Shown: piece by piece, positions 1 to 64,000 of the stretch
How the letters are laid out: the number at the start of each line of letters is the position of its first letter
Position numbering within the stretch: position 1 is the stretch's first letter
Notes under the pieces: model-generated
Databases searched by the model: none
What the model saw: the letters and a program-made list of their open reading frames with translations, nothing else
What the model was told of the DNA's origin: nothing
Source: a virus
IMG/VR virus record: IMGVR_UViG_3300034095_001503
Coordinates: 1-64,000 of that record
DNA: 64,000 bases
Strand: one strand, 5' to 3'
Translations under genes and position numbers: made by a program

Positions 1-1474
1 TAATCGAAATTAATACAGCGTTGTTTATAAAGTTAGGAAACGGTGTAAATGCTTCTATTTGCATATTTTGAACAGCTTCAGCAAAGTTAGAATAAACATG
101 TTGTCCATACATAACTCTAATTGAACCATTTTGAAGTAAATACACTCTTTGGTTTGTTGCTTTTGTACCAGCCAACGGTGTTATAACACCGTTTAAATCA
201 TAGTTCAAAGGGTCAATCAAAGTTGTGTTTGTAATTGTACCACCAGTTTGTGTACGATATTGGAATGTAGTTGGTGAACCACCACTAACATAGAATGAGT
301 TAGGACTAAGTTCATCAGCAGAAAAATTAATACCTAATCCATAAATGTAACCAGCACTATTATTTATTGTCAAATCAGTATTTGGGGAAGGATAAACACC
401 ACCGTTGATTAAGTTTATAGGTATAAACATATCTCTTAATTGACCCAAAGGTGTTAAAATATAATCTGGTTGTGAAAAAACCAGATTAATTACTGTTTTA
501 TCTGGGTGACCAAGTTTACCCAAGAAAATATTTTGTCTTCTTTGTGTTGGAGTTAAAGGTGTTGCTTGTTGTTCTATAGTCCCACCACTTGTAATATATA
601 CAAATGTTTCAAAAGCAGTATTAACATAATTATCTGTGTGTGTTCCACCAGTATATTCTACATATGTTAAAAATGGTATTGTTGGATTTGTTACATCATC
701 AACAATAAACCCTTTTAATGGTGCAACACCAAAAGTAGAATTAGTAACCTTTGATAACCCACTAAATTCAATAACACCAGTGTTAGCTTGTGTTGAACCA
801 ATATTATAACCTATTATAACCCAATTAACACCATCACTAATCAACTGTACTGAATTACCTTTTGTTAATAAAACATCTGTTCTATCATCAATAGTTTCAC
901 CAACTTGAGAAATTACATTCACAATACCATCATTTTCATTCTTAATTACCAATAACTTACCTTGAACACCAACTGCGGACATCAGAGTTATATCCAAAGT
1001 ACCACCAGTAACAGTTAAAAAATAATCAGCAGTTGTTGCTGTGTAAGAACCAGTTACGTTTTTTTGTGGAAATATAATACCACCAGTAGATGTTACACCA
1101 CTAGTTTGCGTCAAACCAGTAACATTCAATGTATCAGCAGTTAAACCACCAGTATAAATAGTTGGACCATAAACTGTACCACCAGATAATGGTAAATAAT
1201 CGTCAGCAAAAGAAGGTAGGTTAAGGTATGTTGTAGCGGATACTGTTGTAGCAGATAGATATGGAGTAAATAAATTACCAGTCATTGTATCACCAGTTCT
1301 AGCAACTCTATCCCAACCAATTGGTAGAATTGAACCAGCTGTGGTTCCAGATGCGTAAAGTATATTGTCAGCTGTGTTTAAAGCTAATTCTCCTAGTTGT
1401 AAATCACCAGCTGCTGGAACTTTGCCAACAACATTCGAACGTTTAATCAAAAACGTATTCTTTCTATTTGCCAT
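1..1474 (-). CDS. Tail-fibre-like virion protein, C-terminus beyond window edge
   Basis: The reading frame is open from the ATG at 1474 down to base 2 with no stop, so the gene is partial and continues off the left edge (about 491 residues visible). It opens with MANRKNTFLIKR, nearly the same N-terminus as the genes starting at 3083 and 22394, which suggests a common attachment domain. The body is rich in Thr, Gly, Ser and Asn, with TGG and SATT motifs typical of beta-structured fibres of Bacteroidota phages. A segment around residues 155-215 (GKLLVIKNENDG, then SDGVNWVIIGYN) resembles a domain common at the ends of phage fibre repeats. It is the first gene of a leftward unit with a 160-base leader region. 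The fibre call is inferred from composition and context; receptor specificity cannot be read. Confidence 0.7.
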   Translation of the reverse strand, partial: MANRKNTFLIKRSNVVGKVPAAGDLQLGELALNTADNILYASGTTAGSILPIGWDRVARTGDTMTGNLFTPYLSATTVSATTYLNLPSFADDYLPLSGGTVYGPTIYTGGLTADTLNVTGLTQTSGVTSTGGIIFPQKNVTGSYTATTADYFLTVTGGTLDITLMSAVGVQGKLLVIKNENDGIVNVISQVGETIDDRTDVLLTKGNSVQLISDGVNWVIIGYNIGSTQANTGVIEFSGLSKVTNSTFGVAPLKGFIVDDVTNPTIPFLTYVEYTGGTHTDNYVNTAFETFVYITSGGTIEQQATPLTPTQRRQNIFLGKLGHPDKTVINLVFSQPDYILTPLGQLRDMFIPINLINGGVYPSPNTDLTINNSAGYIYGLGINFSADELSPNSFYVSGGSPTTFQYRTQTGGTITNTTLIDPLNYDLNGVITPLAGTKATNQRVYLLQNGSIRVMYGQHVYSNFAEAVQNMQIEAFTPFPNFINNAVLISI

Positions 1475-1539
1475 ATGAATGGTATGTCTTAAAAATCTCT
1501 ATAAAGAGTTATAGTTTTGGGTTATGTAACCTCTATAAA

Positions 1540-1547
1540 ATAAATAT
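1540..1547 (-). promoter_or_regulatory. Candidate late promoter motif
   Basis: ATATTTAT on the coding (minus) strand, 65 nt before the ATG of the partial fibre gene at 1474. The distance is longer than in most other units, so confidence is lower here. Confidence 0.35.
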
Positions 1548-1634
1548 GCACAATCCGTAAATTGTGCATATTATAATTGTGATATTTTTAAAGTAAATCT
1601 TTTAGTGATTAACTAATTGATTATTAAGTGTTTA

Positions 1635-3083
1635 CTAATATGTACCCCCATCTAACGTATCAAATTCTGTCAATACTCTAACGCCATTTGGTGTTGCAAT
1701 ATTTGTACTTCTAATTACGATATCATTTAATTGAGTTACCCAACCTCTATTTCCATAACCAGTTGCTGATGTATATTCAGTAATATTTGGAATTTGAGTA
1801 CCAGTTAAACCAGTAAGTGTATTTAACGCTCTAATATCTAAGTTTACATTTCCACCATTTAACCCGTTACCATCTTGAAGTGTCCAACCAGCACCAATAG
1901 ATGTTGCTGTTGTATTTCCAGTTGGATTATAGTTAAGTGTAATATTTGGGTCTTCAACATATAATTGAGAAGTAAACGCTGAAACAGAAGGACCAAACAC
2001 TGTCAAAGAACCTTGAATAACTGCATCACCAGCAACTGATAAACCACCAGTACCAACACTAACAGCACCATCTGAAGGAACACTAAATGTATTTGTTCCA
2101 TCATCATATGTAAATCCAGACTCATCAGTTAATAAACCACTAGTACCTACATAAACAACTCTACCAGATGTTAAATTACTAACAGTTAAACCAGATACAG
2201 TATTAAACTGAACTGGTAAATCACTTTGACCTTGATTTTGTTTAATTGTAAAAGTATTTGTTGTTGGTGAATAAGTAAAACCAGTTACAAATGTATCTGT
2301 TGATGTTAAACCAGTTACATTAAATGAACCATTACTATTATTATTTAATGTAAGTGTACCAGCATTATATGTACCACCAGTAGTATATACATCAGTTAAA
2401 CCAGTTAAAGTTACATTTGATGCGTTTTTTCTACCTAAAACGATTGAACCATTAGGACCAGTATAAGAAATAGTACCACCAGTAACATAAATATCATTTG
2501 ATATTGAATACCCAGTCAATGTACTATAATTCACAATATCATTTGGGTTACTAGCAGCTGTTGTAATACTACCACCAGTTGCATTTAATGTCGTAGTGTT
2601 GATTGTACCTATATTACCAGTTGTTGCTGATAATGTACCATTAACAGTTAAACCAGTCATTGTGTTTATCAATGCTGTTAAATCAGATTGACCAACATTT
2701 TGTTTAATAGTTAATACGTTATCATTGTATGTAAATCCAGTTACATAAGTATCAACACCAGCAATTGATGTGATATCAGCCAATACGAAACCGTTAGTTG
2801 TACCAGATAAGAATTTACCAGATAAATTTGTTATACCACTATATTCTGTAATTTTATTTCTAATTTTTAAATTATAAAGGTTTGACCCAACTTCAAAGAA
2901 ATTAGCGTTACCAGCTGGACCAGCTGGAACCCAATCATTACTTCCAGTTGTAACACCAGAGAACATCATTATACCAGCAGCTGTGTTAACTATTGGTTCA
3001 CCAGCTAGTAATGTAGACCCAGAAAAAGGTGCTGTTGAATTTGCATTATTTTTTAGAATAAATCTAGTACTTCTATTTGCCAT
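1635..3083 (-). CDS. Tail-fibre-like virion protein
   Basis: This is a 482-residue Thr/Asn/Gly-rich protein starting MANRSTRFILKN, a paralogue at its N-terminus of the genes at 1474 and 22394. It contains several copies of a module of the form DTYVTGFTYNDN...LTIKQN.GQSDL and DVYTTGGTYNAGTLTLNNNSNG, which also occurs in the long fibre gene at 13787-16723. It ends FDTLDGGTY, close to the C-terminus of its downstream neighbour (DTLLGGTY). A late-type ATATTTAT motif lies 16 nt before the ATG, followed by an A/C-rich leader (AAAAACAAAAACAA). It is probably a homotrimeric fibre or baseplate-attached structural protein. The family is inferred from repeat content, not from a recognised catalytic or binding domain. 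Confidence 0.7.
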   Translation of the reverse strand: MANRSTRFILKNNANSTAPFSGSTLLAGEPIVNTAAGIMMFSGVTTGSNDWVPAGPAGNANFFEVGSNLYNLKIRNKITEYSGITNLSGKFLSGTTNGFVLADITSIAGVDTYVTGFTYNDNVLTIKQNVGQSDLTALINTMTGLTVNGTLSATTGNIGTINTTTLNATGGSITTAASNPNDIVNYSTLTGYSISNDIYVTGGTISYTGPNGSIVLGRKNASNVTLTGLTDVYTTGGTYNAGTLTLNNNSNGSFNVTGLTSTDTFVTGFTYSPTTNTFTIKQNQGQSDLPVQFNTVSGLTVSNLTSGRVVYVGTSGLLTDESGFTYDDGTNTFSVPSDGAVSVGTGGLSVAGDAVIQGSLTVFGPSVSAFTSQLYVEDPNITLNYNPTGNTTATSIGAGWTLQDGNGLNGGNVNLDIRALNTLTGLTGTQIPNITEYTSATGYGNRGWVTQLNDIVIRSTNIATPNGVRVLTEFDTLDGGTY

Positions 3084-3099
3084 TTGTTTTTGTTTTTAT

Positions 3100-3107
3100 A
3101 TAAATAT
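3100..3107 (-). promoter_or_regulatory. Late promoter motif
   Basis: Coding-strand ATATTTATATAAAAA starting here, 16 nt before the ATG at 3083 of a tail-fibre gene. Matches the consensus ATATTTATAATAAAA found upstream of other virion units. Confidence 0.55.
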
Positions 3108-3116
3108 ATTATTTTA

Positions 3117-3518
3117 TTAATAAGTTCCACCTAAAAGAGTATCATCATGAACTATTGAGTTATTTGCAGTTATTTGTCTTAAATTTCCTTGTGAATCATT
3201 TCCTAAATCCAACGTTGGTGTATTCACTTTAACAGTAGAAGTCCAAACACTAGAAGTTCCACTAACTGTGTTTATATTTCTGAATCTTTTCAAAGGTGTA
3301 CCAGCATCTATATTATTATCAATTTCTGGTAGAATACTAGTATTAAAAATTGTTGACCCACTAGTTAAGTGTATTTGAGAATCACCACTACAACTAATTA
3401 AAATATTAGTAAATACAGCGGTACATGCACTTATAGTGTCACTATTAATTAAAAGTGGTTCAATTATAAATGTTTCGTTTATATCTGAATGATATAGTGG
3501 TCTAAAGTTATTATCCAT
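3117..3518 (-). CDS. Small fibre-associated virion protein
   Basis: The product has 133 residues with no domain I recognise. It is beta-rich and Ser/Thr/Asn-rich, lacks a signal peptide or membrane segment, and ends DDTLLGGTY, matching the last residues of the fibre encoded next to it (1635-3083). That shared tail and the tight packing (5 bases to the upstream gene at 3524, 33 bases to the fibre) suggest it is a short fibre, a fibre cap or an adaptor made together with the fibre. The internal phrase GTPLKRFRNINTVSGTSSVWTSTVKV resembles the cores of Bacteroidota-phage fibre modules. It could be a trimmed copy of a larger fibre. Function remains open. Confidence 0.6.
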   Translation of the reverse strand: MDNNFRPLYHSDINETFIIEPLLINSDTISACTAVFTNILISCSGDSQIHLTSGSTIFNTSILPEIDNNIDAGTPLKRFRNINTVSGTSSVWTSTVKVNTPTLDLGNDSQGNLRQITANNSIVHDDTLLGGTY

Positions 3519-3523
3519 ATTGT

Positions 3524-4582
3524 TTAAATTGTGTTTCCAATTATTTTAAACCCACCCAAAGTTAGTAGATTTTTATATACTCTAATTGAAACTGTATCAT
3601 TTGCATTTACAATTATTGGTGTTGTCATAATTGTACCATCAAATACACCAACCCCATTAATCCAAATTACAATTCTACTAATATCTTGTATATCAACTAT
3701 TTGTGTGAAATTAATAGCGTATGGACAAATAAAAGAAAAAATATTATTTGCTGCTGGTTTAAATATAAAACTATATGTAATTGTATTACCGACCTTAATA
3801 GGTTCAATAATAACATCATTATAAATTCTAGAGTCTTCTATTTCAATAGTTGTAATACCTCTATTTATAGTTGGAATAACTTCAAAATCATCTTCATCTA
3901 GAATATAACCCAATAATTTCATTTCAAATAATTGAACATAAAATCTTCTGTTTTCGAAATCATCAATATTACTCTCATCACCAATTGTTTCTAAATGCAA
4001 TGGCATTGGATGACCATTTACACTAATATAACATTGTCTAGATTGAAACGCTCTTTGAATCAATCTGTTGAATTTATTCAAATCTTTCATTCTGTTGGTA
4101 AACATCCTAACTTCATATGTCATATCAACTGAAGTTGGTTGTGGTATTTTATATAAATCAACACCACGTCTAACACCATCCCAAGTTGGAACTTTCATAT
4201 ATGTATATGTATGGTTTGCTGGTATATTCCATAATCCAGCTTGGTTTTGACCTTGTTGAATATCTGGTTTTCTAACAACTGTAATAAATGGTAATTCAAT
4301 ATTTTTGAATTTATCAGAAAATTGCCATGTTTTACTAAATTCTGTCCATCTTTGTATTGTTAAAAAAATTACTGGAACTTTTTCACCATCAACAGATAAA
4401 GACATTCTTTCATCAGATTTTAAAAATTCCAAAAAAGTTTGGTCCATATCTTCTTCCAATACACCTCTAGGTAAAAATGTACCTCTATCAGAAATATCAT
4501 CTAATATTTCTTGTCTTCTAGGAAAACCAATTTTACCTGGATGAATGTTTATGTTGGTAATATATCCTTTAGGCATTGCCAT
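3524..4582 (-). CDS. Conserved virion protein, possibly tail or head-tail joining
   Basis: This 352-residue soluble protein has mixed alpha/beta composition, unlike the repetitive fibres beside it. Its N-terminus MAMPKGYITNINIHPGKIGF is followed by charged segments, a conserved-looking stretch around residues 160-215 (YEVRMFTNRMKDLNKFNRL, then QRAFQSRQCYISVNGHPMPL) and a small beta-sandwich-like C-terminus. It lies downstream of the gene at 5124 in a unit that starts with a late-type motif, so it is probably a structural protein made late. Candidate roles are tail completion or connector protein, because it is encoded next to a connector-like gene. I do not recognise a named family; that role is inference from position. 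Confidence 0.55.
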   Translation of the reverse strand: MAMPKGYITNINIHPGKIGFPRRQEILDDISDRGTFLPRGVLEEDMDQTFLEFLKSDERMSLSVDGEKVPVIFLTIQRWTEFSKTWQFSDKFKNIELPFITVVRKPDIQQGQNQAGLWNIPANHTYTYMKVPTWDGVRRGVDLYKIPQPTSVDMTYEVRMFTNRMKDLNKFNRLIQRAFQSRQCYISVNGHPMPLHLETIGDESNIDDFENRRFYVQLFEMKLLGYILDEDDFEVIPTINRGITTIEIEDSRIYNDVIIEPIKVGNTITYSFIFKPAANNIFSFICPYAINFTQIVDIQDISRIVIWINGVGVFDGTIMTTPIIVNANDTVSIRVYKNLLTLGGFKIIGNTI

Positions 4583-4602
4583 AATTTGTAATTTTTTTTA
4601 TT

Positions 4603-5124
4603 TTATACACCTCTAAACTCGCTACCATCGATTGATGCACATTTTATTGTTCTAAATGCACCTTTGTAACCCATTATTGTGTGTTTATTATCATAATTTT
4701 TAACTCCATCGTTAACAACACTGAAATATCTAATTTCAGTTTCAGTAACTGGGTAACCTATATAGTCACCATAACTAATTTGAACATCTAGCTCACTCAA
4801 TTGAGAATCATAAATACCAAATGTGAAATTACCATCTTGTAAATATCTTAATGAACCATTTCCATTATAAGTTTTATTTTCAGCTTCTTCTAAAATAGGG
4901 ACTACTTTCAATTCAACTGGGGAAAAATATTTTATACCATCCTTTGGAGCTTCACCATATAAATTATCTGATGCACTATTCTCTCTATCAACACGATACA
5001 AAATAACTGTGAAATTTCCATCACCTTCTAGTGCTTCACGACCCATAGAAATCTCCAATCCAAAATCCTCTTCGGAAAAAAACTTGTTGATACGTGTTAT
5101 CGGTGTAATCTTCTTATTATCCAT
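4603..5124 (-). CDS. Putative neck/connector-like virion protein
   Basis: The 173-residue product carries a pattern seen in many phage head-tail connectors: a YGEAPKDG...KYFSPVELKVVPIL block followed by a beta-rich half ending YSVVNDG-like and TIMGYKGAFRTIKCAS, where a G-D-x-I-G segment precedes an x-Y-x-V-x-x-V strand. That resemblance is weak and by eye. It is the first gene of a leftward unit, with an ATATTTAT late-type motif 10 nt before its ATG, and is divergent from the helicase at 5.2-7.1 kb, whose own promoter faces the other way. Alternatives are a tail-completion or baseplate wedge protein. No enzymatic motif is visible. Confidence 0.45.
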   Translation of the reverse strand: MDNKKITPITRINKFFSEEDFGLEISMGREALEGDGNFTVILYRVDRENSASDNLYGEAPKDGIKYFSPVELKVVPILEEAENKTYNGNGSLRYLQDGNFTFGIYDSQLSELDVQISYGDYIGYPVTETEIRYFSVVNDGVKNYDNKHTIMGYKGAFRTIKCASIDGSEFRGV

Positions 5125-5134
5125 ATCTTTTAAT

Positions 5135-5142
5135 ATAAATAT
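5135..5142 (-). promoter_or_regulatory. Late promoter motif
   Basis: Coding-strand ATATTTATATTAAAA, 10 nt before the ATG at 5124 of a connector-like virion gene. The local sequence is palindromic (ATAAATATTTAT), so it could also act in the other direction. Confidence 0.55.
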
Positions 5143-5171
5143 TTATCTTTTAGATATTAATCCCATAACAC

Positions 5172-5203
5172 TTGATTTTTATTAAAAAAATTATTATATT
5201 TAC
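5172..5203 (+). promoter_or_regulatory. Bacteroidota-type host promoter
   Basis: TTG at 5172-5174 and TATATTTAC at 5195-5203, with 20 bases between, close to the TTTG-N19/20-TAnnTTTG pattern of Bacteroidota housekeeping promoters. It precedes the helicase and argues that translation begins downstream of it. Confidence 0.6.
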
Positions 5204-5234
5204 ATATAATTACCAGGAATTAAAAACAATTACA

Positions 5235-7070
5235 TTGATAAATTTAGATGACATACGAGGACGCTCAGCAATTACACTTCTAGAAAAGTATGAAGGTATC
5301 AACCCATATCTAAGAAGATTAAAAGGTGAGTATATAAAAAACAAAAAATTGGCTCTTACTGAGAACCAATCAAAATATATTGTGGATAATCACGAAAGAG
5401 AACCACAATATATAAATCGAGTTATTGGTATAACTTCTTATTTAGGTGAAGAACTTAAAAGAGTTGAAGATTTATCATTTACTCCAGAGAAAATACTAAT
5501 AGAATTCATTTTAGCTGAAACGGATAAAAGTTACCATGTTTACGGTAAACTTAAACAAAACCAAAAAGAATCAAAAATGTATTGGGTTCCGAAAACACAA
5601 GTAAATGATGACCCATATTTTGAAAAAGTAGATGTAAACGTTGATTTAACAAAATACAATGAAATTTTAAGTAAATACGGTAAAACACTTTACAAACACC
5701 AAGAAGATGGTATAAAATTTTTGTTGTCTAGAAATGGTTGTATTTTGGCTGATGATATGGGGTTGGGTAAGTCCATGCAATCAATTATTGCTGCAATAGA
5801 AAGTGGTGCTGAAAAAATTCTTATAGTTACCACTTCATCAACAAAAATTAACTGGGAACGAGAAATAAATGTATTTTGTAATGAAACAACTATTATCGAT
5901 GGGAAAAAATGGGATAGTAACAAATTTACAATTATAAATTTTGATATATTAAAGAATTTCCATTCTTTGCCAGCCACTAAAAAAATAAAAGAAGGTGAGG
6001 AACCAATCTTAATTAGAGATATAGTAAACACTAAATTTGATTTATGTATTGTCGATGAAGCACATAACTTAAAAAACAACGAAAGTATTAGAGGTAAAAT
6101 AATGGTGGATGTTTGTGTTAAACACAATATTCCAAAAGTATGGTTACTTACTGGAACTCCAGTTGCCAACAGACCCATGGACTTCTTTAATTTATTGAAA
6201 CTAATTAAGTCTCCTATCGCAGAGAATTGGAAACATTATGCTGTTAGGTATTGTGACGGTAGACAGTTCTTTAGAACGCTTAAAAATGGTCAAAGAAAAC
6301 AAATCTGGTTAACTGATGGTGCATCAAATTTAGAAGAATTAGCAAATAAAACAAAAAACATATTATTAAGACGTTTGAAAAAAGATGCTATTGATATGCC
6401 AGATAAAATAGTTACTCCTATGTATCACCAATTAGATAAAGCTGGTTGGAAAATGTATGAACAATTATGGGTTGAATATGTTGAAATGAAAAAGAAATTG
6501 GGTAAAAAAACAATGGAATCTCAAAAAGATTTGGTTGAACTTATTTTATTGAGACAATTCATCGCTATTCAAGCTATTCCGTATACTATTGAAATGATTG
6601 AAAACGCATTGGAAATGGGTAGAAAAGTAATTGTATTTACCTCATTTTCAGAAGAACAAGAAATCATTGCCAACCATTTTGGAAAACATGCTGTAAGACA
6701 CAATGGTTCAATGTCAAATGTTAAAAAACAACATTCAGTTGACCAATTCCAAAACAACGATAAAATAAAAGTATTTATTGGAAATATCAAAAGTGCTGGT
6801 GTTGGTATTACACTTACTGAAGCTACTGTTGTTATTTTTAATTCATTTGATTGGGTGCCAGGAAATAATGAACAAGCAGAAGATAGAGCATATCGTATTG
6901 GACAAAATAATGATGTAAATGTTTACTATCAATTATTTGAAGATACAATCTCAACTAGAATGTGGGAAATGCTTAGAAATAAAAAAGATATTATCTCAAC
7001 CATTATGGGTGAGAAAAAATTATCAGATGATGAAATAACTGATTTATTATCAGAACAATTAATAGATTAA
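5235..7070 (+). CDS. SNF2/UvsW-type superfamily 2 helicase
   Basis: ATP-dependent DNA translocase with all hallmark SF2/SNF2 motifs: Q-like HQEDGIKFL, motif I ADDMGLGKS, motif II VDEAH, motif III LTGTP, and motif VI QAEDRAYRIGQ near the C-terminus. Members of this family remodel forks and branched DNA; in T4 the UvsW helicase fills that role in recombination-dependent replication. The first in-frame ATG lies far inside the protein, so the start must be non-ATG. I prefer the TTG at 5235, because the alternative TTG at 5172 coincides with the -33 element of a host-type promoter (5172-5203). Glutaredoxin follows after 3 bases. The N-terminal domain of about 145 residues is not recognised. The helicase call is firm, the exact start is not. 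Confidence 0.88.
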   Translation: MINLDDIRGRSAITLLEKYEGINPYLRRLKGEYIKNKKLALTENQSKYIVDNHEREPQYINRVIGITSYLGEELKRVEDLSFTPEKILIEFILAETDKSYHVYGKLKQNQKESKMYWVPKTQVNDDPYFEKVDVNVDLTKYNEILSKYGKTLYKHQEDGIKFLLSRNGCILADDMGLGKSMQSIIAAIESGAEKILIVTTSSTKINWEREINVFCNETTIIDGKKWDSNKFTIINFDILKNFHSLPATKKIKEGEEPILIRDIVNTKFDLCIVDEAHNLKNNESIRGKIMVDVCVKHNIPKVWLLTGTPVANRPMDFFNLLKLIKSPIAENWKHYAVRYCDGRQFFRTLKNGQRKQIWLTDGASNLEELANKTKNILLRRLKKDAIDMPDKIVTPMYHQLDKAGWKMYEQLWVEYVEMKKKLGKKTMESQKDLVELILLRQFIAIQAIPYTIEMIENALEMGRKVIVFTSFSEEQEIIANHFGKHAVRHNGSMSNVKKQHSVDQFQNNDKIKVFIGNIKSAGVGITLTEATVVIFNSFDWVPGNNEQAEDRAYRIGQNNDVNVYYQLFEDTISTRMWEMLRNKKDIISTIMGEKKLSDDEITDLLSEQLID

Positions 7071-7073
7071 AAT

Positions 7074-7328
7074 ATGGTAACAATTTATGGTTTTAAAGAT
7101 TGTCCTTACTGCACTGAGTTAAAGGACTTATTAACAAAAGAAGGGATTCAATTTATAGATGTTGATGTGAACCTTCCAGAAAATGAAGAAGAATTTAATA
7201 AAATTCTTGAGGTATCTAAAGCAGAAGAAGTTCCTATCATCAAGGTAGGTAAACAATTGCTAGTACCTAATGTTTCTTTTCAAAGTATAAACGAAGCTGC
7301 TGAATTAACAAAGAGATTTTTAGGATAA
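7074..7328 (+). CDS. Glutaredoxin
   Basis: This 84-residue thioredoxin-fold protein has the dithiol active site CPYC at residues 11-14 after the first strand (MVTIYGFKDCPYC), the conserved cis-proline in VPIIKVG, and the family's usual length. Phage glutaredoxins typically supply electrons to ribonucleotide reductase or reset disulfides during infection. No reductase gene is in this window, so the partner is unknown. It sits three bases after the helicase and likely shares its host-type promoter. The GG usually found in the glutathione-binding loop of the third motif is replaced by PNVSFQS, so substrate preference could differ from cellular glutaredoxins. Confidence 0.9.
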   Translation: MVTIYGFKDCPYCTELKDLLTKEGIQFIDVDVNLPENEEEFNKILEVSKAEEVPIIKVGKQLLVPNVSFQSINEAAELTKRFLG

Positions 7329-7342
7329 TTCCTTTTTTTCTT

Positions 7343-7350
7343 ATATTTAT
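7343..7350 (+). promoter_or_regulatory. Late promoter motif
   Basis: ATATTTATAAGAAAA, 14 nt before the neck protein ATG at 7365. It splits the late neck gene from the early helicase and glutaredoxin upstream. It is embedded in a short inverted repeat (TTCTTATA...TATAAGAA). Confidence 0.55.
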
Positions 7351-7364
7351 AAGAAAAGAAAATT

Positions 7365-8510
7365 ATGGGAGTTAGTTTAGACGAAAAAGAAAAATTGTTC
7401 CGTCAATTAAGACATTCATTGGGTGCACCTATACGCCAAATTGAATTAACGGATGAACAGTTATGTACTCTTCTAGAAATTTGTATAGAAGACTACGCAC
7501 AATATGTTCAAGAATGGTTAATAGAACACCAATGGCAATCTTTATTGGGTCAAAGTATTGACACAATGGACATGGCTTTTGCTTTGAGTGTAAGAAATTT
7601 CGATTTCATGACTCAATATACATACGCATATTCAAAACAAGTTGGTTTGCAAACCAATGGTCCATGGGAACTTAAAAAAGATTACGTTGAATTAGAAGCT
7701 GGTAGACAAGTTTACCAAATTCCAGCTGGACGTGAAGTAAATGAAGTACTTTGGATTACACCTCCAGCTACTAGTCAAGCTTTATTGGCTAACTATGGTG
7801 GTATCGACTACGGTTTTGGTGGTGGATTTGCACAAATGGGTGGTGGTGTTGGAACTGGTGGTGCTGGTGGTGCTGCTCGTTCTGGTTATTATATTGCACC
7901 AGCATTTGATATTCTATTAACTGCTGCTGATATGAACTTAAAAAATCGTATTGTTAGAAGTGAATTGGTTTATAAAATAACTGCTGGTCCTAACGGAACA
8001 AAATTATTGCATTTGATTAGTACGCCTGGTTCTAAATTATCATTTGGACAAGGAATTGGTGGTGTTGGTAGTTCTATCAATATGACTGGTTGTCAAGTAT
8101 GGTATTTCTATTACGATACAACAAACGCTGATATTGATGCTTGTAAAGCTGATAACCCAGATATTATTAAAATGCCTAATCAAGTTCCTTTATCAAAATT
8201 AGATTATGCTGATTTCAATGAACCAACAAAAACACTTGTACGTCAGTTATTTATTGCTGAAGGTAAAAGAACGTTAGGTAGAGTTAGAGGTAAATTTGGT
8301 GGTATCGTTGGTGTTTCTGAAGCTGAAAGAACAATGGATTACGATACTTTGCTTTCTGAAGGTAATGACGAGAAAAAAGCTGTACTAGAAAGACTTGATA
8401 CTAGATTAGATAGACTTTCATCTACAAAACAATTAGAAAGAGGTGCACTGGAAGCCGAATCATTAAACAAACATATGAAATACAGACCAATGGGGTTCTG
8501 GGTATATTAA
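7365..8510 (+). CDS. gp13-like neck protein
   Basis: The 381-residue product begins with a helical segment, LRHSLGAPIRQIELTDEQLCTLLEIC, that matches the start of T4/cyanophage neck protein gp13 (LGAP-x-I-x-I-x-D-Q pattern), followed by a module ending in VYQIPAGREVNEVLWI. A glycine-rich insertion (residues about 144-170, GGGFAQMGGGVGTGG) is unusual for that family and may be a flexible loop. Helical C-terminal residues 300-370 are rich in Arg and Glu. The gene has its own late-type motif (7343-7350) 14 nt before the ATG, which separates it from the early genes upstream. Neck proteins close the filled head and join the tail. The call rests on the N-terminal pattern and context. Confidence 0.6.
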   Translation: MGVSLDEKEKLFRQLRHSLGAPIRQIELTDEQLCTLLEICIEDYAQYVQEWLIEHQWQSLLGQSIDTMDMAFALSVRNFDFMTQYTYAYSKQVGLQTNGPWELKKDYVELEAGRQVYQIPAGREVNEVLWITPPATSQALLANYGGIDYGFGGGFAQMGGGVGTGGAGGAARSGYYIAPAFDILLTAADMNLKNRIVRSELVYKITAGPNGTKLLHLISTPGSKLSFGQGIGGVGSSINMTGCQVWYFYYDTTNADIDACKADNPDIIKMPNQVPLSKLDYADFNEPTKTLVRQLFIAEGKRTLGRVRGKFGGIVGVSEAERTMDYDTLLSEGNDEKKAVLERLDTRLDRLSSTKQLERGALEAESLNKHMKYRPMGFWVY

Positions 8511-8515
8511 AAAAG

Positions 8516-8545
8516 AAAAGGAGCTTAATAGCTCCTTTTTTATTT
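8516..8545. terminator. Bidirectional rho-independent terminator
   Basis: AAAAGGAGCT, loop TAAT, AGCTCCTTTT followed by T-runs, between the convergent neck and DNA polymerase genes. A perfect 10-bp stem; works in both directions. Confidence 0.85.
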
Positions 8546-8546
8546 G

Positions 8547-11500
8547 TTAGAATCCCCATTCATCTTCTGGTTTATCTTTTTTCTCTTCTTCTTCTATTTT
8601 TTTAACGTTTTTATTGTAAGTATTTATTGACTCTATAGCTTCATTCATTGTAGCTCTTTGGTTTTTCCAATACTCATCAGTTTCTTCTGGTGACCTAGAT
8701 TCATAATCATCTGGCATTTCACCGAATGTGTCATCATATTCATCATCTAAATTTATATTTTCTTCACTTCTAACCAGATTACCATTTTCATCTTCTTCGA
8801 TTACATCCTCATCTTCTTCACTTTCAGAATAAACTCGTTTCTTTTTAACTTCTGTTGGTTTTACGATAATTATCGATTCAGCTTTTTTGATTAATTTTTC
8901 AGTAACATTATCTATTGTCTCAATAACAACTTCTGTTTCATGTTCAGTCAATCCTTCTTCAATCTCAGAAAATATATTATATGTCTGACCAGTCATAACA
9001 GTACATTCAGTTACATAATCTAACCATTGCTCATATCTATCATCAGACGTGTTTTTGGCCATCTGATAATATTTATCACGTTCAATAGCATCTTTTTCAT
9101 ATTTAAATATGTCTGAAACATGACACAAGGGTTCATTCCATTTTCTAGAGATAAGCATTCCATCACCATCGTTGCTAATACCACAAATAATAAAAACATC
9201 TTGTTGTAATTCACCAGTAGTTTTAATCGCATTCAATTCTTTAATTTCTAAGTGTTTGAATATATCTTCTAGTGTATCCTTTTCATGTTGAATACCTTCT
9301 AACCTAGCAATTCTAAGTCTTTCATGATAATCAGCTCTAATTTCGTCCCATTCTTCAACTTCCATGTTGTTTGGAATCTTATTAACTTTATCCCAGAATT
9401 TAATTTCTTTATCTTCCATTCTCATAAGGTCAGCGTAAGTATCTTGGTCACTTTCTTTGAAAGGAATACCAGAAACTAATTCACATTCACCTTTTGTGAA
9501 GATAGTTCTTTCTTTTAACTTTTCAGTTGTTTTTTTTGTAATTTTATCTTTTGTTTTTACAATATCTAAAACTATTTTAGACCTAACGTCTTCATTGAAA
9601 CAAACAAGTAGTGGTTTAACCTTTTTATTGAATGCATCCAAATAACGAGCAACATTATATTCATCTGTATATAAACTATTTTGAATCTCTTTCATTCTAT
9701 CAGTCATACCAACATATGCCTCATTCATAGTATCCATTTCACCATTTTCTTCCATTGCAATAAGTGCTTTTTTAAGTACTTCTAATTCTTTGATATTCTC
9801 AAAGTCTTTTTCAACAGTTTCTGGGTCAATCAATTTACAATTTAACTCAACAACTTTATCAACTGTAGGATAACAGCCATTTGCTTCAAAATAAGCATAT
9901 GTATCTTTTTTACTCATCTTGTTTTTATCAATAGTTTTTAAATCACCAGTTGATTTTGAAGCACCAATATTTATATAAAACAATGTATCACCTAAATTTA
10001 CATCTAAACCTTCTCTCATAACCAATTCCATATGAGCTTGTTTAGGTAACGGATTACCAGCTATATTTGTCTTTGTAGCCTTTTTCTTATATTCAGCAAT
10101 GGTTATCTTTATTTTAGCTTTTGAAGCCATCTTAACAAGCGGAATTTGATAATTGTAAATCTTATCTACATATTCATAATAATGATTAACAAATGAATAA
10201 CCATCTCCATCCAATAACATTCTAATTCCTTTACCTAAAAATTCTTCAATATAAACTGACATTTTTTTAGATTTTACAGAGTTACCAACCAATTTAATTT
10301 TACCACCAATATCGTTAGCATAATTTTTACGAGCAAAGTTGATTGTTGAGTTACAAATATCATCGATATCCAATCCCATACGACCTTCCATATAATTCTC
10401 ATTGAATTCAGCCAATACTGCATCTAACCCAGTTAATTCTTTTCCACCATCATCAGTAGTTTTCCAATGTGAACCTTTTGCTACGTATTTGATTTCATCA
10501 ATATTATCTGGGAATGCAAAGTTAAAACCATCTGTATCACCTACCAACGCTCTAAAACCATGTTTTTCAGTAAAGTGACGAACCATTAGACGTAAGTATT
10601 GACGACCACGACATGTTGTTTCTTCAGCTGAATCAGTATCACCCCAGTTAAAGATATAAGGTGCACCATATGAACCAAACCATGAATTGGCTAAAATTTT
10701 AAGAGGTAACTGTTTTTTATCATATAAATTAGCCAAAGCTTTATACTCACCTATTTCTTTTTTGGTTGAAACAATCACTTCTGCTGTTAAATCTTTGTTT
10801 TCTTTAAGTTTAGCTTCAAGTTTTTTAGCTTTTTTCTTCTCAATACCAGTCAAGAATTTAAATTTGTCACGTGTATCAACAACATATGTTAACATTCCTT
10901 CCATTACACCAGAAATATCTAAGTCTGGGAAAATTAAGTGAGTTAACTGAATCTTTGGATAAAGTGCCGCAAAATCTAACTTAACAACACCTCTAGCATA
11001 ACCAACTTCCAATAAACGAGATAAACCACCAGTAAAGTCTCTTTTAGGTAATCCAGATGGGATAGCTAACCCTCTCTCGTAAGACCATGCAGCCATGATT
11101 AGTTTCCATTGACCAGCAGTACCCATTGTAGAACTACGCATGAATGTTGTAGGTAACATTTTTGCGATAAGGAAAGATGCTTGATTGAAGATATTATCAA
11201 TTTGTTCAGTTTCCCATAAATCATCGCAAAGATATCTTTGAACAATATAATCACCTTTTACTACTTTATAATTATCTTTCAATGGTTTCTTATCAGTAAT
11301 AATATACCAATCACCATCAGTATCATTGAATGCGTATTGATTAACTTTATCAGCCCATGTTGTATTGATTTTATCACCAGGAACATAAACACGATTAGGT
11401 TTTGCAATCTCAGAATATTGAGTAATGTATTTCAAACCCCAAGATTTGATTTCAGAGTTGATAGCCATTGCTCTACGTACAGCATGTGAAATATCCATGA

Positions 11501-12428
11501 TATTATAACCATACATGTGAGTTTGTTTATATTTCTCAGTTTCACCACCTAGTTTAAGCGATGCATCTTTTCTTCTAATCTTAGAAATTCTGTTAAGTGT
11601 AATCGCTAATTCAGTAATTGGAATTGAAAGTCTTTCAGCACGTTCAAATAAGAAAGGCCAGTCAAAGTTCTCAGAGTTATATCCAGTGATAATATCTGGT
11701 TGCACTGCATCGATGATTTTAAAGAACTTTTCGATGTTTTCCCTCTCACTGTTTCGTTTATCGCTTGGAGTCGCACCAATCGTCTCTAACACACCTTCAA
11801 GTCCTTTGTTATCACGTACACCTATCTGAAAGATTGCATGTTTACTAGCAAATAATCCTTCAGTCTCTAAGTCAAATTGAAATCTATGTACATCATCGTA
11901 ATCATCCATTCCATTGAACAATCTTTTACCACTTTGGATAAGATATTGTTCAGTAGGACTAAACATTACGAAAAAACTTCTATACATTGGTGATTTATCA
12001 TCATCTGGGTCAATGTTTTTATCACTAAATACATCAACACCACCTTCTTTAAAGAATTTTAAAAGATTATTGTATGAGTGTTTACATGTAGCCATGTATT
12101 TATATCCACTATCCATTCTGTCTGGAGTATAACCTTCTTCATTGCTAGTAATAAGTTTTGTGATTTTAATACCATAATCTTTACAAGCTTCCATGATTTT
12201 AAGACGTTTACCACCATAAATCATTGATGTTACATCTTCTTTAAACCAAAGAAATGGTTTATATGTATCATCATATAAATATTTACCCTTTTCTGGGTCA
12301 TTTATAACCAGTGTTACTTTTGGTTCGTTGTAATTAGATTCAACAGCTACAATGTACTTTTCTGGGTTTGAGCCTTGTAAAAACGATTCAATTTGTTCGT
12401 TACTTACCTTTGTTTTAGATTTACTCAT
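8547..12428 (-). CDS. Family B DNA polymerase
   Basis: Replicative polymerase of 1293 residues. The 3'-5' exonuclease has motif I FDLETEG (about 185-191), motif II GYNSENFDWP (about 249-258) and an exo III-like segment near 340. Polymerase motif A is DFAALYP (485-491), motif B KILANSWFGSYG (577-588) and motif C GDTDG (630-634), where the usual last Ser is Gly but both Asp remain. T4 gp43 is about 900 residues; the extra length here lies mostly after motif C. It includes an acidic low-complexity tail (about 1190-1293) ending PEDEWGF, which might serve as a clamp-binding peptide (inference). A well-formed host-type promoter lies just upstream (12444-12474), consistent with early expression. A terminator separates it from the convergent neck gene. 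Confidence 0.95.
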   Translation of the reverse strand: MSKSKTKVSNEQIESFLQGSNPEKYIVAVESNYNEPKVTLVINDPEKGKYLYDDTYKPFLWFKEDVTSMIYGGKRLKIMEACKDYGIKITKLITSNEEGYTPDRMDSGYKYMATCKHSYNNLLKFFKEGGVDVFSDKNIDPDDDKSPMYRSFFVMFSPTEQYLIQSGKRLFNGMDDYDDVHRFQFDLETEGLFASKHAIFQIGVRDNKGLEGVLETIGATPSDKRNSERENIEKFFKIIDAVQPDIITGYNSENFDWPFLFERAERLSIPITELAITLNRISKIRRKDASLKLGGETEKYKQTHMYGYNIMDISHAVRRAMAINSEIKSWGLKYITQYSEIAKPNRVYVPGDKINTTWADKVNQYAFNDTDGDWYIITDKKPLKDNYKVVKGDYIVQRYLCDDLWETEQIDNIFNQASFLIAKMLPTTFMRSSTMGTAGQWKLIMAAWSYERGLAIPSGLPKRDFTGGLSRLLEVGYARGVVKLDFAALYPKIQLTHLIFPDLDISGVMEGMLTYVVDTRDKFKFLTGIEKKKAKKLEAKLKENKDLTAEVIVSTKKEIGEYKALANLYDKKQLPLKILANSWFGSYGAPYIFNWGDTDSAEETTCRGRQYLRLMVRHFTEKHGFRALVGDTDGFNFAFPDNIDEIKYVAKGSHWKTTDDGGKELTGLDAVLAEFNENYMEGRMGLDIDDICNSTINFARKNYANDIGGKIKLVGNSVKSKKMSVYIEEFLGKGIRMLLDGDGYSFVNHYYEYVDKIYNYQIPLVKMASKAKIKITIAEYKKKATKTNIAGNPLPKQAHMELVMREGLDVNLGDTLFYINIGASKSTGDLKTIDKNKMSKKDTYAYFEANGCYPTVDKVVELNCKLIDPETVEKDFENIKELEVLKKALIAMEENGEMDTMNEAYVGMTDRMKEIQNSLYTDEYNVARYLDAFNKKVKPLLVCFNEDVRSKIVLDIVKTKDKITKKTTEKLKERTIFTKGECELVSGIPFKESDQDTYADLMRMEDKEIKFWDKVNKIPNNMEVEEWDEIRADYHERLRIARLEGIQHEKDTLEDIFKHLEIKELNAIKTTGELQQDVFIICGISNDGDGMLISRKWNEPLCHVSDIFKYEKDAIERDKYYQMAKNTSDDRYEQWLDYVTECTVMTGQTYNIFSEIEEGLTEHETEVVIETIDNVTEKLIKKAESIIIVKPTEVKKKRVYSESEEDEDVIEEDENGNLVRSEENINLDDEYDDTFGEMPDDYESRSPEETDEYWKNQRATMNEAIESINTYNKNVKKIEEEEKKDKPEDEWGF

Positions 12429-12443
12429 ATTAATATATTTTTA

Positions 12444-12474
12444 CAAAGGTACTAAATAAAATAAATAAAAACAA
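12444..12474 (-). promoter_or_regulatory. Bacteroidota-type host promoter for DNA polymerase
   Basis: On the minus strand: TTG (12474-12472), exactly 20 bases, then TACCTTTG (12451-12444), an excellent match to TTG-N20-TAnnTTTG. It lies 16 nt before the polymerase ATG at 12428. Confidence 0.75.
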
Positions 12475-12495
12475 GGAAAAAGTCAAAATAATTTT

Positions 12496-12518
12496 TAAGT
12501 TTGTAACGTACAAACTTA
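12496..12518. repeat. 10-bp inverted repeat upstream of the polymerase promoter
   Basis: TAAGTTTGTA, a 3-base loop ACG, then TACAAACTTA: perfect 10-bp arms, 22 bases upstream of the polymerase -33 element. It is too regular for a chance match and has no T-run on the minus strand, so an operator or activator site is more likely than a terminator. Confidence 0.5.
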
Positions 12519-12548
12519 CATTTTTATTTTTAAAGTGTCAAGTAAATA

Positions 12549-12923
12549 TTATTTTTTTATTGAACCATCTAACACATTTACAAATAATTCCTCACGAATA
12601 GGCACAATAAGAGTACCACTACCATCTAAAAAGTCTATTTCAAAATATGCCGCATATCTTCCAGCCACTGATGTTTCTTTTGTGGTAAATTGATAAACCA
12701 AATAATATTCCTCACAAATACAATTATTTTTAGGTAGTACTTCTTCAATACCAGCTATTTTACAAGCTATTTTTTTGACACCAGTAACTATATCAGTCAT
12801 TGTAAATGTGATATTAGCGTTTTGAATCTTATCGTGAAATTTATTGAAATCATTTCTTCCATCTTTGATAAGTTCCAATTTAAGTTTTGGTAACGTTGCT
12901 TTTTTATTTATGTGAAATTCCAT
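12549..12923 (-). CDS. BppU N-terminal-like baseplate/fibre-associated protein
   Basis: A 124-residue all-beta protein with the pattern of the BppU N-terminal (DUF2479-like) domain found on phage baseplates: an N-terminal strand PKLKLELIKDGRNDF, a central ITFTMTD strand, then YYLVYQFTTKETSVAGRYAAYFEIDF and a terminal LIVPIREELFVNV strand. In that family the domain anchors fibres or receptor-binding proteins to the baseplate. It is the last gene of a leftward unit with a lectin-like protein and a long fibre. An ATATTTAT motif lies only 4 nt before the ATG. The family match is by pattern and should be treated as probable. Confidence 0.5.
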   Translation of the reverse strand: MEFHINKKATLPKLKLELIKDGRNDFNKFHDKIQNANITFTMTDIVTGVKKIACKIAGIEEVLPKNNCICEEYYLVYQFTTKETSVAGRYAAYFEIDFLDGSGTLIVPIREELFVNVLDGSIKK

Positions 12924-12927
12924 ACTA

Positions 12928-12935
12928 ATAAATAT
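12928..12935 (-). promoter_or_regulatory. Late promoter motif, close spacing
   Basis: Coding-strand GATATTTATTAG with only 4 nt to the ATG at 12923. Two other genes (58362, 59663) show the same 4-nt spacing. Confidence 0.4.
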
Positions 12936-12941
12936 CTAATT

Positions 12942-13787
12942 TTAATTTATAAATCCATATTTCTGTTTAAAATAATTCCAAACAGTTATTAACCCATCAT
13001 CTGGTACAGCCCCATCATACACCAAAACTTCAGCTATATCAATTGGTGAAGCTTGTGCAAATGTACTACCATTAAAACCACCAGAAATATAAAACTTAGC
13101 AGTTGCTGAAACAGCTTTCATTGTTTTATTTCCACCAGCAGCAATTGCTGCTGTTTTAAGTGTCGAACCAACATAACCATTACAAGTTCCACCACTCATT
13201 CTGTATGTGTAATAAAAGAACTTAGATGAATCAACACCACCAGAACCCCAAGGAATTGATATTGTTGTTTTATTTAATGAGTTATTATAATACCACATAT
13301 CAATAAATGATGGTGTTGAATCACCATCAATACCAAATCCTTCTGTCTCACTACTCCACGCAGCATTGAATTCAATAATAGGTGCACCAGAACTCCATGT
13401 TCTAGTTGTATTTCTTTTAAATACAAAAAATACTGTAAAACCAGAAGAAATACCAGTAAGACTTGGTGATAAATTAGCCGCCATATATTCAGAATTAGCA
13501 TCAGTTGATGCAATATATGGGAATGAAGAACTACTACCACTAGGTGAGAATGTTGCTGCTGAATAACTTGGTGAATTTGTTGTTGTTGCTGTTAAATTAT
13601 TACCATAAACCGTTTGGTCTTGCCATAATCTAATATCAGTATTACCAACAGTTCCACCACTATAAGGTAACCCATTATAAACACCCTTCAAAGAATCAAC
13701 CCAAAGGATAGCTTTTATATTACCAAAAAGTGGTGAAGGGTCACCAGCACTATAACCATCTCTATAATTAAAAGGTATATTAAACAT
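12942..13787 (-). CDS. LamG/concanavalin-like lectin virion protein
   Basis: The 281-residue protein fits a concanavalin A-like (LamG) jelly roll: a start with AILWVDSLKGVYNG, a central GFTVFFVFKRN strand, and the characteristic ending DIAEVLVYDGAVPDDGLITVWNYFKQKYGF, which corresponds to the IAEilvyn...l..YL..KYG signature at the end of such domains. These domains bind carbohydrates, so receptor or surface-glycan recognition at the tail tip is likely. Its ATG overlaps the stop of the long fibre upstream (TAATG arrangement), implying translational coupling and one transcript. No signal peptide is present. The lectin fold is probable; the sugar bound is unknown. Confidence 0.6.
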   Translation of the reverse strand: MFNIPFNYRDGYSAGDPSPLFGNIKAILWVDSLKGVYNGLPYSGGTVGNTDIRLWQDQTVYGNNLTATTTNSPSYSAATFSPSGSSSSFPYIASTDANSEYMAANLSPSLTGISSGFTVFFVFKRNTTRTWSSGAPIIEFNAAWSSETEGFGIDGDSTPSFIDMWYYNNSLNKTTISIPWGSGGVDSSKFFYYTYRMSGGTCNGYVGSTLKTAAIAAGGNKTMKAVSATAKFYISGGFNGSTFAQASPIDIAEVLVYDGAVPDDGLITVWNYFKQKYGFIN

Positions 13788-16723
13788 TATCTAAAATCTT
13801 TTGCTATAAGACCATACAAACTAGTACCATCACTTATTAATGTTATTATGTCAACCGCATTTGCTGTAGATGATAAAACTGGTGCTATACCAGATTGCCA
13901 TTTGTATTCACTACCCCAATTAACTACTCTAGAACCACTAGCATTTTGTTTAAGTATCATAGTATAAACAGCACCATTTTGTATGTTTGTACCACCACTA
14001 ATACTTGTAGTTGCTGCTGATAAGATAACAGTTTGGATATTACTGTTGTTCCAGTTAGGTATATGTGTTGCAGTTACTGTTCCAGCACTATAAATAGGAT
14101 TTCTAGATTGACCAGTAAATGTTAAATTACCATCAACCAATAAGTTTCCACTAACATGTAACCTTTCTGTAGGTGCTATAACACCAATACCTATTTTACC
14201 ACCAGGAACTACAGTTAATGATGCATTACCACCAGTTATTGAATAAGTTCCAGTTCCAAACAACACACCACCAATATTGATACTGTCTATTGTACCAGCA
14301 GATAAAGTTATATTTGTACCAATAATTATATTATTTGAACCAATACTATCACTAGTGATTGTTGCATAACCAACATTATAACCAAATAAATTTGAATTAG
14401 TAGCACCAGTTGCTCTAAAACCAGTAGCACTACCCATGAAATTAGAAAAAGAAGCACTAGATGCACCATTACCAGCTTGATAACCAATGAAATTACTAAA
14501 TTTAGCATCAGTTGCTTGTTGACCAGCACTATACCCCATGAAATTAGATTGACTAGCACCAGTTGCTTGATAACCAGAATTATAACCAATAAAGTTTGAA
14601 TTAGTAGCACCAGTAGCCCCTAAACCAGCAGCACGACCCATAAAATTAGCAAAAGTAGCACCATTAGCTTCCCTACCAGCACTACTACCAATAAATGTTG
14701 AAAAACCAGCACTATATGCTTTATAACCAGCATACCAACCAAAGAAATTTGATTCACCAGCACCAGATGCTTGATAACCAGAACTACCACCTATAAAAAT
14801 TGAAGCTAACGCACCAGATGCTTGATAACCAGAATTATAACCAATAAAGTTTGATTGATAAGCATTATATGCTTGTTGACCAGCTGCTTGACCAAAGAAA
14901 TTTGAATTATTAGCACCACTAGCTTGATAACCAGCCCCTTGCCCCAAGAAGTTAGAGTTAGATGCGTTATAAGCTTGACCACCAGCAGTAGTACCAAAGA
15001 AGTTAGAATTATTAGCACCACTTGCTTGATAACCAGTGTTAAATCCAATGAAGTTAGCTCGAATAGCATTAGTTGCTTTATAACCAACTAAATAACCAAT
15101 AAAGTTTGAATTATTAGCACCAGATGCTTGAAAACCAGCACTTGGACCAATAAAGTTTGAACCAGCAGCATCATAAGCTTGATAACCAGCATTAGTACCA
15201 AAGAAGTTTGATACAGTAGCACCACTAGCAAACAAACCAGAGTTTACACCAAAGAAATTTGATTGAGAAGCATTAGTTGCACCATAACCAGCACTACTAC
15301 CCAAGAAATTAGATGAGTTTGCATCAGTTGCACCATAACCACTACGGAAACCAAAGAAGTTAGATTGTTCAGCGTTTGTTGCAAATGTACCAGCACTTAA
15401 ACCCATAAAGTTTGACAATGAAACTCCAGATGCTTGATATCCAGCATAGTTTCCGAAGAAGTTTGAATCAGTAACTCCAGATGCTTGATATCCAGTATCT
15501 ACTAATCCAGTTGAAAATAAAGAAGATGTGTTAATAACTGATATTGGACCACTACCACCATTGGTAAACCCACTTACATTAAATGTACCACCAGAGTTAT
15601 TGGTGAACGTAGCAGTACCAGAACTATAAGTACCACCAGTTACAAATGTATCTGTCATTCCAGTTAAGAACCCACTTACATTAAATGTACCACCAGTATT
15701 GTTGGTAAACGTAGCCACACCATTATTAGCATTATATGTACCACCAGTAATAGTCATATCACTAGCTAAAATAGATAAATTTTGACTAAAACTAGTATTA
15801 TCGTTTCTACTAATAGTTAAATTATAATTACTAGCGTTAAAAGTCATACCAGTAGTATAAATGTCATCAGATGTTTTAAAATAACCAGACACATTAAATG
15901 TTCCACCAGTATTATTGGTAAATGTAGTTGTTCCGTTTGAATAAGTACCACCAGTTGTAAATATATCAGTATTTATTGGTAAATTATAATATGTTGTAGC
16001 ACTTACTGTACTAGCAGTTAAATTACCAAATATTTGAGTATCACCACTACCAATAATACTTAAAGCCTTTTTTGCTGGAATAGTACCATTTGGTGTTAAA
16101 TAAAAATCCATTCTAGTACCACCAGAACTACCAAATGTAACACCACCATGATTTTCATTAGCGTATACACCTATCCAATTATCCCATTGTGAACCACCAG
16201 AAATACCATAAGCAGTAGTTGTAAATTTTATAGTACCCAAAACATCATTTTTCAATAAATTTAATGATGCTTGAGGTGTACCTCTTTGTCTATAGAAACC
16301 TAAACTTCCAGATTCATTAGGGCTATTTTGATATGATTCTTGATTAATATAAGTATATCCAGTATGTCTAATAGCAAATTGTTGTTTACCCATAAAACTA
16401 AAACTACCAGTCCCAGCTGATGGGATATAATCACCAACAAATATACTACCTCTTCTTTGTATTACTGCATCTTTATCTGAACCAGCATCTGTTGTTTGTG
16501 AATTTTGTAAAAAAAACGGTGTACCAGCACCAGTACTGAATTCAATGTCTTCTCCATTGAATTTTGTTAGTGTTACAATTCCATTGTTTGTTGTTGCAGT
16601 ATGTATTGCGAGTCCTTTTAAAAAGATGAGATTTTCATCCATTTCAGCAAAACTTAATACGCTACTTTTTGTAACGTCATTATATGGGCTATTTTGACTT
16701 CTTAATATTAAATAGTTATTCAT
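13787..16723 (-). CDS. Long tail fibre with about 22 tandem 17-residue repeats
   Basis: This 978-residue fibre has three parts. The N-terminus (NSPYNDVTKSSVLSFAEMDEN) resembles adaptor domains of other Bacteroidota-phage fibres. A middle part repeats TGGTY...TFTNNTGGTFNVSG modules shared with the gene at 1635-3083. Then come about 22 uninterrupted copies of a 17-residue unit, consensus SNFFGxxAGYQASGAxx, that probably form a beta-roll or trimeric beta-prism stalk like YadA/Hep_Hag heads. The C-terminus contains GKIGIGVIAPTERLHVSGNL, a common lead-in to fibre tips, and a beta domain ending IAKDFR. A late-type motif lies 16 nt upstream (16740-16747). It is likely the main host-contact fibre of this block. 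Confidence 0.8.
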   Translation of the reverse strand: MNNYLILRSQNSPYNDVTKSSVLSFAEMDENLIFLKGLAIHTATTNNGIVTLTKFNGEDIEFSTGAGTPFFLQNSQTTDAGSDKDAVIQRRGSIFVGDYIPSAGTGSFSFMGKQQFAIRHTGYTYINQESYQNSPNESGSLGFYRQRGTPQASLNLLKNDVLGTIKFTTTAYGISGGSQWDNWIGVYANENHGGVTFGSSGGTRMDFYLTPNGTIPAKKALSIIGSGDTQIFGNLTASTVSATTYYNLPINTDIFTTGGTYSNGTTTFTNNTGGTFNVSGYFKTSDDIYTTGMTFNASNYNLTISRNDNTSFSQNLSILASDMTITGGTYNANNGVATFTNNTGGTFNVSGFLTGMTDTFVTGGTYSSGTATFTNNSGGTFNVSGFTNGGSGPISVINTSSLFSTGLVDTGYQASGVTDSNFFGNYAGYQASGVSLSNFMGLSAGTFATNAEQSNFFGFRSGYGATDANSSNFLGSSAGYGATNASQSNFFGVNSGLFASGATVSNFFGTNAGYQAYDAAGSNFIGPSAGFQASGANNSNFIGYLVGYKATNAIRANFIGFNTGYQASGANNSNFFGTTAGGQAYNASNSNFLGQGAGYQASGANNSNFFGQAAGQQAYNAYQSNFIGYNSGYQASGALASIFIGGSSGYQASGAGESNFFGWYAGYKAYSAGFSTFIGSSAGREANGATFANFMGRAAGLGATGATNSNFIGYNSGYQATGASQSNFMGYSAGQQATDAKFSNFIGYQAGNGASSASFSNFMGSATGFRATGATNSNLFGYNVGYATITSDSIGSNNIIIGTNITLSAGTIDSINIGGVLFGTGTYSITGGNASLTVVPGGKIGIGVIAPTERLHVSGNLLVDGNLTFTGQSRNPIYSAGTVTATHIPNWNNSNIQTVILSAATTSISGGTNIQNGAVYTMILKQNASGSRVVNWGSEYKWQSGIAPVLSSTANAVDIITLISDGTSLYGLIAKDFR
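14346..15466 (-). repeat. About 22 tandem 51-bp (17-residue) coding repeats
   Basis: In-frame repeats of consensus SNFFGxxAGYQASGAxx in the fibre gene 13787-16723. Units diverge at positions 4, 6-8 and 14-17 but keep N, F, G, G and A. Region length is 22 times 51 bases, no interruption. Confidence 0.8.
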
Positions 16724-16739
16724 AGTTTAAATCTTTACA

Positions 16740-16747
16740 ATAAATAT
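16740..16747 (-). promoter_or_regulatory. Late promoter motif
   Basis: Coding-strand GATATTTATTGTAAAG, 16 nt before the long fibre ATG at 16723. Confidence 0.55.
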
Positions 16748-16760
16748 CTATAAAAACAAA

Positions 16761-16785
16761 AAAGCTGGAGCATTGCCCCAGCTTT
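16761..16785. terminator. Hairpin in a divergent intergenic region
   Basis: AAAGCTGG, then a mismatch and GC, a 3-base loop, and CCAGCTTT, with T-rich flanks on both strands. It lies between divergent starts, which is unusual for a terminator. Confidence 0.6.
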
Positions 16786-16808
16786 ATTTATTTTAATGTG
16801 TTTTTATT

Positions 16809-16825
16809 ATAAATATGATATTTAT
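16809..16825. promoter_or_regulatory. Back-to-back late promoter motifs
   Basis: ATAAATAT (16809-16816, minus orientation) and ATATTTAT (16818-16825, plus orientation) are one base apart. The plus copy (ATATTTATAATAAAA) lies 18 nt before the ATG at 16844; the minus copy would read towards the fibre, through the hairpin at 16761-16785. Confidence 0.5.
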
Positions 16826-16843
16826 AATAAAAAATAATATATT

Positions 16844-17485
16844 ATGAATAGTACATTACAAAAATTAGCACAATCATTAGGTTTTAAAAAAGATATAGAT
16901 AATCTTAAATCTAATACTACTGAAGGTGTTGATTCAATATCTGAAGTTTATGATTTATTATTAACTAATATTAATAGAATTAATACATTAGAAAATAATT
17001 TATCTGGAACCACTGGTACAACTACATCAAATAAAAAAGTTGCTTTCTCACCTATGAATATTTCATCTTGTGATACCGCACCAACAGCTGGTACCACACA
17101 ATACTATTATTTAACTATTGCTGAAATGGATATGACCATTAGTAAAGCAAAACTTTGGGGTTATAGTGGTACTGATACTGTGTTATTTGGTATATATAGA
17201 GGTACATTTGAGTCACACACATTAATAGGTGAAGGTAGTGCAGTTTGTGGTTTAGGACCAAATGTTATAAATATAACCCCAAAAGAAGGACAAACATTAG
17301 ATGTAACTACTGGTGAAAATTTAATTGTTGGTTTTTACCCTACTGGTACCAGTTGGAGAACAATATACGATACTGGAATAAATGATTTAATTTTTGGTAT
17401 AACAAGTACTGCTAATATTAATTCTATGCCACAAAATATAATAGGGACAGCAACAAATGTTAGATTTGGTTTAACTTTATATTAA
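16844..17485 (+). CDS. Virion-like protein with helical stalk and beta head
   Basis: The 213-residue protein has a predicted helical or coiled-coil N-terminus (residues 1-60, LAQSLGFKKDIDNLKSN then NRINTLENNL), a Thr/Gly linker (SGTTGTTTSN) and a beta-rich C-terminal domain of about 145 residues. That architecture is typical of short fibre or tip proteins. No homologue is recognised. It starts a rightward unit with a late-type motif 18 nt before the ATG, is divergent from the long fibre, and is followed after 2 bases by a small membrane protein. It may be a secondary receptor-binding protein or a decoration protein. Function is inference from shape alone. Confidence 0.55.
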   Translation: MNSTLQKLAQSLGFKKDIDNLKSNTTEGVDSISEVYDLLLTNINRINTLENNLSGTTGTTTSNKKVAFSPMNISSCDTAPTAGTTQYYYLTIAEMDMTISKAKLWGYSGTDTVLFGIYRGTFESHTLIGEGSAVCGLGPNVINITPKEGQTLDVTTGENLIVGFYPTGTSWRTIYDTGINDLIFGITSTANINSMPQNIIGTATNVRFGLTLY

Positions 17486-17487
17486 TT

Positions 17488-17880
17488 ATGATATTATTAA
17501 CTATATTAGGAATATTACTTGTTATAGCAGCAAGTATTTCAGAAGCAATTATGGATACTATACAATTTCATTATGAAAGAAGTATTTTCAAATTCGACCC
17601 AGATAAATATAATCCATTATTTTGGGACGCATCTATTTCTTGGAAAAATAAATACAAAGAAAATAGTATGACTGAACCTAAATTTTATGGTTCAAAAACA
17701 ATTTTTGTTTTTCTAACAGATGCTTGGCATTTTTTTAAATTTTTAAGAAACTTATTTTTATTTATCGGGTTACCATTATTAGGACTTGGTTCATTGAATA
17801 TTATTGTAGCTGTTGTAATAGCTAGAGTACTTTACGGATTGGTATTTACATTTTGTTTTGATAAAGTACTTATTAAATAA
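17488..17880 (+). CDS. Small membrane protein
   Basis: The product has 130 residues with an N-terminal hydrophobic segment (about 2-20, LLTILGILLVIAASISEAI), a hydrophilic, aromatic-rich centre (residues 25-65, with DPDKYNPLFWDASISW) and one or two further membrane segments (about 85-122, LFLFIGLPLLGLGSLNII then VVIARVLYGLVF). Holins of phages are often small two- or three-span membrane proteins, but the central charged loop is large for a holin and no lysin gene is adjacent, so that role is not supported. It is followed by a J-domain protein six bases downstream, so the pair may act at the host membrane together. Unknown function. Confidence 0.6.
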   Translation: MILLTILGILLVIAASISEAIMDTIQFHYERSIFKFDPDKYNPLFWDASISWKNKYKENSMTEPKFYGSKTIFVFLTDAWHFFKFLRNLFLFIGLPLLGLGSLNIIVAVVIARVLYGLVFTFCFDKVLIK

Positions 17881-17886
17881 ACCATT

Positions 17887-18465
17887 ATGGATGAAAAATT
17901 AGTTGATTTACAAATAAACAAATTGATACAAGAATATTCTTTTTTAAAGTCTGATGAAGAATTAAAAAAAGAGATGATAAACACAAATCAAAAAGGTTTT
18001 TTAGATTTAGTTAATGGTAAATTAGGTGATTTAAAACCAGAAGAAATTAACCAAGGACCAACCAAAGAACCAAAATCAAAAAAAATTGAACCAAAAGTAG
18101 ATATGTCTGGTATATCTGAAAACACCAAAGTTAGAATCAAGAAAATATATAGAAACATAGTTAAATTAACACACCCAGATAAAGCTGAATCAGAAGAATT
18201 GAACGAGTTATACATGGAAGCAACTGAAGCATATGAAGCTTATAATATATTTGAATTATGTTTCATTTCCAAAAAATTAAATATAAAAGTAAAACTATCA
18301 CTAGAAGAAACAAAAACATTAAAGGAATTGTTAGATTCCAAAAAAGATGAAATAAAGAAAATAGAATCTTCTTTTATTTGGTTATGGTTAACAGCATCTA
18401 ATGAAAATGATAAAAATGAACTAGTAGATAGATTTATTGAAAAACACTATAAAAATGGAAATTAA
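17887..18465 (+). CDS. J-domain (DnaJ-like) protein
   Basis: The central part of this 192-residue protein contains a J-domain-like helix-loop-helix with the invariant HPD tripeptide (IVKLTHPDKAESEELNELY, near residues 95-115), which in DnaJ proteins stimulates the ATPase of Hsp70/DnaK. The flanking regions are helical and charged; the C-terminus (residues 120-190) is not a zinc or substrate-binding DnaJ domain, so this is a J-protein with its own partner-binding regions. It may recruit host DnaK to phage assembly or replication complexes. Its end overlaps the start of the next gene. The HPD motif is seen directly; the role is inferred. Confidence 0.65.
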   Translation: MDEKLVDLQINKLIQEYSFLKSDEELKKEMINTNQKGFLDLVNGKLGDLKPEEINQGPTKEPKSKKIEPKVDMSGISENTKVRIKKIYRNIVKLTHPDKAESEELNELYMEATEAYEAYNIFELCFISKKLNIKVKLSLEETKTLKELLDSKKDEIKKIESSFIWLWLTASNENDKNELVDRFIEKHYKNGN

Positions 18466-19660
18466 AAAATTAAAAATTGGAATAACAATTGGACTGAAAG
18501 ATAATAAAGAATCAATCTGGACAAATGGTATTAAACAAAATGTTTTAATGTTAACAAGATTGTTAAAAAATTCTAAAAACAATTATGAGATAAAACTTTT
18601 AAACACGTTTGATGTTGATTGGACTGAAAAACCTAGTTATTTAAATGATGTTGATATCTGTACATTTAGAGATAACTTCATGGATATGGATATGTTAATC
18701 GTTATGGGTTCACAAATTTCAAATACTGATATCAAAAAATTTAAAACCGACCCAAATAAAAAAGTGATTGCTTATAAATGTGGTAATAACTATGTTATCA
18801 CAATGGAGAATATTTTATTCAGAGAACAAGAAGAAAATAAATCATATCAATTTGAAGAAGATTATGATGAAATTTGGTATATCCCACAACAAGATGAAGT
18901 TAATAGTGGATTTTATAAAACACTATATAGAACAAACGCTTTCATAGTTCCTTTTATTTGGCATAACCAATACCTATTAGAAGCTCTTACAGATATTGAA
19001 AGGGGATTTAAAAGAGGTAAATTCAAAAAAGATTATCGTTATGAAATTGGTAAAGAGAAAAAAAGAATTGGTGTTATGGAACCAAATCTTAATATTGTTA
19101 AATTTTCTCTAATTCCAACTATGCTTGTTGAAGAATGTTATAGAGGTGATATTGGTAAAGAACACATTGATAAATTAATGCTTACTAATTCTGAGAAAAT
19201 TGCTAAGAATAAAGAATTCATGGCCATGATTAAAACATTTGATTTATTTAAAGATAATAAAATAACAGCTGAAAGTAGATACCAAACAGCATTCATCCTT
19301 TCTCAACACATAGATGTGTTGGTTTGTCATCAAATTTTAAACCCATTAAACTACCTATATTTAGATGCGGCTTATATGGGTTATCCAGTATTACATAACG
19401 CACCAATGTGTAAAGATTTAGGTTATTACTATGAGAATTCAGATACAGTTGATGGTGCTAAACAATTAGATTATATCTTGACTGAACATGATAAAAATAT
19501 TGATGTTTATAATGAAAGAAACGATAAAGTATTGATGAGATATTATGCTGATAATATGAAGCTTGTTAAAACTTATGATAAATTAATTTCCAACCTATTC
19601 AACGGTGGTAATCACGGATTGATTTACAACTCTAAAACAAACTTATATACAAATTTATAA
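18455..19660 (+). CDS. DUF2827-family glycosyltransferase-like protein
   Basis: This 401-residue protein matches the DUF2827 pattern, a GT-B-like family found in capsule and lipopolysaccharide loci: KIGITIGLKDNKESIWTNGIKQNVLML at the start, a central strand LIVMGSQIS, and a C-terminal LDAAYMGYPVLHNAPMCKDLGYYYE that corresponds to the nucleotide-sugar binding half. The start at 18455 gives MEIKKLKIG and overlaps the preceding gene by 11 bases; an ATG 18 bases earlier is less likely. It lies away from the main sugar locus but may act in the same pathway. A strong terminator follows (19679-19702). Donor and acceptor are unknown. Confidence 0.7.
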   Translation: MEIKKLKIGITIGLKDNKESIWTNGIKQNVLMLTRLLKNSKNNYEIKLLNTFDVDWTEKPSYLNDVDICTFRDNFMDMDMLIVMGSQISNTDIKKFKTDPNKKVIAYKCGNNYVITMENILFREQEENKSYQFEEDYDEIWYIPQQDEVNSGFYKTLYRTNAFIVPFIWHNQYLLEALTDIERGFKRGKFKKDYRYEIGKEKKRIGVMEPNLNIVKFSLIPTMLVEECYRGDIGKEHIDKLMLTNSEKIAKNKEFMAMIKTFDLFKDNKITAESRYQTAFILSQHIDVLVCHQILNPLNYLYLDAAYMGYPVLHNAPMCKDLGYYYENSDTVDGAKQLDYILTEHDKNIDVYNERNDKVLMRYYADNMKLVKTYDKLISNLFNGGNHGLIYNSKTNLYTNL

Positions 19661-19678
19661 CAATGTTTATAAACAAAA

Positions 19679-19702
19679 AAAGGGACTCTTTCGAGTCCCT
19701 TT
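19679..19702. terminator. Terminator after the DUF2827 gene
   Basis: AAAGGGACTC, loop TTTC, GAGTCCCTTT. A perfect 10-bp stem between convergent units. Confidence 0.8.
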
Positions 19703-19753
19703 CTCATTCTTATTAATTTTAGTTTAATTAGAATAATTTTGATTAATCACTGA

Positions 19754-21418
19754 TTAAACAGCATCAACTTTTTCACCAGATTTCTTACCACCACCAAAAA
19801 CATCTTTTAACTCTGCTAATTGTGTTCTAAGTGCAGATATACTAGCGTTAGCTTTTGACATACTAGCTTCTAGTTCTACAATTACTTTACTATAGTTAGC
19901 AATTTTAGCTTCAGCTTTAGCAATATTCGCTTGAGATGAAGAATACAACTCAGTAGCTTTTTTCAAGTCTTCGTTAATCACCATTAATTGTTGTCTTGCA
20001 GCTTTCAATTTAGCTTCACTCTGATTCAAACGATTTTGAAATTCTTCAATCATAGAATCATTGTCAGCTTTTTGAGCTCTAGCATTCATTAGTGAATCTT
20101 GAGAATCTGCTAAAATAGCATTAGCACTAGCTATAGTAGAATCATAACCATCAATAGTTGCTTGGTCATCACCACCATCTGCTAAATATTGAGCTTTTTC
20201 TGCTTCAGTATTTGCTTTATTTGCTTGAGCTTCAGCAATAGCTTTTTCATATTCTGCAATACTAACACTTAAATCAGCATCAGAAGCTTGTGCCTCTGCC
20301 AAGAAATTTTGACTTTCAGCAATTCCTTCTTGAGTTTTTGCCACATCACTATTTGTGTTATTTAGGTCTTCTTGAAGACTAACCATCTCTTGTTGAGACA
20401 TGTTCATTTCAGCAGTTGCTTGATTCAATCCATCTTTTGAAGCCTCTAAACTAGCTTTAGAACTTGCCATGTTCATTTCTGATTCTTGCAATTCCATTTC
20501 TAGTTTTGCAATTTGAGCATTGATATCAGCAGCAGAAACAGCATCAGTAGCATAAACAGCATAAGCTTTAACTCTATCACCAACTAATGGAGCATCGATA
20601 AAATCAACAGCAGCAATGTTTCCAGAAACACTTACTGTAGTGTAATCTTCACCTTCAGTTAATAATAAACCGTTTAAGAAAATAGACTCAGAAGAACTTC
20701 TACCCCAAGTTGTGAATGTAAATCTTACGATTTCTCCATCTGGAGTTTCGTTAACAACCAACTTTTTGTAGTATTCAGCATCAACTCTTTTAGTGATTAA
20801 AGACTCAGCATTTTCAGCACGAGCAATTTCACTATCTAAGTTAGCAACAACTTCAGCGAATGAATCAATTGAAGTTAAATCAGTGTTAGCGATGATGTAA
20901 GATACTTCAGTAGATAATACTTCAGCGATAGACGCTTCAGCTTCCATAGCTCTTTTCTCTTCATTTTTGATACCTTCAGATAATTTAGCATCACTTTCTT
21001 CTCTTGCTTTAGCTTCATCAGAATCAGCAGCTTCTCTTGCAGCAACTTCTTTTTCTATTGCAGAATCTAAACTAGCGAATAATTTAGTATCAATTTCTTC
21101 TCTAGCTTTAGCTTCAGCAGCAATAGCTTCTTCTCTTACAGAAACTTCAGTAGACATTGCAGATTCTAAACTATTAAATAATTTAGTATCACCTTCTTCT
21201 CTTGCTTTAGCTTCAGTAGCATCAGCTTCTTCTCTTACAGAAACTTCAGTAGACATTGAATCAGATAAATTAGAAAATAATTTAGCATCACCTTCTTCTC
21301 TTGCAGAAATTTCAGCAGATAAAGCAGAACTAGCAGACTCAGCTAAAAGTGTAATTGCACCATTCAAGTCATCATCAGCTGATTTGAACGCACCAACGAT
21401 TTCAGTTAATGAATCCAA
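19754..21418 (-). CDS. Coiled-coil tail fibre, C-terminal part of a frameshifted gene
   Basis: The open frame continues upstream without an ATG to about 21720; the nominal start at 21418 is a TTG inside a repeat, so this is not an independent gene. It is the distal part of the fibre starting at 22394, separated by a 2-base loss near 21715. It contains 33-residue repeats (KAREEGDTKLFNSLES...VSVREEA), a small beta domain (IFLNGLLLTEGEDY...VDFIDAPLVGDRVKAY, shared with the protein at 22828-23316) and about 250 residues of heptad-like coiled coil (QESEMNMASSKASLEASKDG onward). It ends GGGKKSGEKVDAV, followed by a leftward unit boundary. It is likely a long slender fibre or whisker. Confidence 0.75.
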   Translation of the reverse strand: MDSLTEIVGAFKSADDDLNGAITLLAESASSALSAEISAREEGDAKLFSNLSDSMSTEVSVREEADATEAKAREEGDTKLFNSLESAMSTEVSVREEAIAAEAKAREEIDTKLFASLDSAIEKEVAAREAADSDEAKAREESDAKLSEGIKNEEKRAMEAEASIAEVLSTEVSYIIANTDLTSIDSFAEVVANLDSEIARAENAESLITKRVDAEYYKKLVVNETPDGEIVRFTFTTWGRSSSESIFLNGLLLTEGEDYTTVSVSGNIAAVDFIDAPLVGDRVKAYAVYATDAVSAADINAQIAKLEMELQESEMNMASSKASLEASKDGLNQATAEMNMSQQEMVSLQEDLNNTNSDVAKTQEGIAESQNFLAEAQASDADLSVSIAEYEKAIAEAQANKANTEAEKAQYLADGGDDQATIDGYDSTIASANAILADSQDSLMNARAQKADNDSMIEEFQNRLNQSEAKLKAARQQLMVINEDLKKATELYSSSQANIAKAEAKIANYSKVIVELEASMSKANASISALRTQLAELKDVFGGGKKSGEKVDAV

Positions 21419-21930
21419 AGCATCACCATCAACATTAGATAATACATTATCAATTTGACTTTGTAATTTAGCATCACCTTCTTCTCTTGCTTTAGCTTCA
21501 TTAGCATCAGCTTCTTCTCTTACAGAAACTTCTTGTGAAATTGTAGATTTTAAATTAGCTTGTAATTGTCTATCACCTTCTTCTCTTGCTGAAGCTTCAT
21601 TAACATCAGCTTCTTCTCTTACAGAAACTTCTTGTGAAATTGTAGATTTTAAATTAGCTTGTAATTGTCTATCACCTTCTTCTCTTGCTGAAGCTTCATT
21701 AGCATCAGCTTCTTCTAATAGAAACTTCTTGTGAAATTGTAGATTTTAAATTAGCTTGTAATTGAGCATCACCTTCTTTTCTTGCATTAGCTTCATTAAC
21801 ATCAGCTTCTTCTCTAATAGAAACTTCTTGTGAAATTGCAGCATCTAAATTAGCTTGTAATTGAGCATCACCTTCTTTTCTTGCTGAAGCTTCATCTAAA
21901 TCAGCTTCTTCTCTTGCTTCAACTTCTTTT
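20980..21930 (-). repeat. 33-residue (99-bp) tandem coding repeats
   Basis: Repeats of the type SAREEGDRQLQANLKSTISQ plus EVSVREEADVNEA in the coiled-coil fibre. Spacings of the marker GTGAAATTGTAG (plus strand) are 99, 97 and 99 bases at 21535, 21634, 21731 and 21830; the 97-base unit contains the frameshift. Confidence 0.85.
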
Positions 21931-22394
21931 GCCATTGCAGCAGCAGCAGCATCAGCCAATGTAGTAATTGCACCATTGATATCACCATCAGCAGCTTGGA
22001 ATGCACCAATGATTTCAGTTAATGAATCGATAGCAACTGGGTCAGAATTATTAGTGATGAAATCAATTTGATTTTGTAATGCTTTATCACCAGCAACATG
22101 ATGTTCATGTTCGTCACTAATTAAAGCAGATACTTCAGCAGATAATTCAGCGTCAGCTTTAGTTCTAGCTTCATCTTCATTTTTGATACCTTCAAATAAT
22201 TTAGCATCAACAGCTTCTCTTGCTTTAGCTTCAGCAGCTATTGCGGCTTCTGTTTCTTTTGATACAACATCAAAAGCATCACTAACACCAGCAATATCTG
22301 TTAATACGATACCAACTGGGGCTATAATTTTTGCGTTGTCTAATATTAAATCAGACTGTCTATTCAATACAATTTTTGTGTTTTTATTTGCCAT
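21705..22394 (-). CDS. Coiled-coil tail fibre, N-terminal part of a frameshifted gene
   Basis: The start MANKNTKIVLNRQSDLIL matches the N-termini of the fibres at 1474 and 3083, so this is the attachment end. After about 60 residues it enters 33-residue repeats of the type EARKEGDAQLQANLDAAISQEVSIREEADV. The frame ends at a TGA (21705-21707) directly after a site where TCTTCTCT of the neighbouring copy is shortened to TCTTCT. Restoring two bases joins it with the 19754-21418 frame into one protein of about 880 residues. An AACAAAAACAAAAACAA leader precedes the ATG. Either the phage lineage carries a broken fibre or the assembly lost two bases in a repeat. Confidence 0.8.
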   Translation of the reverse strand: MANKNTKIVLNRQSDLILDNAKIIAPVGIVLTDIAGVSDAFDVVSKETEAAIAAEAKAREAVDAKLFEGIKNEDEARTKADAELSAEVSALISDEHEHHVAGDKALQNQIDFITNNSDPVAIDSLTEIIGAFQAADGDINGAITTLADAAAAAMAKEVEAREEADLDEASARKEGDAQLQANLDAAISQEVSIREEADVNEANARKEGDAQLQANLKSTISQEVSIRRS

Positions 22395-22514
22395 AATAAT
22401 TGTTTTTGTTTTTGTTTTTGTTTTACGTTATTTTATTATTTTTCGAACATATGAATCCACCCAACTATTAACTAATAATTGTTTTAAATAACGATACAAT
22501 AAAAGGACTAATCC

Positions 22515-22751
22515 TTATTTGTTGTTATAAAGTAAATTTTTAATGTTTCTTATTGCATTTGTGTATGCAAGTGGTTCACAAGAACCCGTTTCGGTCAAAT
22601 ATTCATTAACATAGGTTGTTAACTCTGGGGTTTCGTCAAAAACAAATTTAGATTTTGTTTTTTCTTTAGTTGCAGTAAACTTTAAACCCTTTGTTTTTAG
22701 ATAGGCGGTTAAATATAAATCAGATGTTACATATGTGATTTCGCTATTCAT
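22515..22751 (-). CDS. DUF5659-like small protein
   Basis: The 78-residue product follows the DUF5659 pattern: SDLYLTAYLKTKGLKF near the N-terminus, a short KSKFVFDETPEL strand, and a C-terminal LAYTNAIRNIKNLLYN helix. Proteins of this family are short, common in phages and plasmids of several phyla, and have no assigned function. A late-type motif (22770-22777) lies 18 nt before the ATG, so it is probably made late although its neighbours are fibres. A small hairpin with an AAGGA stem overlaps the stop codon. The family assignment is by sequence pattern. Confidence 0.65.
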   Translation of the reverse strand: MNSEITYVTSDLYLTAYLKTKGLKFTATKEKTKSKFVFDETPELTTYVNEYLTETGSCEPLAYTNAIRNIKNLLYNNK

Positions 22752-22769
22752 ATTAATATTTGTTTTATT

Positions 22770-22777
22770 ATAAATAT
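22770..22777 (-). promoter_or_regulatory. Late promoter motif
   Basis: Coding-strand ATATTTATAATAAAA, a full consensus match, 18 nt before the ATG at 22751 of the DUF5659-like gene. Confidence 0.55.
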
Positions 22778-22827
22778 AGATATTTTACTGAAAGTTATTA
22801 AAATATTCAAAAAAAAAATTAAATAAA

Positions 22828-23316
22828 TTAAAAACTCCTATAACTACATCTAATTCTCATACCAAACATAGGTGAATCACTGAAGATTATTGACTTTCCG
22901 TCAATAATATAATCCTCACCATTCTCTTGTAAAAGACCATTTAAATACACATGTTCTGAGTTTAATATTGGTTCATAAGATAATTGAAAAATTGTGTTAT
23001 CATCATCAATAAGACCAGTTGGATTTTCTTTGTCAATATGAATAATATTATTAAAAGATATTTCGGACCAATCAGATAAATCCCACTCCCATTCAATATC
23101 TTTTAATTTGTAGTATTGTTTACCACCATCAACACCCACAATCATTCCAGCCCTTCTTCTTTCTTCTGGTATTTCAATCATGTCATTAATAGTTTCAACA
23201 TTTCGAAAACCATCAATACCGTACAATGGGTCAATAACAGCATAGGTATCATCAGTGGCCATTGGACTAATAAAGCCCATTACACCAACACCACCTATTT
23301 TATAAAAATTAGTCAT
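22828..23316 (-). CDS. Small tail-associated virion protein with shared beta domain
   Basis: The 162-residue protein has an N-terminal half of unknown kind (GVMGFISPMATDDTYAVIDP; a charged EIPEERRRAGMIVG segment) and a C-terminal domain (HVYLNGLLQENGEDYIIDGK then IIFSDSPMFGMRIRCSYRSF) that is the same module found in the middle of the coiled-coil fibre at 19754-21418. That module recurs in phage tail proteins as a small beta-sandwich near the end of a fibre. It lies immediately downstream of the 711-residue virion protein at 23333 (17 bases apart). It could be a short fibre or cap. Function is inferred from domain sharing. Confidence 0.55.
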   Translation of the reverse strand: MTNFYKIGGVGVMGFISPMATDDTYAVIDPLYGIDGFRNVETINDMIEIPEERRRAGMIVGVDGGKQYYKLKDIEWEWDLSDWSEISFNNIIHIDKENPTGLIDDDNTIFQLSYEPILNSEHVYLNGLLQENGEDYIIDGKSIIFSDSPMFGMRIRCSYRSF

Positions 23317-23332
23317 AAAACTCTAAAGTTAT

Positions 23333-25468
23333 TTAATCGCAAAACCAAATGTCCAAGACACCATTTGTTTTATTATAAGTCCTATATACCGTATAATTAA
23401 CAGTAAATCCATTTGCGTCCAAAATATTAATATCTGCTAACGATATATAAGGTACATCAAAACCTTGACAACCAAATTGACTATTTTTAAAGTTAGTTGG
23501 TTGTACAAAATCTGATGGCACTATTACATAACCATAACTATTTGTATTTGACGAAAAAGTTATAAAATTGTTAATAATTTCATCACCTAAAGTAAACATT
23601 AAATTATTAACATCATTCAATGTGATGAAACTAGTTGGTAATTTACCATAATAATACCCACTAGGTGCTTTTATTATCGTTGTACTCACACCATTTAATC
23701 CTAACATGTAATTATTTTGTATATCGTTATATGTTAAATCACATATGTTGAATCTAAATTGCTCAATACCACCAATAAATGTACCAGCAAAATTAGTTTC
23801 TATTGGTAATTTTCTATCATTTAAATCTAAACCATCAAATGTTTGGCTTTCTAATAAACCCAATGAACCACCACCTAAACTAAAGTTAAATGGAACACCT
23901 ATTTGTTTGTCTTTATATTCAAATAAACGTCTTGCAATAAATTCATCAAATTCTTCAACTACAAATTTTAATTTGGCGTTTACGTAAAACATTAATCTAC
24001 CTTTTCTACGTTTAGATGTTTTTAATTGACAATCATCTTCGTAATCTGTAATGAATCTAATAACAACATAATTCCATTCATTTGGCATAACCATATTAGG
24101 TTCTGAATATTTTTCCTCTATGGTAACACCACTAACATATGTTCTTTCACCAGTTGTTGATGTAATACAAGCACCAGTATATGTCAATAATCTATAACCA
24201 ATACTACCATTGTCTTTTATTCTAAAACCTAAAGCGTTATCTATAATATCTAAATTATAATCCAATTCAGTAATTGGAGATGTTAAACCACTAAAACTAC
24301 AAATAGTTTGATTTCCTAAACCATCGTTAGGACCAGAACAAGCTGAACAATTACATGTACTACCAGAACTTGCTCTACCATAAATCAAAAATGGGTTTTG
24401 ATTATTTGTTTTTCTTTCAGCTGTTTTAACTACAACAATACCATTACCATCATAAGAACATACTGTTTGACTACCTAATCCATCGTGAACATTACCACAA
24501 ACACCACAAGTATCGTGTGTATCATTTGTGTCTGCTGAAAATACATAAGTACCAGTACTAGCTGTTGATAAACTATATCCATCATCTCTAGCTCTACCAT
24601 AAATTAAAAATGGGTTGGTTATTAAATCAATTTCAACTTGAGGTGGGTCCAACGGTATTGCAACACCATAACTACCAATTATTGATATTTCAGATTCTTT
24701 AGGTATTGTACACCAATTACTTAATGTGTCGGTACACCCAGATGGAATAGTACAACCGATAGTACAACCAGTATCAGCACCATTCCAAATATTCCAGAAT
24801 TTATTTTCAGCTCTAGTACCCATATAAAAGAAAAATCCTTTATTGTTAGGGTAAATATCATTAAGTGTTGTACCAGTATATGTGCAAATATCTTGTTTAT
24901 TTAACCAAAATTCAGCGGCCCATGCTTGATTAATTCTAGTTGGTAAAACTTCATATGAATAACCATCTATTTTATAGTAACCTTGATAAAAACCACCACA
25001 AAATTGTGCATAAGTTGTAGTACCACTTATAATATCTATTGGATATATAAAATTACCAGTTGTACCAGTAACTCTAGTCATTTGAAGTCTTGTATCACCA
25101 GAAGGAATAACCAAAGTTGTACCAGTCAAAGCACTTAATAAAGCTAAATTACTAGTATCACCACTTGTTTTATTGAATAAAACTAATCCATTATCAATTC
25201 CCGTTAAACCAATTGTATTAAATGTATATCCAGTATTTATAGCTTGATTCCATGTAACTAAACTATAAATCGATGTTGCTGATATTTGACTATTAGCAAA
25301 AGTTGTTGGGTTGTTAAAATCATACCAAACTACAAGACATTCACCGTATGCTGGCGGTCCATCATTACAATTATTATATTCATCAGTAGATAAATAAAAA
25401 TCCCAATAGTCAGAATTTGACAATTTTAGGTCTAGTTTATTGAAATTAAAGTTTTTAATATTTCCCAT
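23333..25468 (-). CDS. Large LamG-like virion protein with duplicated Cys-rich segment
   Basis: In this 711-residue protein, residues about 180-230 (AAEFWLNK, KGFFFYMGTRAENKFWNIW) and 450-600 (NEWNYVVIRFITDYE, GRLMFYVNAKLKFVVEEF, FAGTFIGGIEQFRFN) have the strand pattern of concanavalin-like lectin folds used in virion surface proteins. Between them lies a duplicated block, NPFLIYGRA...CGVCGNVHDGLGSQTVCSYDG and NPFLIYGRA...CNCSACSGPNDGLGNQTICSF, whose cysteine spacing suggests metal or disulfide-stabilised loops. Its ATG overlaps the stop of the S74 protein upstream (TAATG). It is likely a tail-tip or side-fibre structural protein that contacts glycans. The Cys repeat is directly visible; the lectin fold is an inference. 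Confidence 0.6.
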   Translation of the reverse strand: MGNIKNFNFNKLDLKLSNSDYWDFYLSTDEYNNCNDGPPAYGECLVVWYDFNNPTTFANSQISATSIYSLVTWNQAINTGYTFNTIGLTGIDNGLVLFNKTSGDTSNLALLSALTGTTLVIPSGDTRLQMTRVTGTTGNFIYPIDIISGTTTYAQFCGGFYQGYYKIDGYSYEVLPTRINQAWAAEFWLNKQDICTYTGTTLNDIYPNNKGFFFYMGTRAENKFWNIWNGADTGCTIGCTIPSGCTDTLSNWCTIPKESEISIIGSYGVAIPLDPPQVEIDLITNPFLIYGRARDDGYSLSTASTGTYVFSADTNDTHDTCGVCGNVHDGLGSQTVCSYDGNGIVVVKTAERKTNNQNPFLIYGRASSGSTCNCSACSGPNDGLGNQTICSFSGLTSPITELDYNLDIIDNALGFRIKDNGSIGYRLLTYTGACITSTTGERTYVSGVTIEEKYSEPNMVMPNEWNYVVIRFITDYEDDCQLKTSKRRKGRLMFYVNAKLKFVVEEFDEFIARRLFEYKDKQIGVPFNFSLGGGSLGLLESQTFDGLDLNDRKLPIETNFAGTFIGGIEQFRFNICDLTYNDIQNNYMLGLNGVSTTIIKAPSGYYYGKLPTSFITLNDVNNLMFTLGDEIINNFITFSSNTNSYGYVIVPSDFVQPTNFKNSQFGCQGFDVPYISLADINILDANGFTVNYTVYRTYNKTNGVLDIWFCD

Positions 25469-26670
25469 TAGAAGTTTTCTAAATTAGTTCTTTTCCAACC
25501 AGTGCTACTTTTAATATATAAGTAGTTATCGTCTCTTGTTATATTTCCTTCACTACCAGCAGCATCATTTGATGATGTTGGAGTATATAAAGGTATAGTT
25601 AAGTCTTGAGGTTTAAAATCATTATTTGTAACAAAATCACCATTGGCATCTGTTATCAAATCTGATGATAACCCTTGACCTTTAGCATGTAATATACTTA
25701 AACCACCACCCAAAGCTGTTTGTTGTGTTCCGTTGAAGTTTAACTCAACATTATTATCTTCAGCAAGTATTGTTTGTGTTTCTAAATGAGTGTTGTTTGA
25801 TGTTGTAATACCAGAAGATAATTCTTTAACTGCTTCAACCAATAATGCTGTTACATTATCATAATGAACACCCATATATTGTTCTGGACTATTAGGGTTT
25901 GTAAATGTTAATTCTGGAACAATATTGTTAACTTCTTGAGCGATAAAACCAATTCTAGTATCACCAGTTGGGTTTTCAGTCCAATTATATGTTACACCTC
26001 TTAATTGATTGACTTTACTCAACGCACCAGTAAGTGTTGTTATGTTTGTTTTAAGTCTTTCATCAGAAGTATTGGTTGTAAGAGTACCATCAGAAGTATA
26101 ATGCAACGCACCAGCTGATGCAGTTGAACCAATACTTCTAAATCTACCATTTCCATTAACATCAAGTATTTGTGTTGGTAATAATGTATTTATACCAATA
26201 TAACCTTGCGTTGCACCACTACCAACTATATTCATAGCCATAGCAGATGGCGAAGCACAATCACCACCAGTCCAAAATCTTATATAATCGTCAGTACCAG
26301 TACCATCTGAACTAATTATATTTAATCCATTAGATTGCTTGCTAGAATATATGTGTGAATCACCAGGTTTACCATATGCAGAATAAACTGCATCATCCCA
26401 AGCTCTAATACCAATACTAACACTACCACTTTGATTTACAACACTAGTGTCGGTGCTAACACCCATCAGAGCTAAACCAGTACGTGCTGAAAGAATCACA
26501 GCACCAGCACCACCAGGACCAGCTCCATCATAATAAAATTTATTATTAGTACCACCTCTAGCATCTATTACATATGCTGGTGATGAAGTATTTACACCTA
26601 TTTTAGAAGCTAATATTGTTGTAGCTGATATGCTAGTTATACCACTAAAGTTATTATTATTGTTTATCAT
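25468..26670 (-). CDS. Fibre protein with peptidase S74 intramolecular chaperone
   Basis: The 400-residue protein has an N-terminal fibre part, then a peptidase S74 (chaperone of endosialidase) domain at about 201-290: TSDERLKTNI with the catalytic Ser202 and Lys-containing helix, then TRIGFIAQEVNNIVPEL and YDNVTALLVEAVKEL. These domains trimerise the fibre, then cut themselves off at the conserved Ser. Here about 110 residues follow the domain (LETQTILAEDNN onward, ending YIKSSTGWKRTNLENF), whereas S74 domains usually sit at the very C-terminus. The neighbouring YadA-like fibre and the 711-residue protein lie in the same unit, so the chaperone may serve this fibre only. The call is firm. Confidence 0.85.
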   Translation of the reverse strand: MINNNNNFSGITSISATTILASKIGVNTSSPAYVIDARGGTNNKFYYDGAGPGGAGAVILSARTGLALMGVSTDTSVVNQSGSVSIGIRAWDDAVYSAYGKPGDSHIYSSKQSNGLNIISSDGTGTDDYIRFWTGGDCASPSAMAMNIVGSGATQGYIGINTLLPTQILDVNGNGRFRSIGSTASAGALHYTSDGTLTTNTSDERLKTNITTLTGALSKVNQLRGVTYNWTENPTGDTRIGFIAQEVNNIVPELTFTNPNSPEQYMGVHYDNVTALLVEAVKELSSGITTSNNTHLETQTILAEDNNVELNFNGTQQTALGGGLSILHAKGQGLSSDLITDANGDFVTNNDFKPQDLTIPLYTPTSSNDAAGSEGNITRDDNYLYIKSSTGWKRTNLENF

Positions 26671-26685
26671 ATTTATTATTTATTT

Positions 26686-28953
26686 TTAGAATGTATTTTT
26701 ATCATATAGTAATTCAACGTTACAAGTCCAATCAATCGTTTTACCAATCTCACCAGTAACATCAATATACATATTAGGTCCAGATATAACGAAACTTGAA
26801 GAGGCTGTTGTAAATTCACTCTTAATGATATAATCAACAACTCCAATTTGTGTTACTGGAGTTGCACCAGTAGAATTAACTCTTACCCACGATGTTATTT
26901 CAGCAGCATAACCCAACATTTTATCACTTGATATTCCTCTAACGTGAGACTTAATTTGAACTATACTAGTATTAGTTGTGGCTGGGTCCATATCACAATA
27001 TATCATTAAAGTCGTTGTATTATCACTCGTTTGCATACAACCACCTCTTTTATCATCTGTAACTGTAATTTGTGGATATCCAGATGGTGAAAATTTATAT
27101 TGATGTTTATCAGTTATAATATTAGTTGAACTCCATTTTTGGTAACCATTATCCGTTATTGTTGATAATATACTAGATGGTGTGTGATTAGTTTGTGATA
27201 ATATAGTATTAGAAGTATCTTCTGATTTAATACCAGTTCCGTAATTTATTCCTAGTGGGTCTAATGAAATAGTATCTGTTAGACCCAAGGCTATATCAGT
27301 AACCGTTGATGTTATAGATGTTGGGGTAGACATAGTTAAAGAACCAACTCCAGTATTCTCTGTGATATATGTATAACCAGTAAATGCTGATGAACCAGAA
27401 ACAACATTTCCAGATGAATCTAAACCTAAGTTAATTAAGCTAGTACCACTTCCAATAGTTTTAATATTCAATGCATTCGTATAAACAGTATTAGCTGATG
27501 TACCAGTTATACCCTCACCAAAAACAATCGTATTCGTATTGGTTGCACTTGAATTTCTACCATGTACAAATGATTGAAGACCAGATGCTACACTACCAGA
27601 ACCTCCACCAGCATGACTATAAGCACCACTAGCTGTAGTAGCAAAACCTTCAGCATGTGACATTTGACCACTTGCTAGTGTAACAGAACCTTCAGCATGA
27701 CTATAATTACCAGTTGCTGAATTACCATTATTTTGTGCATGTGAAAATATACCACTAGCTATAGTTGACCCACCTTCAGCGTGTGAACCAACACCAGATG
27801 CTATTGTGTTACTACCTTCAGCATGTGACCATGTACCACTAGCAATCGTACTATTACCTTCAGCATGACTTGTTGTACCAGACGCAATTGTACCATTACC
27901 TTCAGCATGACTATAAGCACCACCAGCTACCGTGAAATTACCTTCAGCATGCGATGTATTACCAGATGCTATTGCTACAACACCTTCAGCATGTGAATTA
28001 GCACCACTAGCAATAGTAGCGTTACCTTCAGCATGTGCTGCATAACCAGTAGCAGTTGTACTTTCACCTTCAGCATGTGTTCCTCCTGGTCCATTAGATA
28101 TGGTGAATTGACCCTCAGCGTGAGAGTTAACTCCACCAGCATAAGTTGTTTGACCTTCGGCATGACTATTATTACCTATGGCTTGTGTGTAACTACCTTC
28201 AGCATGAGAAGCTGTACCACCAGCTATTGTTTCTGTACCCTCAGCTACAGAAGTATCACCAGTGGCAATACTAGCAGAATTTCCTAATACAGCTGAATTA
28301 GCACCAGTACCAGCAGTCCATATAGTTGAACCAGATGATGAACCATTATATTGCCACTCACCCATTCCTTCAGAATCCAAACAAGTCCAAACATAACCAA
28401 CTTGAGGGTTTTCTGTTATAATAAGTCTTTGTGTTCTTGTAATACCAGAAACATCATTCCATATAGTTCTACCAGTAAAATCTAAACCAATTGTTTCTAA
28501 AATTTGTAATTGTTGTGATGTTATATCACCACTATAAGCACCACCACCTAAATTAGTGAAAGTATTAGCATACATTGAATAACTAACACCAGTATAATGT
28601 GTATACCCAGTGTTTCCATCAATATTAAATAAACTACTAACATCTGGTGTAAATATTGCACCAGTATTTTGTGTTGTAGCTGAATTTGATGGTGTGATTG
28701 CAGACAAACTTGAATCACCTAAACTCATTCTAGTATCAGCCCATGTGAAAATTGTTGTTCCACTATTTCCAGAGAAAGTACCAGTAAGATTATTAATAGT
28801 TTGCGTTATTGAACTTAAATTTGTATTAGGTCCAGTTGGTAAATCACCATAAGGCACACCAAAATATGTCCCACCAGATAATATTGTTGTAGTTTCTATT
28901 CTTTGTTTTACTTGTCTATTGTCAGAAAAGTCTAATTTTGTTCTAAATCCCAT
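26686..28953 (-). CDS. YadA-head-like tail fibre with SHAEG repeats
   Basis: The protein is 755 residues from the preferred start at 28953 (MGFRTKLDFSDNR); an upstream ATG at 28986 is less likely, because the late-type motif at 28972-28979 lies between the two. The central part has about 16 tandem units of about 14 residues, consensus SHAEGxxTIASGxx, the pattern of Hep_Hag/YadA head repeats that form a left-handed trimeric beta-roll. N-terminal modules (GGTYFGVPYGDLPTGPNT) and a C-terminal beta domain of about 200 residues flank it. The gene is divergent from the 29017 unit, with two motifs back to back. It is probably a receptor-binding fibre stalk. Confidence 0.8.
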   Translation of the reverse strand: MGFRTKLDFSDNRQVKQRIETTTILSGGTYFGVPYGDLPTGPNTNLSSITQTINNLTGTFSGNSGTTIFTWADTRMSLGDSSLSAITPSNSATTQNTGAIFTPDVSSLFNIDGNTGYTHYTGVSYSMYANTFTNLGGGAYSGDITSQQLQILETIGLDFTGRTIWNDVSGITRTQRLIITENPQVGYVWTCLDSEGMGEWQYNGSSSGSTIWTAGTGANSAVLGNSASIATGDTSVAEGTETIAGGTASHAEGSYTQAIGNNSHAEGQTTYAGGVNSHAEGQFTISNGPGGTHAEGESTTATGYAAHAEGNATIASGANSHAEGVVAIASGNTSHAEGNFTVAGGAYSHAEGNGTIASGTTSHAEGNSTIASGTWSHAEGSNTIASGVGSHAEGGSTIASGIFSHAQNNGNSATGNYSHAEGSVTLASGQMSHAEGFATTASGAYSHAGGGSGSVASGLQSFVHGRNSSATNTNTIVFGEGITGTSANTVYTNALNIKTIGSGTSLINLGLDSSGNVVSGSSAFTGYTYITENTGVGSLTMSTPTSITSTVTDIALGLTDTISLDPLGINYGTGIKSEDTSNTILSQTNHTPSSILSTITDNGYQKWSSTNIITDKHQYKFSPSGYPQITVTDDKRGGCMQTSDNTTTLMIYCDMDPATTNTSIVQIKSHVRGISSDKMLGYAAEITSWVRVNSTGATPVTQIGVVDYIIKSEFTTASSSFVISGPNMYIDVTGEIGKTIDWTCNVELLYDKNTF
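27555..28260 (-). repeat. About 16 tandem 42-bp (14-residue) YadA-head-like repeats
   Basis: Consensus SHAEGxxTIASGxx in the fibre gene 26686-28953; a few units are 13, 15 or 16 residues. Encodes a trimeric beta-roll stalk. Confidence 0.8.
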
Positions 28954-28971
28954 ATTTTTATCGGTTTTATT

Positions 28972-28979
28972 ATAAATAT
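28972..28979 (-). promoter_or_regulatory. Late promoter motif
   Basis: Coding-strand ATATTTATAATAAAA, 18 nt before the preferred ATG at 28953 of the YadA-like fibre. It lies 14 bases from an opposite-facing copy at 28994-29001. Confidence 0.6.
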
Positions 28980-28993
28980 TCCACAATTTGAAT

Positions 28994-29001
28994 ATATTTA
29001 T
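28994..29001 (+). promoter_or_regulatory. Late promoter motif
   Basis: ATATTTATAATAAAA, a full consensus match, 15 nt before the ATG at 29017. Divergent partner of the 28972-28979 copy. Confidence 0.6.
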
Positions 29002-29016
29002 AATAAAACTTAATTT

Positions 29017-29511
29017 ATGGCAACATTTAAAAAGAAAAAATTACAAGAGTTGGTTGGTGGCGATATGACATCTAGTGGTGGTGATAGAAATGTGACTAAC
29101 AATAGTGAAATTGAAACTGGTCCAGTTCAAAAAGATTTTAAAGATAAATCATCTTATGAAAAAGGTGTTTCGACAACAACTGATAAAGTGTTTGGTCATT
29201 ATAGACAAAATATTCCATGGTTTGCTGTTTATAGTTTTGGTGGTTCTAGAACTGGTGGTATACCTATTAGTTATGGTCTTAATGAAGATAATAAAAATAT
29301 AATTATCACTAAAAAAACTGTTGAAGAAAAAATTGAAGATTTAGTTAAAAAAAGTAAATCATCAGAAATAAATAAAAAAGATTACAACCCTAAAGTTGAA
29401 AAAGTATTGGATGAGATTTCTGATTTGGATTTATCTGAAAAACAAATTGAAGAATTACTAAAAGCACTTGAAGATAAAAAGAATAACCCTTCTAAAACAA
29501 AAAACATATAA
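29017..29511 (+). CDS. Virion-like protein of unknown function
   Basis: The 164-residue protein starts MATFKKKKLQELVGGD, continues with a Gly/Ser/Asn-rich segment (residues 15-45), a central aromatic patch (HYRQNIPWFAVYSFGGSRTGG) and a charged helical C-terminus (VEEKIEDLVKKSKSSE onward). No membrane segment or signal is present. It opens a rightward unit of five genes under a late-type motif (28994-29001) and overlaps the next gene's ATG (TAATG). Position among late genes suggests a structural or assembly protein. I do not recognise a family. Confidence 0.55.
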   Translation: MATFKKKKLQELVGGDMTSSGGDRNVTNNSEIETGPVQKDFKDKSSYEKGVSTTTDKVFGHYRQNIPWFAVYSFGGSRTGGIPISYGLNEDNKNIIITKKTVEEKIEDLVKKSKSSEINKKDYNPKVEKVLDEISDLDLSEKQIEELLKALEDKKNNPSKTKNI

Positions 29512-29921
29512 TGAAAACTAGTTTAGATAATACAAATTTTAATCACGACAAACAAGAATTGGATGGTGAAGCGTTGAAAATGCGTCAATCTAGATTAAAA
29601 GCTGAATTAAAAGCTGGTACTATTACACCAGATGGTGAAAAAGATTTAGAAGAGATAACAAAAAAACTAGAACACGCTAGAAATATAATCAACAATGGTA
29701 AAGAAATTACTAAAGATGTAGATTATAGAAATACATTTAGAAAAGAACAAAAAGTTATGAATGTAAATTCAGCATCAGTTTCTAAAAAAAGTGATAAATC
29801 TGGTGATGTTAGTAATATATTATCAAATAAACAAGCAATGAAAGAAGAAATTTCTTCTATTAGATATTTAATAGAGTACATGAATAACAATAATAACAAT
29901 AACAAAAAACAAAACTTATAA
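29511..29921 (+). CDS. Small charged helical protein, possibly assembly-related
   Basis: The 136-residue protein is lysine- and glutamate-rich and mostly helical (ALKMRQSRLKAELKAGTIT; EEITKKLEHARNIINNGKE). It has a C-terminal Asn run (about 129-135) and no cysteines. The ATG overlaps the stop of the gene before it, and the next gene starts three bases after its stop, so the three are translated as one block. Such helical proteins near late genes are often scaffolding or tape-related, but no signature allows naming one. Unknown function. Confidence 0.5.
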   Translation: MKTSLDNTNFNHDKQELDGEALKMRQSRLKAELKAGTITPDGEKDLEEITKKLEHARNIINNGKEITKDVDYRNTFRKEQKVMNVNSASVSKKSDKSGDVSNILSNKQAMKEEISSIRYLIEYMNNNNNNNKKQNL

Positions 29922-29924
29922 ATT

Positions 29925-30425
29925 ATGCCAGCTCCAGTTCCTTACAACGGTGGTCAATCTAGATTAGAATACTACGCATTAAACGGTAACGTAACAGTTA
30001 ATGGTGGTCTAGGAAGACCAGTATTAATCAACCAAACAACATTATACTACGGTCATTCATTCAAGAATCCATTATTAAGTTCACCTAATGATATCTATGG
30101 TTTAGTTCACACTAACGCAATTAACGATATACCAACACCTTTTAGAGGTAAAGGTACCAATGATGGTATCAATGTTACCAATACTTATATGGGTATGATG
30201 GCAAGAAATAACTACAAAGGTGGTGATGATTTCGATATAAACGGTGGTAACGCTGGTATGCAAGCTGGTGTCAGTATTGCTGGTCAAGCAATTGGTCGTA
30301 AATCATCACTAATTCTTAATTTCTCTACTTGGGGATACCAACCAGACCAAAGTGGTGCTGGGGCAGATACAGACTGGTACCACCTACCTAACATGTCTCT
30401 TAATGTTGGACAAGTAATTATTTAA
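29925..30425 (+). CDS. Glycine-rich virion-like protein, likely abundant
   Basis: In this 166-residue protein Gly, Asn and aromatics are enriched (PYNGGQSRLEYYALNGNVTV; MGMMARNNYKGGDDFDI). It has no predicted membrane segment. Its codon choice looks more selective than in neighbouring genes, with frequent GGT, AAC and ACA codons, as expected for a highly expressed structural protein; this was judged by eye. It sits in the middle of a late unit. A head decoration, tail tube or outer tail protein would fit; no family is recognised. The adjacent genes are unassigned, so the role cannot be narrowed. Confidence 0.5.
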   Translation: MPAPVPYNGGQSRLEYYALNGNVTVNGGLGRPVLINQTTLYYGHSFKNPLLSSPNDIYGLVHTNAINDIPTPFRGKGTNDGINVTNTYMGMMARNNYKGGDDFDINGGNAGMQAGVSIAGQAIGRKSSLILNFSTWGYQPDQSGAGADTDWYHLPNMSLNVGQVII

Positions 30426-30441
30426 TTATTTAATTTTTTAC

Positions 30442-31209
30442 ATGAAACTTTACAATTTATATCAAGATATTATATTAGAAGAAATAACTAAAGCTAAGTT
30501 GTTGGCTGAAGCAATGTCAACAACTGATGTGGATACTATTTTAGATGGTGACCCAAAGAGACAAGGTGTGTATTTTAAAGTTAATATTAAATATAAAGAT
30601 GAAGATGGTGAAGTTGCTAATAGATTTATAGAAGTCTATCAAAGAAATATTTCAACTGCAAATAACCCTTTGATTGATGCTTATCAGTTATCTAAAAATA
30701 ACAAAAACAGTGGTATTAAATTAAAATTAGATAAACAAAATAGATTAGTACCAGCAGTAGATAAAAATGGACAACAAGTAATTGAAGATTATGAAGGGTG
30801 GAGAAAATTTAGATTAGATAGAATTCTATCGTTTAAAGTTAGTAAAGTTGCTTACTTTAAACCTAGACCTGGATTTAATGATAAAGGTAATAATTCATCA
30901 ACAGTAAGTTCAACACAAAAAATTGCTGGTGATACAACTAGTTACCAATATAAAGATACAACTCTTAAACAAAGAAAACAAACACAACAACAAGCACAAA
31001 CTGCTAAAGTTGATTTGAAAAATAAAAGTTATGGTGATATTGAAAAACAAAGAAAAGATAAATTGAGAGGTGATTTAGAACAACAATTACAAAATCAGTT
31101 GAAACCACAACCAGAAGCTCAACCGCAACCAACAGTTGAACCAAAACAAAATATTCAAGAACCAGAAATTGGTGATGAATTAGATAATAAAGATGAATTA
31201 AATAAATAA
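30442..31209 (+). CDS. Unassigned protein with WYL-like segment and Gln-rich tail
   Basis: The 255-residue protein begins MKLYNLYQDIILEEITKAKLL, continues with a beta-rich domain that includes EGWRKFRLDRILSFKV, reminiscent of the WYL-domain pattern (FR-x-D-RI), and ends in a long Gln/Lys-rich low-complexity tail from about residue 165 (QRKQTQQQAQTAKVDL then EPKQNIQEPEIGDE). WYL domains bind nucleic acids or nucleotides in regulatory proteins, but the resemblance is short and the rest of the fold is not visible. The gene follows the 29925 gene by 16 bases. Function unknown. Confidence 0.45.
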   Translation: MKLYNLYQDIILEEITKAKLLAEAMSTTDVDTILDGDPKRQGVYFKVNIKYKDEDGEVANRFIEVYQRNISTANNPLIDAYQLSKNNKNSGIKLKLDKQNRLVPAVDKNGQQVIEDYEGWRKFRLDRILSFKVSKVAYFKPRPGFNDKGNNSSTVSSTQKIAGDTTSYQYKDTTLKQRKQTQQQAQTAKVDLKNKSYGDIEKQRKDKLRGDLEQQLQNQLKPQPEAQPQPTVEPKQNIQEPEIGDELDNKDELNK

Positions 31210-31212
31210 AAT

Positions 31213-31791
31213 ATGGATTCACCAGCACCAGTAAATTTAGCTGCTTTAAAAGGTATCTTAGCCAAAGCTAAAACCGTTATGAATAAAATAGAGGAAGCTA
31301 ATCCTAAAGGTAGACAAAAAGTAAGAGAAAGTTATGATGATGGATACTCCAATCAACCAATTTATGATGAATCGGATGAAAGAGAACCAGTTTATGAAAA
31401 CTTTACGCCTAGTACACCTTCACAAATGCAACCTCAAATGTATACTCCAGAACAAGTTATGGCATCAAAATTGCCAGCAAATGTAAAAGAAGCTATGCTT
31501 AAAACACCAATACCACAATTGCAAGGACCACCCTCTAAATTTAGTTTAGAAGATTTAAGTGATTTAATAGAAAAACCTAAAAATAATTACAAACCATCTG
31601 GTGTTCCATTACATGAAAGTTCTGGTAATTACCAACCACAGTCGATTGACCCTAATATGTTAAAGGCAATGGTAAAAGAAGCTGTCAATGAATACTTCAA
31701 AGAATCTTATGAAAAAAGGATAACTGAAGAAGCAATCAAAAAGACAATAAATGTTTTGATAAAAGAAGGTAAAATAAATACAAAAAAATAA
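31213..31791 (+). CDS. Unassigned low-complexity protein, possible assembly factor
   Basis: The 192-residue product starts with a helical segment (ALKGILAKAKTVMNKIEEANP), continues with a Pro/Gln/Ser-rich, probably disordered middle (FTPSTPSQMQPQMYTPEQVM) and ends with a charged helix (AMVKEAVNEYFKESYEKR; INVLIKEGKI). Short terminal helices with a disordered centre are seen in phage scaffolding or peptide-display proteins, but no signature supports a name. It is the last gene before a good terminator (31799-31825), so the rightward late unit from 29017 ends here. Unknown function. Confidence 0.5.
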   Translation: MDSPAPVNLAALKGILAKAKTVMNKIEEANPKGRQKVRESYDDGYSNQPIYDESDEREPVYENFTPSTPSQMQPQMYTPEQVMASKLPANVKEAMLKTPIPQLQGPPSKFSLEDLSDLIEKPKNNYKPSGVPLHESSGNYQPQSIDPNMLKAMVKEAVNEYFKESYEKRITEEAIKKTINVLIKEGKINTKK

Positions 31792-31798
31792 AATATTC

Positions 31799-31826
31799 AA
31801 AAAGGGCTTTTTTAAGGCCCTTTTTT
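31799..31826 (+). terminator. Terminator after the 29.0-31.8 kb unit
   Basis: AAAAAGGGC, T-rich loop, GCCCTTTTTT. It separates the late unit from the glycan locus. Confidence 0.75.
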
Positions 31827-31849
31827 ATTTACATATATTTTTTAAAGAT

Positions 31850-31857
31850 TATATTTG
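31850..31857 (+). promoter_or_regulatory. Possible host-type -7 box
   Basis: TATATTTG about 32 nt before the glycosyltransferase ATG at 31890, right after a terminator. No good TTG is found 20 bases upstream, so it is a partial match only. Confidence 0.35.
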
Positions 31858-31889
31858 TTTTATTAATAAAAAGTTTTTAAATAAAATTT

Positions 31890-33161
31890 ATGAAAAAATT
31901 AAAAGTACTAGTAGTACCTAGCGATAGAACTGGAGTTTCTTATTTCCGCTCAACTAACCCACATATTGCGTTAGAAAGTAATTACCCAAATGAATTCCAT
32001 GTTGATGTGGATTATGAACCTCAAATCGATAACGATGAATGGTTAAAACAATATGATATAATTCATTATCACAGAACTTTGGGACATTATGACCAAATGC
32101 CAGCTTTGTTGGAAAGAACAAAACGTTTAGGTATTGTAACTATCATGGATTTAGACGATTATTGGTCACCTGGACCACATCACCCAGCTTATTACCTTAT
32201 TAAATCAGCAAATATTGATAAAATGATTTTAGACAATATTAAAGTTGCTGAGAATGTAATAACAACAACAACATTGTTTGCTGATGAAATTAAAAAATAC
32301 AATAAAAATGTATTTGTTTTAGCTAACGCTATTAACCCAACTGAAAAACAATTCACACCTAAATTAGAACCATCAAATGGTCGTGTTAGAATTGGGTGGT
32401 TAGGTGGTTCATCTCACTTAAAAGATTTAGAAATACTTAAAGGTATTGTCGGTAAACTTAAAGTTGATGGATTATTAGATAAAGTACAATTTGTGTTGTG
32501 TGGTTTTGATACTAGAGGAACGCATACTGAAATCGACCAAACTACTGGACAACAAAATACTAGACAAATTAGACCAATTGAAAGTGTTTGGTATGAATAC
32601 GAAAAAATCTTTACTGATGATTATAAAACTGTTAGTCAAGGATATAAAGAATTTTTGATGAAATTTATTCCAAATTCAGAATTTGAAAATGTTGCAAACG
32701 AACCTTATAGACGTGTTTGGACTAAACCAATTTCGACATATGCCTCTAACTATAATTTATTTGATATTTCATTGGCACCAATTGAAGATAATATCTTCAA
32801 CAAAGTGAAAAGTCAATTAAAAGTTATTGAAGCTGGTTTCCACCATAAAGCAATTATTGCTCAAGATTTTGGACCTTACAAAATAGATATAAAAAATGCT
32901 ATACAATATGGCGGTGGTTTTGATTTAGAAGCTAACGGTATTTTGATAGACCCAAAGAAAAACCATAAAGATTGGTATTCTGCAATTAAAAAATTAATTC
33001 AAAATCCAGAAGTGGTTGCTGCATTGCAAGAAAATTTATACAACACTGTAAAAGATACTTACTCAATGGATAAAGTAACTGAAGAAAGAAGAGAATTGTA
33101 TTTAGGTTTGTATGAAAAAAACAAAATAACTAAAAATAAAAAAGAAACTGAAAACGCATAA
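31890..33161 (+). CDS. GT-B (GT4-type) glycosyltransferase
   Basis: The 423-residue two-domain enzyme has an N-terminal Rossmann fold, KKLKVLVVPSDRTGVSYFRS, followed by MDLDDYWSPGPHHPAYY and TTTTLFADEIKKYNKN. Its C-terminal half has RIGWLGGSSHLKD and the EX7E-like acidic region SLAPIEDNIFNKVKSQLKVIEAG that binds the nucleotide-sugar. The length is typical for the family. It lies behind a terminator, and a TATATTTG box about 30 nt upstream suggests host-type transcription. It is the first gene of a long sugar locus. Donor, acceptor and product cannot be read from sequence. Confidence 0.85.
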   Translation: MKKLKVLVVPSDRTGVSYFRSTNPHIALESNYPNEFHVDVDYEPQIDNDEWLKQYDIIHYHRTLGHYDQMPALLERTKRLGIVTIMDLDDYWSPGPHHPAYYLIKSANIDKMILDNIKVAENVITTTTLFADEIKKYNKNVFVLANAINPTEKQFTPKLEPSNGRVRIGWLGGSSHLKDLEILKGIVGKLKVDGLLDKVQFVLCGFDTRGTHTEIDQTTGQQNTRQIRPIESVWYEYEKIFTDDYKTVSQGYKEFLMKFIPNSEFENVANEPYRRVWTKPISTYASNYNLFDISLAPIEDNIFNKVKSQLKVIEAGFHHKAIIAQDFGPYKIDIKNAIQYGGGFDLEANGILIDPKKNHKDWYSAIKKLIQNPEVVAALQENLYNTVKDTYSMDKVTEERRELYLGLYEKNKITKNKKETENA

Positions 33162-33163
33162 TT

Positions 33164-33661
33164 ATGGCTAGAAAAGATGATTTAAAACTTTTATTTAACT
33201 TCATGATTGAGTTATTAAAAGACGAACAAGAAACAAATACTGTTAAAGAACAGACAATTAAGTATGAGGTACCTAATATTACACCAAAAGAGTTTAACGA
33301 AATCACCAAACAAGTTTTAACTGAAAACCAAAATGATTCAGCTAAACATATTTTGGAAGTGATGAAGCGTGCTGAACTTATGGATAAAATGAGAAGTACT
33401 GTAATCGCTAGACCTAAAGTTGTTCCACCATCATTAAGAGATGATGATGAAATAGCTCAAAATGATAGAGAGGCAATCAATACCCACAAAGCAGAAAAGA
33501 AAAATAAAAACATTAAAAATATTTTATCTGATGCTAAAGGGTTTATGGATGAACTAGAATTTAAAAAACCATTGGTTCCAAGTGTATCACTTCATGAATT
33601 AGCTGAAAAGGAATTAGCTAAAAGTATTATGAGGTCTGAAGAAGAAAAAATTGAAAAATAA
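33164..33661 (+). CDS. Conserved hypothetical helical protein
   Basis: The 165-residue soluble, charged, mostly helical protein starts DDLKLLFNFMIELLKDEQET. It has no cysteine cluster, membrane segment or nucleotide-binding motif. It follows the first glycosyltransferase by 2 bases and precedes a host-type promoter (33672-33702), so it ends a short unit. Its motif-poor sequence (NITPKEFNEITKQVLTENQN, then GFMDELEFKKPLVPSVSLHE) offers nothing to name. It may be an adapter or regulator of the sugar genes or of an early phage process. Unknown function. Confidence 0.5.
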   Translation: MARKDDLKLLFNFMIELLKDEQETNTVKEQTIKYEVPNITPKEFNEITKQVLTENQNDSAKHILEVMKRAELMDKMRSTVIARPKVVPPSLRDDDEIAQNDREAINTHKAEKKNKNIKNILSDAKGFMDELEFKKPLVPSVSLHELAEKELAKSIMRSEEEKIEK

Positions 33662-33671
33662 AATATAAAGG

Positions 33672-33702
33672 TTGATTTATTGGTTTTTTGTTAGTATATT
33701 TG
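33672..33702 (+). promoter_or_regulatory. Bacteroidota-type host promoter
   Basis: TTG (33672-33674), 20 bases, TATATTTG (33695-33702), 30 nt before the HD-like gene at 33733. It presumably drives HD-like, dUTPase and downstream sugar genes. Confidence 0.7.
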
Positions 33703-33732
33703 TTTAAATAATATTAATAAAAAACCAATAAA

Positions 33733-34296
33733 ATGCCTTTAGAACAAGAAAAAATCGTTGCAAATGCTAAAAAGTATTTCGACACAGCTACAAAGATTGG
33801 CTTTATGAATGAAGACCTAATGAAATTCTTAGGTGAATCTTTTATAAAAGCTCCAGCATCAACAATGACAGACTTACATAACGCTTTTGAAGGTGGACTT
33901 ATTGACCATTTATTAAGAGTTGGTTCATACGCTGTTAAATTCAACAACGCATTACCAGAAGAAGAAAGAGTTGACCAAAATTCTTTACTTAAAGTTTGTT
34001 TACTACACCAAATTGGTAAAGCAAATCTTTACAAGCCATGTGAATCAGAATGGCACAGAAAAAATCAAGGGAAAATGTATGAATTCAATGATTCTATTTC
34101 ATCTATGAGAGTAGGTGAGAGAAGTCTTCATTATGCTATGTCAAATGGTGTCTCTTTTACTGAAGAAGAATTCAGTGCTATTTTGAATTTTGAAAAAAAT
34201 GATGATAAAATGGCTGAGTATCATAACTCAACTGTTGGTGATTTATTAAAAACAGCTGCATTATTTGCTGTTAAAAATGAAAAAATAAAAAAATAA
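33733..34296 (+). CDS. HD-domain-like protein with altered metal-binding residue
   Basis: The 187-residue helical protein has the layout of small phage HD-domain proteins: an early His in HNAFEGGLIDHLLRVGSYA and a second block, LLKVCLLHQIGKANLYKPCE. In canonical HD hydrolases the second block reads HD; here it is HQ, so a metal ligand is missing. Either the fold is kept as a binding protein or another acidic residue substitutes. The gene starts the unit under a host-type promoter, immediately before dUTPase, so a nucleotide-related role is plausible. The family match is by pattern only. Confidence 0.6.
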   Translation: MPLEQEKIVANAKKYFDTATKIGFMNEDLMKFLGESFIKAPASTMTDLHNAFEGGLIDHLLRVGSYAVKFNNALPEEERVDQNSLLKVCLLHQIGKANLYKPCESEWHRKNQGKMYEFNDSISSMRVGERSLHYAMSNGVSFTEEEFSAILNFEKNDDKMAEYHNSTVGDLLKTAALFAVKNEKIKK

Positions 34297-34297
34297 T

Positions 34298-34882
34298 ATG
34301 GATTTATTGGAAAAAATGCGAGAGAAAGTTTTTCTACTTGCTGACCCAGATAGCGGTTACACCCAAAAAGATTTTGACGCTGAGTTTAACCCATCAACAT
34401 TGGGTATGGAACCTAATTTTGATGAATATAAAATCAATTTCAAATTTAAAAATGAATCTAACAACCCAGACCCAGAATATGCAACTGGTGGTTCTTCTGG
34501 ATTTGATTTAAGAGCTAATTTAACAGAGGTTATAAAATTATCACCACAAGGTGGTTTTGCCATTATACCAACTGGGTTATATTTTGAGATTCCAGAGAAT
34601 TTTGAAATACAAGTTAGAAGTAGAAGTGGGTTGGCTGCAAAAAACCAAGTAGCAGTTTTAAACTCACCTGGTACCGTGGATGCTGATTATCGTGGTGAAG
34701 TTAAAGTTATTTTAATCAACCATGGTTTAAATGAGTTCACAATTAACCATGGTGATAGAATTGCACAAGCGGTAGTTGCTGCTGTAACTGCTAAAAACTT
34801 TATTAAACTAACTAAAGTAAATAATATTAACGAAGACACTGAACGTGGTTCTGGTGGTTTCGGTTCAACTGGAATAAAATGA
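34298..34882 (+). CDS. dut: dUTP diphosphatase
   Basis: Hydrolyses dUTP to dUMP and pyrophosphate, keeping uracil out of phage DNA and feeding dTMP synthesis. All five trimeric dUTPase motifs are present: I GGSSGFDLRA, II VRSRSGLAAKN, III NSPGTVDADYRGEVKV, IV INHGDRIAQAVV and V RGSGGFGSTG near the C-terminus. At 194 residues it is longer than the usual 140-160, because of an N-terminal extension of about 60 residues (DLLEKMREKVFLLADPDSGY) of unknown role. It follows the HD-like gene by one base and overlaps the next by 4, so the three are co-transcribed from the 33672-33702 promoter. Confidence 0.95.
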   Translation: MDLLEKMREKVFLLADPDSGYTQKDFDAEFNPSTLGMEPNFDEYKINFKFKNESNNPDPEYATGGSSGFDLRANLTEVIKLSPQGGFAIIPTGLYFEIPENFEIQVRSRSGLAAKNQVAVLNSPGTVDADYRGEVKVILINHGLNEFTINHGDRIAQAVVAAVTAKNFIKLTKVNNINEDTERGSGGFGSTGIK

Positions 34883-35139
34883 TTAGAACTGAATTTATAG
34901 AAATATTAAAAGAACATGCTGAAACAGCTGGTGTATTTGGTAACAGATTTGTTTGTCGTTCCGATGACAAAAATTATTGGACTTATCATATACCAGCAGT
35001 GGATACACCAGAACCTTCAATAGAATTATTTACTGAAGGTTTTGTTCTATATTCACCAAATATAGGTTTTGGATTGAATGCTATTGAAAAAATAAGTTAT
35101 GAAGATTTCATAACAAAATATAATTTAACTAGAAAATGA
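34879..35139 (+). CDS. Small hypothetical protein
   Basis: An 86-residue protein: MIRTEFIEILKEHAETAGVF, an aromatic-rich middle (DDKNYWTYHIP) and a C-terminal helix (ISYEDFITKYNLTRK). It has no motif, membrane segment or signal. It overlaps dUTPase by 4 bases (ATGA) and overlaps the next glycosyltransferase by 4, so it belongs to one translationally coupled transcript that links nucleotide metabolism to the sugar locus. No family recognised. It may be an adapter; nothing in the sequence decides this. Confidence 0.5.
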   Translation: MIRTEFIEILKEHAETAGVFGNRFVCRSDDKNYWTYHIPAVDTPEPSIELFTEGFVLYSPNIGFGLNAIEKISYEDFITKYNLTRK

Positions 35140-36323
35140 TAACAGTTGTATATTGTACAAGAGAATCAAACCCAGAACACACAGAACATTTAATCAAGAC
35201 TTCTGGTTTACATAAACACTTAGAAGTTATTGAAATAATCAATAACGGTGAATCGTTAACAAAAGCTTACAATCGTGGGTTAAAAATGGCTACAAATAAA
35301 ATTGTAGTTTTTTGTCACGATGATTTAACTATTGAAACTAAACAATGGGGTACCAAACTTATCAAATTATTTGAAAGAAATAAAGAATATGGTATTATCG
35401 GTATTGCTGGTACAAAGTTTATGGCGGAAAATGGTCAATGGTGGACTAACCCTAGAAAAATGTACGGTAGAGTTCAACATACACACGAAGGTAAAACTTG
35501 GTTATCATCATATTCAGATGATTTAGGTCAATCACTAGAAGAAACTGTTATTGTTGATGGTTTATTTTTTGCTGTGAATAAAGATGTTGTTAAAAAAGAA
35601 TTTAACGAGGATTTTGAAGGTTTCCATTTCTATGATGTTAGTTATTGTTTTGACAACTTTTTAGAAGGTGTTAAGGTTGGTGTGACAACTGTAGTTAGAG
35701 TTAACCACCAATCTATTGGTATGGTAAACGAACAATGGGAAGAAAATAGAAAACAATTTGCTGAAACTTATAAAGATAAGTTACCAATCAACATTAAAAA
35801 AACACTAAGGAAAGGTGAAAAATTAAAAATTATGGTTACTTCATTATCTTTTGATGATGCAAACCCTAAAAGTAAATTAATTTTAGAATTTGCTACTAAG
35901 CTAAAAAATGAAAAACATGATGTAACTATCTGTTCCAACATCAATGGTAAAATACCTTCTTTAGCTAAAAAAATAGGAATTAGTTTAGCACCAATACAAC
36001 AACCACCAGGTTTTGCTTTAGGTGATGGTAAATGGGTTTTAAACACAAATGAGGGTCCAGTTCCATCAACACCTAATACATTGTATAAAGTTAAAGATTA
36101 TAAGTTTGATATTATCCATACTTTTGATGATGAACTTATTAGTCATTTAGAAAAATTGTATGGTGGTTCAAATATCATCAACACAAACTTTCCAAATGGT
36201 TTATTTATTAATACTGAAAAAAATCCTTTGGTTAAAACAACGATAAGTTTAACAAATGATTTAACTGAATTTGTTAAATTAGATATCGATAACGTTATAC
36301 AAGAATATATTGACGTAATATAA
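35136..36323 (+). CDS. Two-domain glycosyltransferase (GT2-type plus GT-B-like half)
   Basis: Residues 1-220 follow the Glyco_tranf_2_5-like pattern: ITVVYCTRESNPEHTEHLIK, NNGESLTKAYNRGLKMA, VVFCHDDLTIETKQWG with the acidic pair, then GIIGIAGTKFMAENGQWW. From about residue 228 a second domain starts, LKIMVTSLSFDDANPKSKLI, which resembles the N-terminal Rossmann half of GT-B enzymes and has its own acidic IIHTFDDELI. No complete GT-B C-terminal half follows. It may be a fusion with a truncated second domain, or a chaperone-like partner of the next gene, whose sequence could supply the missing half. Substrate unknown. Confidence 0.75.
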   Translation: MITVVYCTRESNPEHTEHLIKTSGLHKHLEVIEIINNGESLTKAYNRGLKMATNKIVVFCHDDLTIETKQWGTKLIKLFERNKEYGIIGIAGTKFMAENGQWWTNPRKMYGRVQHTHEGKTWLSSYSDDLGQSLEETVIVDGLFFAVNKDVVKKEFNEDFEGFHFYDVSYCFDNFLEGVKVGVTTVVRVNHQSIGMVNEQWEENRKQFAETYKDKLPINIKKTLRKGEKLKIMVTSLSFDDANPKSKLILEFATKLKNEKHDVTICSNINGKIPSLAKKIGISLAPIQQPPGFALGDGKWVLNTNEGPVPSTPNTLYKVKDYKFDIIHTFDDELISHLEKLYGGSNIINTNFPNGLFINTEKNPLVKTTISLTNDLTEFVKLDIDNVIQEYIDVI

Positions 36324-37108
36324 TGATTAAAATAGTTTCTGGATATTCTGAAAAAGGTGGTTCAACATCTGCATTTATTGATTTAACGAATGAGTTAAAT
36401 CGAAATGGTATTGATACAACTTTTTATGGACCACATGCATGGCATTTAGATAAATGTAAATCTGGTATTTTAGATAGCAGTTTTGTTGTTGACCCTACTG
36501 ATACATTAATTTGTCATTTCCTACAATTACCAAGCAGACCAAATGCTAAAAAAGTTATTTTAAGCTGCCATGAAAAGTGGTGGTTTAAAGTAGGTGAGAT
36601 AAAAGAATATTGGGATACTGCTATCTTCTTACATAATGAACATAGAGAGTATCATAATGCTTATGAAGGTGATTTTACTATCATACCAAATTTGAAACCA
36701 GATTTAAAACCAATCGACAAAGAAAATTTAGATTTGGTTGCTGGTATTATTGGAAGTATTGAAGATAGAAAACAAACCCACACCTCAATACAAAGAGCTT
36801 TGGCTGATGGTTGTGAAAAAATAAAGATATTCGGTCATATTGGTGAAGAAGGTTATTATGAAAAATATGTAAAACACTTACTTAACGATAATATTGAAAT
36901 TGTTGGTTTCAGCACCAATAAACAAGAAATGTATGATTCTATTGGACGAGTATATCATTCATCAAAAGGTGAAGTTGCTTGTTTGGTTAAAGACGAATGT
37001 TGGTTAACCAACACTAAATTCTTTGGAAATGAAGAAACTGAAAATGAAGTATCTAAATTATCAAATATTGAGATTATAGATGCATGGAAAAAAATATTAG
37101 GGATATGA
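36323..37108 (+). CDS. GT-B-like glycosyltransferase
   Basis: The 261-residue protein begins MIKIVSGYSEKGGSTSAFID, an N-terminal Rossmann fold in which GGST fits the sugar acceptor loop, followed by CHFLQLPSRPNAKKVILSCH and a C-terminal half AGIIGSIEDRKQTHTSIQRA that resembles GT4 nucleotide-binding domains. It is shorter than typical GT-B enzymes (350-400), so one half may be reduced. Its ATG touches the stop of the gene before (TAATG) and its end overlaps the next start, so translation is coupled. It probably acts with the neighbouring transferases on one glycan. Confidence 0.6.
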   Translation: MIKIVSGYSEKGGSTSAFIDLTNELNRNGIDTTFYGPHAWHLDKCKSGILDSSFVVDPTDTLICHFLQLPSRPNAKKVILSCHEKWWFKVGEIKEYWDTAIFLHNEHREYHNAYEGDFTIIPNLKPDLKPIDKENLDLVAGIIGSIEDRKQTHTSIQRALADGCEKIKIFGHIGEEGYYEKYVKHLLNDNIEIVGFSTNKQEMYDSIGRVYHSSKGEVACLVKDECWLTNTKFFGNEETENEVSKLSNIEIIDAWKKILGI

Positions 37109-37821
37109 TAATACACGCACACATACTAGCATTCAATGAAGAAAAAATTCTTCCATTTACGTTAGATTATTATTCTAATTTATGCGAAAAAATATTTATA
37201 TATGATAACATGTCAACTGATGGTTCAGATGAAATTTATACAAGATATCCAAAAGTTACTGTTATTAAATGGGATAGTAACAATGAAATAAATGAAATGA
37301 ATTATGTCAACATAAAATCAAATGGTTATAAACAATATAGTAGAGATGCTGATTGGGTTATCGTTTGTGATTGTGATGAAATTTTGTATCATTCAAAATT
37401 GTTAGATAAATTAACTTATTACAAAGAAAACGGTATAACTGTACCTAAAGTAAATGGTCATGATATGGTGAGTGAAACGTTTCCAGAATATGATGGTGGT
37501 TTGATTACTACCAAAGTTAAAACTGGTTCTGAAGTTTACGCACCTTTTTGTAAAAACATAATATTCAATCCTAAACTAAATGTTGAATTTGGTATTGGTG
37601 GACATTCTTTCAAATGTGACAACGCTACTTTTTCTGTTAGCCCAGAATTAAAATTGTTACATTACAAATTTTTAGGTGTTGAATATGTTGAAACCATTTA
37701 TAAAGCTAGAATGGAACGATTAAGTGAATTTAACAAAGAACATAAATTTGGTGAGCATTATTTTAATGTTCCTTATGATTATATGGAAAAATTATTAAGT
37801 GAAAATATACAAATAGTATGA
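37105..37821 (+). CDS. GT-A glycosyltransferase (Glyco_tranf_2_4-like)
   Basis: From the start at 37105 the protein reads MIIHAHILAFNEEKILPFTL, then IFIYDNMSTDGSDEI and the DCDEI metal-binding motif (VIVCDCDEILYHSK), the pattern of PF13704-type GT-A enzymes that use Mn2+ and a nucleotide-sugar. Length is 238 residues. The longer frame beginning at 37084 lacks an obvious advantage, and the ATGA overlap with the preceding gene favours 37105. A 4-base overlap with the next gene continues the coupled cluster. Substrate unknown; family assignment is good. Confidence 0.8.
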   Translation: MIIHAHILAFNEEKILPFTLDYYSNLCEKIFIYDNMSTDGSDEIYTRYPKVTVIKWDSNNEINEMNYVNIKSNGYKQYSRDADWVIVCDCDEILYHSKLLDKLTYYKENGITVPKVNGHDMVSETFPEYDGGLITTKVKTGSEVYAPFCKNIIFNPKLNVEFGIGGHSFKCDNATFSVSPELKLLHYKFLGVEYVETIYKARMERLSEFNKEHKFGEHYFNVPYDYMEKLLSENIQIV

Positions 37822-38639
37822 GAAAAATATTAATATCAGATTTTACTATAAAAGAAGCACCACATGGTGGTTCAGAATGGGTTAACCAAGTTTTGATTGA
37901 TAAATTTAATTTAGAATTTAAATACTCACAACAAGTTACTTCTTTTGAACCAGATGTTTTATATATCATTTCAAATGTATCTTTAATGAGACCAGATTTG
38001 GTTAGTCAAATTTCTAGTCTTAATTACATCATAATTGAGAATGATTATAAAATATGTCATTCTAGACACCCATGGCGTTGGCCAGAATCAATCATCCCAT
38101 TGAATGAACGAATCAACTATGATATGTATGCTAACGCTAAAGCAGTTTTTGTTCAAACCAACGACCACCAAAGAGTTTATAAGATAAATGATGTCAAAGC
38201 TAATTTTATCAACTTACACTCATCTATATGGGCTGAAAGTGATTTAGAGTTATTAGAGAATACTCTTAAACAAACTACAGAGAAAAATGGTAAACACGCT
38301 ATTTACGCTACTGATAACTGGATTAAAAATTCTCAAGGTTCTGTAAAATATTGTGAAGATAATAATTTAGAATTTGATTTGATTTATAACCAAGAAAGAA
38401 GAGAAGATTTTATAAGTAAATTGGCTCAATGTTCTAATTTGGTGTTTTTTCCTTTGGCTAGAGAAACTTTTTGTAGATTAGTTGTTGAAGCTAAATGTTT
38501 AGGTTTAGATGTAACCACAACTAAAAATTACGGTGCTTCTTTGGAAGGATATTTTGAAATGTCTGGTCAAGAACTGATTGATTTTTTAAGAATGCAAACA
38601 GAAGATAATTTAAATAAAATAAACAAATACCTTAATTAA
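37818..38639 (+). CDS. GT-B-like glycosyltransferase
   Basis: The 273-residue protein has a Rossmann-like start (RKILISDFTIKEAPHGGSEW), where the APHGGSE loop resembles the acceptor-side glycine loop of GT4 enzymes, then VLYIISNVSLMRPDLVSQIS. The C-terminal half has SNLVFFPLARETFCRLVVEA, the E-x-F-x-R-L-V-x-E-A pattern of the nucleotide-sugar binding site. Length is short for GT-B. It follows the previous gene with an ATGA overlap and runs into the 38639 gene with TAATG. Probably part of the same glycan assembly line. Confidence 0.7.
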   Translation: MRKILISDFTIKEAPHGGSEWVNQVLIDKFNLEFKYSQQVTSFEPDVLYIISNVSLMRPDLVSQISSLNYIIIENDYKICHSRHPWRWPESIIPLNERINYDMYANAKAVFVQTNDHQRVYKINDVKANFINLHSSIWAESDLELLENTLKQTTEKNGKHAIYATDNWIKNSQGSVKYCEDNNLEFDLIYNQERREDFISKLAQCSNLVFFPLARETFCRLVVEAKCLGLDVTTTKNYGASLEGYFEMSGQELIDFLRMQTEDNLNKINKYLN

Positions 38640-39667
38640 TGGAAAATATCTTTATAAATATAAAAAAATGGGGTTACAGTAAATTAGCTATGCTTTCGTT
38701 AGCAATGTCCAACGTTGAAAAAAACTCTTTAGGACAATCCGCTGAACCTTTATCAACTGACACTGCTAAATTCCAAAGACATACACAAGGTCAATTAGCT
38801 GATTCACTTATAAATGGTGAAGTAACACAAGAAGTTATTGACATGCGATGGAGAACATATAAAATCATTCGAGAAACTGAAGGTGTTACTGCTGAAATAG
38901 TTGGGTATGATGAGAATGGTATGCCAATTGTTAAAACTAGAAAAAGAAACAAAAAAGCTGGTCTTAAAAAAGTTAAATTAGATGAATTTGATTCTTATCC
39001 TTTGGAAATGATAATCGATAATTCAGAAATAGTTTTAAGTGGTAATCAAGCTATGGATAATGATAACATTTCTATCTTTGATGAAGTAATTATAAACCAA
39101 ACTACTGGACCAATAGGTGTGATTGGACCAATAGGTCCAGATGGTCAAAAAGATGTTGATGGAGAACCAAGTAAAATTGAATGGTCAGCTTCACATGGTT
39201 CAATTAGTGGTACTGAATATTTTGCAACCAACAAATCTGAACGTCCAATCATATTAACTAGACTTAACCCACCTAAATTCAAGTTAGAGAACTTTACAAA
39301 AAAACTAAATATTAGAACTATAAATAAAACTGAAAAGTTATTAGAGTTTTATGTTAGTAAGTATCCAGATGAATACAATAGAACAAGTCGTTTATTTATT
39401 AGCGATATTAAAAAAGCTATTTTAGAACCAGAGAAATCAACAATACTAGAATTTAGTAGTGTTAATTTTATCACTTACAAATGTATGGGTGTTGATGACT
39501 TTTTAGAGTTTGAATATGAGATTATTTCTTTTGATAAAATAATTGAATACAATGGTTTTTATGTTGTTAAATTTATTGCAAAAGTTAATGTTAACGGTGT
39601 GGATATGTTAGAAAAACATAGAGTTGTTGAATTAGATAAAAAATACGAAAATAAACAAAAGAAATAA
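38639..39667 (+). CDS. Conserved phage protein with collagen-like insert
   Basis: A 342-residue protein that differs from its transferase neighbours. The N-terminal 110 residues (WGYSKLAMLSLAMSNVEKNS; EVIDMRWRTYKIIRETEG; TRKRNKKAGLKKVKLDEFDS) are charged and helical and look like a conserved phage family I cannot name. A short Gly-x-y stretch, TGPIGVIGPIGPDGQKDVDG, sits near residues 157-175, followed by a beta-rich C-terminal half (LEFSSVNFITYKCMGVDDFL). Collagen-like segments often mark virion or fibre proteins. Its place in the sugar operon suggests either a co-transcribed virion protein or a glycosylation target. Unknown function. Confidence 0.5.
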   Translation: MENIFINIKKWGYSKLAMLSLAMSNVEKNSLGQSAEPLSTDTAKFQRHTQGQLADSLINGEVTQEVIDMRWRTYKIIRETEGVTAEIVGYDENGMPIVKTRKRNKKAGLKKVKLDEFDSYPLEMIIDNSEIVLSGNQAMDNDNISIFDEVIINQTTGPIGVIGPIGPDGQKDVDGEPSKIEWSASHGSISGTEYFATNKSERPIILTRLNPPKFKLENFTKKLNIRTINKTEKLLEFYVSKYPDEYNRTSRLFISDIKKAILEPEKSTILEFSSVNFITYKCMGVDDFLEFEYEIISFDKIIEYNGFYVVKFIAKVNVNGVDMLEKHRVVELDKKYENKQKK

Positions 39668-39668
39668 T

Positions 39669-40400
39669 ATGGGAGAAATAACTGCAATTTTAAATGGTTA
39701 CAAACGTCCACAATTTTTGAAAGAACAAGTTGAGGCAATTAGAAACCAAACTATTAAACCTAAAGAGATTATGTTATGGCAAAATAACAGTGAAGGTTTT
39801 GATAAAGAACTAACCGATACTTTAATTACGGCTAGTTGTAATAGTAATTTAGGTGTTTGGGCTAGATTTGCTTATGCTTTAAATGCTAAAACAGAATATA
39901 TTTGTATTTTTGATGATGATACAATACCTGGTGATATGTGGTTTGAAAATTGTTTAGAGACAATGAAAACACATGAGGGGTTATTAGGTACTGTTGGGTT
40001 GATTTACGATACACCAAATAGTTATAGACCAAACGTTAGATTCGGGTGGGCTGATATTAACAATCCAGAACCCATTAGAGTTGATATTGTTGGACACGCA
40101 TGGTTTTTTAAACGTGAATGGCTTTCTGCTTATTGGAGAGAATTACCACCTATCGGATTAACAACTGTAGGTGAAGATATGCACTTCTCATACACATTAC
40201 AAAAATATTTAGGTTTAAACACTTATGTACCAGCACATCCAGAAGAAAATAAAAGACTTTGGGGTAGTTTAAAAGGTTGGGAAATGGGAACAGAACAAAA
40301 TGCATTATCATTCAATAATGACAATTTAATGCTTATGGATTCGTATCATAAACATTTGTTATCACAAGACTTTAAACTAGTTAGATATGGAAAAATTTAA
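39669..40400 (+). CDS. GT-A glycosyltransferase
   Basis: GT2-type fold: EITAILNGYKRPQFLKEQVE, VEAIRNQTIKPKEIMLWQNN, then YICIFDDDTIPGDMWFEN with the acidic DDD motif that binds Mn2+ and the nucleotide-sugar, and GWADINNPEPIRVDIVGHAW near the acceptor site. Length 243 residues is normal for a single-domain enzyme. It follows the 38639 gene by one base and overlaps the next by 14 bases. The acceptor is unknown. A confident member of the GT-A group. Confidence 0.85.
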   Translation: MGEITAILNGYKRPQFLKEQVEAIRNQTIKPKEIMLWQNNSEGFDKELTDTLITASCNSNLGVWARFAYALNAKTEYICIFDDDTIPGDMWFENCLETMKTHEGLLGTVGLIYDTPNSYRPNVRFGWADINNPEPIRVDIVGHAWFFKREWLSAYWRELPPIGLTTVGEDMHFSYTLQKYLGLNTYVPAHPEENKRLWGSLKGWEMGTEQNALSFNNDNLMLMDSYHKHLLSQDFKLVRYGKI

Positions 40401-41106
40401 TAGTGATTTTGATTATTTTTGGGGTAAAATTAATAGAAAAGAAAATTTTACCTTTACTAGATACGCAGATGGCGAAATATTATTAATGAAAGGTGCACCA
40501 GTAAAAGAAGGAACACAAGCCTTCAATGTTGATAAATGGTCATCACCTATTGGTATAACAAAAGTTGGTAGAGAATTATTAGGTTCTTTGAATCATAATG
40601 AAACCAATTATTACTATGCTATTTCAGCACCAACTGATAATATTTACGATTATAACTTTTTGATTAACAATATCAAACAAGATAAATCAAAAATAACATT
40701 TGTAAATTTGTGGATAAATGCAAATTATAATAAAACATTGGAAAACTATAAAAAACTTGACAGAGAAGTTATTTTAATTTGTAACGATAAAGCCAATGCT
40801 GATAATTTTCCATTTAAAGTTAAAGACATCACTTATTTTCCAAATGATTGTATAAATTTTTGGGAAGAAAATAGTGATAGTTTCATTAATGAATTATCTT
40901 TAAAATACAAAGATTTCAACAATGAACTTTTCTTTATTTCATGTGGTCCAATATCAGAAATAATAATACATAATTTATATTTACTTAACCCAAATAATTC
41001 TTATATTGATGTAGGTTCATCGATTGATGAATTTGTACATGGTTTTAAAACAAGACCATACATGGAAAATAACACAGTTTATAGTAATATGACATCAAGT
41101 TTTTAA
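40387..41106 (+). CDS. GT-D-like glycosyltransferase
   Basis: The 239-residue protein matches the GT-D (DUF1792-type) layout: N-terminal ENFTFTRYADGEILLMKG with the RYxDGE motif, and a C-terminal LFFISCGPISEIIIHNLYLL followed by YIDVGSSIDEFVHG, typical of a Rossmann-like sugar transferase fold first described for streptococcal glycosylation of serine-rich proteins. It starts inside the previous gene, a 14-base overlap. It would add another sugar to a growing glycan or to a protein. The assignment is by motif layout. Confidence 0.65.
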   Translation: MEKFNSDFDYFWGKINRKENFTFTRYADGEILLMKGAPVKEGTQAFNVDKWSSPIGITKVGRELLGSLNHNETNYYYAISAPTDNIYDYNFLINNIKQDKSKITFVNLWINANYNKTLENYKKLDREVILICNDKANADNFPFKVKDITYFPNDCINFWEENSDSFINELSLKYKDFNNELFFISCGPISEIIIHNLYLLNPNNSYIDVGSSIDEFVHGFKTRPYMENNTVYSNMTSSF

Positions 41107-41811
41107 ATGGAATTAACATTATTAACATATACACATAGTAAAGCATCTGATTTACATAATGTTTATTTCGACAGAGTTAAAAAATTCTTCAAACCAGAAA
41201 ACCATGTAGTTTTGTGTGATATAGAAATTAATTATAGTGACATTATTATGTCCATATACGATAATGAAAGTAAGTATTATGAACAAATGATTAATGCTTT
41301 GGATAAAGTTAAAACTGAATATGTTATTTATTCACAAGAAGATTATATATTATTTGATTATGTCAACTTAGATAAAATAAATAATTTAATTTCTGTATTA
41401 GATAACGACAAAAAATTATCATTTATTAGGTTAATTTATAGCGGAGTAGACTTCAATACTATTGATTACAATGAAGATTTAATATATCTAAAATCAGAAC
41501 ATCAATATTATTTTAGTACTCAAATAACCATATGGAGAACACAAGATTTAAAAGATATGTTCAATAGTTCTAAAGTAGAAACTATATGGGATGAACCTAA
41601 AAATTCTATTTATTTAAAAGAACTAAATAAAATTGGGTTATGTGTTAAAGAAAAAGGTGATAAAGTTGGTGGTCATTTTAATTCGTCAATATATCCATAT
41701 ATTGCTACTGCTATTGTTAAAGGTAAATGGAATGATTCAGAATATAGTGATGTATTAAACACCATTTATGATGAGTATAATATAAATAAAGAAATAAGAG
41801 GTGTAAGATAA
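41107..41811 (+). CDS. GT-A-like glycosyltransferase
   Basis: The 234-residue protein has a compact GT-A-like layout: LTLLTYTHSKASDLHNVYFD, VKTEYVIYSQEDYILFDYVN with an EDY in place of DXD, and FIRLIYSGVDFN followed by STQITIWRTQDLKDMF. The acidic triad is weaker than in neighbours, so catalysis or substrate may differ. It follows directly after the GT-D-like gene without a gap and meets the next gene with overlapping stop and start at 41811. The glycosyltransferase assignment is probable, not certain. Confidence 0.6.
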   Translation: MELTLLTYTHSKASDLHNVYFDRVKKFFKPENHVVLCDIEINYSDIIMSIYDNESKYYEQMINALDKVKTEYVIYSQEDYILFDYVNLDKINNLISVLDNDKKLSFIRLIYSGVDFNTIDYNEDLIYLKSEHQYYFSTQITIWRTQDLKDMFNSSKVETIWDEPKNSIYLKELNKIGLCVKEKGDKVGGHFNSSIYPYIATAIVKGKWNDSEYSDVLNTIYDEYNINKEIRGVR

Positions 41812-42482
41812 TGAATGATTTTGTTATAATAGTTCAAGGTTCTAGTATATACGTAGAACAAATAAAAGAAGCTTTAAAAGATTGTAATATTATCTTTTCA
41901 ACGTGGGTTGGTGAAGAAGAAAAATATTCAGAAAATGATAATGTCATCTTCAATGAAACACCAATTTATTCTGGTCCAGCCAATTTAAATTATCAAAAAA
42001 TATCTACTTTATCTGGTTTAAAAAAAGCTAAAGAATTAGGTTATAATAGAGCATTAAAACTTAGAGGTGATATTATACCTACAAATATTAATGAACTTAT
42101 TAAATCATTTGATAATGACTCTTTAAACTTTTTATGTTGGCATTGTCATGAGGTTTACCCTAATTGCCCTGGTTATTTGATAGATTATTTAATGTCTGGA
42201 AAAATTGATGATTTAATTGAATTATGGGATATAGAAGATATGACTTGGTGTACTGTTCCAGAAATACATTTAACACAACAATACATTAGTAAATTAATGG
42301 GTAGAGTTAATATTGAATATTTTTTACCAGAACTTAATTCTAATAATGATTTATTATGGGTTAAACGTGGTATTAATTTAAGTTCGTATCAAGCGAATAC
42401 AATTTATGACAAATATAGAAAATATGATTTTGAATTAAATAAAGAGCATTTAGTTACTGATTATATTAAATTTTTAAAATAA
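41811..42482 (+). CDS. WavE-like lipopolysaccharide glycosyltransferase
   Basis: The 223-residue product has the features of WavE-family proteins: an N-terminal FVIIVQGSSIYVEQIKEALK with a predicted nucleotide fold, SGLKKAKELGYNRALKLRGDII with the conserved R-G/S-D motif, then CWHCHEVYPNCPGYLIDYLM and C-terminal VKRGINLSSYQ. WavE proteins act in lipopolysaccharide core or O-antigen synthesis. It is followed by a 24-base A/C-rich leader before the methyltransferase. Assignment by motif pattern. Confidence 0.6.
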   Translation: MNDFVIIVQGSSIYVEQIKEALKDCNIIFSTWVGEEEKYSENDNVIFNETPIYSGPANLNYQKISTLSGLKKAKELGYNRALKLRGDIIPTNINELIKSFDNDSLNFLCWHCHEVYPNCPGYLIDYLMSGKIDDLIELWDIEDMTWCTVPEIHLTQQYISKLMGRVNIEYFLPELNSNNDLLWVKRGINLSSYQANTIYDKYRKYDFELNKEHLVTDYIKFLK

Positions 42483-42506
42483 CAAAAACAAAAACAAAAA
42501 AAAAAT

Positions 42507-43250
42507 ATGTGGTTAGCAAGTAATGATACTCAAAGTAGATATGAAATGGCAGTTAATGAAGCGTTGACTGATGATAATAAATTTAAAACATTTAAAAGCG
42601 ATTCAAATTATAATTGTATTGTAGGTATGAGTGAACAATGGCAAGCACCGTTGTTCTATAAATTTATTGAAGAAAATAATAAAACAATTTTTGATAAACT
42701 TGATTTATTTAAAAATAACGACTCAATAGGTTCACCAGAAATTTGGGTGTCAGAAAACGGTTACTCTATGTCACCAAACACGTTGAGATATGTTAAAACT
42801 TTGGTTGATATAGAAAATGCTTTTGGTTCACTAAAAGGTTTTGTTATTGCTGAATTAGGTATTGGCTATGGAGGTTTATCTTTTATCATCAATACCAATA
42901 ATGAATTAAAAGATTATGTACTTTGTGATTTACCTAAAGTGGAAGAATTAGGTAAAAAATATTTATCTTCTTTCAACTTCACTTCAACAAATGATAGAAA
43001 TAAATACGATAAATTTGATTTGTTTGTTAGTGAGTTTTGTTTATCAGAATTTAATGATGAGGGTATTTATAATTTTTATAATGATTTAATTTTAAAATCT
43101 GATAGAATTTATTTAACTATGAATCTTCATGATGAAATTAGAAAAGAAACTTTTTTAAATAAAATTAAAGAAGATTTTGATATCACAATTTTAGATGAAT
43201 ACCCAAAAACTCATTGGCCAAATTACATCATAATAGGTAATAAAAAATAA
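42507..43250 (+). CDS. Putative sugar O-methyltransferase
   Basis: The 247-residue SAM-dependent methyltransferase-like protein has motif I FVIAELGIGYGGLSFI (G-x-G-x-G loop), followed by YVLCDLPKVEELGKKYLSSF (acidic residue at the end of strand 2) and DLFVSEFCLSEFNDEGIYNF, the layout of bacterial putative sugar O-methyltransferases often located in capsule loci. An A-rich leader with CAAAAACAAAAAC repeats precedes the ATG. It probably caps or modifies a sugar made by the surrounding transferases. The substrate is inferred from context. Confidence 0.7.
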   Translation: MWLASNDTQSRYEMAVNEALTDDNKFKTFKSDSNYNCIVGMSEQWQAPLFYKFIEENNKTIFDKLDLFKNNDSIGSPEIWVSENGYSMSPNTLRYVKTLVDIENAFGSLKGFVIAELGIGYGGLSFIINTNNELKDYVLCDLPKVEELGKKYLSSFNFTSTNDRNKYDKFDLFVSEFCLSEFNDEGIYNFYNDLILKSDRIYLTMNLHDEIRKETFLNKIKEDFDITILDEYPKTHWPNYIIIGNKK

Positions 43251-43252
43251 AG

Positions 43253-44620
43253 ATGAAATTAATAATATTTGATTTAGATGGTGTGTTGGTTGAGGCCAAG
43301 GAAATTCACTATACAGCATTAAACGAAGCACTAGCTGCAATCGGTAACCAATATATTATATCATGGTCTGAACATTTAAGTAAATATGATGGTCTTAAAA
43401 CCAATCAAAAATTAGAAATGTTAACAATTGAAAAAGGTTTACCTTCAGACCAACATAAAAACGTCTGGAATAAAAAACAAGAAATAACATTAGAAAAATT
43501 ACGCTCGTTGGAACCTTCGTTAATTTTACAAGAAACTATGTCAAAATTAACGCAAGATGGTTTCAAAATAGCTTGTTGTTCAAACTCAATTCGTAAAACA
43601 GTATTGACTGTTTTATCTAAATTAGGTATTATTGAATACTTTGATTTGGTCATTTCAAATGAAGATGTTAAAAATAGTAAACCACACCCAGAAATGTATT
43701 GGAAAGCAATTTCTTTTATTGGTGTTTTACCAGAAGAAACATTAATTGTTGAAGATTCTCCTTATGGTTTATTAGCTGCTGCTAGGAGTAAATCACATGT
43801 ATTAAGAGTTATAAGTCCAAATGAAGTTAATTATTCAAATATAAATAATAAAATAACTGAAATAAAAACAAATAAACATATGAAAACACCTAAATGGAGT
43901 GATAAAAAATTAAATGTATTAATACCTATGGCTGGAGCTGGCTCTAGATTTGAGCAAGCTGGATATACATTTCCAAAACCTTTGATTGATGTAAATGGTG
44001 AACCTATGATAAAAGTTGTGAGTGAAAACTTAAATCTAGACGCTAATTTTATCTATATTGTACAAAAAAAACATAGAGAAAAATATAATTTAGATACACT
44101 TTTAAATCTTATTTCACCTAACTGTACTATTGTTGAGGTTGATGGAGTAACTGAAGGTGCTGCATGTACAACATTATTAGCTAAAGAACTAATCGATAAC
44201 GAACAACCATTAATTATGGCTAATTCAGACCAATTTATTGAATGGGATTCAAATGAGTTTATGTATAAAATGAACGAAACTGAGGCTGATGGTGGTATTG
44301 TTACCTTCACATCTACACACCCTAAATGGTCATTCGCTAAAATAGATGATAATGGATTTGTAACTGAAGTTGCTGAGAAAAACCCAATATCTGATATTGC
44401 AACTGTTGGTGTTTATTTTTGGAAACATGGTTCAGATTACGTAAAATACGCTGAACAAATGATAAGTAAAAATATTAGAGTTAATAACGAATTTTACGTT
44501 TGTCCAGTGTTTAATGAAGCAGTCTTAGATAATAAGAAAATAAGAACATTCAATATAGAAAAAATGTGGGGTATTGGTACTCCAGAAGATTTGAACTATT
44601 TTTTAGAAAAATACAAATAA
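43253..44620 (+). CDS. HAD phosphatase/phosphomutase fused to a nucleotidyltransferase
   Basis: The 455-residue fusion has residues 1-205 as a HAD enzyme of the beta-phosphoglucomutase/phosphatase type: motif I IFDLDGVLVEAKEIHYTALN, motif II CCSNSIRKTV, motif IV IVEDSPYGLLAAARS. Residues 215-455 are a nucleotidyltransferase: LNVLIPMAGAGSRFEQAGYT, FPKPLIDVNGEP, then IMANSDQFIEW as the metal site and a C-terminal VGVYFWKHG. The linker MKTPKWSDKK separates the two. Combined, they could convert a sugar phosphate and activate it as an NDP-sugar for the transferases around it; that is inference. Such a fusion in one phage polypeptide is unusual. Confidence 0.85.
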   Translation: MKLIIFDLDGVLVEAKEIHYTALNEALAAIGNQYIISWSEHLSKYDGLKTNQKLEMLTIEKGLPSDQHKNVWNKKQEITLEKLRSLEPSLILQETMSKLTQDGFKIACCSNSIRKTVLTVLSKLGIIEYFDLVISNEDVKNSKPHPEMYWKAISFIGVLPEETLIVEDSPYGLLAAARSKSHVLRVISPNEVNYSNINNKITEIKTNKHMKTPKWSDKKLNVLIPMAGAGSRFEQAGYTFPKPLIDVNGEPMIKVVSENLNLDANFIYIVQKKHREKYNLDTLLNLISPNCTIVEVDGVTEGAACTTLLAKELIDNEQPLIMANSDQFIEWDSNEFMYKMNETEADGGIVTFTSTHPKWSFAKIDDNGFVTEVAEKNPISDIATVGVYFWKHGSDYVKYAEQMISKNIRVNNEFYVCPVFNEAVLDNKKIRTFNIEKMWGIGTPEDLNYFLEKYK

Positions 44621-44622
44621 AA

Positions 44623-45252
44623 ATGATACATTTAATTGGTAATAGTCATGTTAATACCTTTTCAAATGATGATAAAATAAATATGTCATTTGAAAATGAA
44701 TTTTTTAAATCACACCACATTGGCCCAGTGATTGCTTATAACTTTTATGAACATCATATGAGTTCAGTTAATAAGATTATTATTGATAATAATATTCAAA
44801 AAAGTGATTATATATCTTTAATCATTGGAGAAGTTGATTGTAGGGTACACTTACCATTACAAGCCGATATTCAAAAAATAAATGATGAAGAAATAGTTGC
44901 TGAATGTGTTAATAGATTATTTAGATGTTATGATAACTTATTAGAAAGAGATTATAAAATAATTGTTTATTCCACTCACCCAACAACTACTGAAAATCAC
45001 GATATGAGTAGAGAAGATAGACCGATATATGGTGATGTAGAAAGAAGAAATAATATTTCTTTGATATGGAATAAAAAATTAGGTGATTTATGTAAATCTA
45101 AAAACATTAAATTTGTAAATTTTTATGATTTATTAGTAAATGAAAATAATATAACAAAAATGGAATATTTTTTAGACTACTGCCACCTTAATAGCAGTAT
45201 GTGTTATCCATTTATATTAGAAAAAACAAAAAATGAAATTAATATCGCATAG
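44623..45252 (+). CDS. SGNH/GDSL-like hydrolase
   Basis: The 209-residue protein begins MIHLIGNSHVNTFSNDDKIN, where GNSH stands for the GDS block I of SGNH esterases. It continues with LIIGEVDCRVHLPLQ as a block III/II analogue and MEYFLDYCHLNSSMCYPF with the D-x-x-H catalytic pair of block V. Members act on O-acetyl or acyl groups on polysaccharides. The start at 44623 leaves two bases after the previous stop; the longer frame from 44566 would overlap the nucleotidyltransferase and is unlikely. It overlaps the next gene by 20 bases. Assignment by motif layout. Confidence 0.6.
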   Translation: MIHLIGNSHVNTFSNDDKINMSFENEFFKSHHIGPVIAYNFYEHHMSSVNKIIIDNNIQKSDYISLIIGEVDCRVHLPLQADIQKINDEEIVAECVNRLFRCYDNLLERDYKIIVYSTHPTTTENHDMSREDRPIYGDVERRNNISLIWNKKLGDLCKSKNIKFVNFYDLLVNENNITKMEYFLDYCHLNSSMCYPFILEKTKNEINIA

Positions 45253-45670
45253 AGGTAATATAAATGGTAAGTTAGAATCATGGGAGAATGAACCAACCTA
45301 TATTGATTTAGCTATATCAAAAGGTTATGATGTAGAAATAGATGTTTGGTATAAAGATAATATGTTATGGTTAGGTCATGATAAACCAGATTATGGAATT
45401 GATTTCAGATTTATTAGAGATAGGATATCTAAACTTTGGGTTCACTGTAAAAATATTGAAGCTATTCTTTTTTTAAAAGAATGTGGTTATGATGTTAATT
45501 ATTTTTGGCATGAAAATGATGTAATAACTTTAACAAGTCTTAATTATATTTGGGCTTTTCCAGGTAAACAACCAATTAAAAATAGTATAGCGGTCATGCC
45601 AGAAATTTTCAATGATGATGTTTCAAGTGCAATTGGTGTTTGTAGCGATTTTATTGAAAATTATAAATAA
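45233..45670 (+). CDS. Glycerophosphodiester phosphodiesterase-like protein
   Basis: The 145-residue protein has the GDPD/PI-PLC-like pattern: MKLISHRGNINGKLESWENE at the start with the catalytic His6, then YIDLAISKGYDVEIDVWYKD with acidic ligands of the metal site and MLWLGHDKPDYG with the second His. The family cleaves glycerophosphodiesters and related phosphodiester-linked sugars; full enzymes are usually 230-300 residues, so this one is compact. It overlaps the SGNH-like gene by 20 bases. The pair may remodel a phosphodiester-decorated glycan. The fold is convincing; activity is not shown. Confidence 0.65.
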   Translation: MKLISHRGNINGKLESWENEPTYIDLAISKGYDVEIDVWYKDNMLWLGHDKPDYGIDFRFIRDRISKLWVHCKNIEAILFLKECGYDVNYFWHENDVITLTSLNYIWAFPGKQPIKNSIAVMPEIFNDDVSSAIGVCSDFIENYK

Positions 45671-45712
45671 CATTGACATTGAATTATTTTATTAGTAATA
45701 TTAATTAAAAAT

Positions 45713-46714
45713 ATGATTCTATTAACTTATGGTACTCGACCAGAATACATCAAAATTAAACCGTTGATAAAAGAATTTAAAAATTCTAATTTACCATTCA
45801 AAATACTCTTTACTGGTCAACATAAAGATATAGCAAATGGTGAATATGATTTTAAATTAGAAATGACTGATTTATCTAATAATAGATTAGATTCAGTTAT
45901 TGCTAATCTAATGACTTTATCTGATGATATTTTTGACGAGATTACACACGTACTAGTTCAAGGTGATACAACATCTGTTGTTGGTTTATCTTTGGCTGCT
46001 TTACATAGAAAGATAAAACTAATACATTTAGAAGCTGGTTTAAGGACATATGACACTGAAAACCCATTCCCAGAAGAAAACAATAGACGCATAGTATCAA
46101 CTATCGCTACAATACATCTATGCCCTACTGAATTAAATGCAAATAATTTATATAAAGAAAATGTGAGTGAAAATGTTTTTATTGTTGGTAATACTGTATT
46201 GGATAATCTTATTGATTACAAAGAAAAGTGTGAATATACAAATAAAGTCTTAGTTACGATGCATAGACGTGAAAACCATGAAAATATTAATGAATGGTTC
46301 ACTGAAATAAATGAGTTAGCCAAAAAACATAATGAATTAGAATTTATTCTACCTTTACACCCAAATCCAAATGTTCAAAAACATAAATCAATATTAACAC
46401 ATGTTAATATTGTTGAACCTTTGAAACATGAAGATTTATTAAATCTATTGGTTAAAACAAGGTTGGTTATAACTGATAGTGGTGGTATTCAAGAAGAGTG
46501 TTCATTCTTCAATAAGAAATGTTTAGTATGTCGAAAAGTAACCGAAAGACCAGAATCAGTAAATTTGACTAGCTTTTTAATCGATGAACCAAAAGATTTA
46601 GCGTCAATCTTTAATTGTCATATCAATAATTATAATGTAAATATTGAGTCACCATATGGTGATGGTAAATCGTCAATTAAAATTTGTGATATTTTGAATA
46701 AGTTAATAAAATAA
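45713..46714 (+). CDS. wecB: UDP-N-acetylglucosamine 2-epimerase
   Basis: Interconverts UDP-GlcNAc and UDP-ManNAc, feeding cell-wall and capsule polymers. The 333-residue sequence carries the family signatures: LTYGTRPEYIKIKPLIKEF, HVLVQGDTTSVVGLSLAALH, HLEAGLRTYDTENPFPEENN, VTMHRRENHENINEW, LPLHPNPNVQKH and TDSGGIQEECSFF. It is somewhat shorter than cellular WecB (about 370), mostly at the C-terminus. It starts after a 42-base gap and is followed by a late-type motif and PhoH. As a complete donor-forming enzyme it shows the locus can make an activated sugar. High confidence in family. Confidence 0.92.
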   Translation: MILLTYGTRPEYIKIKPLIKEFKNSNLPFKILFTGQHKDIANGEYDFKLEMTDLSNNRLDSVIANLMTLSDDIFDEITHVLVQGDTTSVVGLSLAALHRKIKLIHLEAGLRTYDTENPFPEENNRRIVSTIATIHLCPTELNANNLYKENVSENVFIVGNTVLDNLIDYKEKCEYTNKVLVTMHRRENHENINEWFTEINELAKKHNELEFILPLHPNPNVQKHKSILTHVNIVEPLKHEDLLNLLVKTRLVITDSGGIQEECSFFNKKCLVCRKVTERPESVNLTSFLIDEPKDLASIFNCHINNYNVNIESPYGDGKSSIKICDILNKLIK

Positions 46715-46715
46715 G

Positions 46716-46723
46716 ATATTTAT
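46716..46723 (+). promoter_or_regulatory. Late promoter motif
   Basis: GATATTTATAATAAAA, a full consensus match, 13 nt before the PhoH ATG at 46737. Confidence 0.55.
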
Positions 46724-46736
46724 AATAAAAGTTTGT

Positions 46737-47597
46737 ATGATAAAAAAACCAGCTACAACAGCTAGAAAACCTAGAGTTAAAAAAACAACAACCGAGGTAG
46801 TTGTTGAGAAAAAAGTTTCATTTGATTTATTATCGTTAATTAAAATAGATATCAAACATAAAAACGAGATTCAAAAGAAATTAACGCAATCAATTAAGAA
46901 TGGTGATGTTACTATATGTACTGGTCCAGCTGGTACTGGTAAAACTCTTTTGAGTGTTGCTGAAGCGTTGTTACTTCTTAAAACCCATAGCGACATATAC
47001 CATGAGATTAAATTGGTTAAATCAATTATAAACTTAGAAGGTGAAGATTTAGGTACATTACCTGGTGATGAAAAAGACAAACTTAAATTTATTATGATGT
47101 CTTTCTTCGATGCGTTTTATAAACTTATTGGTGAAGAACTTACAAACAGACTTTTAGAAGCTGGATACATCAAGATGGAAGTATTTGGTGCAATACGTGG
47201 TAGGTCTATTTCTAACGCAATTATATTGTTTGATGAATTCCAAAATGTATCTGATAGAAACGGTAAAACTCTTTTAACAAGATTTTCTGAAAACACAAAA
47301 GTTATTGCTTTAGGTGATAGTAATCAAGTAGATTTAAAAAACCCAGATTTGAGTTGTTTGAAAGAATTGGTTAGAATGACAAAACTATATCCAGAACAAG
47401 GTGTTAGTGTTGTTGAATTTACCGATGAAGAAGTTGTTAGACATAGACTTACTAGATACTTTATAAACATATTTGAACACAAAGATTATAAAAAGAAAGA
47501 ACCTAGAGTTATTCCAGTAATCGAAAGACCAAAAACTCAAATTATAAAAAAAGAAAGTTTTTTTAAAAAACTTTTATCATTTTTTACAAAAAAATAA
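46737..47597 (+). CDS. phoH: PhoH-like ATPase
   Basis: The 286-residue protein has Walker A TGPAGTGKTLLSVAEALLL (about residues 61-79) and Walker B AIILFDEFQNVS, with the PhoH-family block EVFGAIRGRSISNAI between them. The basic N-terminus (KKPATTARKPRVKKTTTEVV) and a short basic tail (KKESFFKKLLSFFTKK) flank the domain. PhoH-like proteins are frequent in marine and gut phages and have ATPase/helicase-like folds, with a proposed link to phosphate or RNA metabolism. A late-type motif lies 13 nt before the ATG (46716-46723). The family is certain, the role is not. Confidence 0.88.
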   Translation: MIKKPATTARKPRVKKTTTEVVVEKKVSFDLLSLIKIDIKHKNEIQKKLTQSIKNGDVTICTGPAGTGKTLLSVAEALLLLKTHSDIYHEIKLVKSIINLEGEDLGTLPGDEKDKLKFIMMSFFDAFYKLIGEELTNRLLEAGYIKMEVFGAIRGRSISNAIILFDEFQNVSDRNGKTLLTRFSENTKVIALGDSNQVDLKNPDLSCLKELVRMTKLYPEQGVSVVEFTDEEVVRHRLTRYFINIFEHKDYKKKEPRVIPVIERPKTQIIKKESFFKKLLSFFTKK

Positions 47598-47640
47598 TTT
47601 TTTACTTTACTTATCTATAGTTATTCCTTAGATTTATTTT

Positions 47641-48246
47641 ATGAAGATAGGGATAACTATAAACGAGGTTTTAAGAGATTTTATTGGTCAACTAAATTAC
47701 ACGTATTCAAAATATATCAACGAAACTGATATTACAGAAGAAAATGTAACTAGTTTCAATTTAATTGATTATTTTAAGTTTGACGACATCAATCAACTTA
47801 ATAGGTTTCTATACTTAGAAGCACCTCTAGAAATTTTCGGCCATGCCGACCAGATGTCAGATGGTTTAATTAACCATTTTAATACTTTTTTAATGGACAC
47901 CAAAGATGAAGGTGAACATGAAATCATTTTAATTAGTCGAGAAATCGAAAAAAGTATTCCTTCAACACTTTTCTTTTTATCAAAAACTGGATGTCGTGCA
48001 GCAAATATTAAATTTGTTACTTCATATTCAGAAAAATGGGATGATGTTGATGTATTGATTACAGCAAACCCACAAACACTTGAAAATAAACCAAACGGTA
48101 AAATTAGTGTAAAAGTTAACGCTTCTTACAATAAAAATACGCCATCGGATTATGAGATAGACTCCATATTAGACTTCATCAACAATGAAGAACTTAGAGA
48201 AAAAATCTTAAATACAAAAATAACAACTTACGAAGAAATTAATTAA
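47641..48246 (+). CDS. Degenerate HAD-fold nucleotidase-like protein
   Basis: The 201-residue product follows the layout of phage 5'(3')-nucleotidases: an N-terminal strand-loop (MKIGITINEVLRDFIGQLNY), a middle LISREIEKSIPSTLFFLSKT resembling the motif II/III region, and FVTSYSEKWDDVDVLITANP as the motif IV position, followed by a short ISVKVNASYNKN strand. In active members motif I reads DxDG and motif IV ends in DD; here these positions read TINE and TAN, so the catalytic acids are gone. It is probably a non-catalytic binding protein. It sits next to an unassigned gene with 1 base between. Confidence 0.6.
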   Translation: MKIGITINEVLRDFIGQLNYTYSKYINETDITEENVTSFNLIDYFKFDDINQLNRFLYLEAPLEIFGHADQMSDGLINHFNTFLMDTKDEGEHEIILISREIEKSIPSTLFFLSKTGCRAANIKFVTSYSEKWDDVDVLITANPQTLENKPNGKISVKVNASYNKNTPSDYEIDSILDFINNEELREKILNTKITTYEEIN

Positions 48247-48247
48247 T

Positions 48248-48607
48248 ATGATTGGATTCGGTGGAAACATCTATTACATTGACTTAGATGCCTTAGAAAA
48301 AACAATAATACCACTTGGTGTAAGCCCAACTGATAAAGTCATTGAACGTGAAGAAAAAGTTCATGTAGATGCAGATAACAAAATAGTACATACTGATATT
48401 ACAGAAGTTAGTAGAGATAGAGGTCGAGAAATTGATGGTGCTAAATACGAAATAGTTAGACTTATGCTTGAAATATTGATGGATGGTACAGAAGAAACTG
48501 ACGATGACGCATTAGGTGCTGATAGAGCATTAGAAAAGACATCATTATCGTATAAAATTGCATTCAATACCCTATACAATTACGGTATTTTAAAAGAACA
48601 AGAATAA
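48248..48607 (+). CDS. Conserved hypothetical acidic protein
   Basis: A 119-residue, acidic, helical protein: MIGFGGNIYYIDLDALEKTI, an alternating charged stretch (EREEKVHVDADNKIVHTDIT) and a C-terminal helix (EILMDGTEETDDDALGADRA; LEKTSLSYKIAFNTLYNYGI). No cysteines, membrane segments or nucleotide motif. It follows the HAD-like gene by one base and may act with it. No family recognised; it may be a regulatory or adapter protein. Confidence 0.5.
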   Translation: MIGFGGNIYYIDLDALEKTIIPLGVSPTDKVIEREEKVHVDADNKIVHTDITEVSRDRGREIDGAKYEIVRLMLEILMDGTEETDDDALGADRALEKTSLSYKIAFNTLYNYGILKEQE

Positions 48608-48631
48608 CACCCATATAAAAAAAAAATAGAA

Positions 48632-49780
48632 ATGGAAGAAAAACAAAAACAAATCGCAGAACAAATTACTCAAGTAAATGAAGTTCTAGCAAAATTGGAA
48701 TCAAAAGATTTCAACCTATACTTTTTCACGTTAGATACAAAAGGTAACCCAACAGCTGGTATTGCAAATATTTACGAGCATGTTAAAATTTTAAATAGTT
48801 TAGGTTACAAAGCAAGTATTCTTCATGAAAAAAATGATTATAAATTAAGAGGTGACCAAGAAGGAAACGGTATTGCTGATTGGTTAGGTGAAGAATATGC
48901 TTCATTACCACACACTTCAATCGAAGGACAACAATTAAACGTTAGCCCAGCTGATTTTATCATTATCCCAGAAATTTTTGCTAACATTATGGACCAAGTA
49001 AAAGGTTTCCCATGCAAAAAAATAGTTTTCTCACAAAGTTATGATTACTTATTAGAATTGTTACAAATAGGAAAAAGATGGAATGTTGATTATGGATTTA
49101 CAGATGTTATTACAACAACTGAAAGACAATCAAATTATTTGAAAACATTATTCCCATCAATAAAAACTCACATTGTACCAGTTGCAATCGCACCTTATTT
49201 TAAAGATAGTGATAAACCAAAAATTCCAGTTGTTTCTATATTGACTAGAAATCAAGGTGATGCTGCTAAAATTGCAAAATCATTCTATTTACAATACCCA
49301 GTTTACAAATGGATTACCTTCAAAGAATTGAGAGGTTTACCTAAAGAACAATTTGCTAGCGAATTAGCTAAATCTTGTTTAGCTGTTTGGGTTGATGACC
49401 AATCATCTTTCGGTACATTCCCATTAGAAGCTATTGAATCTAACACGCCAGTAATTGGTAAAATACCTAACATGATTCCAGAATGGATGGAAAGTGTTGA
49501 TGAACAAGGTAATGTTACTATCAAACAAAATGGTATTTGGACAAATACTACATTGAATATTCCAGAATTAATCGCAACTTATTTAAAAGTTTGGTTAGAA
49601 GATTCTGTACCATCTGATTTAATCGAAGGTATCAATGAATCTAAAGGATTATACACTTCAGAAAACCAAATTTCTGTTGCAACTAACGTATATTCAACTT
49701 TAGTTGAAAATAGACTTTCTGAATTAAAAATAACTTTAGAAGCATTAGAAGATGCTCAAAAAGAAACAACTAACGCTTAA
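48632..49780 (+). CDS. GT-B glycosyltransferase
   Basis: The 382-residue two-domain enzyme has an N-terminal helix (EEKQKQIAEQITQVNEVLAK), then NLYFFTLDTKGNPTAGIANI as the first Rossmann core with the acceptor glycine loop, and a C-terminal nucleotide-binding half with VVSILTRNQGDAAKIAKSFY, CLAVWVDDQSSFGTFPLEAI (the E-x7-E-like GTFPLEAIE) and VIGKIPNMIPEWM. Length is normal for GT-B. It begins the last sugar block before the sigma factor. Donor and acceptor unknown. Confidence 0.8.
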   Translation: MEEKQKQIAEQITQVNEVLAKLESKDFNLYFFTLDTKGNPTAGIANIYEHVKILNSLGYKASILHEKNDYKLRGDQEGNGIADWLGEEYASLPHTSIEGQQLNVSPADFIIIPEIFANIMDQVKGFPCKKIVFSQSYDYLLELLQIGKRWNVDYGFTDVITTTERQSNYLKTLFPSIKTHIVPVAIAPYFKDSDKPKIPVVSILTRNQGDAAKIAKSFYLQYPVYKWITFKELRGLPKEQFASELAKSCLAVWVDDQSSFGTFPLEAIESNTPVIGKIPNMIPEWMESVDEQGNVTIKQNGIWTNTTLNIPELIATYLKVWLEDSVPSDLIEGINESKGLYTSENQISVATNVYSTLVENRLSELKITLEALEDAQKETTNA

Positions 49781-49793
49781 TAAAAATACGAAT

Positions 49794-50588
49794 ATGAAAA
49801 ATACAAATATTTCAGTTATCCTTCCAGTTCATGAATTGAACGAAGAAACAACAATTTTATTTACAAACGCAGTACAAAGCGTTATCGACCAGTCAATTAG
49901 ACCAGAACAATTAATTATCGTAGTACCAAAAGGTAGTGCAGTAGTTAATATTGTTAAAACTGTTGATTATGGTGATTATAAAGATTCAGTAGTAATTGCT
50001 GAAAATGATGGTGAAACTGATTTTGCATCACAAATTAATTATGGTGTATCAGTTTCAACGACAGAATGGTTTTCAATCTTAGAATTAGATGATGAATATG
50101 CTAAAATATGGTTTAAAAATGTTGTAGAATATAGAGAAAAACATACAAATGTAGATATCTTTATGCCTATAATCATTGATGTAGATAATTCTGGTCAATT
50201 TATTGGATTTACTAACGAAGCTGTTTGGGCTCAAAGTTTCTCTGATGAATTAGGTGTATTGGATAACAATGCATTGTTGGCTTATCAAAATTTCAACATC
50301 GATGGTATAGTAATAAGAAAATCAATCTATAATGATTTTGGTGGGTTTAAACCTAGTATCAAATTAACTTTTATTTATGAATTCTTATTACGTATGACGT
50401 TTAAAGATGCTAGAGTTTTTGTTATACCTAGATTTGGTTATAAACACGTAAATCAAAGACCAGGCTCGTTATTCTCTTCTTATAAAGAAACATTAGACCC
50501 AGCAGAAGCTAGATGGTGGTTAGCAACAGCTAAAAAAGAATATTATTTTCCAACAGATAGAAAAATAACATACGCTGTAGAAAAATAA
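49794..50588 (+). CDS. GT-A (GT2-type) glycosyltransferase
   Basis: The 264-residue protein from 49794 begins MKNTNISVILPVHELNEETT, then VQSVIDQSIRPEQLIIVVPK, FSILELDDEYAKIWFKNVVE as the LDDE acidic motif, and C-terminal NIDGIVIRKSIYNDFGGFKP with GYKHVNQRPGSLF. That is the layout of GT2 enzymes with a single domain. The upstream frame start at 49752 overlaps the preceding gene and is less likely. The next gene (sigma factor) starts three bases after its stop. It closes the sugar region. Confidence 0.8.
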   Translation: MKNTNISVILPVHELNEETTILFTNAVQSVIDQSIRPEQLIIVVPKGSAVVNIVKTVDYGDYKDSVVIAENDGETDFASQINYGVSVSTTEWFSILELDDEYAKIWFKNVVEYREKHTNVDIFMPIIIDVDNSGQFIGFTNEAVWAQSFSDELGVLDNNALLAYQNFNIDGIVIRKSIYNDFGGFKPSIKLTFIYEFLLRMTFKDARVFVIPRFGYKHVNQRPGSLFSSYKETLDPAEARWWLATAKKEYYFPTDRKITYAVEK

Positions 50589-50591
50589 TAA

Positions 50592-51320
50592 ATGGTAACT
50601 AAACGAGGACGCAAAAGAAAAAACGACATGTATTTTGGTCCAGAAGAAGAAGAAGCCGTTATTAATTTTTTAGAATCAGAAAACGAAATAGAAAGGAATC
50701 TTATTTTTAACGAGTGGTTAAAAGCACCACTCGATAAAATGATAGAATCGATAATTAGAAGGTATAAGTTATATCGCAAAGGTGAAACCTTTGAAGAACT
50801 GCATGGTGATACTGTGTCATTTCTTATGACAAAAGTACATAAATTCGAAGGAGCTAGAGGTAAAAAAGCCTATTCATATTTTGGAACAATTGCCAAGAAT
50901 TATATTCTTGGGTTGCTTATAAAAGATGAGAAACACATGAAACAGACAACTTCATATGAAGATTTGTCTGATAGATTAGAAGAACGTGAAGATTTAACTT
51001 ATGTTATTGACAACGACCACTTTTCAATGGATGAATTTATAAAAAAATTAGCCAATGGTATTAGAGAAGAATTAAACGATGAAACCCTACCACCAAAGAA
51101 AAAGTTAAACGATAATGAGAGAAAAGTTGGATACGCTCTGATTGAAATTTTAGAGAATTGGGAAACAGCATTTGAATCAATGAATGGTGGTGCTAAATAC
51201 AATAAAAATTCAGTGCTAGAAACCATGAGAAACTATACCAACCTTTCAACGAAAGATATTAGGTTGGCAATGAAGAGATATAAAGAACTTTATGAACTTC
51301 TAAAACACCATGGTTTGTAG
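50592..51320 (+). CDS. gp55-like late RNA polymerase sigma factor
   Basis: The 242-residue protein resembles T4 gp55-type late sigma factors of marine and gut myoviruses. The N-terminal basic stretch (VTKRGRKRKNDMYFGPEEEE) is followed by region 2-like FNEWLKAPLDKMIESIIRRY, then LHGDTVSFLMTKVHKFEGAR and GKKAYSYFGTIAKNYILG, the GKKAxSYFGTIxKxYxLG signature that contacts the promoter -10 region and core polymerase. No region 4 is visible, as for gp55. It precedes a late-type motif (51350-51357) and a run of structural genes, consistent with a role in late transcription. Good family match by motif. Confidence 0.75.
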   Translation: MVTKRGRKRKNDMYFGPEEEEAVINFLESENEIERNLIFNEWLKAPLDKMIESIIRRYKLYRKGETFEELHGDTVSFLMTKVHKFEGARGKKAYSYFGTIAKNYILGLLIKDEKHMKQTTSYEDLSDRLEEREDLTYVIDNDHFSMDEFIKKLANGIREELNDETLPPKKKLNDNERKVGYALIEILENWETAFESMNGGAKYNKNSVLETMRNYTNLSTKDIRLAMKRYKELYELLKHHGL

Positions 51321-51349
51321 AAAAATTACAATAAAACCGCTTTATTAGG

Positions 51350-51357
51350 TATTTATA
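51350..51357 (+). promoter_or_regulatory. Late promoter motif
   Basis: TATTTATAGTAAAA, 15 nt before the ATG at 51373. It follows the sigma factor gene and precedes the baseplate genes. Confidence 0.5.
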
Positions 51358-51372
51358 GTAAAACTAAAAAAC

Positions 51373-51765
51373 ATGCCAAGAAAAAAGAAACAAGACGTAA
51401 AAGTAAACAATACAGAATCATTAGAAGGTCTTATGCAAGAAACCTATAACGATGCGTGTTTACAAATAACTGATGCTCAGAAGACAATTAACGAATTAGC
51501 TTCTAGTGCAACACCAGTTGATATTGATGATTTAACTAAAATTGCCAAAGAAAAAGGTGGTTTATTAAAAATTAAAGATTCAGCAATTAGAATCAAATTA
51601 GAGTTAGCTAAATTACAAAGTGATATAATTAAGAATCGTGGAGACGTTGAATCGACAATCACAGAAAGAAGTCATGGTGCTGCATCTTTAACTGATTTTA
51701 AATCAATTAGAGAAATGTTAAAAAATGATAAAAAAGATAACGATTTAGATAACGAAATTGAGTAA
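51373..51765 (+). CDS. Small helical protein, possible terminase small subunit
   Basis: The 130-residue, strongly helical and charged protein reads MQETYNDACLQITDAQKTIN, ELASSATPVDIDDLTKIAKE, KDSAIRIKLELAKLQSDIIK, ending in a lysine/aspartate tail. A short coiled-coil protein placed just after the sigma factor is consistent with a small terminase subunit (gp16-like), but this is suggested by size and helicity only. A late-type motif lies 15 nt before the ATG. It is followed by two bases and then a 482-residue protein. Confidence 0.35.
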   Translation: MPRKKKQDVKVNNTESLEGLMQETYNDACLQITDAQKTINELASSATPVDIDDLTKIAKEKGGLLKIKDSAIRIKLELAKLQSDIIKNRGDVESTITERSHGAASLTDFKSIREMLKNDKKDNDLDNEIE

Positions 51766-51767
51766 CT

Positions 51768-53216
51768 ATGTCAGTAGTAGACAAAAAACAAAAAATTTTT
51801 GGAAATATAGCAGCAGCTAGAACCATAACTGAAGGAATGCCTAAGTTCAAAAAAAACTCGTCATTTCCTTCAATTAATAATAAAGGTAATTCCATAACTT
51901 TTTTAACCGATTTAATTAAAGCACTTATTGGATATATTGCTTTGGTTAAAGCAATTGTCGATATATTAACACATCAATTAGCGAAGATTGAAAAAGATAT
52001 TAAAAAAGCTTTAAAAACAGAACTAAAAGCCATTGTTAGTTGTGGTGTTGACCCTAGTTTACCTAGTTTTATCAAATCAACTGGTACTGGTATTGTTATT
52101 GAAGTTAAAAAAGTAGATTTTTTACAATTATTTAAAATTGATGCTAAAACAAAAGTTGGTGCATTATTATATAATGATGTCACTCCAGTTCTGACCGACT
52201 CAACAGATTTAAATACATTCTTATATGGTGTAATACAAGATGACGGTGTAATGCACACATGGAAAGATAAAAATGGAAACGGGTTGTTTGATATAACTTT
52301 CAAATCAACTGGAACTGCTGGTATTCCAAATAATACTTTTACAATAAAAGCAAATTCAAGTTACAACACGAAAACACTTAACGATTTAAATAATAATTTT
52401 GTCGATTCATTAACTTTATTCAATTCAGAAAACATTGTTAGTAGAATAATAGATATTATCTTTGGTTCTATTTCATTTACAGTAAAGAAACCTAGATTCC
52501 ATTTAGAAATGGAAGAAAAGATAAATAAAATTGTCGATAAAATGGTTGATGAAGATGCTAACGCTAAAGAAAGTGATTCTGGCGATGATGATACCTTTTT
52601 TACTTTTAATAATGATGAATTATCTGTTATTGAAAGTCGTTCTGATGAACGACAAAGAGGTGTTATAAAAATAAAAACATCAACTGAAATAGATGGTGTT
52701 GTTCCAGTAGAAACACTTACAGCGTTCACTCAATCAATGTCAGTTGCATCAACAACAGAACAGAAAAAAGCAGCGTTATCGAATAGTTTAGACCAAATGG
52801 CTAATGAAAGTGCTAGGGATGTTAAATTAATCAAGGATAAGGGTTCTGTTAAATTAAATTTTATACAATTACTTATAACCAATTTAATAAAAGCCATTGT
52901 TGGTATTGTTTTGTCACCTAAAATAGTTATGATATTTTTAATAAATTATAAAATAATTTATGGACCAACAGCAACTTATGGTGACGCAATTGATTTCATA
53001 AAAAAGAATAAAAAACTTTTCAAACAAATAATGAAAAGAATTGCTGGTATGATAATTAAAATTTTATTAGCAATTGCTTTACAAAAAATAGCAAAATTAG
53101 TTGGTGATGCTATGATTGAAAAAAATATTGAAAAAAATAAAAATAAAAAGACTCAATTATTAAGTCTTGTTGGTGTACCACAAGAAGCTTTGAGAGCAAT
53201 TAAAGGATTAATGTAA
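51768..53216 (+). CDS. Baseplate-region protein with hydrophobic helices
   Basis: The 482-residue protein has several hydrophobic segments: FLTDLIKALIGYIALVKAIV near residues 45-65, FIQLLITNLIKAIVGIVLSP near 365-385 and AGMIIKILLAIALQKIAKLV near 425-445. It has a charged middle (VDKMVDEDANAKESDSGDDD) and a basic C-terminus. It lacks a signal peptide. Position next to a baseplate hub protein and under a late promoter supports a virion or tail-assembly role; the hydrophobic helices could be membrane-interacting in host entry or assembly. No family recognised. Confidence 0.5.
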   Translation: MSVVDKKQKIFGNIAAARTITEGMPKFKKNSSFPSINNKGNSITFLTDLIKALIGYIALVKAIVDILTHQLAKIEKDIKKALKTELKAIVSCGVDPSLPSFIKSTGTGIVIEVKKVDFLQLFKIDAKTKVGALLYNDVTPVLTDSTDLNTFLYGVIQDDGVMHTWKDKNGNGLFDITFKSTGTAGIPNNTFTIKANSSYNTKTLNDLNNNFVDSLTLFNSENIVSRIIDIIFGSISFTVKKPRFHLEMEEKINKIVDKMVDEDANAKESDSGDDDTFFTFNNDELSVIESRSDERQRGVIKIKTSTEIDGVVPVETLTAFTQSMSVASTTEQKKAALSNSLDQMANESARDVKLIKDKGSVKLNFIQLLITNLIKAIVGIVLSPKIVMIFLINYKIIYGPTATYGDAIDFIKKNKKLFKQIMKRIAGMIIKILLAIALQKIAKLVGDAMIEKNIEKNKNKKTQLLSLVGVPQEALRAIKGLM

Positions 53217-53617
53217 TGTTTGATATTAGTAATATTAGTGGTGTACTAAATGTGATTTTAGCTGCATTCACAATTCCAGAAGAACCAATAGCGTCACTCC
53301 CACCACCATTGATTATTGTAGGTGCTAAGTTAAGACCAGGTGTATCAGCAAAATCAATTGCTTCTAAAATTATATCTAGACAATCACAGTCTGGTAGACA
53401 AGTTGGTGATGTATTTGCTGATGGTCCTAATAATGAAGAAGCAATGGAATTAATTAGAATTGAAGAAATAATAAATGCGTTATTAAATGAAAGTGTTATT
53501 AATGTTGCGATTCCACCTGGAATTTCTGTTACGGTAACTGGCGGTAACGCTGGTGGTCCATTCATTGCTCAAGGGTTCACAACAACAATAGCAACTGGTA
53601 ACGGTATACATAGATAA
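53216..53617 (+). CDS. Small baseplate-region protein
   Basis: The 133-residue protein has a hydrophobic start (ISGVLNVILAAFTIPEEPIA), a Pro/Gly-containing middle (LPPPLIIVGAKLRPGVSAKS) and a Gly/Thr-rich end (VTVTGGNAGGPFIAQGFTTT). Its ATG overlaps the stop of the 482-residue gene (TAATG), and a 63-residue coiled-coil gene follows 11 bases later. Small gly/thr-rich proteins are common as tail-tip or baseplate cap components. No signature supports a family. Confidence 0.45.
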   Translation: MFDISNISGVLNVILAAFTIPEEPIASLPPPLIIVGAKLRPGVSAKSIASKIISRQSQSGRQVGDVFADGPNNEEAMELIRIEEIINALLNESVINVAIPPGISVTVTGGNAGGPFIAQGFTTTIATGNGIHR

Positions 53618-53628
53618 ATTTTGTTATT

Positions 53629-53820
53629 ATGATAGAAGAAAAAAAAGATGATTTAGAATCAAAATCAAGCAATGAAATTTTGTTTGAAATAAAACAAATG
53701 GAAGCTGACCATGAAGCAATAAAATTAAGAATGGTACAAGATTATGATAGATTAGTTGAAATAGAAAATAAATTTGAAAAAGCTAATCAAATAATATTAA
53801 AAAGATTAAAAGGTGTGTAA
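53629..53820 (+). CDS. Short coiled-coil protein
   Basis: The 63-residue protein is almost entirely helical: EEKKDDLESKSSNEILFEIK, QMEADHEAIKLRMVQDYDRL, VEIENKFEKANQIILKRLKG. Heptad-like spacing of Leu/Ile/Met suggests a coiled coil of two or three strands. It abuts the baseplate hub gene, whose ATG begins at the base after its stop, so it is translated with it. Possible roles are a chaperone for the hub or a spacer in the baseplate. Unknown. Confidence 0.5.
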   Translation: MIEEKKDDLESKSSNEILFEIKQMEADHEAIKLRMVQDYDRLVEIENKFEKANQIILKRLKGV

Positions 53821-54810
53821 ATGAGCAACGATGGTACAAGTAGTTGGTTCTTGGGTCCTTATCCAAGTAAACAAGACAATTTTAGATATTTAAAATATGG
53901 TGTTGTTGATTCTATAGAAGATGAATTTGGAATGGGTAGAATCAAAGTTAGGGTTAATGGTAACCACGCTGTTGGTGGTGACGGTGATACATTAACTAAA
54001 GATTTACCATGGGCGTTTCCATTGTTACCTAAACATTTATCAACTATACCAAAAGTTGGTGAAGTTGTGTGGATTTTTATTTTAGGTAAAAAATCACAAC
54101 ATGCTGATAGACTTTATATTGGACCAATTACGTCTCAATTAGATAAACTTAATGAAGATAGATTTTCTGCGTTAACACCTTTAAGACCATTTACATTTGG
54201 TCAATTAACTCCAGGTGCCTCAGTATTGACTGATGAGACAACAAACAAAATAATACCAGAATTAATAGGTGTCTTCCCAAAAGCAGATGAAATATCAATA
54301 CAAGGTAGATACAATACTGATATCACTCAAAAAAAGAATGAAATTGTAATTAGAGCTGGTAAATTTGAAGCTTCAGAAAGTAATGTTTATAAAATAGCAT
54401 TCAACAGTAAAACACAAGGGTTTATTCAAATTAAAAATGATGTTTCATATCCATCAACAAATAATTCTGAAAGTATTGAAAAAGGAAGTGTTACTAATAT
54501 CGTTGCTAATAAAATAAATTTATTAACACATAGAGATGGTACACCAACAATCAATATAAATAATAATGATTTAATCAGCAATGATGAATTAAAAATGATT
54601 TTAATGGATGCTCATCAATTACCATTTGGTGATATCTTATTAGAATATTTACGTTTATTGAAAGAAGCTATATTTTCACACGTACATAATGGTAACGGAA
54701 ACCCAGCAACTGATTTAACGGCAACTGACTGTGCAGCAGTAGCAGCACTTAAATCACAAGCAGATGATTTAGAAAAAAGAATGTTATCTAAAAACATTCG
54801 TATTAATTAA
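53821..54810 (+). CDS. gp5-like baseplate hub protein (OB-fold)
   Basis: The 329-residue product has an N-terminal OB-fold of the phage gp5/VgrG-type hub: LKYGVVDSIEDEFGMGRIKV RVNG, then TKDLPWAFPLLPKHLSTIPK and VGEVVWIFILGKKSQHADRL, where the DLPWAxPLLPKxxxxxPKVGE pattern is characteristic of marine and gut phage hubs. The remaining part (residues 110-329) carries beta strands and a C-terminal helix (LLKEAIFSHVHNGNGN), but no lysozyme domain, unlike T4 gp5. It is in a late unit with the 468-residue structural gene next. The hub trimer is the base of the tail spike. Good match by pattern. Confidence 0.75.
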   Translation: MSNDGTSSWFLGPYPSKQDNFRYLKYGVVDSIEDEFGMGRIKVRVNGNHAVGGDGDTLTKDLPWAFPLLPKHLSTIPKVGEVVWIFILGKKSQHADRLYIGPITSQLDKLNEDRFSALTPLRPFTFGQLTPGASVLTDETTNKIIPELIGVFPKADEISIQGRYNTDITQKKNEIVIRAGKFEASESNVYKIAFNSKTQGFIQIKNDVSYPSTNNSESIEKGSVTNIVANKINLLTHRDGTPTININNNDLISNDELKMILMDAHQLPFGDILLEYLRLLKEAIFSHVHNGNGNPATDLTATDCAAVAALKSQADDLEKRMLSKNIRIN

Positions 54811-54819
54811 TCTTTTTAG

Positions 54820-54827
54820 ATATTTAT
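54820..54827 (+). promoter_or_regulatory. Late promoter motif
   Basis: GATATTTATTATAAAA, 14 nt before the ATG at 54842 of a beta-rich tail protein. Confidence 0.55.
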
Positions 54828-54841
54828 TATAAAAAGATACA

Positions 54842-56248
54842 ATGGTAATACGAACATATTTCGATAAGAACAATACTATTGTTTACAATTTAAATGTAAA
54901 CACTGGATTAAACCCAATAACTCAATTATTCTATGGTGGACCAGTTGGTAACCAAACTTATAGTAGATTTTTATTTCATTTCGATGAAAATAGAATTAAA
55001 TCGCTATATACTGGTGGTACATTCACCGATTTATCTAAACTTAAACATACACTTAGAATGACCAACACTGGTGCTTTTGATAAAGAATTATTAAACACTA
55101 GTGTGGGTGGTAAAGTTAGAACAACTTCTTTTAATTTAATTGCATTCAAAATAGAACAACCATGGGATAATGGAGTTGGTTATGATTATGAAGTTCCAAT
55201 TCTAACATTTGGTGACCCAGCTTATTTTGTTGGTCCATCAAACTGGGTTAGAGCTCAAACTGGAATTGACTGGTCTGGTGGGTCTGGCGTTTATTCTGGG
55301 TCACCAAGTGCGATAACCGTAACATATCAACATTTTAATAAAGGTAATGAAAATATAGAAATGGATGTTACCAATTATATTAATGGTGTTTTAACTGGTA
55401 ATACAAATTATGGATTAGGAATTGCTTATGATAGAAGTTATGAATTATTAAATACTACAGTACCACAATATGTTGGTTTCTTCACAAACAATACACAAAC
55501 ATTCTACGAACCTTATATTGAAACGGTTTATGATAACCATATAAAAGATGATAGAAATAATTTTTATTTAGATAAAAATAATAAACTATATCTTTATGTA
55601 AATGTTGGTGGAAACCCAACAAATTTAGATGTTATACCAACAGTAGAAGTATATAATAACAACGATGTATTATTTTCTTCATATACCCAATCACAAGTAA
55701 CTCACGTAACAAAAGGTGTTTATTCAATAGATATTATTGTTCCATCAAATGGTTCAAATGATTGCGTTATGTATAATGATATTTGGTCTGGAATAACTAT
55801 AAATGGTGTTTCTAGACCAAATATTTCTTTGGATTTTGCAATGAAAGATTCTATGGAATATTATAACATTGGAACATCGGATAATTTACCTAAGAAAACA
55901 GCGGTTAGTATTTCTGGTATTCAAAACAACGAAAGAATAAAACGTGGTGATGTTAGAAAAGTAATTGTTTCTGCTAGAATACCTTATACTATTGAACAAA
56001 CACAACTTATTGATGATATAAAATATAGATTATACGTTACTGAAGGTAAACCAGAATTAACTGTAATTGATTACCAACCAGTTGAAATGGCTAACAATCA
56101 TTATTATTTCTTATTGGATACTGCTAGTCTTATCCCAAATACATATTATTTAGATGTTCTAGTTACCTCTAATTTAGAGGTGACAACATTAAAAGGTGTG
56201 TTGCAATTTGATATTGTAAACCAAGTAGATTTAAGAAGAGGACAGTAA
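54842..56248 (+). CDS. Beta-rich tail structural protein
   Basis: The 468-residue protein is rich in aromatics, Asn, Thr and Val: TYFDKNNTIVYNLNVNTGLN; FLFHFDENRIKSLYTGGTFT; KLKHTLRMTNTGAFDKELLN. It lacks signal and membrane segments and is all-beta by composition, with a C-terminal immunoglobulin-like stretch (YYFLLDTASLIPNTYYLDVL). It has its own late-type motif 14 nt upstream (54820-54827). Its place after the hub suggests a baseplate wedge or tail fibre connector. No named family recognised. Confidence 0.55.
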   Translation: MVIRTYFDKNNTIVYNLNVNTGLNPITQLFYGGPVGNQTYSRFLFHFDENRIKSLYTGGTFTDLSKLKHTLRMTNTGAFDKELLNTSVGGKVRTTSFNLIAFKIEQPWDNGVGYDYEVPILTFGDPAYFVGPSNWVRAQTGIDWSGGSGVYSGSPSAITVTYQHFNKGNENIEMDVTNYINGVLTGNTNYGLGIAYDRSYELLNTTVPQYVGFFTNNTQTFYEPYIETVYDNHIKDDRNNFYLDKNNKLYLYVNVGGNPTNLDVIPTVEVYNNNDVLFSSYTQSQVTHVTKGVYSIDIIVPSNGSNDCVMYNDIWSGITINGVSRPNISLDFAMKDSMEYYNIGTSDNLPKKTAVSISGIQNNERIKRGDVRKVIVSARIPYTIEQTQLIDDIKYRLYVTEGKPELTVIDYQPVEMANNHYYFLLDTASLIPNTYYLDVLVTSNLEVTTLKGVLQFDIVNQVDLRRGQ

Positions 56249-56249
56249 T

Positions 56250-56600
56250 ATGAAAAGTTTTATAAAAAAAAGAATTAGAGAAGAAATGATTGATGGTCAG
56301 AACATGTCACCAATTATGCAAACATTTTGTAATCAAATGAGTATACCAAAAGAATGGTTTAATGCTGATTATGAACGTATAATTGAATTAGTGAGTAGTA
56401 TGATTGGACCTAAAGATGGTAAAAATGCTGCAATTTGGGAAAAGATTCATTTACCATTAAAACAATGGAAACAACAAGAAACTAGTATCAACAAACAAGT
56501 TAAACAAGGAAAAATGTCTGGTAGTTCAAATCCAGACAATAATACTTATTGGACAGAAATCCAAACAACAATTTGTGAACAAGGTTCAGATTTTGAATAA
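56250..56600 (+). CDS. Hypothetical helical protein
   Basis: The 116-residue protein begins KSFIKKRIREEMIDGQNMSP and is mainly helical (FCNQMSIPKEWFNADYERII; WEKIHLPLKQWKQQETSINK), with a low-complexity C-terminus (SGSSNPDNNTYWTEIQTTIC). It follows the previous gene by one base, so it ends the tail unit. Two tryptophans and one cysteine stand out near the C-terminus; no motif is apparent. Unknown function. Confidence 0.5.
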   Translation: MKSFIKKRIREEMIDGQNMSPIMQTFCNQMSIPKEWFNADYERIIELVSSMIGPKDGKNAAIWEKIHLPLKQWKQQETSINKQVKQGKMSGSSNPDNNTYWTEIQTTICEQGSDFE

Positions 56601-56607
56601 AAAGACT

Positions 56608-56628
56608 TGACAATTTTTTTTATTGTCA
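56608..56628 (+). repeat. 7-bp inverted repeat with T-rich loop
   Basis: TGACAAT, seven T, ATTGTCA, directly after the 56250-56600 gene and one base before a late-type motif. It may be a weak terminator or an operator for the next gene. Confidence 0.4.
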
Positions 56629-56629
56629 T

Positions 56630-56637
56630 ATATTTAT
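56630..56637 (+). promoter_or_regulatory. Late promoter motif with long leader
   Basis: ATATTTATAAATG, 105 nt before the zinc-ribbon gene at 56743. The leader between is the longest seen here and may be structured. Confidence 0.45.
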
Positions 56638-56640
56638 AAA

Positions 56641-56651
56641 TGTGTTAACTC
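56641..56651 (+). repeat. Left arm of an 11-nt inverted repeat flanking a gene
   Basis: TGTGTTAACTC in the leader of the zinc-ribbon gene. Its reverse complement GAGTTAACACA is at 57655-57665, just after the stop codon, so the transcript ends could pair. Confidence 0.4.
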
Positions 56652-56742
56652 ACGTATTGGTCTCGACCCTTAAAATGGTTTAGAGTTGTCAAGGCAACAA
56701 AGATATCAGTACAATAATAACAAAAATTAAAAGTTAATTAAA

Positions 56743-57642
56743 ATGTACAAAAAAAACTATGAGGCACCAACTGTGCCTACAGCTATGATTGCTGTGAACA
56801 AATCAAGACTTAAAGTCTACAACAATACGGGCGATATGCCAACGTATTATCTACAATCTGGAACTGAGTTCCAAATCGAATTATTCAACCCAACAACGGA
56901 CGTTATTTTGGCTAAAATCATACTTAACGGTAATCCTATTTCACAAGGTGGTTTGGTATTGAACCCTGGCCAGAGAGTTTTCTTGGATAGATACTTAGAT
57001 GTTGCTAAAAAATTCTTATTCGATACCTATGAAGTATCTAACACTGAAGAAGTTAAAAAAGCCATCGAAAAGAATGGTGATTTCAAAGTAGAATTCTACA
57101 GAGAAAGAATCGAACCTAAATTCAACCCAAATTACGGTAGTCTAACAATAAATAGCTGTAATTCTAGAGGTTTTAGTGGAAACTTAAACAACACAATTGG
57201 TGGTTACGCTTCAAATAACGGTAATGCTGTTAATCTTTCAAACACATCTGGTCATCTTGGGACTACTGCATTATATAGTTCTCCTATATCCAATACTTTC
57301 TTTGACCAAAACGCTAACAGAAGTATTCCAACACTAGATTCAATGGAAGATACTTTATCGTTGGATATACCAAATGTAACTAGAAGGTTTTCACAAAAGA
57401 AGCTTTCTAAGAGCATAGAAACTGGTAGAGTAGAGCAAGGTTCAGTTTCTGACCAAAAGGTTGTTACAGTGGATAAAAAGTTTGAATATTGGGCTTTCCA
57501 TACAATTGAATGCAAGATGCTACCAGTATCACAAAAAATAAATACAGTTGAAGATATACATGTAAAAGTATATTGCACCAACTGTGGTTCTAAATTAAGT
57601 AAAGGTCACAAATTCTGTGGTCACTGCGGAACAAAAGCATAA
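56743..57642 (+). CDS. Virion-like protein with C-terminal zinc ribbon
   Basis: The 299-residue protein has a beta-rich N-terminal domain (SRLKVYNNTGDMPTYYLQSG; VILAKIILNGNPISQGGLVL), a Ser/Asn-rich middle (about residues 128-195) and a C-terminal zinc ribbon, VYCTNCGSKLSKGHKFCGHC, with two Cys-x2-Cys knuckles. Zinc ribbons are rare in virion structural proteins, so it could be an RNA polymerase-associated or assembly regulator. It has a long leader of about 105 nt after a late-type motif and ends before a strong terminator. The zinc ribbon is seen directly; the role is unknown. Confidence 0.6.
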   Translation: MYKKNYEAPTVPTAMIAVNKSRLKVYNNTGDMPTYYLQSGTEFQIELFNPTTDVILAKIILNGNPISQGGLVLNPGQRVFLDRYLDVAKKFLFDTYEVSNTEEVKKAIEKNGDFKVEFYRERIEPKFNPNYGSLTINSCNSRGFSGNLNNTIGGYASNNGNAVNLSNTSGHLGTTALYSSPISNTFFDQNANRSIPTLDSMEDTLSLDIPNVTRRFSQKKLSKSIETGRVEQGSVSDQKVVTVDKKFEYWAFHTIECKMLPVSQKINTVEDIHVKVYCTNCGSKLSKGHKFCGHCGTKA

Positions 57643-57670
57643 AATAAAATTAACGAGTTAACACACAATA

Positions 57671-57700
57671 AAAAAGCCTAGAATGTTCTAGGCTTTTTTT
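57671..57700. terminator. Bidirectional terminator
   Basis: AAAAAGCCTAGAA, TG, TTCTAGGCTTTTT. It lies between convergent genes at 57642 and 57700. Confidence 0.85.
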
Positions 57701-58362
57701 TATTTTATTAATATTGGCATTTTATTCTTTATAAATATTTTATTCAAATCTGTTATCGTTGTTTTTGTTATTACACAATCTTTTTTACCATCTGCGTTAA
57801 CACCTAACCAAACATAGGTTATTTTATTAATAACCAATATTTTATAATAATGTGTTGGTATTTTTATTGTTGAATTAGGTAAGTATTTTTTATTCTTTTC
57901 ATCGTAGATAACACCAGTAATTATAATAGCATCTTTTTTATATTTGGCTATTGAATCCTCAACACCCATCTCTAATTCTTTCCATGGATGTTCGTTAAAA
58001 TAAGCATATTGTGGTGCTTCATTTAACATACTAAATGAATAACGATTTATTAAACTATCATACGATGTAATGCTAGATGGTGTTAAATGTCCCATATCAA
58101 AACCAGTTTTAGAAAATCTACTTTGGATATATTTTCCTTTATAAGCTTCTTGGAACCAACAATTACATCTATCATATGTACCTTTATTTTTAAAGTTTTT
58201 ATATGTTATAACATGTTTAGAAGCTAATGTTGTTGTATCATTATCTAAATATAAAGTTATATCACCATGAGGTATTGTTAGTGTATTATTTATTATTACA
58301 TTTGTTTGGGAATAAGTTCCAAAAGTAATTAGTAGTGTTAGTAAAATTAAAATATGTTTCAT
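57700..58362 (-). CDS. Secreted NUC1-type DNA/RNA non-specific endonuclease
   Basis: The 220-residue protein has an N-terminal signal peptide (MKHILILLTLLITFGTYSQ) and then the NUC1 endonuclease pattern: RFSKTGFDMGHLTPSSITSY, where DMGH corresponds to the DRGH active-site motif, followed by FSMLNEAPQYAYFNEHPWKE with the Asn that binds magnesium, and IIITGVIYDEKNKKYLPNST. Such nucleases act outside the cytoplasm, for example in the periplasm or after release. A phage with its own secreted nuclease might limit DNA from competitors or recycle nucleotides; that is inference. An ATATTTAT motif lies 4 nt before its ATG; the gene is convergent with 56743-57642. Confidence 0.85.
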   Translation of the reverse strand: MKHILILLTLLITFGTYSQTNVIINNTLTIPHGDITLYLDNDTTTLASKHVITYKNFKNKGTYDRCNCWFQEAYKGKYIQSRFSKTGFDMGHLTPSSITSYDSLINRYSFSMLNEAPQYAYFNEHPWKELEMGVEDSIAKYKKDAIIITGVIYDEKNKKYLPNSTIKIPTHYYKILVINKITYVWLGVNADGKKDCVITKTTITDLNKIFIKNKMPILIK

Positions 58363-58366
58363 ATAG

Positions 58367-58374
58367 ATAAATAT
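58367..58374 (-). promoter_or_regulatory. Late promoter motif, close spacing
   Basis: Coding-strand GATATTTATCTAT, 4 nt before the nuclease ATG at 58362, directly next to the divergent host-type promoter. Confidence 0.4.
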
Positions 58375-58375
58375 C

Positions 58376-58405
58376 TTGATTAATAAAAAATAATTCGTAT
58401 ATTTG
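58376..58405 (+). promoter_or_regulatory. Bacteroidota-type host promoter
   Basis: TTG (58376-58378), 19 bases, TATATTTG (58398-58405), 21 nt before the 51-residue gene at 58427. It drives the HNH unit. Confidence 0.6.
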
Positions 58406-58426
58406 TATAAATTAAAACTTATAACT

Positions 58427-58582
58427 ATGTGTATTAAAAAATTAGTAAGCCAAACTTATTTAGATATTAAAAAATTGGTTGAAGAAACACCTAATGATAT
58501 GGATTTAGGTAAGGTGATTAGAAACTATATCGCAAAAGAAAAAGAAAAAATAGAAAAAGATGATGATTATGAAAACGTATAA
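58427..58582 (+). CDS. Small helical protein upstream of HNH endonuclease
   Basis: A 51-residue frame begins ATG at 58427 (MCIKKLVSQTYLDIKKLVEE) and ends KEKEKIEKDDDYENV. It is basic then acidic, helical, and lies 22 bases after a host-type -7 box (58398-58405). The HNH endonuclease starts within its last codons (58569), so the two are translationally linked. Nothing more can be inferred from the sequence. Its position right behind the promoter makes it a credible small early gene. Confidence 0.5.
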   Translation: MCIKKLVSQTYLDIKKLVEETPNDMDLGKVIRNYIAKEKEKIEKDDDYENV

Positions 58583-59060
58583 ATTAACATCTGAAATTGT
58601 TCCAAGTACATCTTGGTATAATAACGTAAGAAGCAACATATCAACGAAAGAATGGGATTATTTAAGAAAAAAATCTTATGAAGCTGCTGGTAATGTATGT
58701 GAAATATGTGGTGATACTGGTAAAAATCAAGGTTTTAACCACAACGTAGAATGTCATGAAATTTGGGAATACAACGATGAAACTCTTATACAAACACTAA
58801 CTGGGTTGATTTCATTATGTCCACACTGCCATAAAGTAAAACACCCAGGTTTGGCTCAAATAAAAGGTGAATCTGAAATAGTTATCTCTCAATTAATGAA
58901 AGTTAATGAAATAAGTAGAAATAAAGCTATGGAATATTTAACAGAAGCTTTTAATTTATATCATATGCGTTCTGAACATGAGTGGACATTAGATATTACC
59001 TATTTGGAAAATACTTTAAATGATTATAATGAAAAACCTTGGTGGGATAAAATGATTTGA
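58569..59060 (+). CDS. HNH endonuclease
   Basis: The 163-residue protein from 58569 contains a zinc-supported HNH motif: AAGNVCEICGDTGKNQGFNH with the first Cys pair, VECHEIWEYNDETLIQTLTG with the catalytic His and the N-x-E region, and LISLCPHCHKVKHPGLAQIK with the second Cys pair and final His. The C-terminal part is helical and unusual (MRSEHEWTLDITYLENTLND). HNH enzymes in phages act in packaging, as homing endonucleases or in defence. It is in an early-type unit with the 51-residue gene and convergent to the GNAT-like gene. Likely a stand-alone nuclease. Confidence 0.8.
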   Translation: MKTYKLTSEIVPSTSWYNNVRSNISTKEWDYLRKKSYEAAGNVCEICGDTGKNQGFNHNVECHEIWEYNDETLIQTLTGLISLCPHCHKVKHPGLAQIKGESEIVISQLMKVNEISRNKAMEYLTEAFNLYHMRSEHEWTLDITYLENTLNDYNEKPWWDKMI

Positions 59061-59663
59061 TTATCTTTCTAAACTATAAACCATATTCATAACATTTGTT
59101 TTTGGGTTTTGTTTAAGATATTCATCACCTTTAGCTATAAGTTTGTTTAGTTTATCCATACCCAGAGTATAGATGAATTGTGTATTGTGTAGTTCTCTAC
59201 CTCTAGCTATCCATTTTTTATTTTCTTCGTCATCAAAATCATGACTCATATCATCGAACCATTCTTCTTTGCCAGTTCTTTGTGTTCTAACTATTGGTTT
59301 CTTTTCAACATCATCTCTAGTTGTAAATTTTTCCCATACATTAATGGCATCTTGACTGGTTGAGGAATCATCTGACATAGTAATTCCTTTTGGATAAACA
59401 TATGTCATTGCTAATTCGTATAACAATGCCCCATAACCTCTGTCAGAATAAGCACCATAAATACCATATACATCACCTTGTGTAAGACTAAATGAAATAT
59501 AACCTTTTGGTTCAGCAGTTGTTGTATCTAAGAGTAAGTTTTTTACGAGCTTGACAAGTAAAAATATGTTATCATCTTTGATAAAGATAACAGCCAAATT
59601 AGCAGTATCATTTATTGTGATTCTTGCTTCTAATAGTTCGTTAAAAATTTCACTTAGTTTCAT
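59061..59663 (-). CDS. GNAT-like acetyltransferase
   Basis: The 200-residue protein starts at the ATG 59663 (MKLSEIFNELLEARITINDT), not at the upstream non-ATG start. Residues 60-90 read GDVYGIYGAYSDRGYGALLY followed by ELAMTYVYPKGITMSDD, the acetyl-CoA-binding loop pattern of GNAT enzymes (R-x-x-G-x-G/A). Charged C-terminal residues (MSHDFDDEENKKWIARGREL) follow. Phage GNATs may modify host or phage proteins. A late-type motif lies 4 nt before the ATG. It ends one base after the convergent HNH gene. Assignment by motif pattern. Confidence 0.6.
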   Translation of the reverse strand: MKLSEIFNELLEARITINDTANLAVIFIKDDNIFLLVKLVKNLLLDTTTAEPKGYISFSLTQGDVYGIYGAYSDRGYGALLYELAMTYVYPKGITMSDDSSTSQDAINVWEKFTTRDDVEKKPIVRTQRTGKEEWFDDMSHDFDDEENKKWIARGRELHNTQFIYTLGMDKLNKLIAKGDEYLKQNPKTNVMNMVYSLER

Positions 59664-59667
59664 ATTA

Positions 59668-59675
59668 ATAAATAT
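59668..59675 (-). promoter_or_regulatory. Late promoter motif, close spacing
   Basis: Coding-strand GATATTTATTAAT, 4 nt before the GNAT-like ATG at 59663. Confidence 0.4.
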
Positions 59676-59686
59676 CCTATAAAACA

Positions 59687-59716
59687 AAAAAGCTCCACAT
59701 TTCTGTAGAGCTTTTT
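59687..59716. terminator. Terminator between the MCP and GNAT-like genes
   Basis: AAAAAGCTC, one mismatch, ACA, loop, TGT, GAGCTTTTT. It follows the capsid gene in the leftward direction and precedes the start of the GNAT-like gene. Confidence 0.75.
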
Positions 59717-59735
59717 AGTTTATATAAGATTATTA

Positions 59736-61595
59736 TTATCTTAATTCGTTAACATTAAATGTTGGTACACCATCAACTCTTACGTGACCGTAGAATCTAT
59801 TGTTAACCACTTTTTTAGCGTAACGTGTCATAATACCTTTAACTGGAGCAAAGTTAAATGGATTGTACATAGTTGGAGTTAATTGTAAAGGCACGTATGG
59901 TGCGTAGATATAACCAGTATCCAATAATGATTTTCCTTTGTGACCGATGATTACTGAGAATGCTGGTGCATAAGGGTCACGGTACACTTGGTAACGTCCA
60001 CTTAAAGAACCGATTCTTTCAATACCCATGTTGTATTGGTCTTGCTCTGGGTTAGCATCAGATACGTGGAAGTATTCTAAATCGTCAAAGATTGCAGAGA
60101 TTTCAGAAGAAACCACGATGAAGTTTGCACCACCACGAAGTGTTGATTTATGGATTTGAGCAGAAACTTGGTTTAATCTAGTGATTAAAGTTTGATTCCA
60201 TTCTTTTTGAGTATATGGGTTTGCAGATGTAGCAGCTTTTCTCCATCCGTTATAATCCCAACGTAATTGCCATGCAGCAGCTTTACGGATATCTCTAAGG
60301 ATTTCACGGTCAATCTCAGCAGCAACTTGTTCAGATAACATAGCAGTTAATTCAGCTTCAGCATCAATGTTGTGGAATGCACTAACATCTTGTGCTAACT
60401 CTGGAGACCATGTAGCTCTTAATTTTCTTTCTTCTACAGATACAACAACTTCGTCTAATCTGAAAGATACTTCTCCCATTTCAGTTTCAAGCTCTAATGA
60501 AGCGTATTCAGCCCATGCAGCAGTGAAAGTGAAAGCAGATACAGTTGTTGCAGATGCACCAACATATCCATCATAAGTAGCAGTACCAGGAGTGATATTT
60601 GTACCAGCAGCAGTTGTTCCAACTGGGTGACGTAAATCTAACTCTACATAACAAGTACCAGTACCATCAGTTAATGAACTAGAACCAGTTACGATACCTT
60701 TACCATATTGTTGAGTAACTAAACGGAAAGGAACTTCTTTACCAGCCTCGATGATTTGGTTACCGTCTCTATCTAAGATAGCAGCACTAGTTACAACGTG
60801 TAATGAAGCTAAGAAAGATTCAGTATCCATGTTGTTACCGTTAGCACCAGTCATTACTTCTCTACCGTTGTTTGTAACGTTTTTAGAGAAACCAGTGATT
60901 CCTAAGATAATACCTCTTAATGAACCATCAGTTGCAGTTGCACCTGGAGACATAGCAGCAGTAGCTACAGTATAAGAACCGTCAGTTCCTAAAGTGTAAA
61001 CAGCAGAACCACCAACTTGGATAGTAAGAGTACCTTTAGAGTTGTCAAATAAACCGTCATTGTAGAAAGCATCATAAAGATTTTTTCCTACGAATGGAGT
61101 TACAACACAACCACCAGCACTAATACAAGAAGGCAATGCAGCTCCAACTGGAGTACCATTGTTAAGACCACCTAAACCAGTGTGTGCAGAAAATTGAGTA
61201 TTATAAGCACCACCATTTACGTCATAATCAGAACCAGCATTTCCAGCACCGTCAACACGACTAGAAGTTTGTGGAACGAAGAAGAACAATTTACCAATTG
61301 GCATGTTCATAGCTTGTACAGATACGATATCGTTAGCTAATAATTTAGAGAAAACTCTACGTACAATTGGGAAAACTACAGTTTCGAAAGAACCAGAGTT
61401 AGTTGCAGTTGTAGCTTCAGTTAATAATGAAGACGCTTGGTTTTCATATAATTGAGCGATGTTTTCTTTTACGTGTCCTCTAAGACCGTCAAGGAATCCT
61501 AAAGAATCCCATTTTGTTTGTGTTTCCAAACGAATAGCTTTCATGTGGTTTAAACCGATGTTACCTACTTGTCCAGATGTTAATAAATGTGACAT
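59736..61595 (-). CDS. gp23-like major capsid protein
   Basis: A 619-residue precursor with HK97-fold landmarks of the T4 gp23 group. After a cleavable-type N-terminus (SHLLTSGQVGNIGLNHMKAI) come IAQLYENQASSLLTEATTAT, SFETVVFPIVRRVFSKLLAN, DIVSVQAMNMPIGKLFFFVP and, further on, AELTAMLSEQVAAEIDREIL, ending PVKGIMTRYAKKVVNNRFYG. T4 gp23 has 521 residues; the extra length here may lie in the inserted Gly/Thr-rich central loops (about 105-350). It is downstream of protease and scaffold genes, in the T4 order, with a terminator after it. The MCP call is firm. Confidence 0.92.
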   Translation of the reverse strand: MSHLLTSGQVGNIGLNHMKAIRLETQTKWDSLGFLDGLRGHVKENIAQLYENQASSLLTEATTATNSGSFETVVFPIVRRVFSKLLANDIVSVQAMNMPIGKLFFFVPQTSSRVDGAGNAGSDYDVNGGAYNTQFSAHTGLGGLNNGTPVGAALPSCISAGGCVVTPFVGKNLYDAFYNDGLFDNSKGTLTIQVGGSAVYTLGTDGSYTVATAAMSPGATATDGSLRGIILGITGFSKNVTNNGREVMTGANGNNMDTESFLASLHVVTSAAILDRDGNQIIEAGKEVPFRLVTQQYGKGIVTGSSSLTDGTGTCYVELDLRHPVGTTAAGTNITPGTATYDGYVGASATTVSAFTFTAAWAEYASLELETEMGEVSFRLDEVVVSVEERKLRATWSPELAQDVSAFHNIDAEAELTAMLSEQVAAEIDREILRDIRKAAAWQLRWDYNGWRKAATSANPYTQKEWNQTLITRLNQVSAQIHKSTLRGGANFIVVSSEISAIFDDLEYFHVSDANPEQDQYNMGIERIGSLSGRYQVYRDPYAPAFSVIIGHKGKSLLDTGYIYAPYVPLQLTPTMYNPFNFAPVKGIMTRYAKKVVNNRFYGHVRVDGVPTFNVNELR

Positions 61596-61628
61596 ATTGT
61601 TTTTTTTTTATTTTTGTTATTGTTATTA

Positions 61629-62852
61629 TTATCTTTTTTCAACTCTGTTAATCAAATCCATGATTCTCTTTGTTGAAGGGTCAACGTATGCAGTACTTTC
61701 ATTTAATTGTTTTGAAATACTAGTAGTTGCTTCCTTAATGATTTTACTTTCTACTGATTCTGAAATTGGTTTTCTGTTCTCCAATTCAACTGCAATAGTT
61801 TTATGTAATTTTTTAGATTCTTTAAGATTAGAAATATCATCAAATCTTTTTAGAATACTTTGTTTTTCAGCTTTAGTTGTAGAGTGCTCTGTAAACAATC
61901 TTGTAATATAAGTCAAGTTTGAATTAAACACTACAGTTTCAACTAACTTATTTCTAAATTCTTTAAGAGCTGTTCTGAATTCTTGATTCTCAGTCTGTAA
62001 TTTTTTAGCTTCAGTTAATAAGCTGTTATATTTTTTTGCTGTTTCAGAAACAATTTGTTTAGCTTTGATAGATTCTCCAAGTCCTTCACGTTTTAATTCG
62101 TCTGGGAAGTTGTTAGGTTTAACTGAATTCATGCGACCATTTTTCAATGTATGTTGCATATTTTCTTCAATTTCCTCTTCTTCTTCTTCTTCGTCACCTA
62201 ATTCAGATTCTTCTTCTTCAGATTCTTCTTCTTCTTCGTCACCGAATTCAGATTCTTCTTCTTCAGATTCTTCTTCGTCATCACCCATTTCAATGTCGTA
62301 TTCAACATCAGAATCGTCTTCTTCATCATCACCACCTAATTCGATAGGTTCAATTTCAGAATCAACATCCATGTCATCACCACCTTTTAATGAATCTAGT
62401 TTAACTATATATTCACCAGGTTCTGTAACGTTTAAGTGAAGTTCATCACCAACAATTTCGATTTCGTCTTCACCGCTTAATTTTTTGTAAATTGCGATTA
62501 CATCTTCATCGCTTGCTCCAGTCATATCAAGTTCTTCTGATGATTCATCATCGTCCATTCCCATTGCACCCATAGCTGGTAATTCTTCATCACCAAATTC
62601 TGAGTCTACATCTTCGATATCACTATCTGCATTCAAGTCATCTTCGTCTTCTTCTTCTTCACCATCTATTGGTGTTAAAGGATTGACTTCTTCTTCTTCA
62701 TAAGTCGCTTCTTCAAGTGACTCTTTCACAACACTATCAATTTCTTCTTTAGCAACGCTACGAAGTATTTCTTTTGTGTTTGCATTAAGAGCGTTTTGGA
62801 TATTTTTAATATCCAAAAGAGCTTCTTCAAGTATTGATTTTTTTTCTGCCAT
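61629..62852 (-). CDS. gp22-like prohead core scaffolding protein
   Basis: The 407-residue protein has helical ends and a highly acidic centre (about residues 55-235) with runs of Glu and Asp such as DDEEESEEEESEFGDEEEEE. The C-terminal third (EGLGESIKAKQIVSETAKKY; LTEAKKLQTENQEFRTALKE) is a coiled coil typical of T4-type prohead core proteins. It lies between the protease and capsid genes, the order seen in T4-like phages. The gp21 protease normally degrades it during maturation. A late-type motif lies 60 nt upstream (62913-62920). A confident assignment from position and composition. Confidence 0.85.
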   Translation of the reverse strand: MAEKKSILEEALLDIKNIQNALNANTKEILRSVAKEEIDSVVKESLEEATYEEEEVNPLTPIDGEEEEDEDDLNADSDIEDVDSEFGDEELPAMGAMGMDDDESSEELDMTGASDEDVIAIYKKLSGEDEIEIVGDELHLNVTEPGEYIVKLDSLKGGDDMDVDSEIEPIELGGDDEEDDSDVEYDIEMGDDEEESEEEESEFGDEEEEESEEEESELGDEEEEEEEIEENMQHTLKNGRMNSVKPNNFPDELKREGLGESIKAKQIVSETAKKYNSLLTEAKKLQTENQEFRTALKEFRNKLVETVVFNSNLTYITRLFTEHSTTKAEKQSILKRFDDISNLKESKKLHKTIAVELENRKPISESVESKIIKEATTSISKQLNESTAYVDPSTKRIMDLINRVEKR

Positions 62853-62912
62853 TTTATCTTTTATTTATTTTATTCTTTTATTAGATAAGCACAAGATTTC
62901 TCTCATTTGTTA

Positions 62913-62920
62913 ATAAATAT
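62913..62920 (-). promoter_or_regulatory. Late promoter motif
   Basis: Coding-strand ATATTTATTAAC, 60 nt before the scaffold ATG at 62852. Confidence 0.4.
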
Positions 62921-62971
62921 GTATTATTTTATCAAAAATCATTTTTTAATTAAAAAAAAAATATTTTTTGG

Positions 62972-63697
62972 TTAATCAGTTAAAAATTTATCTAAATCAT
63001 TTAATAGATTTTCTTTGATGATTGGTTTCTTCTTTTCAACGTTTTCAACGTATGGAGTCATTTCTTCTCTATTTCTACCAATCCATGCGTCTGGTGTAGA
63101 TGGTGCAGTAACAACGTCCCAACAAATTATTTCAAAATCGTCTTGAACTATTTGTTCACCATCTTTTCCTTCTTTAAGAGAACCAACACCACGTGAAGAA
63201 ACACCAATCTTGATTCTATTTCTTAATAAGTTAGCAACTTCGTCACCTTTTGTAGATACGATACCATAATTAATAAAACCAGGTGTCATTAAGATTTCCA
63301 TCTTACCCATAAGAGTATGACCTTCCCACCATGTTTCAACAATATTATGTGATATTCTATCACCAGCAATAATTGATGACTCTGGGTGGTCTAATTCACC
63401 TACTGCTCTACGTTCACGTATTGCTTCTTGATATAATCTGTCTTGTGATTTAAGGATTGATTCTGGATATATCCTACCATTTCGGTTTAGGATACCATAC
63501 TTTTGTAACACTACGTATACAATAAGTGGTTCAACGATAGACATTTTGCTACCAGTATCTATTTTTTTTATTTCGTTTATGAAAGGTTGATTTCTTGGTT
63601 CGTCTGGACTAATGTATCCAGCATCGTGTTCAATAAGTCCACCCCAACCGCTTTCACCACGTTTTACTATTTTAAAGTCTTTATAATTTATATCCAT
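62972..63697 (-). CDS. gp21-like prohead protease
   Basis: The 241-residue serine protease carries the T4 gp21/herpes-type prohead protease pattern: GILNRNGRIYPESILKSQDR, then AVGELDHPESSIIAGDRISH with the catalytic His, and IKIGVSSRGVGSLKEGKDGE with the nucleophile Ser in SSRG. It cleaves scaffold and capsid precursors in the prohead. The start at 63697 (MDINYKDFKIVKRGESGWGG) lies 21 nt after a late-type motif (63719-63726); a longer frame from 63751 would include the promoter and is unlikely. It is the first gene of the head unit seen here. Confidence 0.9.
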   Translation of the reverse strand: MDINYKDFKIVKRGESGWGGLIEHDAGYISPDEPRNQPFINEIKKIDTGSKMSIVEPLIVYVVLQKYGILNRNGRIYPESILKSQDRLYQEAIRERRAVGELDHPESSIIAGDRISHNIVETWWEGHTLMGKMEILMTPGFINYGIVSTKGDEVANLLRNRIKIGVSSRGVGSLKEGKDGEQIVQDDFEIICWDVVTAPSTPDAWIGRNREEMTPYVENVEKKKPIIKENLLNDLDKFLTD

Positions 63698-63718
63698 GAT
63701 AAGTTTGCTTATATAGAT

Positions 63719-63726
63719 ATAAATAT
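63719..63726 (-). promoter_or_regulatory. Late promoter motif
   Basis: Coding-strand ATATTTATATCTATAT, 21 nt before the protease ATG at 63697. It excludes the longer frame. Confidence 0.5.
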
Positions 63727-63743
63727 GTTGGTTAAATAAAAAA

Positions 63744-63758
63744 AGCCCCAATGGGGCT
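63744..63758 (-). terminator. Terminator upstream of the prohead protease
   Basis: AGCCCC, loop AAT, GGGGCT with A/T runs. It ends the partial gene at the right edge and lies between it and the protease unit. Confidence 0.7.
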
Positions 63759-63762
63759 CTTA

Positions 63763-64000
63763 TTATATTTTTTTCTTATTAAAATTAAATGTTTTATTGT
63801 TTTCAAAATTTGTCTTTATCAAATTTTCTGTTACCGATTCTAATTTGTCTTTCATGTAATCTGATGTTACCGACATTTCTTCGTTTAAGAATAATGTCAT
63901 CTCACAACTCATAAAACTACGTTTCCCGTATCTTATACCAGATTCTCTGATATCCAAATCAACTATAGTTCTATTGCCATCAAAAAAACAATCCTCTTGT
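63763..64000 (-). CDS. C-terminal end of a gene running off the right edge
   Basis: The frame is open from base 64000 to the stop at 63763, with no ATG in the window; the TTG at 63957 is unlikely to be a true start. The visible C-terminus (about 78 residues) reads QEDCFFDGNRTIVDLDIRES, GIRYGKRSFMSCEMTLFLNE and ends TNFENNKTFNFNKKKI. It is probably a head-associated gene just upstream of the protease. No family can be named from this fragment. A terminator hairpin (63744-63758) follows it. Confidence 0.6.
   Translation of the reverse strand, partial: QEDCFFDGNRTIVDLDIRESGIRYGKRSFMSCEMTLFLNEEMSVTSDYMKDKLESVTENLIKTNFENNKTFNFNKKKI

What the first reader, a model, noticed from the sequence alone, without database searches (positions are those of the whole stretch)
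31890..50588. Roughly 19 kb phage-encoded glycan-synthesis locus
About ten glycosyltransferases of several folds (GT-A, GT-B, GT-D, WavE-like), a UDP-GlcNAc 2-epimerase, a nucleotidyltransferase fusion, an O-methyltransferase, an SGNH esterase-like and a GDPD-like protein are packed in near-continuous, overlapping order; a DUF2827 enzyme at 18.5 kb may add to it. This is enough to build, activate, modify and trim a polymer or protein glycan. Possible uses are changing the host surface to exclude competitors, glycosylating the virion, or protecting phage DNA. I know of no characterised phage system of this breadth.
Basis: partly seen in the sequence, partly recalled or inferred. Interest (0 to 1): 0.75.

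Follow-up and report, generated by a model that had tools for sequence, protein, structure and literature searches.

The report
Jumbo phage's swappable sugar-coat gene block
A large, uncultured T4-like water phage carries a late-gene block of about sixteen sugar-handling enzymes, four of them fixed in its whole lineage and the rest an exchangeable cassette, which probably builds a variable sugar decoration for its own particles or for its host's surface; such clusters are known from marine cyanophages, but this fixed-frame-plus-cassette layout was not found in the papers I read.

Summary
Of 24 ORFs between 31890 and 50588, 16 are glycan-related; the other 8 (HD hydrolase, dUTPase, PhoH, NT5C-like, four unknowns) are ordinary phage genes. 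Eight glycosyltransferases (GTs) are supported, two are weak, one rests on context only; the SGNH call is weak, and the GDPD-like call rests on a confident structure model.

The main new result is the architecture. In up to 18 related viral contigs one late-gene frame recurs: GT(31890)-HD-dUTPase-GT2(35136) | cassette of 5-20 genes | PhoH-NT5C-GT(48632)-GT2(49752)-sigma. Four GTs are present in every frame that reaches them. The cassette is exchanged and modular: epimerase+39669+40387 co-occur, as do HAD-NTP+GDPD. A conserved divergent TATAAATA (T4-type late) element sits 46-47 nt before the operon. Most enzymes are under purifying selection. No initiating transferase or Wzx in 18 contigs, no multi-TM cassette protein. 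ThyA is an ordinary thymidylate synthase.

Best reading: a late, soluble oligosaccharide assembly line acting on a cytoplasmic acceptor, most likely virion protein (0.45); extension of host lipooligosaccharide is the strong rival (0.35). Phage 'LPS' clusters are already known (P-SSM2, pelagimyophages): new variant of a known kind.

The parts
28971..29002 (.). Divergent T4-type late-promoter-like element: TATAAATA on + at 28971-28978, on - at 28995-29002
   Evidence: Conserved 46-47 nt before the first + gene and 47-49 nt before the divergent tail-fibre gene in relatives; TATAAATA 30 vs 16.9 expected in window
31890..33161 (+). Core GT, GT-B-like (lineage-wide)
   Evidence: PHROG 7162 E 2e-39; homolog in 15 of the frame contigs at 51-83%; dN/dS 0.12
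33733..34296 (+). HD-type phosphohydrolase (frame gene, not glycan)
   Evidence: PHROG 28876; conserved in frame
34298..34882 (+). dUTPase (frame gene, not glycan)
   Evidence: Sequence motifs; conserved in frame
35136..36323 (+). Core GT2 (lineage-wide), left border of the cassette
   Evidence: PF13712 E 1e-37; 18 of 18 contigs
36323..37108 (+). Cassette gene, putative GT (context only)
   Evidence: No profile match; 29 viral relatives
37084..37821 (+). Cassette GT2
   Evidence: PF13704 E 2e-16; DCD motif
37818..38639 (+). Cassette putative GT-B
   Evidence: PF00534 E 0.02, weak
38639..39667 (+). Conserved protein of unknown function inside the block; possible acceptor or structural protein
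   Evidence: In 15 of 17 frames; AF2 pLDDT 61; Foldseek inconclusive
39669..40400 (+). Cassette GT2, ManNAc-type module
   Evidence: PF00535 E 4e-10; co-occurs with 45713 and 40387
40387..41106 (+). Cassette GT-D-like, same module
   Evidence: Invariant DGE; 4pfx GalT1 E 0.019
41107..41811 (+). Cassette GT, same module, fast evolving or replaced
   Evidence: TIGR04440 E 2e-4; dN/dS 0.58-0.67 at 34-39% identity
41811..42482 (+). Cassette WavE-like GT
   Evidence: PF07507 E 4e-7 over cut-off; TATAAATA 30 nt upstream
42507..43250 (+). Sugar O-methyltransferase, absent from the 18 relatives compared
   Evidence: TIGR04371 over cut-off
43253..44620 (+). HAD (beta-PGM-like) + sugar-phosphate nucleotidyltransferase fusion
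   Evidence: PF13419, PF00483; at least 597 viral stretches; Legionella and an archaeon
44566..45252 (+). SGNH-like putative esterase
   Evidence: PF13472 E 0.07 only; homologs at 26-33% in four relatives
45233..45670 (+). Minimal GDPD-like protein paired with HAD-NTP
   Evidence: HR/E-D/H residues invariant in 40; AF2 pLDDT 97.7; Foldseek GDPD; 62 of 80 HAD-NTP loci
45713..46714 (+). UDP-GlcNAc 2-epimerase
   Evidence: PF02350 E 3e-72; alignment; TATAAATA 51 nt upstream
46737..47597 (+). PhoH (frame gene, right border of the cassette)
   Evidence: PF02562 E 4e-48; 17 relatives
47641..48246 (+). NT5C-like deoxynucleotidase (frame gene, not glycan)
   Evidence: PF06941 E 0.04; frame
48632..49780 (+). 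Core GT-B (lineage-wide)
   Evidence: 8xsg E 2e-11; 135 viral stretches, best 80 at 68-100%; 16 contigs
49752..50588 (+). Core GT2 (lineage-wide)
   Evidence: PF00535 E 1e-7; 16 contigs
50592..51320 (+). Sigma-70-like factor, possibly gp55-like (late regulation)
   Evidence: PF04542 E 2e-4; frame gene

Best explanation
A late-expressed oligosaccharide assembly line in a large T4-like phage. Shown by sequence: a conserved late-gene frame with four lineage-core GTs surrounds an exchangeable cassette; in this phage the cassette holds a UDP-GlcNAc 2-epimerase with two or three co-inherited GTs, a HAD-nucleotidyltransferase plus GDPD-like pair, a sugar O-methyltransferase and more GTs. Inferred: the core GTs build a constant stem, the epimerase supplies UDP-ManNAc for its partner GTs, the HAD-NTP protein activates a further sugar phosphate or phospho-alcohol, and the methyltransferase caps the chain, so that each phage ends with its own outer glycan. 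Inferred and least certain: with no lipid-carrier initiation or Wzx flippase of its own and with late expression, the acceptor is a cytoplasmic one, most likely virion proteins (head, tail or fibres), giving particles a variable sugar coat.
For: Fixed frame with four core GTs and variable cassette; co-inherited modules; cassettes of relatives rich in GDP-mannose dehydratase, GT11, GT10, FkbM methyltransferase, DegT; purifying selection; conserved divergent TATAAATA element before the operon, shared with the tail-fibre gene, and a sigma-like gene in the frame; no PF02397 or PF01943 in 18 contigs up to 362 kb with controls ringing, and no multi-TM cassette protein; canonical thymidylate synthase. 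Precedents: chlorovirus-encoded glycan enzymes and a glycosylated major capsid protein (PMC4691112) and mycobacteriophage capsid/tail-tube glycans (Freeman 2023, as cited in PMC12619734).
Against: No glycan or glycosylated virion protein has been shown; no acceptor was identified (38639 is only a guess). Soluble GTs without a flippase could equally extend host lipooligosaccharide on the inner leaflet. The case for late timing rests mainly on one promoter-like element; over all genes the motif is only mildly enriched (26 sense vs 15 antisense near 758 starts). The contigs are incomplete.
Confidence: 0.45

Rival explanations
1. The enzymes extend or cap the host's lipooligosaccharide, LPS core or another lipid-linked glycan at the inner leaflet, using host flippases, so that the infected cell or its debris no longer binds competing or released phages.
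For: This is the published reading for P-SSM2 and pelagimyophages (PMC2984593, PMC7029224, PMC7824862). WavE-like and other LPS-type GT families occur here and in relatives. The HAD-NTP enzyme sits next to LicD in seven Legionella-type genomes and, together with GDPD, in a polysaccharide locus of a Poseidoniales archaeon.
Against: No Gtr-like membrane protein, initiating transferase or Wzx in the phages. A late-promoter-like start does not fit early exclusion. Core GTs are constant across the lineage, whereas host surface glycans vary.
Confidence: 0.35
2. The GTs glycosylate hypermodified bases of phage DNA, as in T4.
For: Phages are known to use GTs for this (Pyle 2024, as cited in PMC12619734).
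Against: The thymidylate synthase of the window's genome has canonical TS motifs (PFN, PPCH) and is not a dCMP hydroxymethylase. No TET/JBP match, though that control did not ring. Sugar O-methyltransferase, epimerase and exchangeable cassettes are not needed for DNA glucosylation.
Confidence: 0.05
3. The cassette is unselected cargo ('stuffer DNA') carried because headful packaging allows it.
For: This was raised for cyanophage LPS clusters (PMC3037559); 41107 and 41811 have dN/dS near 0.6-0.7.
Against: Low dN/dS in most genes, intact motifs, co-inherited modules, fixed position, and core GTs in every frame.
Confidence: 0.04

Closest known systems
LPS gene clusters of cyanophage P-SSM2 and S-SSM7 (T4-like)
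   Same: Many GTs and nucleotide-sugar enzymes in one run in a T4-like phage, one cluster near phoH (PMC3037559, PMC2984593). The P-SSM2 cluster at 193-205 kb also lacks multi-TM proteins.
   Different: Different gene set with no close homologs of this window's GTs. Here four GTs are fixed in a late frame with the cassette between GT2 and PhoH. Host group is probably different.
GT clusters of cyanophages S-CAM9 and S-PRM1
   Same: Carry the HAD-NTP fusion (58-59%) and the GDPD-like partner (42%) in a GT/epimerase cluster.
   Different: The remaining genes differ; no shared frame was seen.
Moraphages (jumbo aquatic phages, PMC12619734)
   Same: Large T4-related aquatic phages with four core GT orthogroups, dUTPase, PhoH and a sigma factor in the core.
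   Different: That paper does not describe the island or its cassettes, and asks for such islands to be examined. Membership could not be tested because its genomes are not held here.
Glycan-rich host-recognition cluster of pelagimyophages (PMC7029224)
   Same: Hypervariable region beside tail fibres with many GTs.
   Different: Dominated by GT8 and placed inside the tail-fibre module.
Chlorovirus PBCV-1 glycosylation machinery (PMC4691112)
   Same: Virus-encoded GTs and GDP-sugar enzymes, some conserved and some strain-specific, with a glycosylated capsid protein.
   Different: Eukaryotic virus; there the capsid glycan structure is known, here a glycan is only inferred.
LicC/LicD phosphocholine tailoring and PntC (PMC6697681)
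   Same: Cellular HAD-NTP homologs lie next to LicD.
   Different: The NTP domain profile matches RmlA, HddC and mannose-1-P guanylyltransferase, not LicC, and no LicD was found in the phage loci.

Membership tests
T4-like phage 'LPS' gene cluster (P-SSM2 type) | Run of several GTs plus nucleotide-sugar enzymes in a T4-like genome | tested here: met
T4-like phage 'LPS' gene cluster (P-SSM2 type) | Location near phoH (one of the known sites) | tested here: met
   PhoH directly follows the epimerase; P-SSM2 site per PMC3037559
T4-like phage 'LPS' gene cluster (P-SSM2 type) | Demonstrated change of host LPS | not testable with these tools
   Not shown in the papers read
Wzx/Wzy O-antigen or capsule locus | Initiating polyprenyl-phosphate sugar transferase (PF02397) | tested here: not met
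   0 of 18 contigs, control rings in 9 of 14
Wzx/Wzy O-antigen or capsule locus | Flippase (PF01943) or other multi-TM polymerase/transporter | tested here: not met
   0 of 18, control 13 of 14; no cassette protein with 2 or more predicted TM segments
Phage seroconversion GtrABC | Membrane GtrA/GtrB/Gtr proteins | tested here: not met
   No multi-TM protein in the block
Virus-encoded virion glycosylation | Soluble virus-encoded GTs and sugar-nucleotide enzymes | tested here: met
Virus-encoded virion glycosylation | Glycan on structural proteins | not testable with these tools
   Needs virion glycoproteomics
T4-type DNA glucosylation | dCMP or dUMP hydroxymethylase in place of or beside TS | tested here: not met
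   Only PF00303 protein of the window's genome fragment is a canonical TS; fragment only
TET-type base hypermodification | Tet_JBP dioxygenase | tested here: inconclusive
   0 of 18, but the control did not ring
LicC/LicD pathway | LicC-like cytidylyltransferase domain | tested here: not met
   No LicC among 29 PDB matches
LicC/LicD pathway | LicD transferase next to the nucleotidyltransferase | tested here: not met
   Met in Legionella genomes, absent in the phage loci
GDPD phosphodiesterase | GDPD barrel with HR, E-x-D, H catalytic residues | tested here: met
   Residues invariant in 40 sequences; Foldseek GDPD prob 0.99, E 0.005; shortened barrel, no Pfam hit
Moraphage lineage | Four core GTs, dUTPase, PhoH and sigma factor in a jumbo T4-related aquatic phage | tested here: inconclusive
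   All present in the frame; no tree against those genomes could be made

The most novel reading that the evidence does not exclude
These jumbo phages have a serotype-like system: a constant glycan stem made by four core GTs and a swappable outer-glycan cassette decorate the virion itself, so that related phages differ in particle 'serotype' as bacteria differ in O antigen, perhaps to evade binding, capture or grazing, or to tune adsorption.
Probability: 0.33. Interest if true: 0.8.

Novelty: new variant of a known kind. Interest (0 to 1): 0.5.

Why it matters
Phage 'LPS clusters' have been known since P-SSM2, but whether they work and on what is open; one paper even asks whether they are stuffer DNA (PMC3037559). 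Here comparison of a whole lineage shows selection, co-inherited modules, a constant core of GTs and a late-promoter-like start. That argues against stuffer DNA and turns the open question into a direct test: are the virions glycosylated, or is the host envelope changed late in infection? The abundant HAD-NTP plus GDPD-like pair (at least 597 viral stretches matched for HAD-NTP) is also present in cultured cyanophages, so the biochemistry can be studied with isolates.

Tried and rejected
Single-sequence and profile searches for 36323 and 31890 against PDB gave nothing useful. The 45233 protein found no PDB sequence match; only the fold comparison worked. The 38639 model was too uncertain for a fold call. 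The idea that HAD-NTP is a LicC-type cytidylyltransferase, suggested by LicD neighbours in Legionella, was not supported by the NTP-domain profile. The collection of named phages held no relative of 48632 or 38639. The Lokiarchaeota hit L096 looks like a mis-binned phage contig and was not used as a cellular homolog. DUF2827 was considered and set apart. TATAAATA as a general late-promoter marker was weak over all genes, so only the conserved divergent site is used. Host assignment was not achieved: the nearest named phages by MCP and terminase infect Flavobacterium and Microcystis at only about 29-41% identity.
Full report
What is there. The window is bases 1-64000 of a 77,985-base viral contig, T4-like: its MCP matches the T4 MCP family and is nearest, at about 38-41%, to Flavobacterium phage immuto and Microcystis phage Mel-JY01; the terminase gives the same neighbours at about 30%. 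Between 31890 and 50588 there are 24 same-strand ORFs. Sixteen are glycan-related by family or context, eight are not. Eight GTs have profile support, two are weak and one has none. The UDP-GlcNAc 2-epimerase, the sugar O-methyltransferase and the HAD-nucleotidyltransferase fusion are well supported. The GDPD-like protein has HR, E-x-D and H invariant in 40 relatives, a confident model and GDPD enzymes as its best fold matches, with a shortened barrel. The SGNH call is weak.

Frame and cassette. Reading 30-40-kb stretches from 15 related viral contigs plus three closer relatives shows one recurring order: late genes, GT(31890), HD, dUTPase, GT2(35136), then a variable block, then PhoH, NT5C-like, 48248, GT(48632), GT2(49752), sigma-like, 51373, 51768, hub, 54842. 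The two GTs on each side are present wherever the contig reaches them (two pairs of these contigs are near-identical). G022 shares only cassette genes and GT2(35136), not the frame. The variable block spans 4-15 kb and 5-20 genes. In 148 cassette proteins of 12 relatives the commonest families include GT2 (17), NAD-dependent epimerase/dehydratase (10), FkbM methyltransferase (10), GDP-mannose dehydratase (9), GT11 (9), DegT aminotransferase (4) and GT10 (4).

Modules. The epimerase, 39669 and 40387 occur in exactly the same six frame contigs, and the epimerase, 39669 and 41107 in exactly the same eleven of 80 HAD-NTP loci, with 40387 in these and one more. HAD-NTP and GDPD-like share the same seven frame contigs; GDPD-like is found in 62 of 80 HAD-NTP loci and 30 of 39 well-flanked ones. 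These counts are not corrected for relatedness. Cultured cyanophages S-CAM9 and S-PRM1 carry the pair in a GT cluster, with the GDPD gene not named as such. In cells, HAD-NTP lies next to LicD in seven Legionella-type genomes and next to GDPD-like in a Poseidoniales polysaccharide locus. The NTP domain itself resembles sugar-1-phosphate nucleotidyltransferases, so its product is left open.

Selection. Compared with the two closest relatives, dN/dS is 0.06-0.30 for the glycan genes except 41107 and 41811 (0.58-0.73 at 32-40% identity, which look replaced rather than diverged); replication and structural genes give 0.08-0.25. dS is near 1, so values are approximate.

Timing. TATAAATA is enriched in the window (30 vs 16.9 +/- 4.4). 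A divergent pair of these boxes lies between the tail-fibre gene and the first gene of the + block, and a box recurs 46-47 nt upstream of that first gene in the window and ten relatives (nine independent after collapsing two near-identical pairs), with diverged surroundings. The + block that starts there runs, same-strand, through the whole glycan locus into the sigma-like and hub genes. This is inference for late expression; the motif is only mildly enriched before genes in general.

What it lacks. No initiating sugar-phosphate transferase and no Wzx in 18 contigs up to 362 kb, with working controls; no cassette protein with two or more predicted membrane segments in 12 relatives, none in the window's own block, and none in the P-SSM2 cluster. 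This excludes a self-contained Wzx/Wzy system and makes Gtr-type seroconversion unlikely, but not extension of host lipooligosaccharide by soluble GTs. The thymidylate synthase is canonical, against T4-type DNA glucosylation.

Function. I favour a late oligosaccharide assembly line for virion proteins (0.45) over host-surface extension (0.35). Shown: gene content, frame, modules, selection, promoter-like element, missing membrane steps. Inferred: stem-plus-crown logic, ManNAc use, capping by methylation, acceptor.

Known or new. Phage LPS-type clusters are known (PMC2984593, PMC3037559, PMC7029224, PMC7824862), and four core GT orthogroups are reported for moraphages (PMC12619734), which this lineage resembles. 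In the papers read here I did not find the fixed frame with an exchangeable cassette or the HAD-NTP/GDPD pair described. Verdict: new variant of a known kind, interest 0.5.

Noticed in passing
window 16844-19660 (+): Insert beside tail-fibre genes with a DUF2827 protein (PF10933, 322 bits), a DnaJ-domain protein (17887) and a 3-TM protein (17488); absent from the two closest relatives.
   Followed up: partly
window 16808-16826: A second divergent TATAAATA pair, between the tail-fibre gene and the DUF2827 insert.
   Followed up: no
window 59736-61595 (-): Major capsid protein of 619 aa whose T4-like part starts only near residue 337; the long N-terminal part is unusual.
   Followed up: no
G000 75898-77394 (L085 11898-13394, -): Thymidylate synthase of 498 aa, far longer than the 266-position Pfam model, with apparent internal insertions.
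   Followed up: partly
L097-L101, L105, L106: Operon-like pair LicD + HAD-NTP in seven Legionella-type genomes; substrate unknown.
   Followed up: partly
L103 9995-12184: HAD-NTP directly followed by GDPD-like and a cupin in a polysaccharide locus of a Poseidoniales archaeon.
   Followed up: partly
L096: Contig filed under a Lokiarchaeota MAG looks like a phage contig with HAD-NTP and GDPD-like.
   Followed up: no
window 38639-39667 (+): Protein conserved in 15 of 17 frames and always inside the glycan block, with a collagen-like GPIG stretch only in this phage; function unknown.
   Followed up: partly
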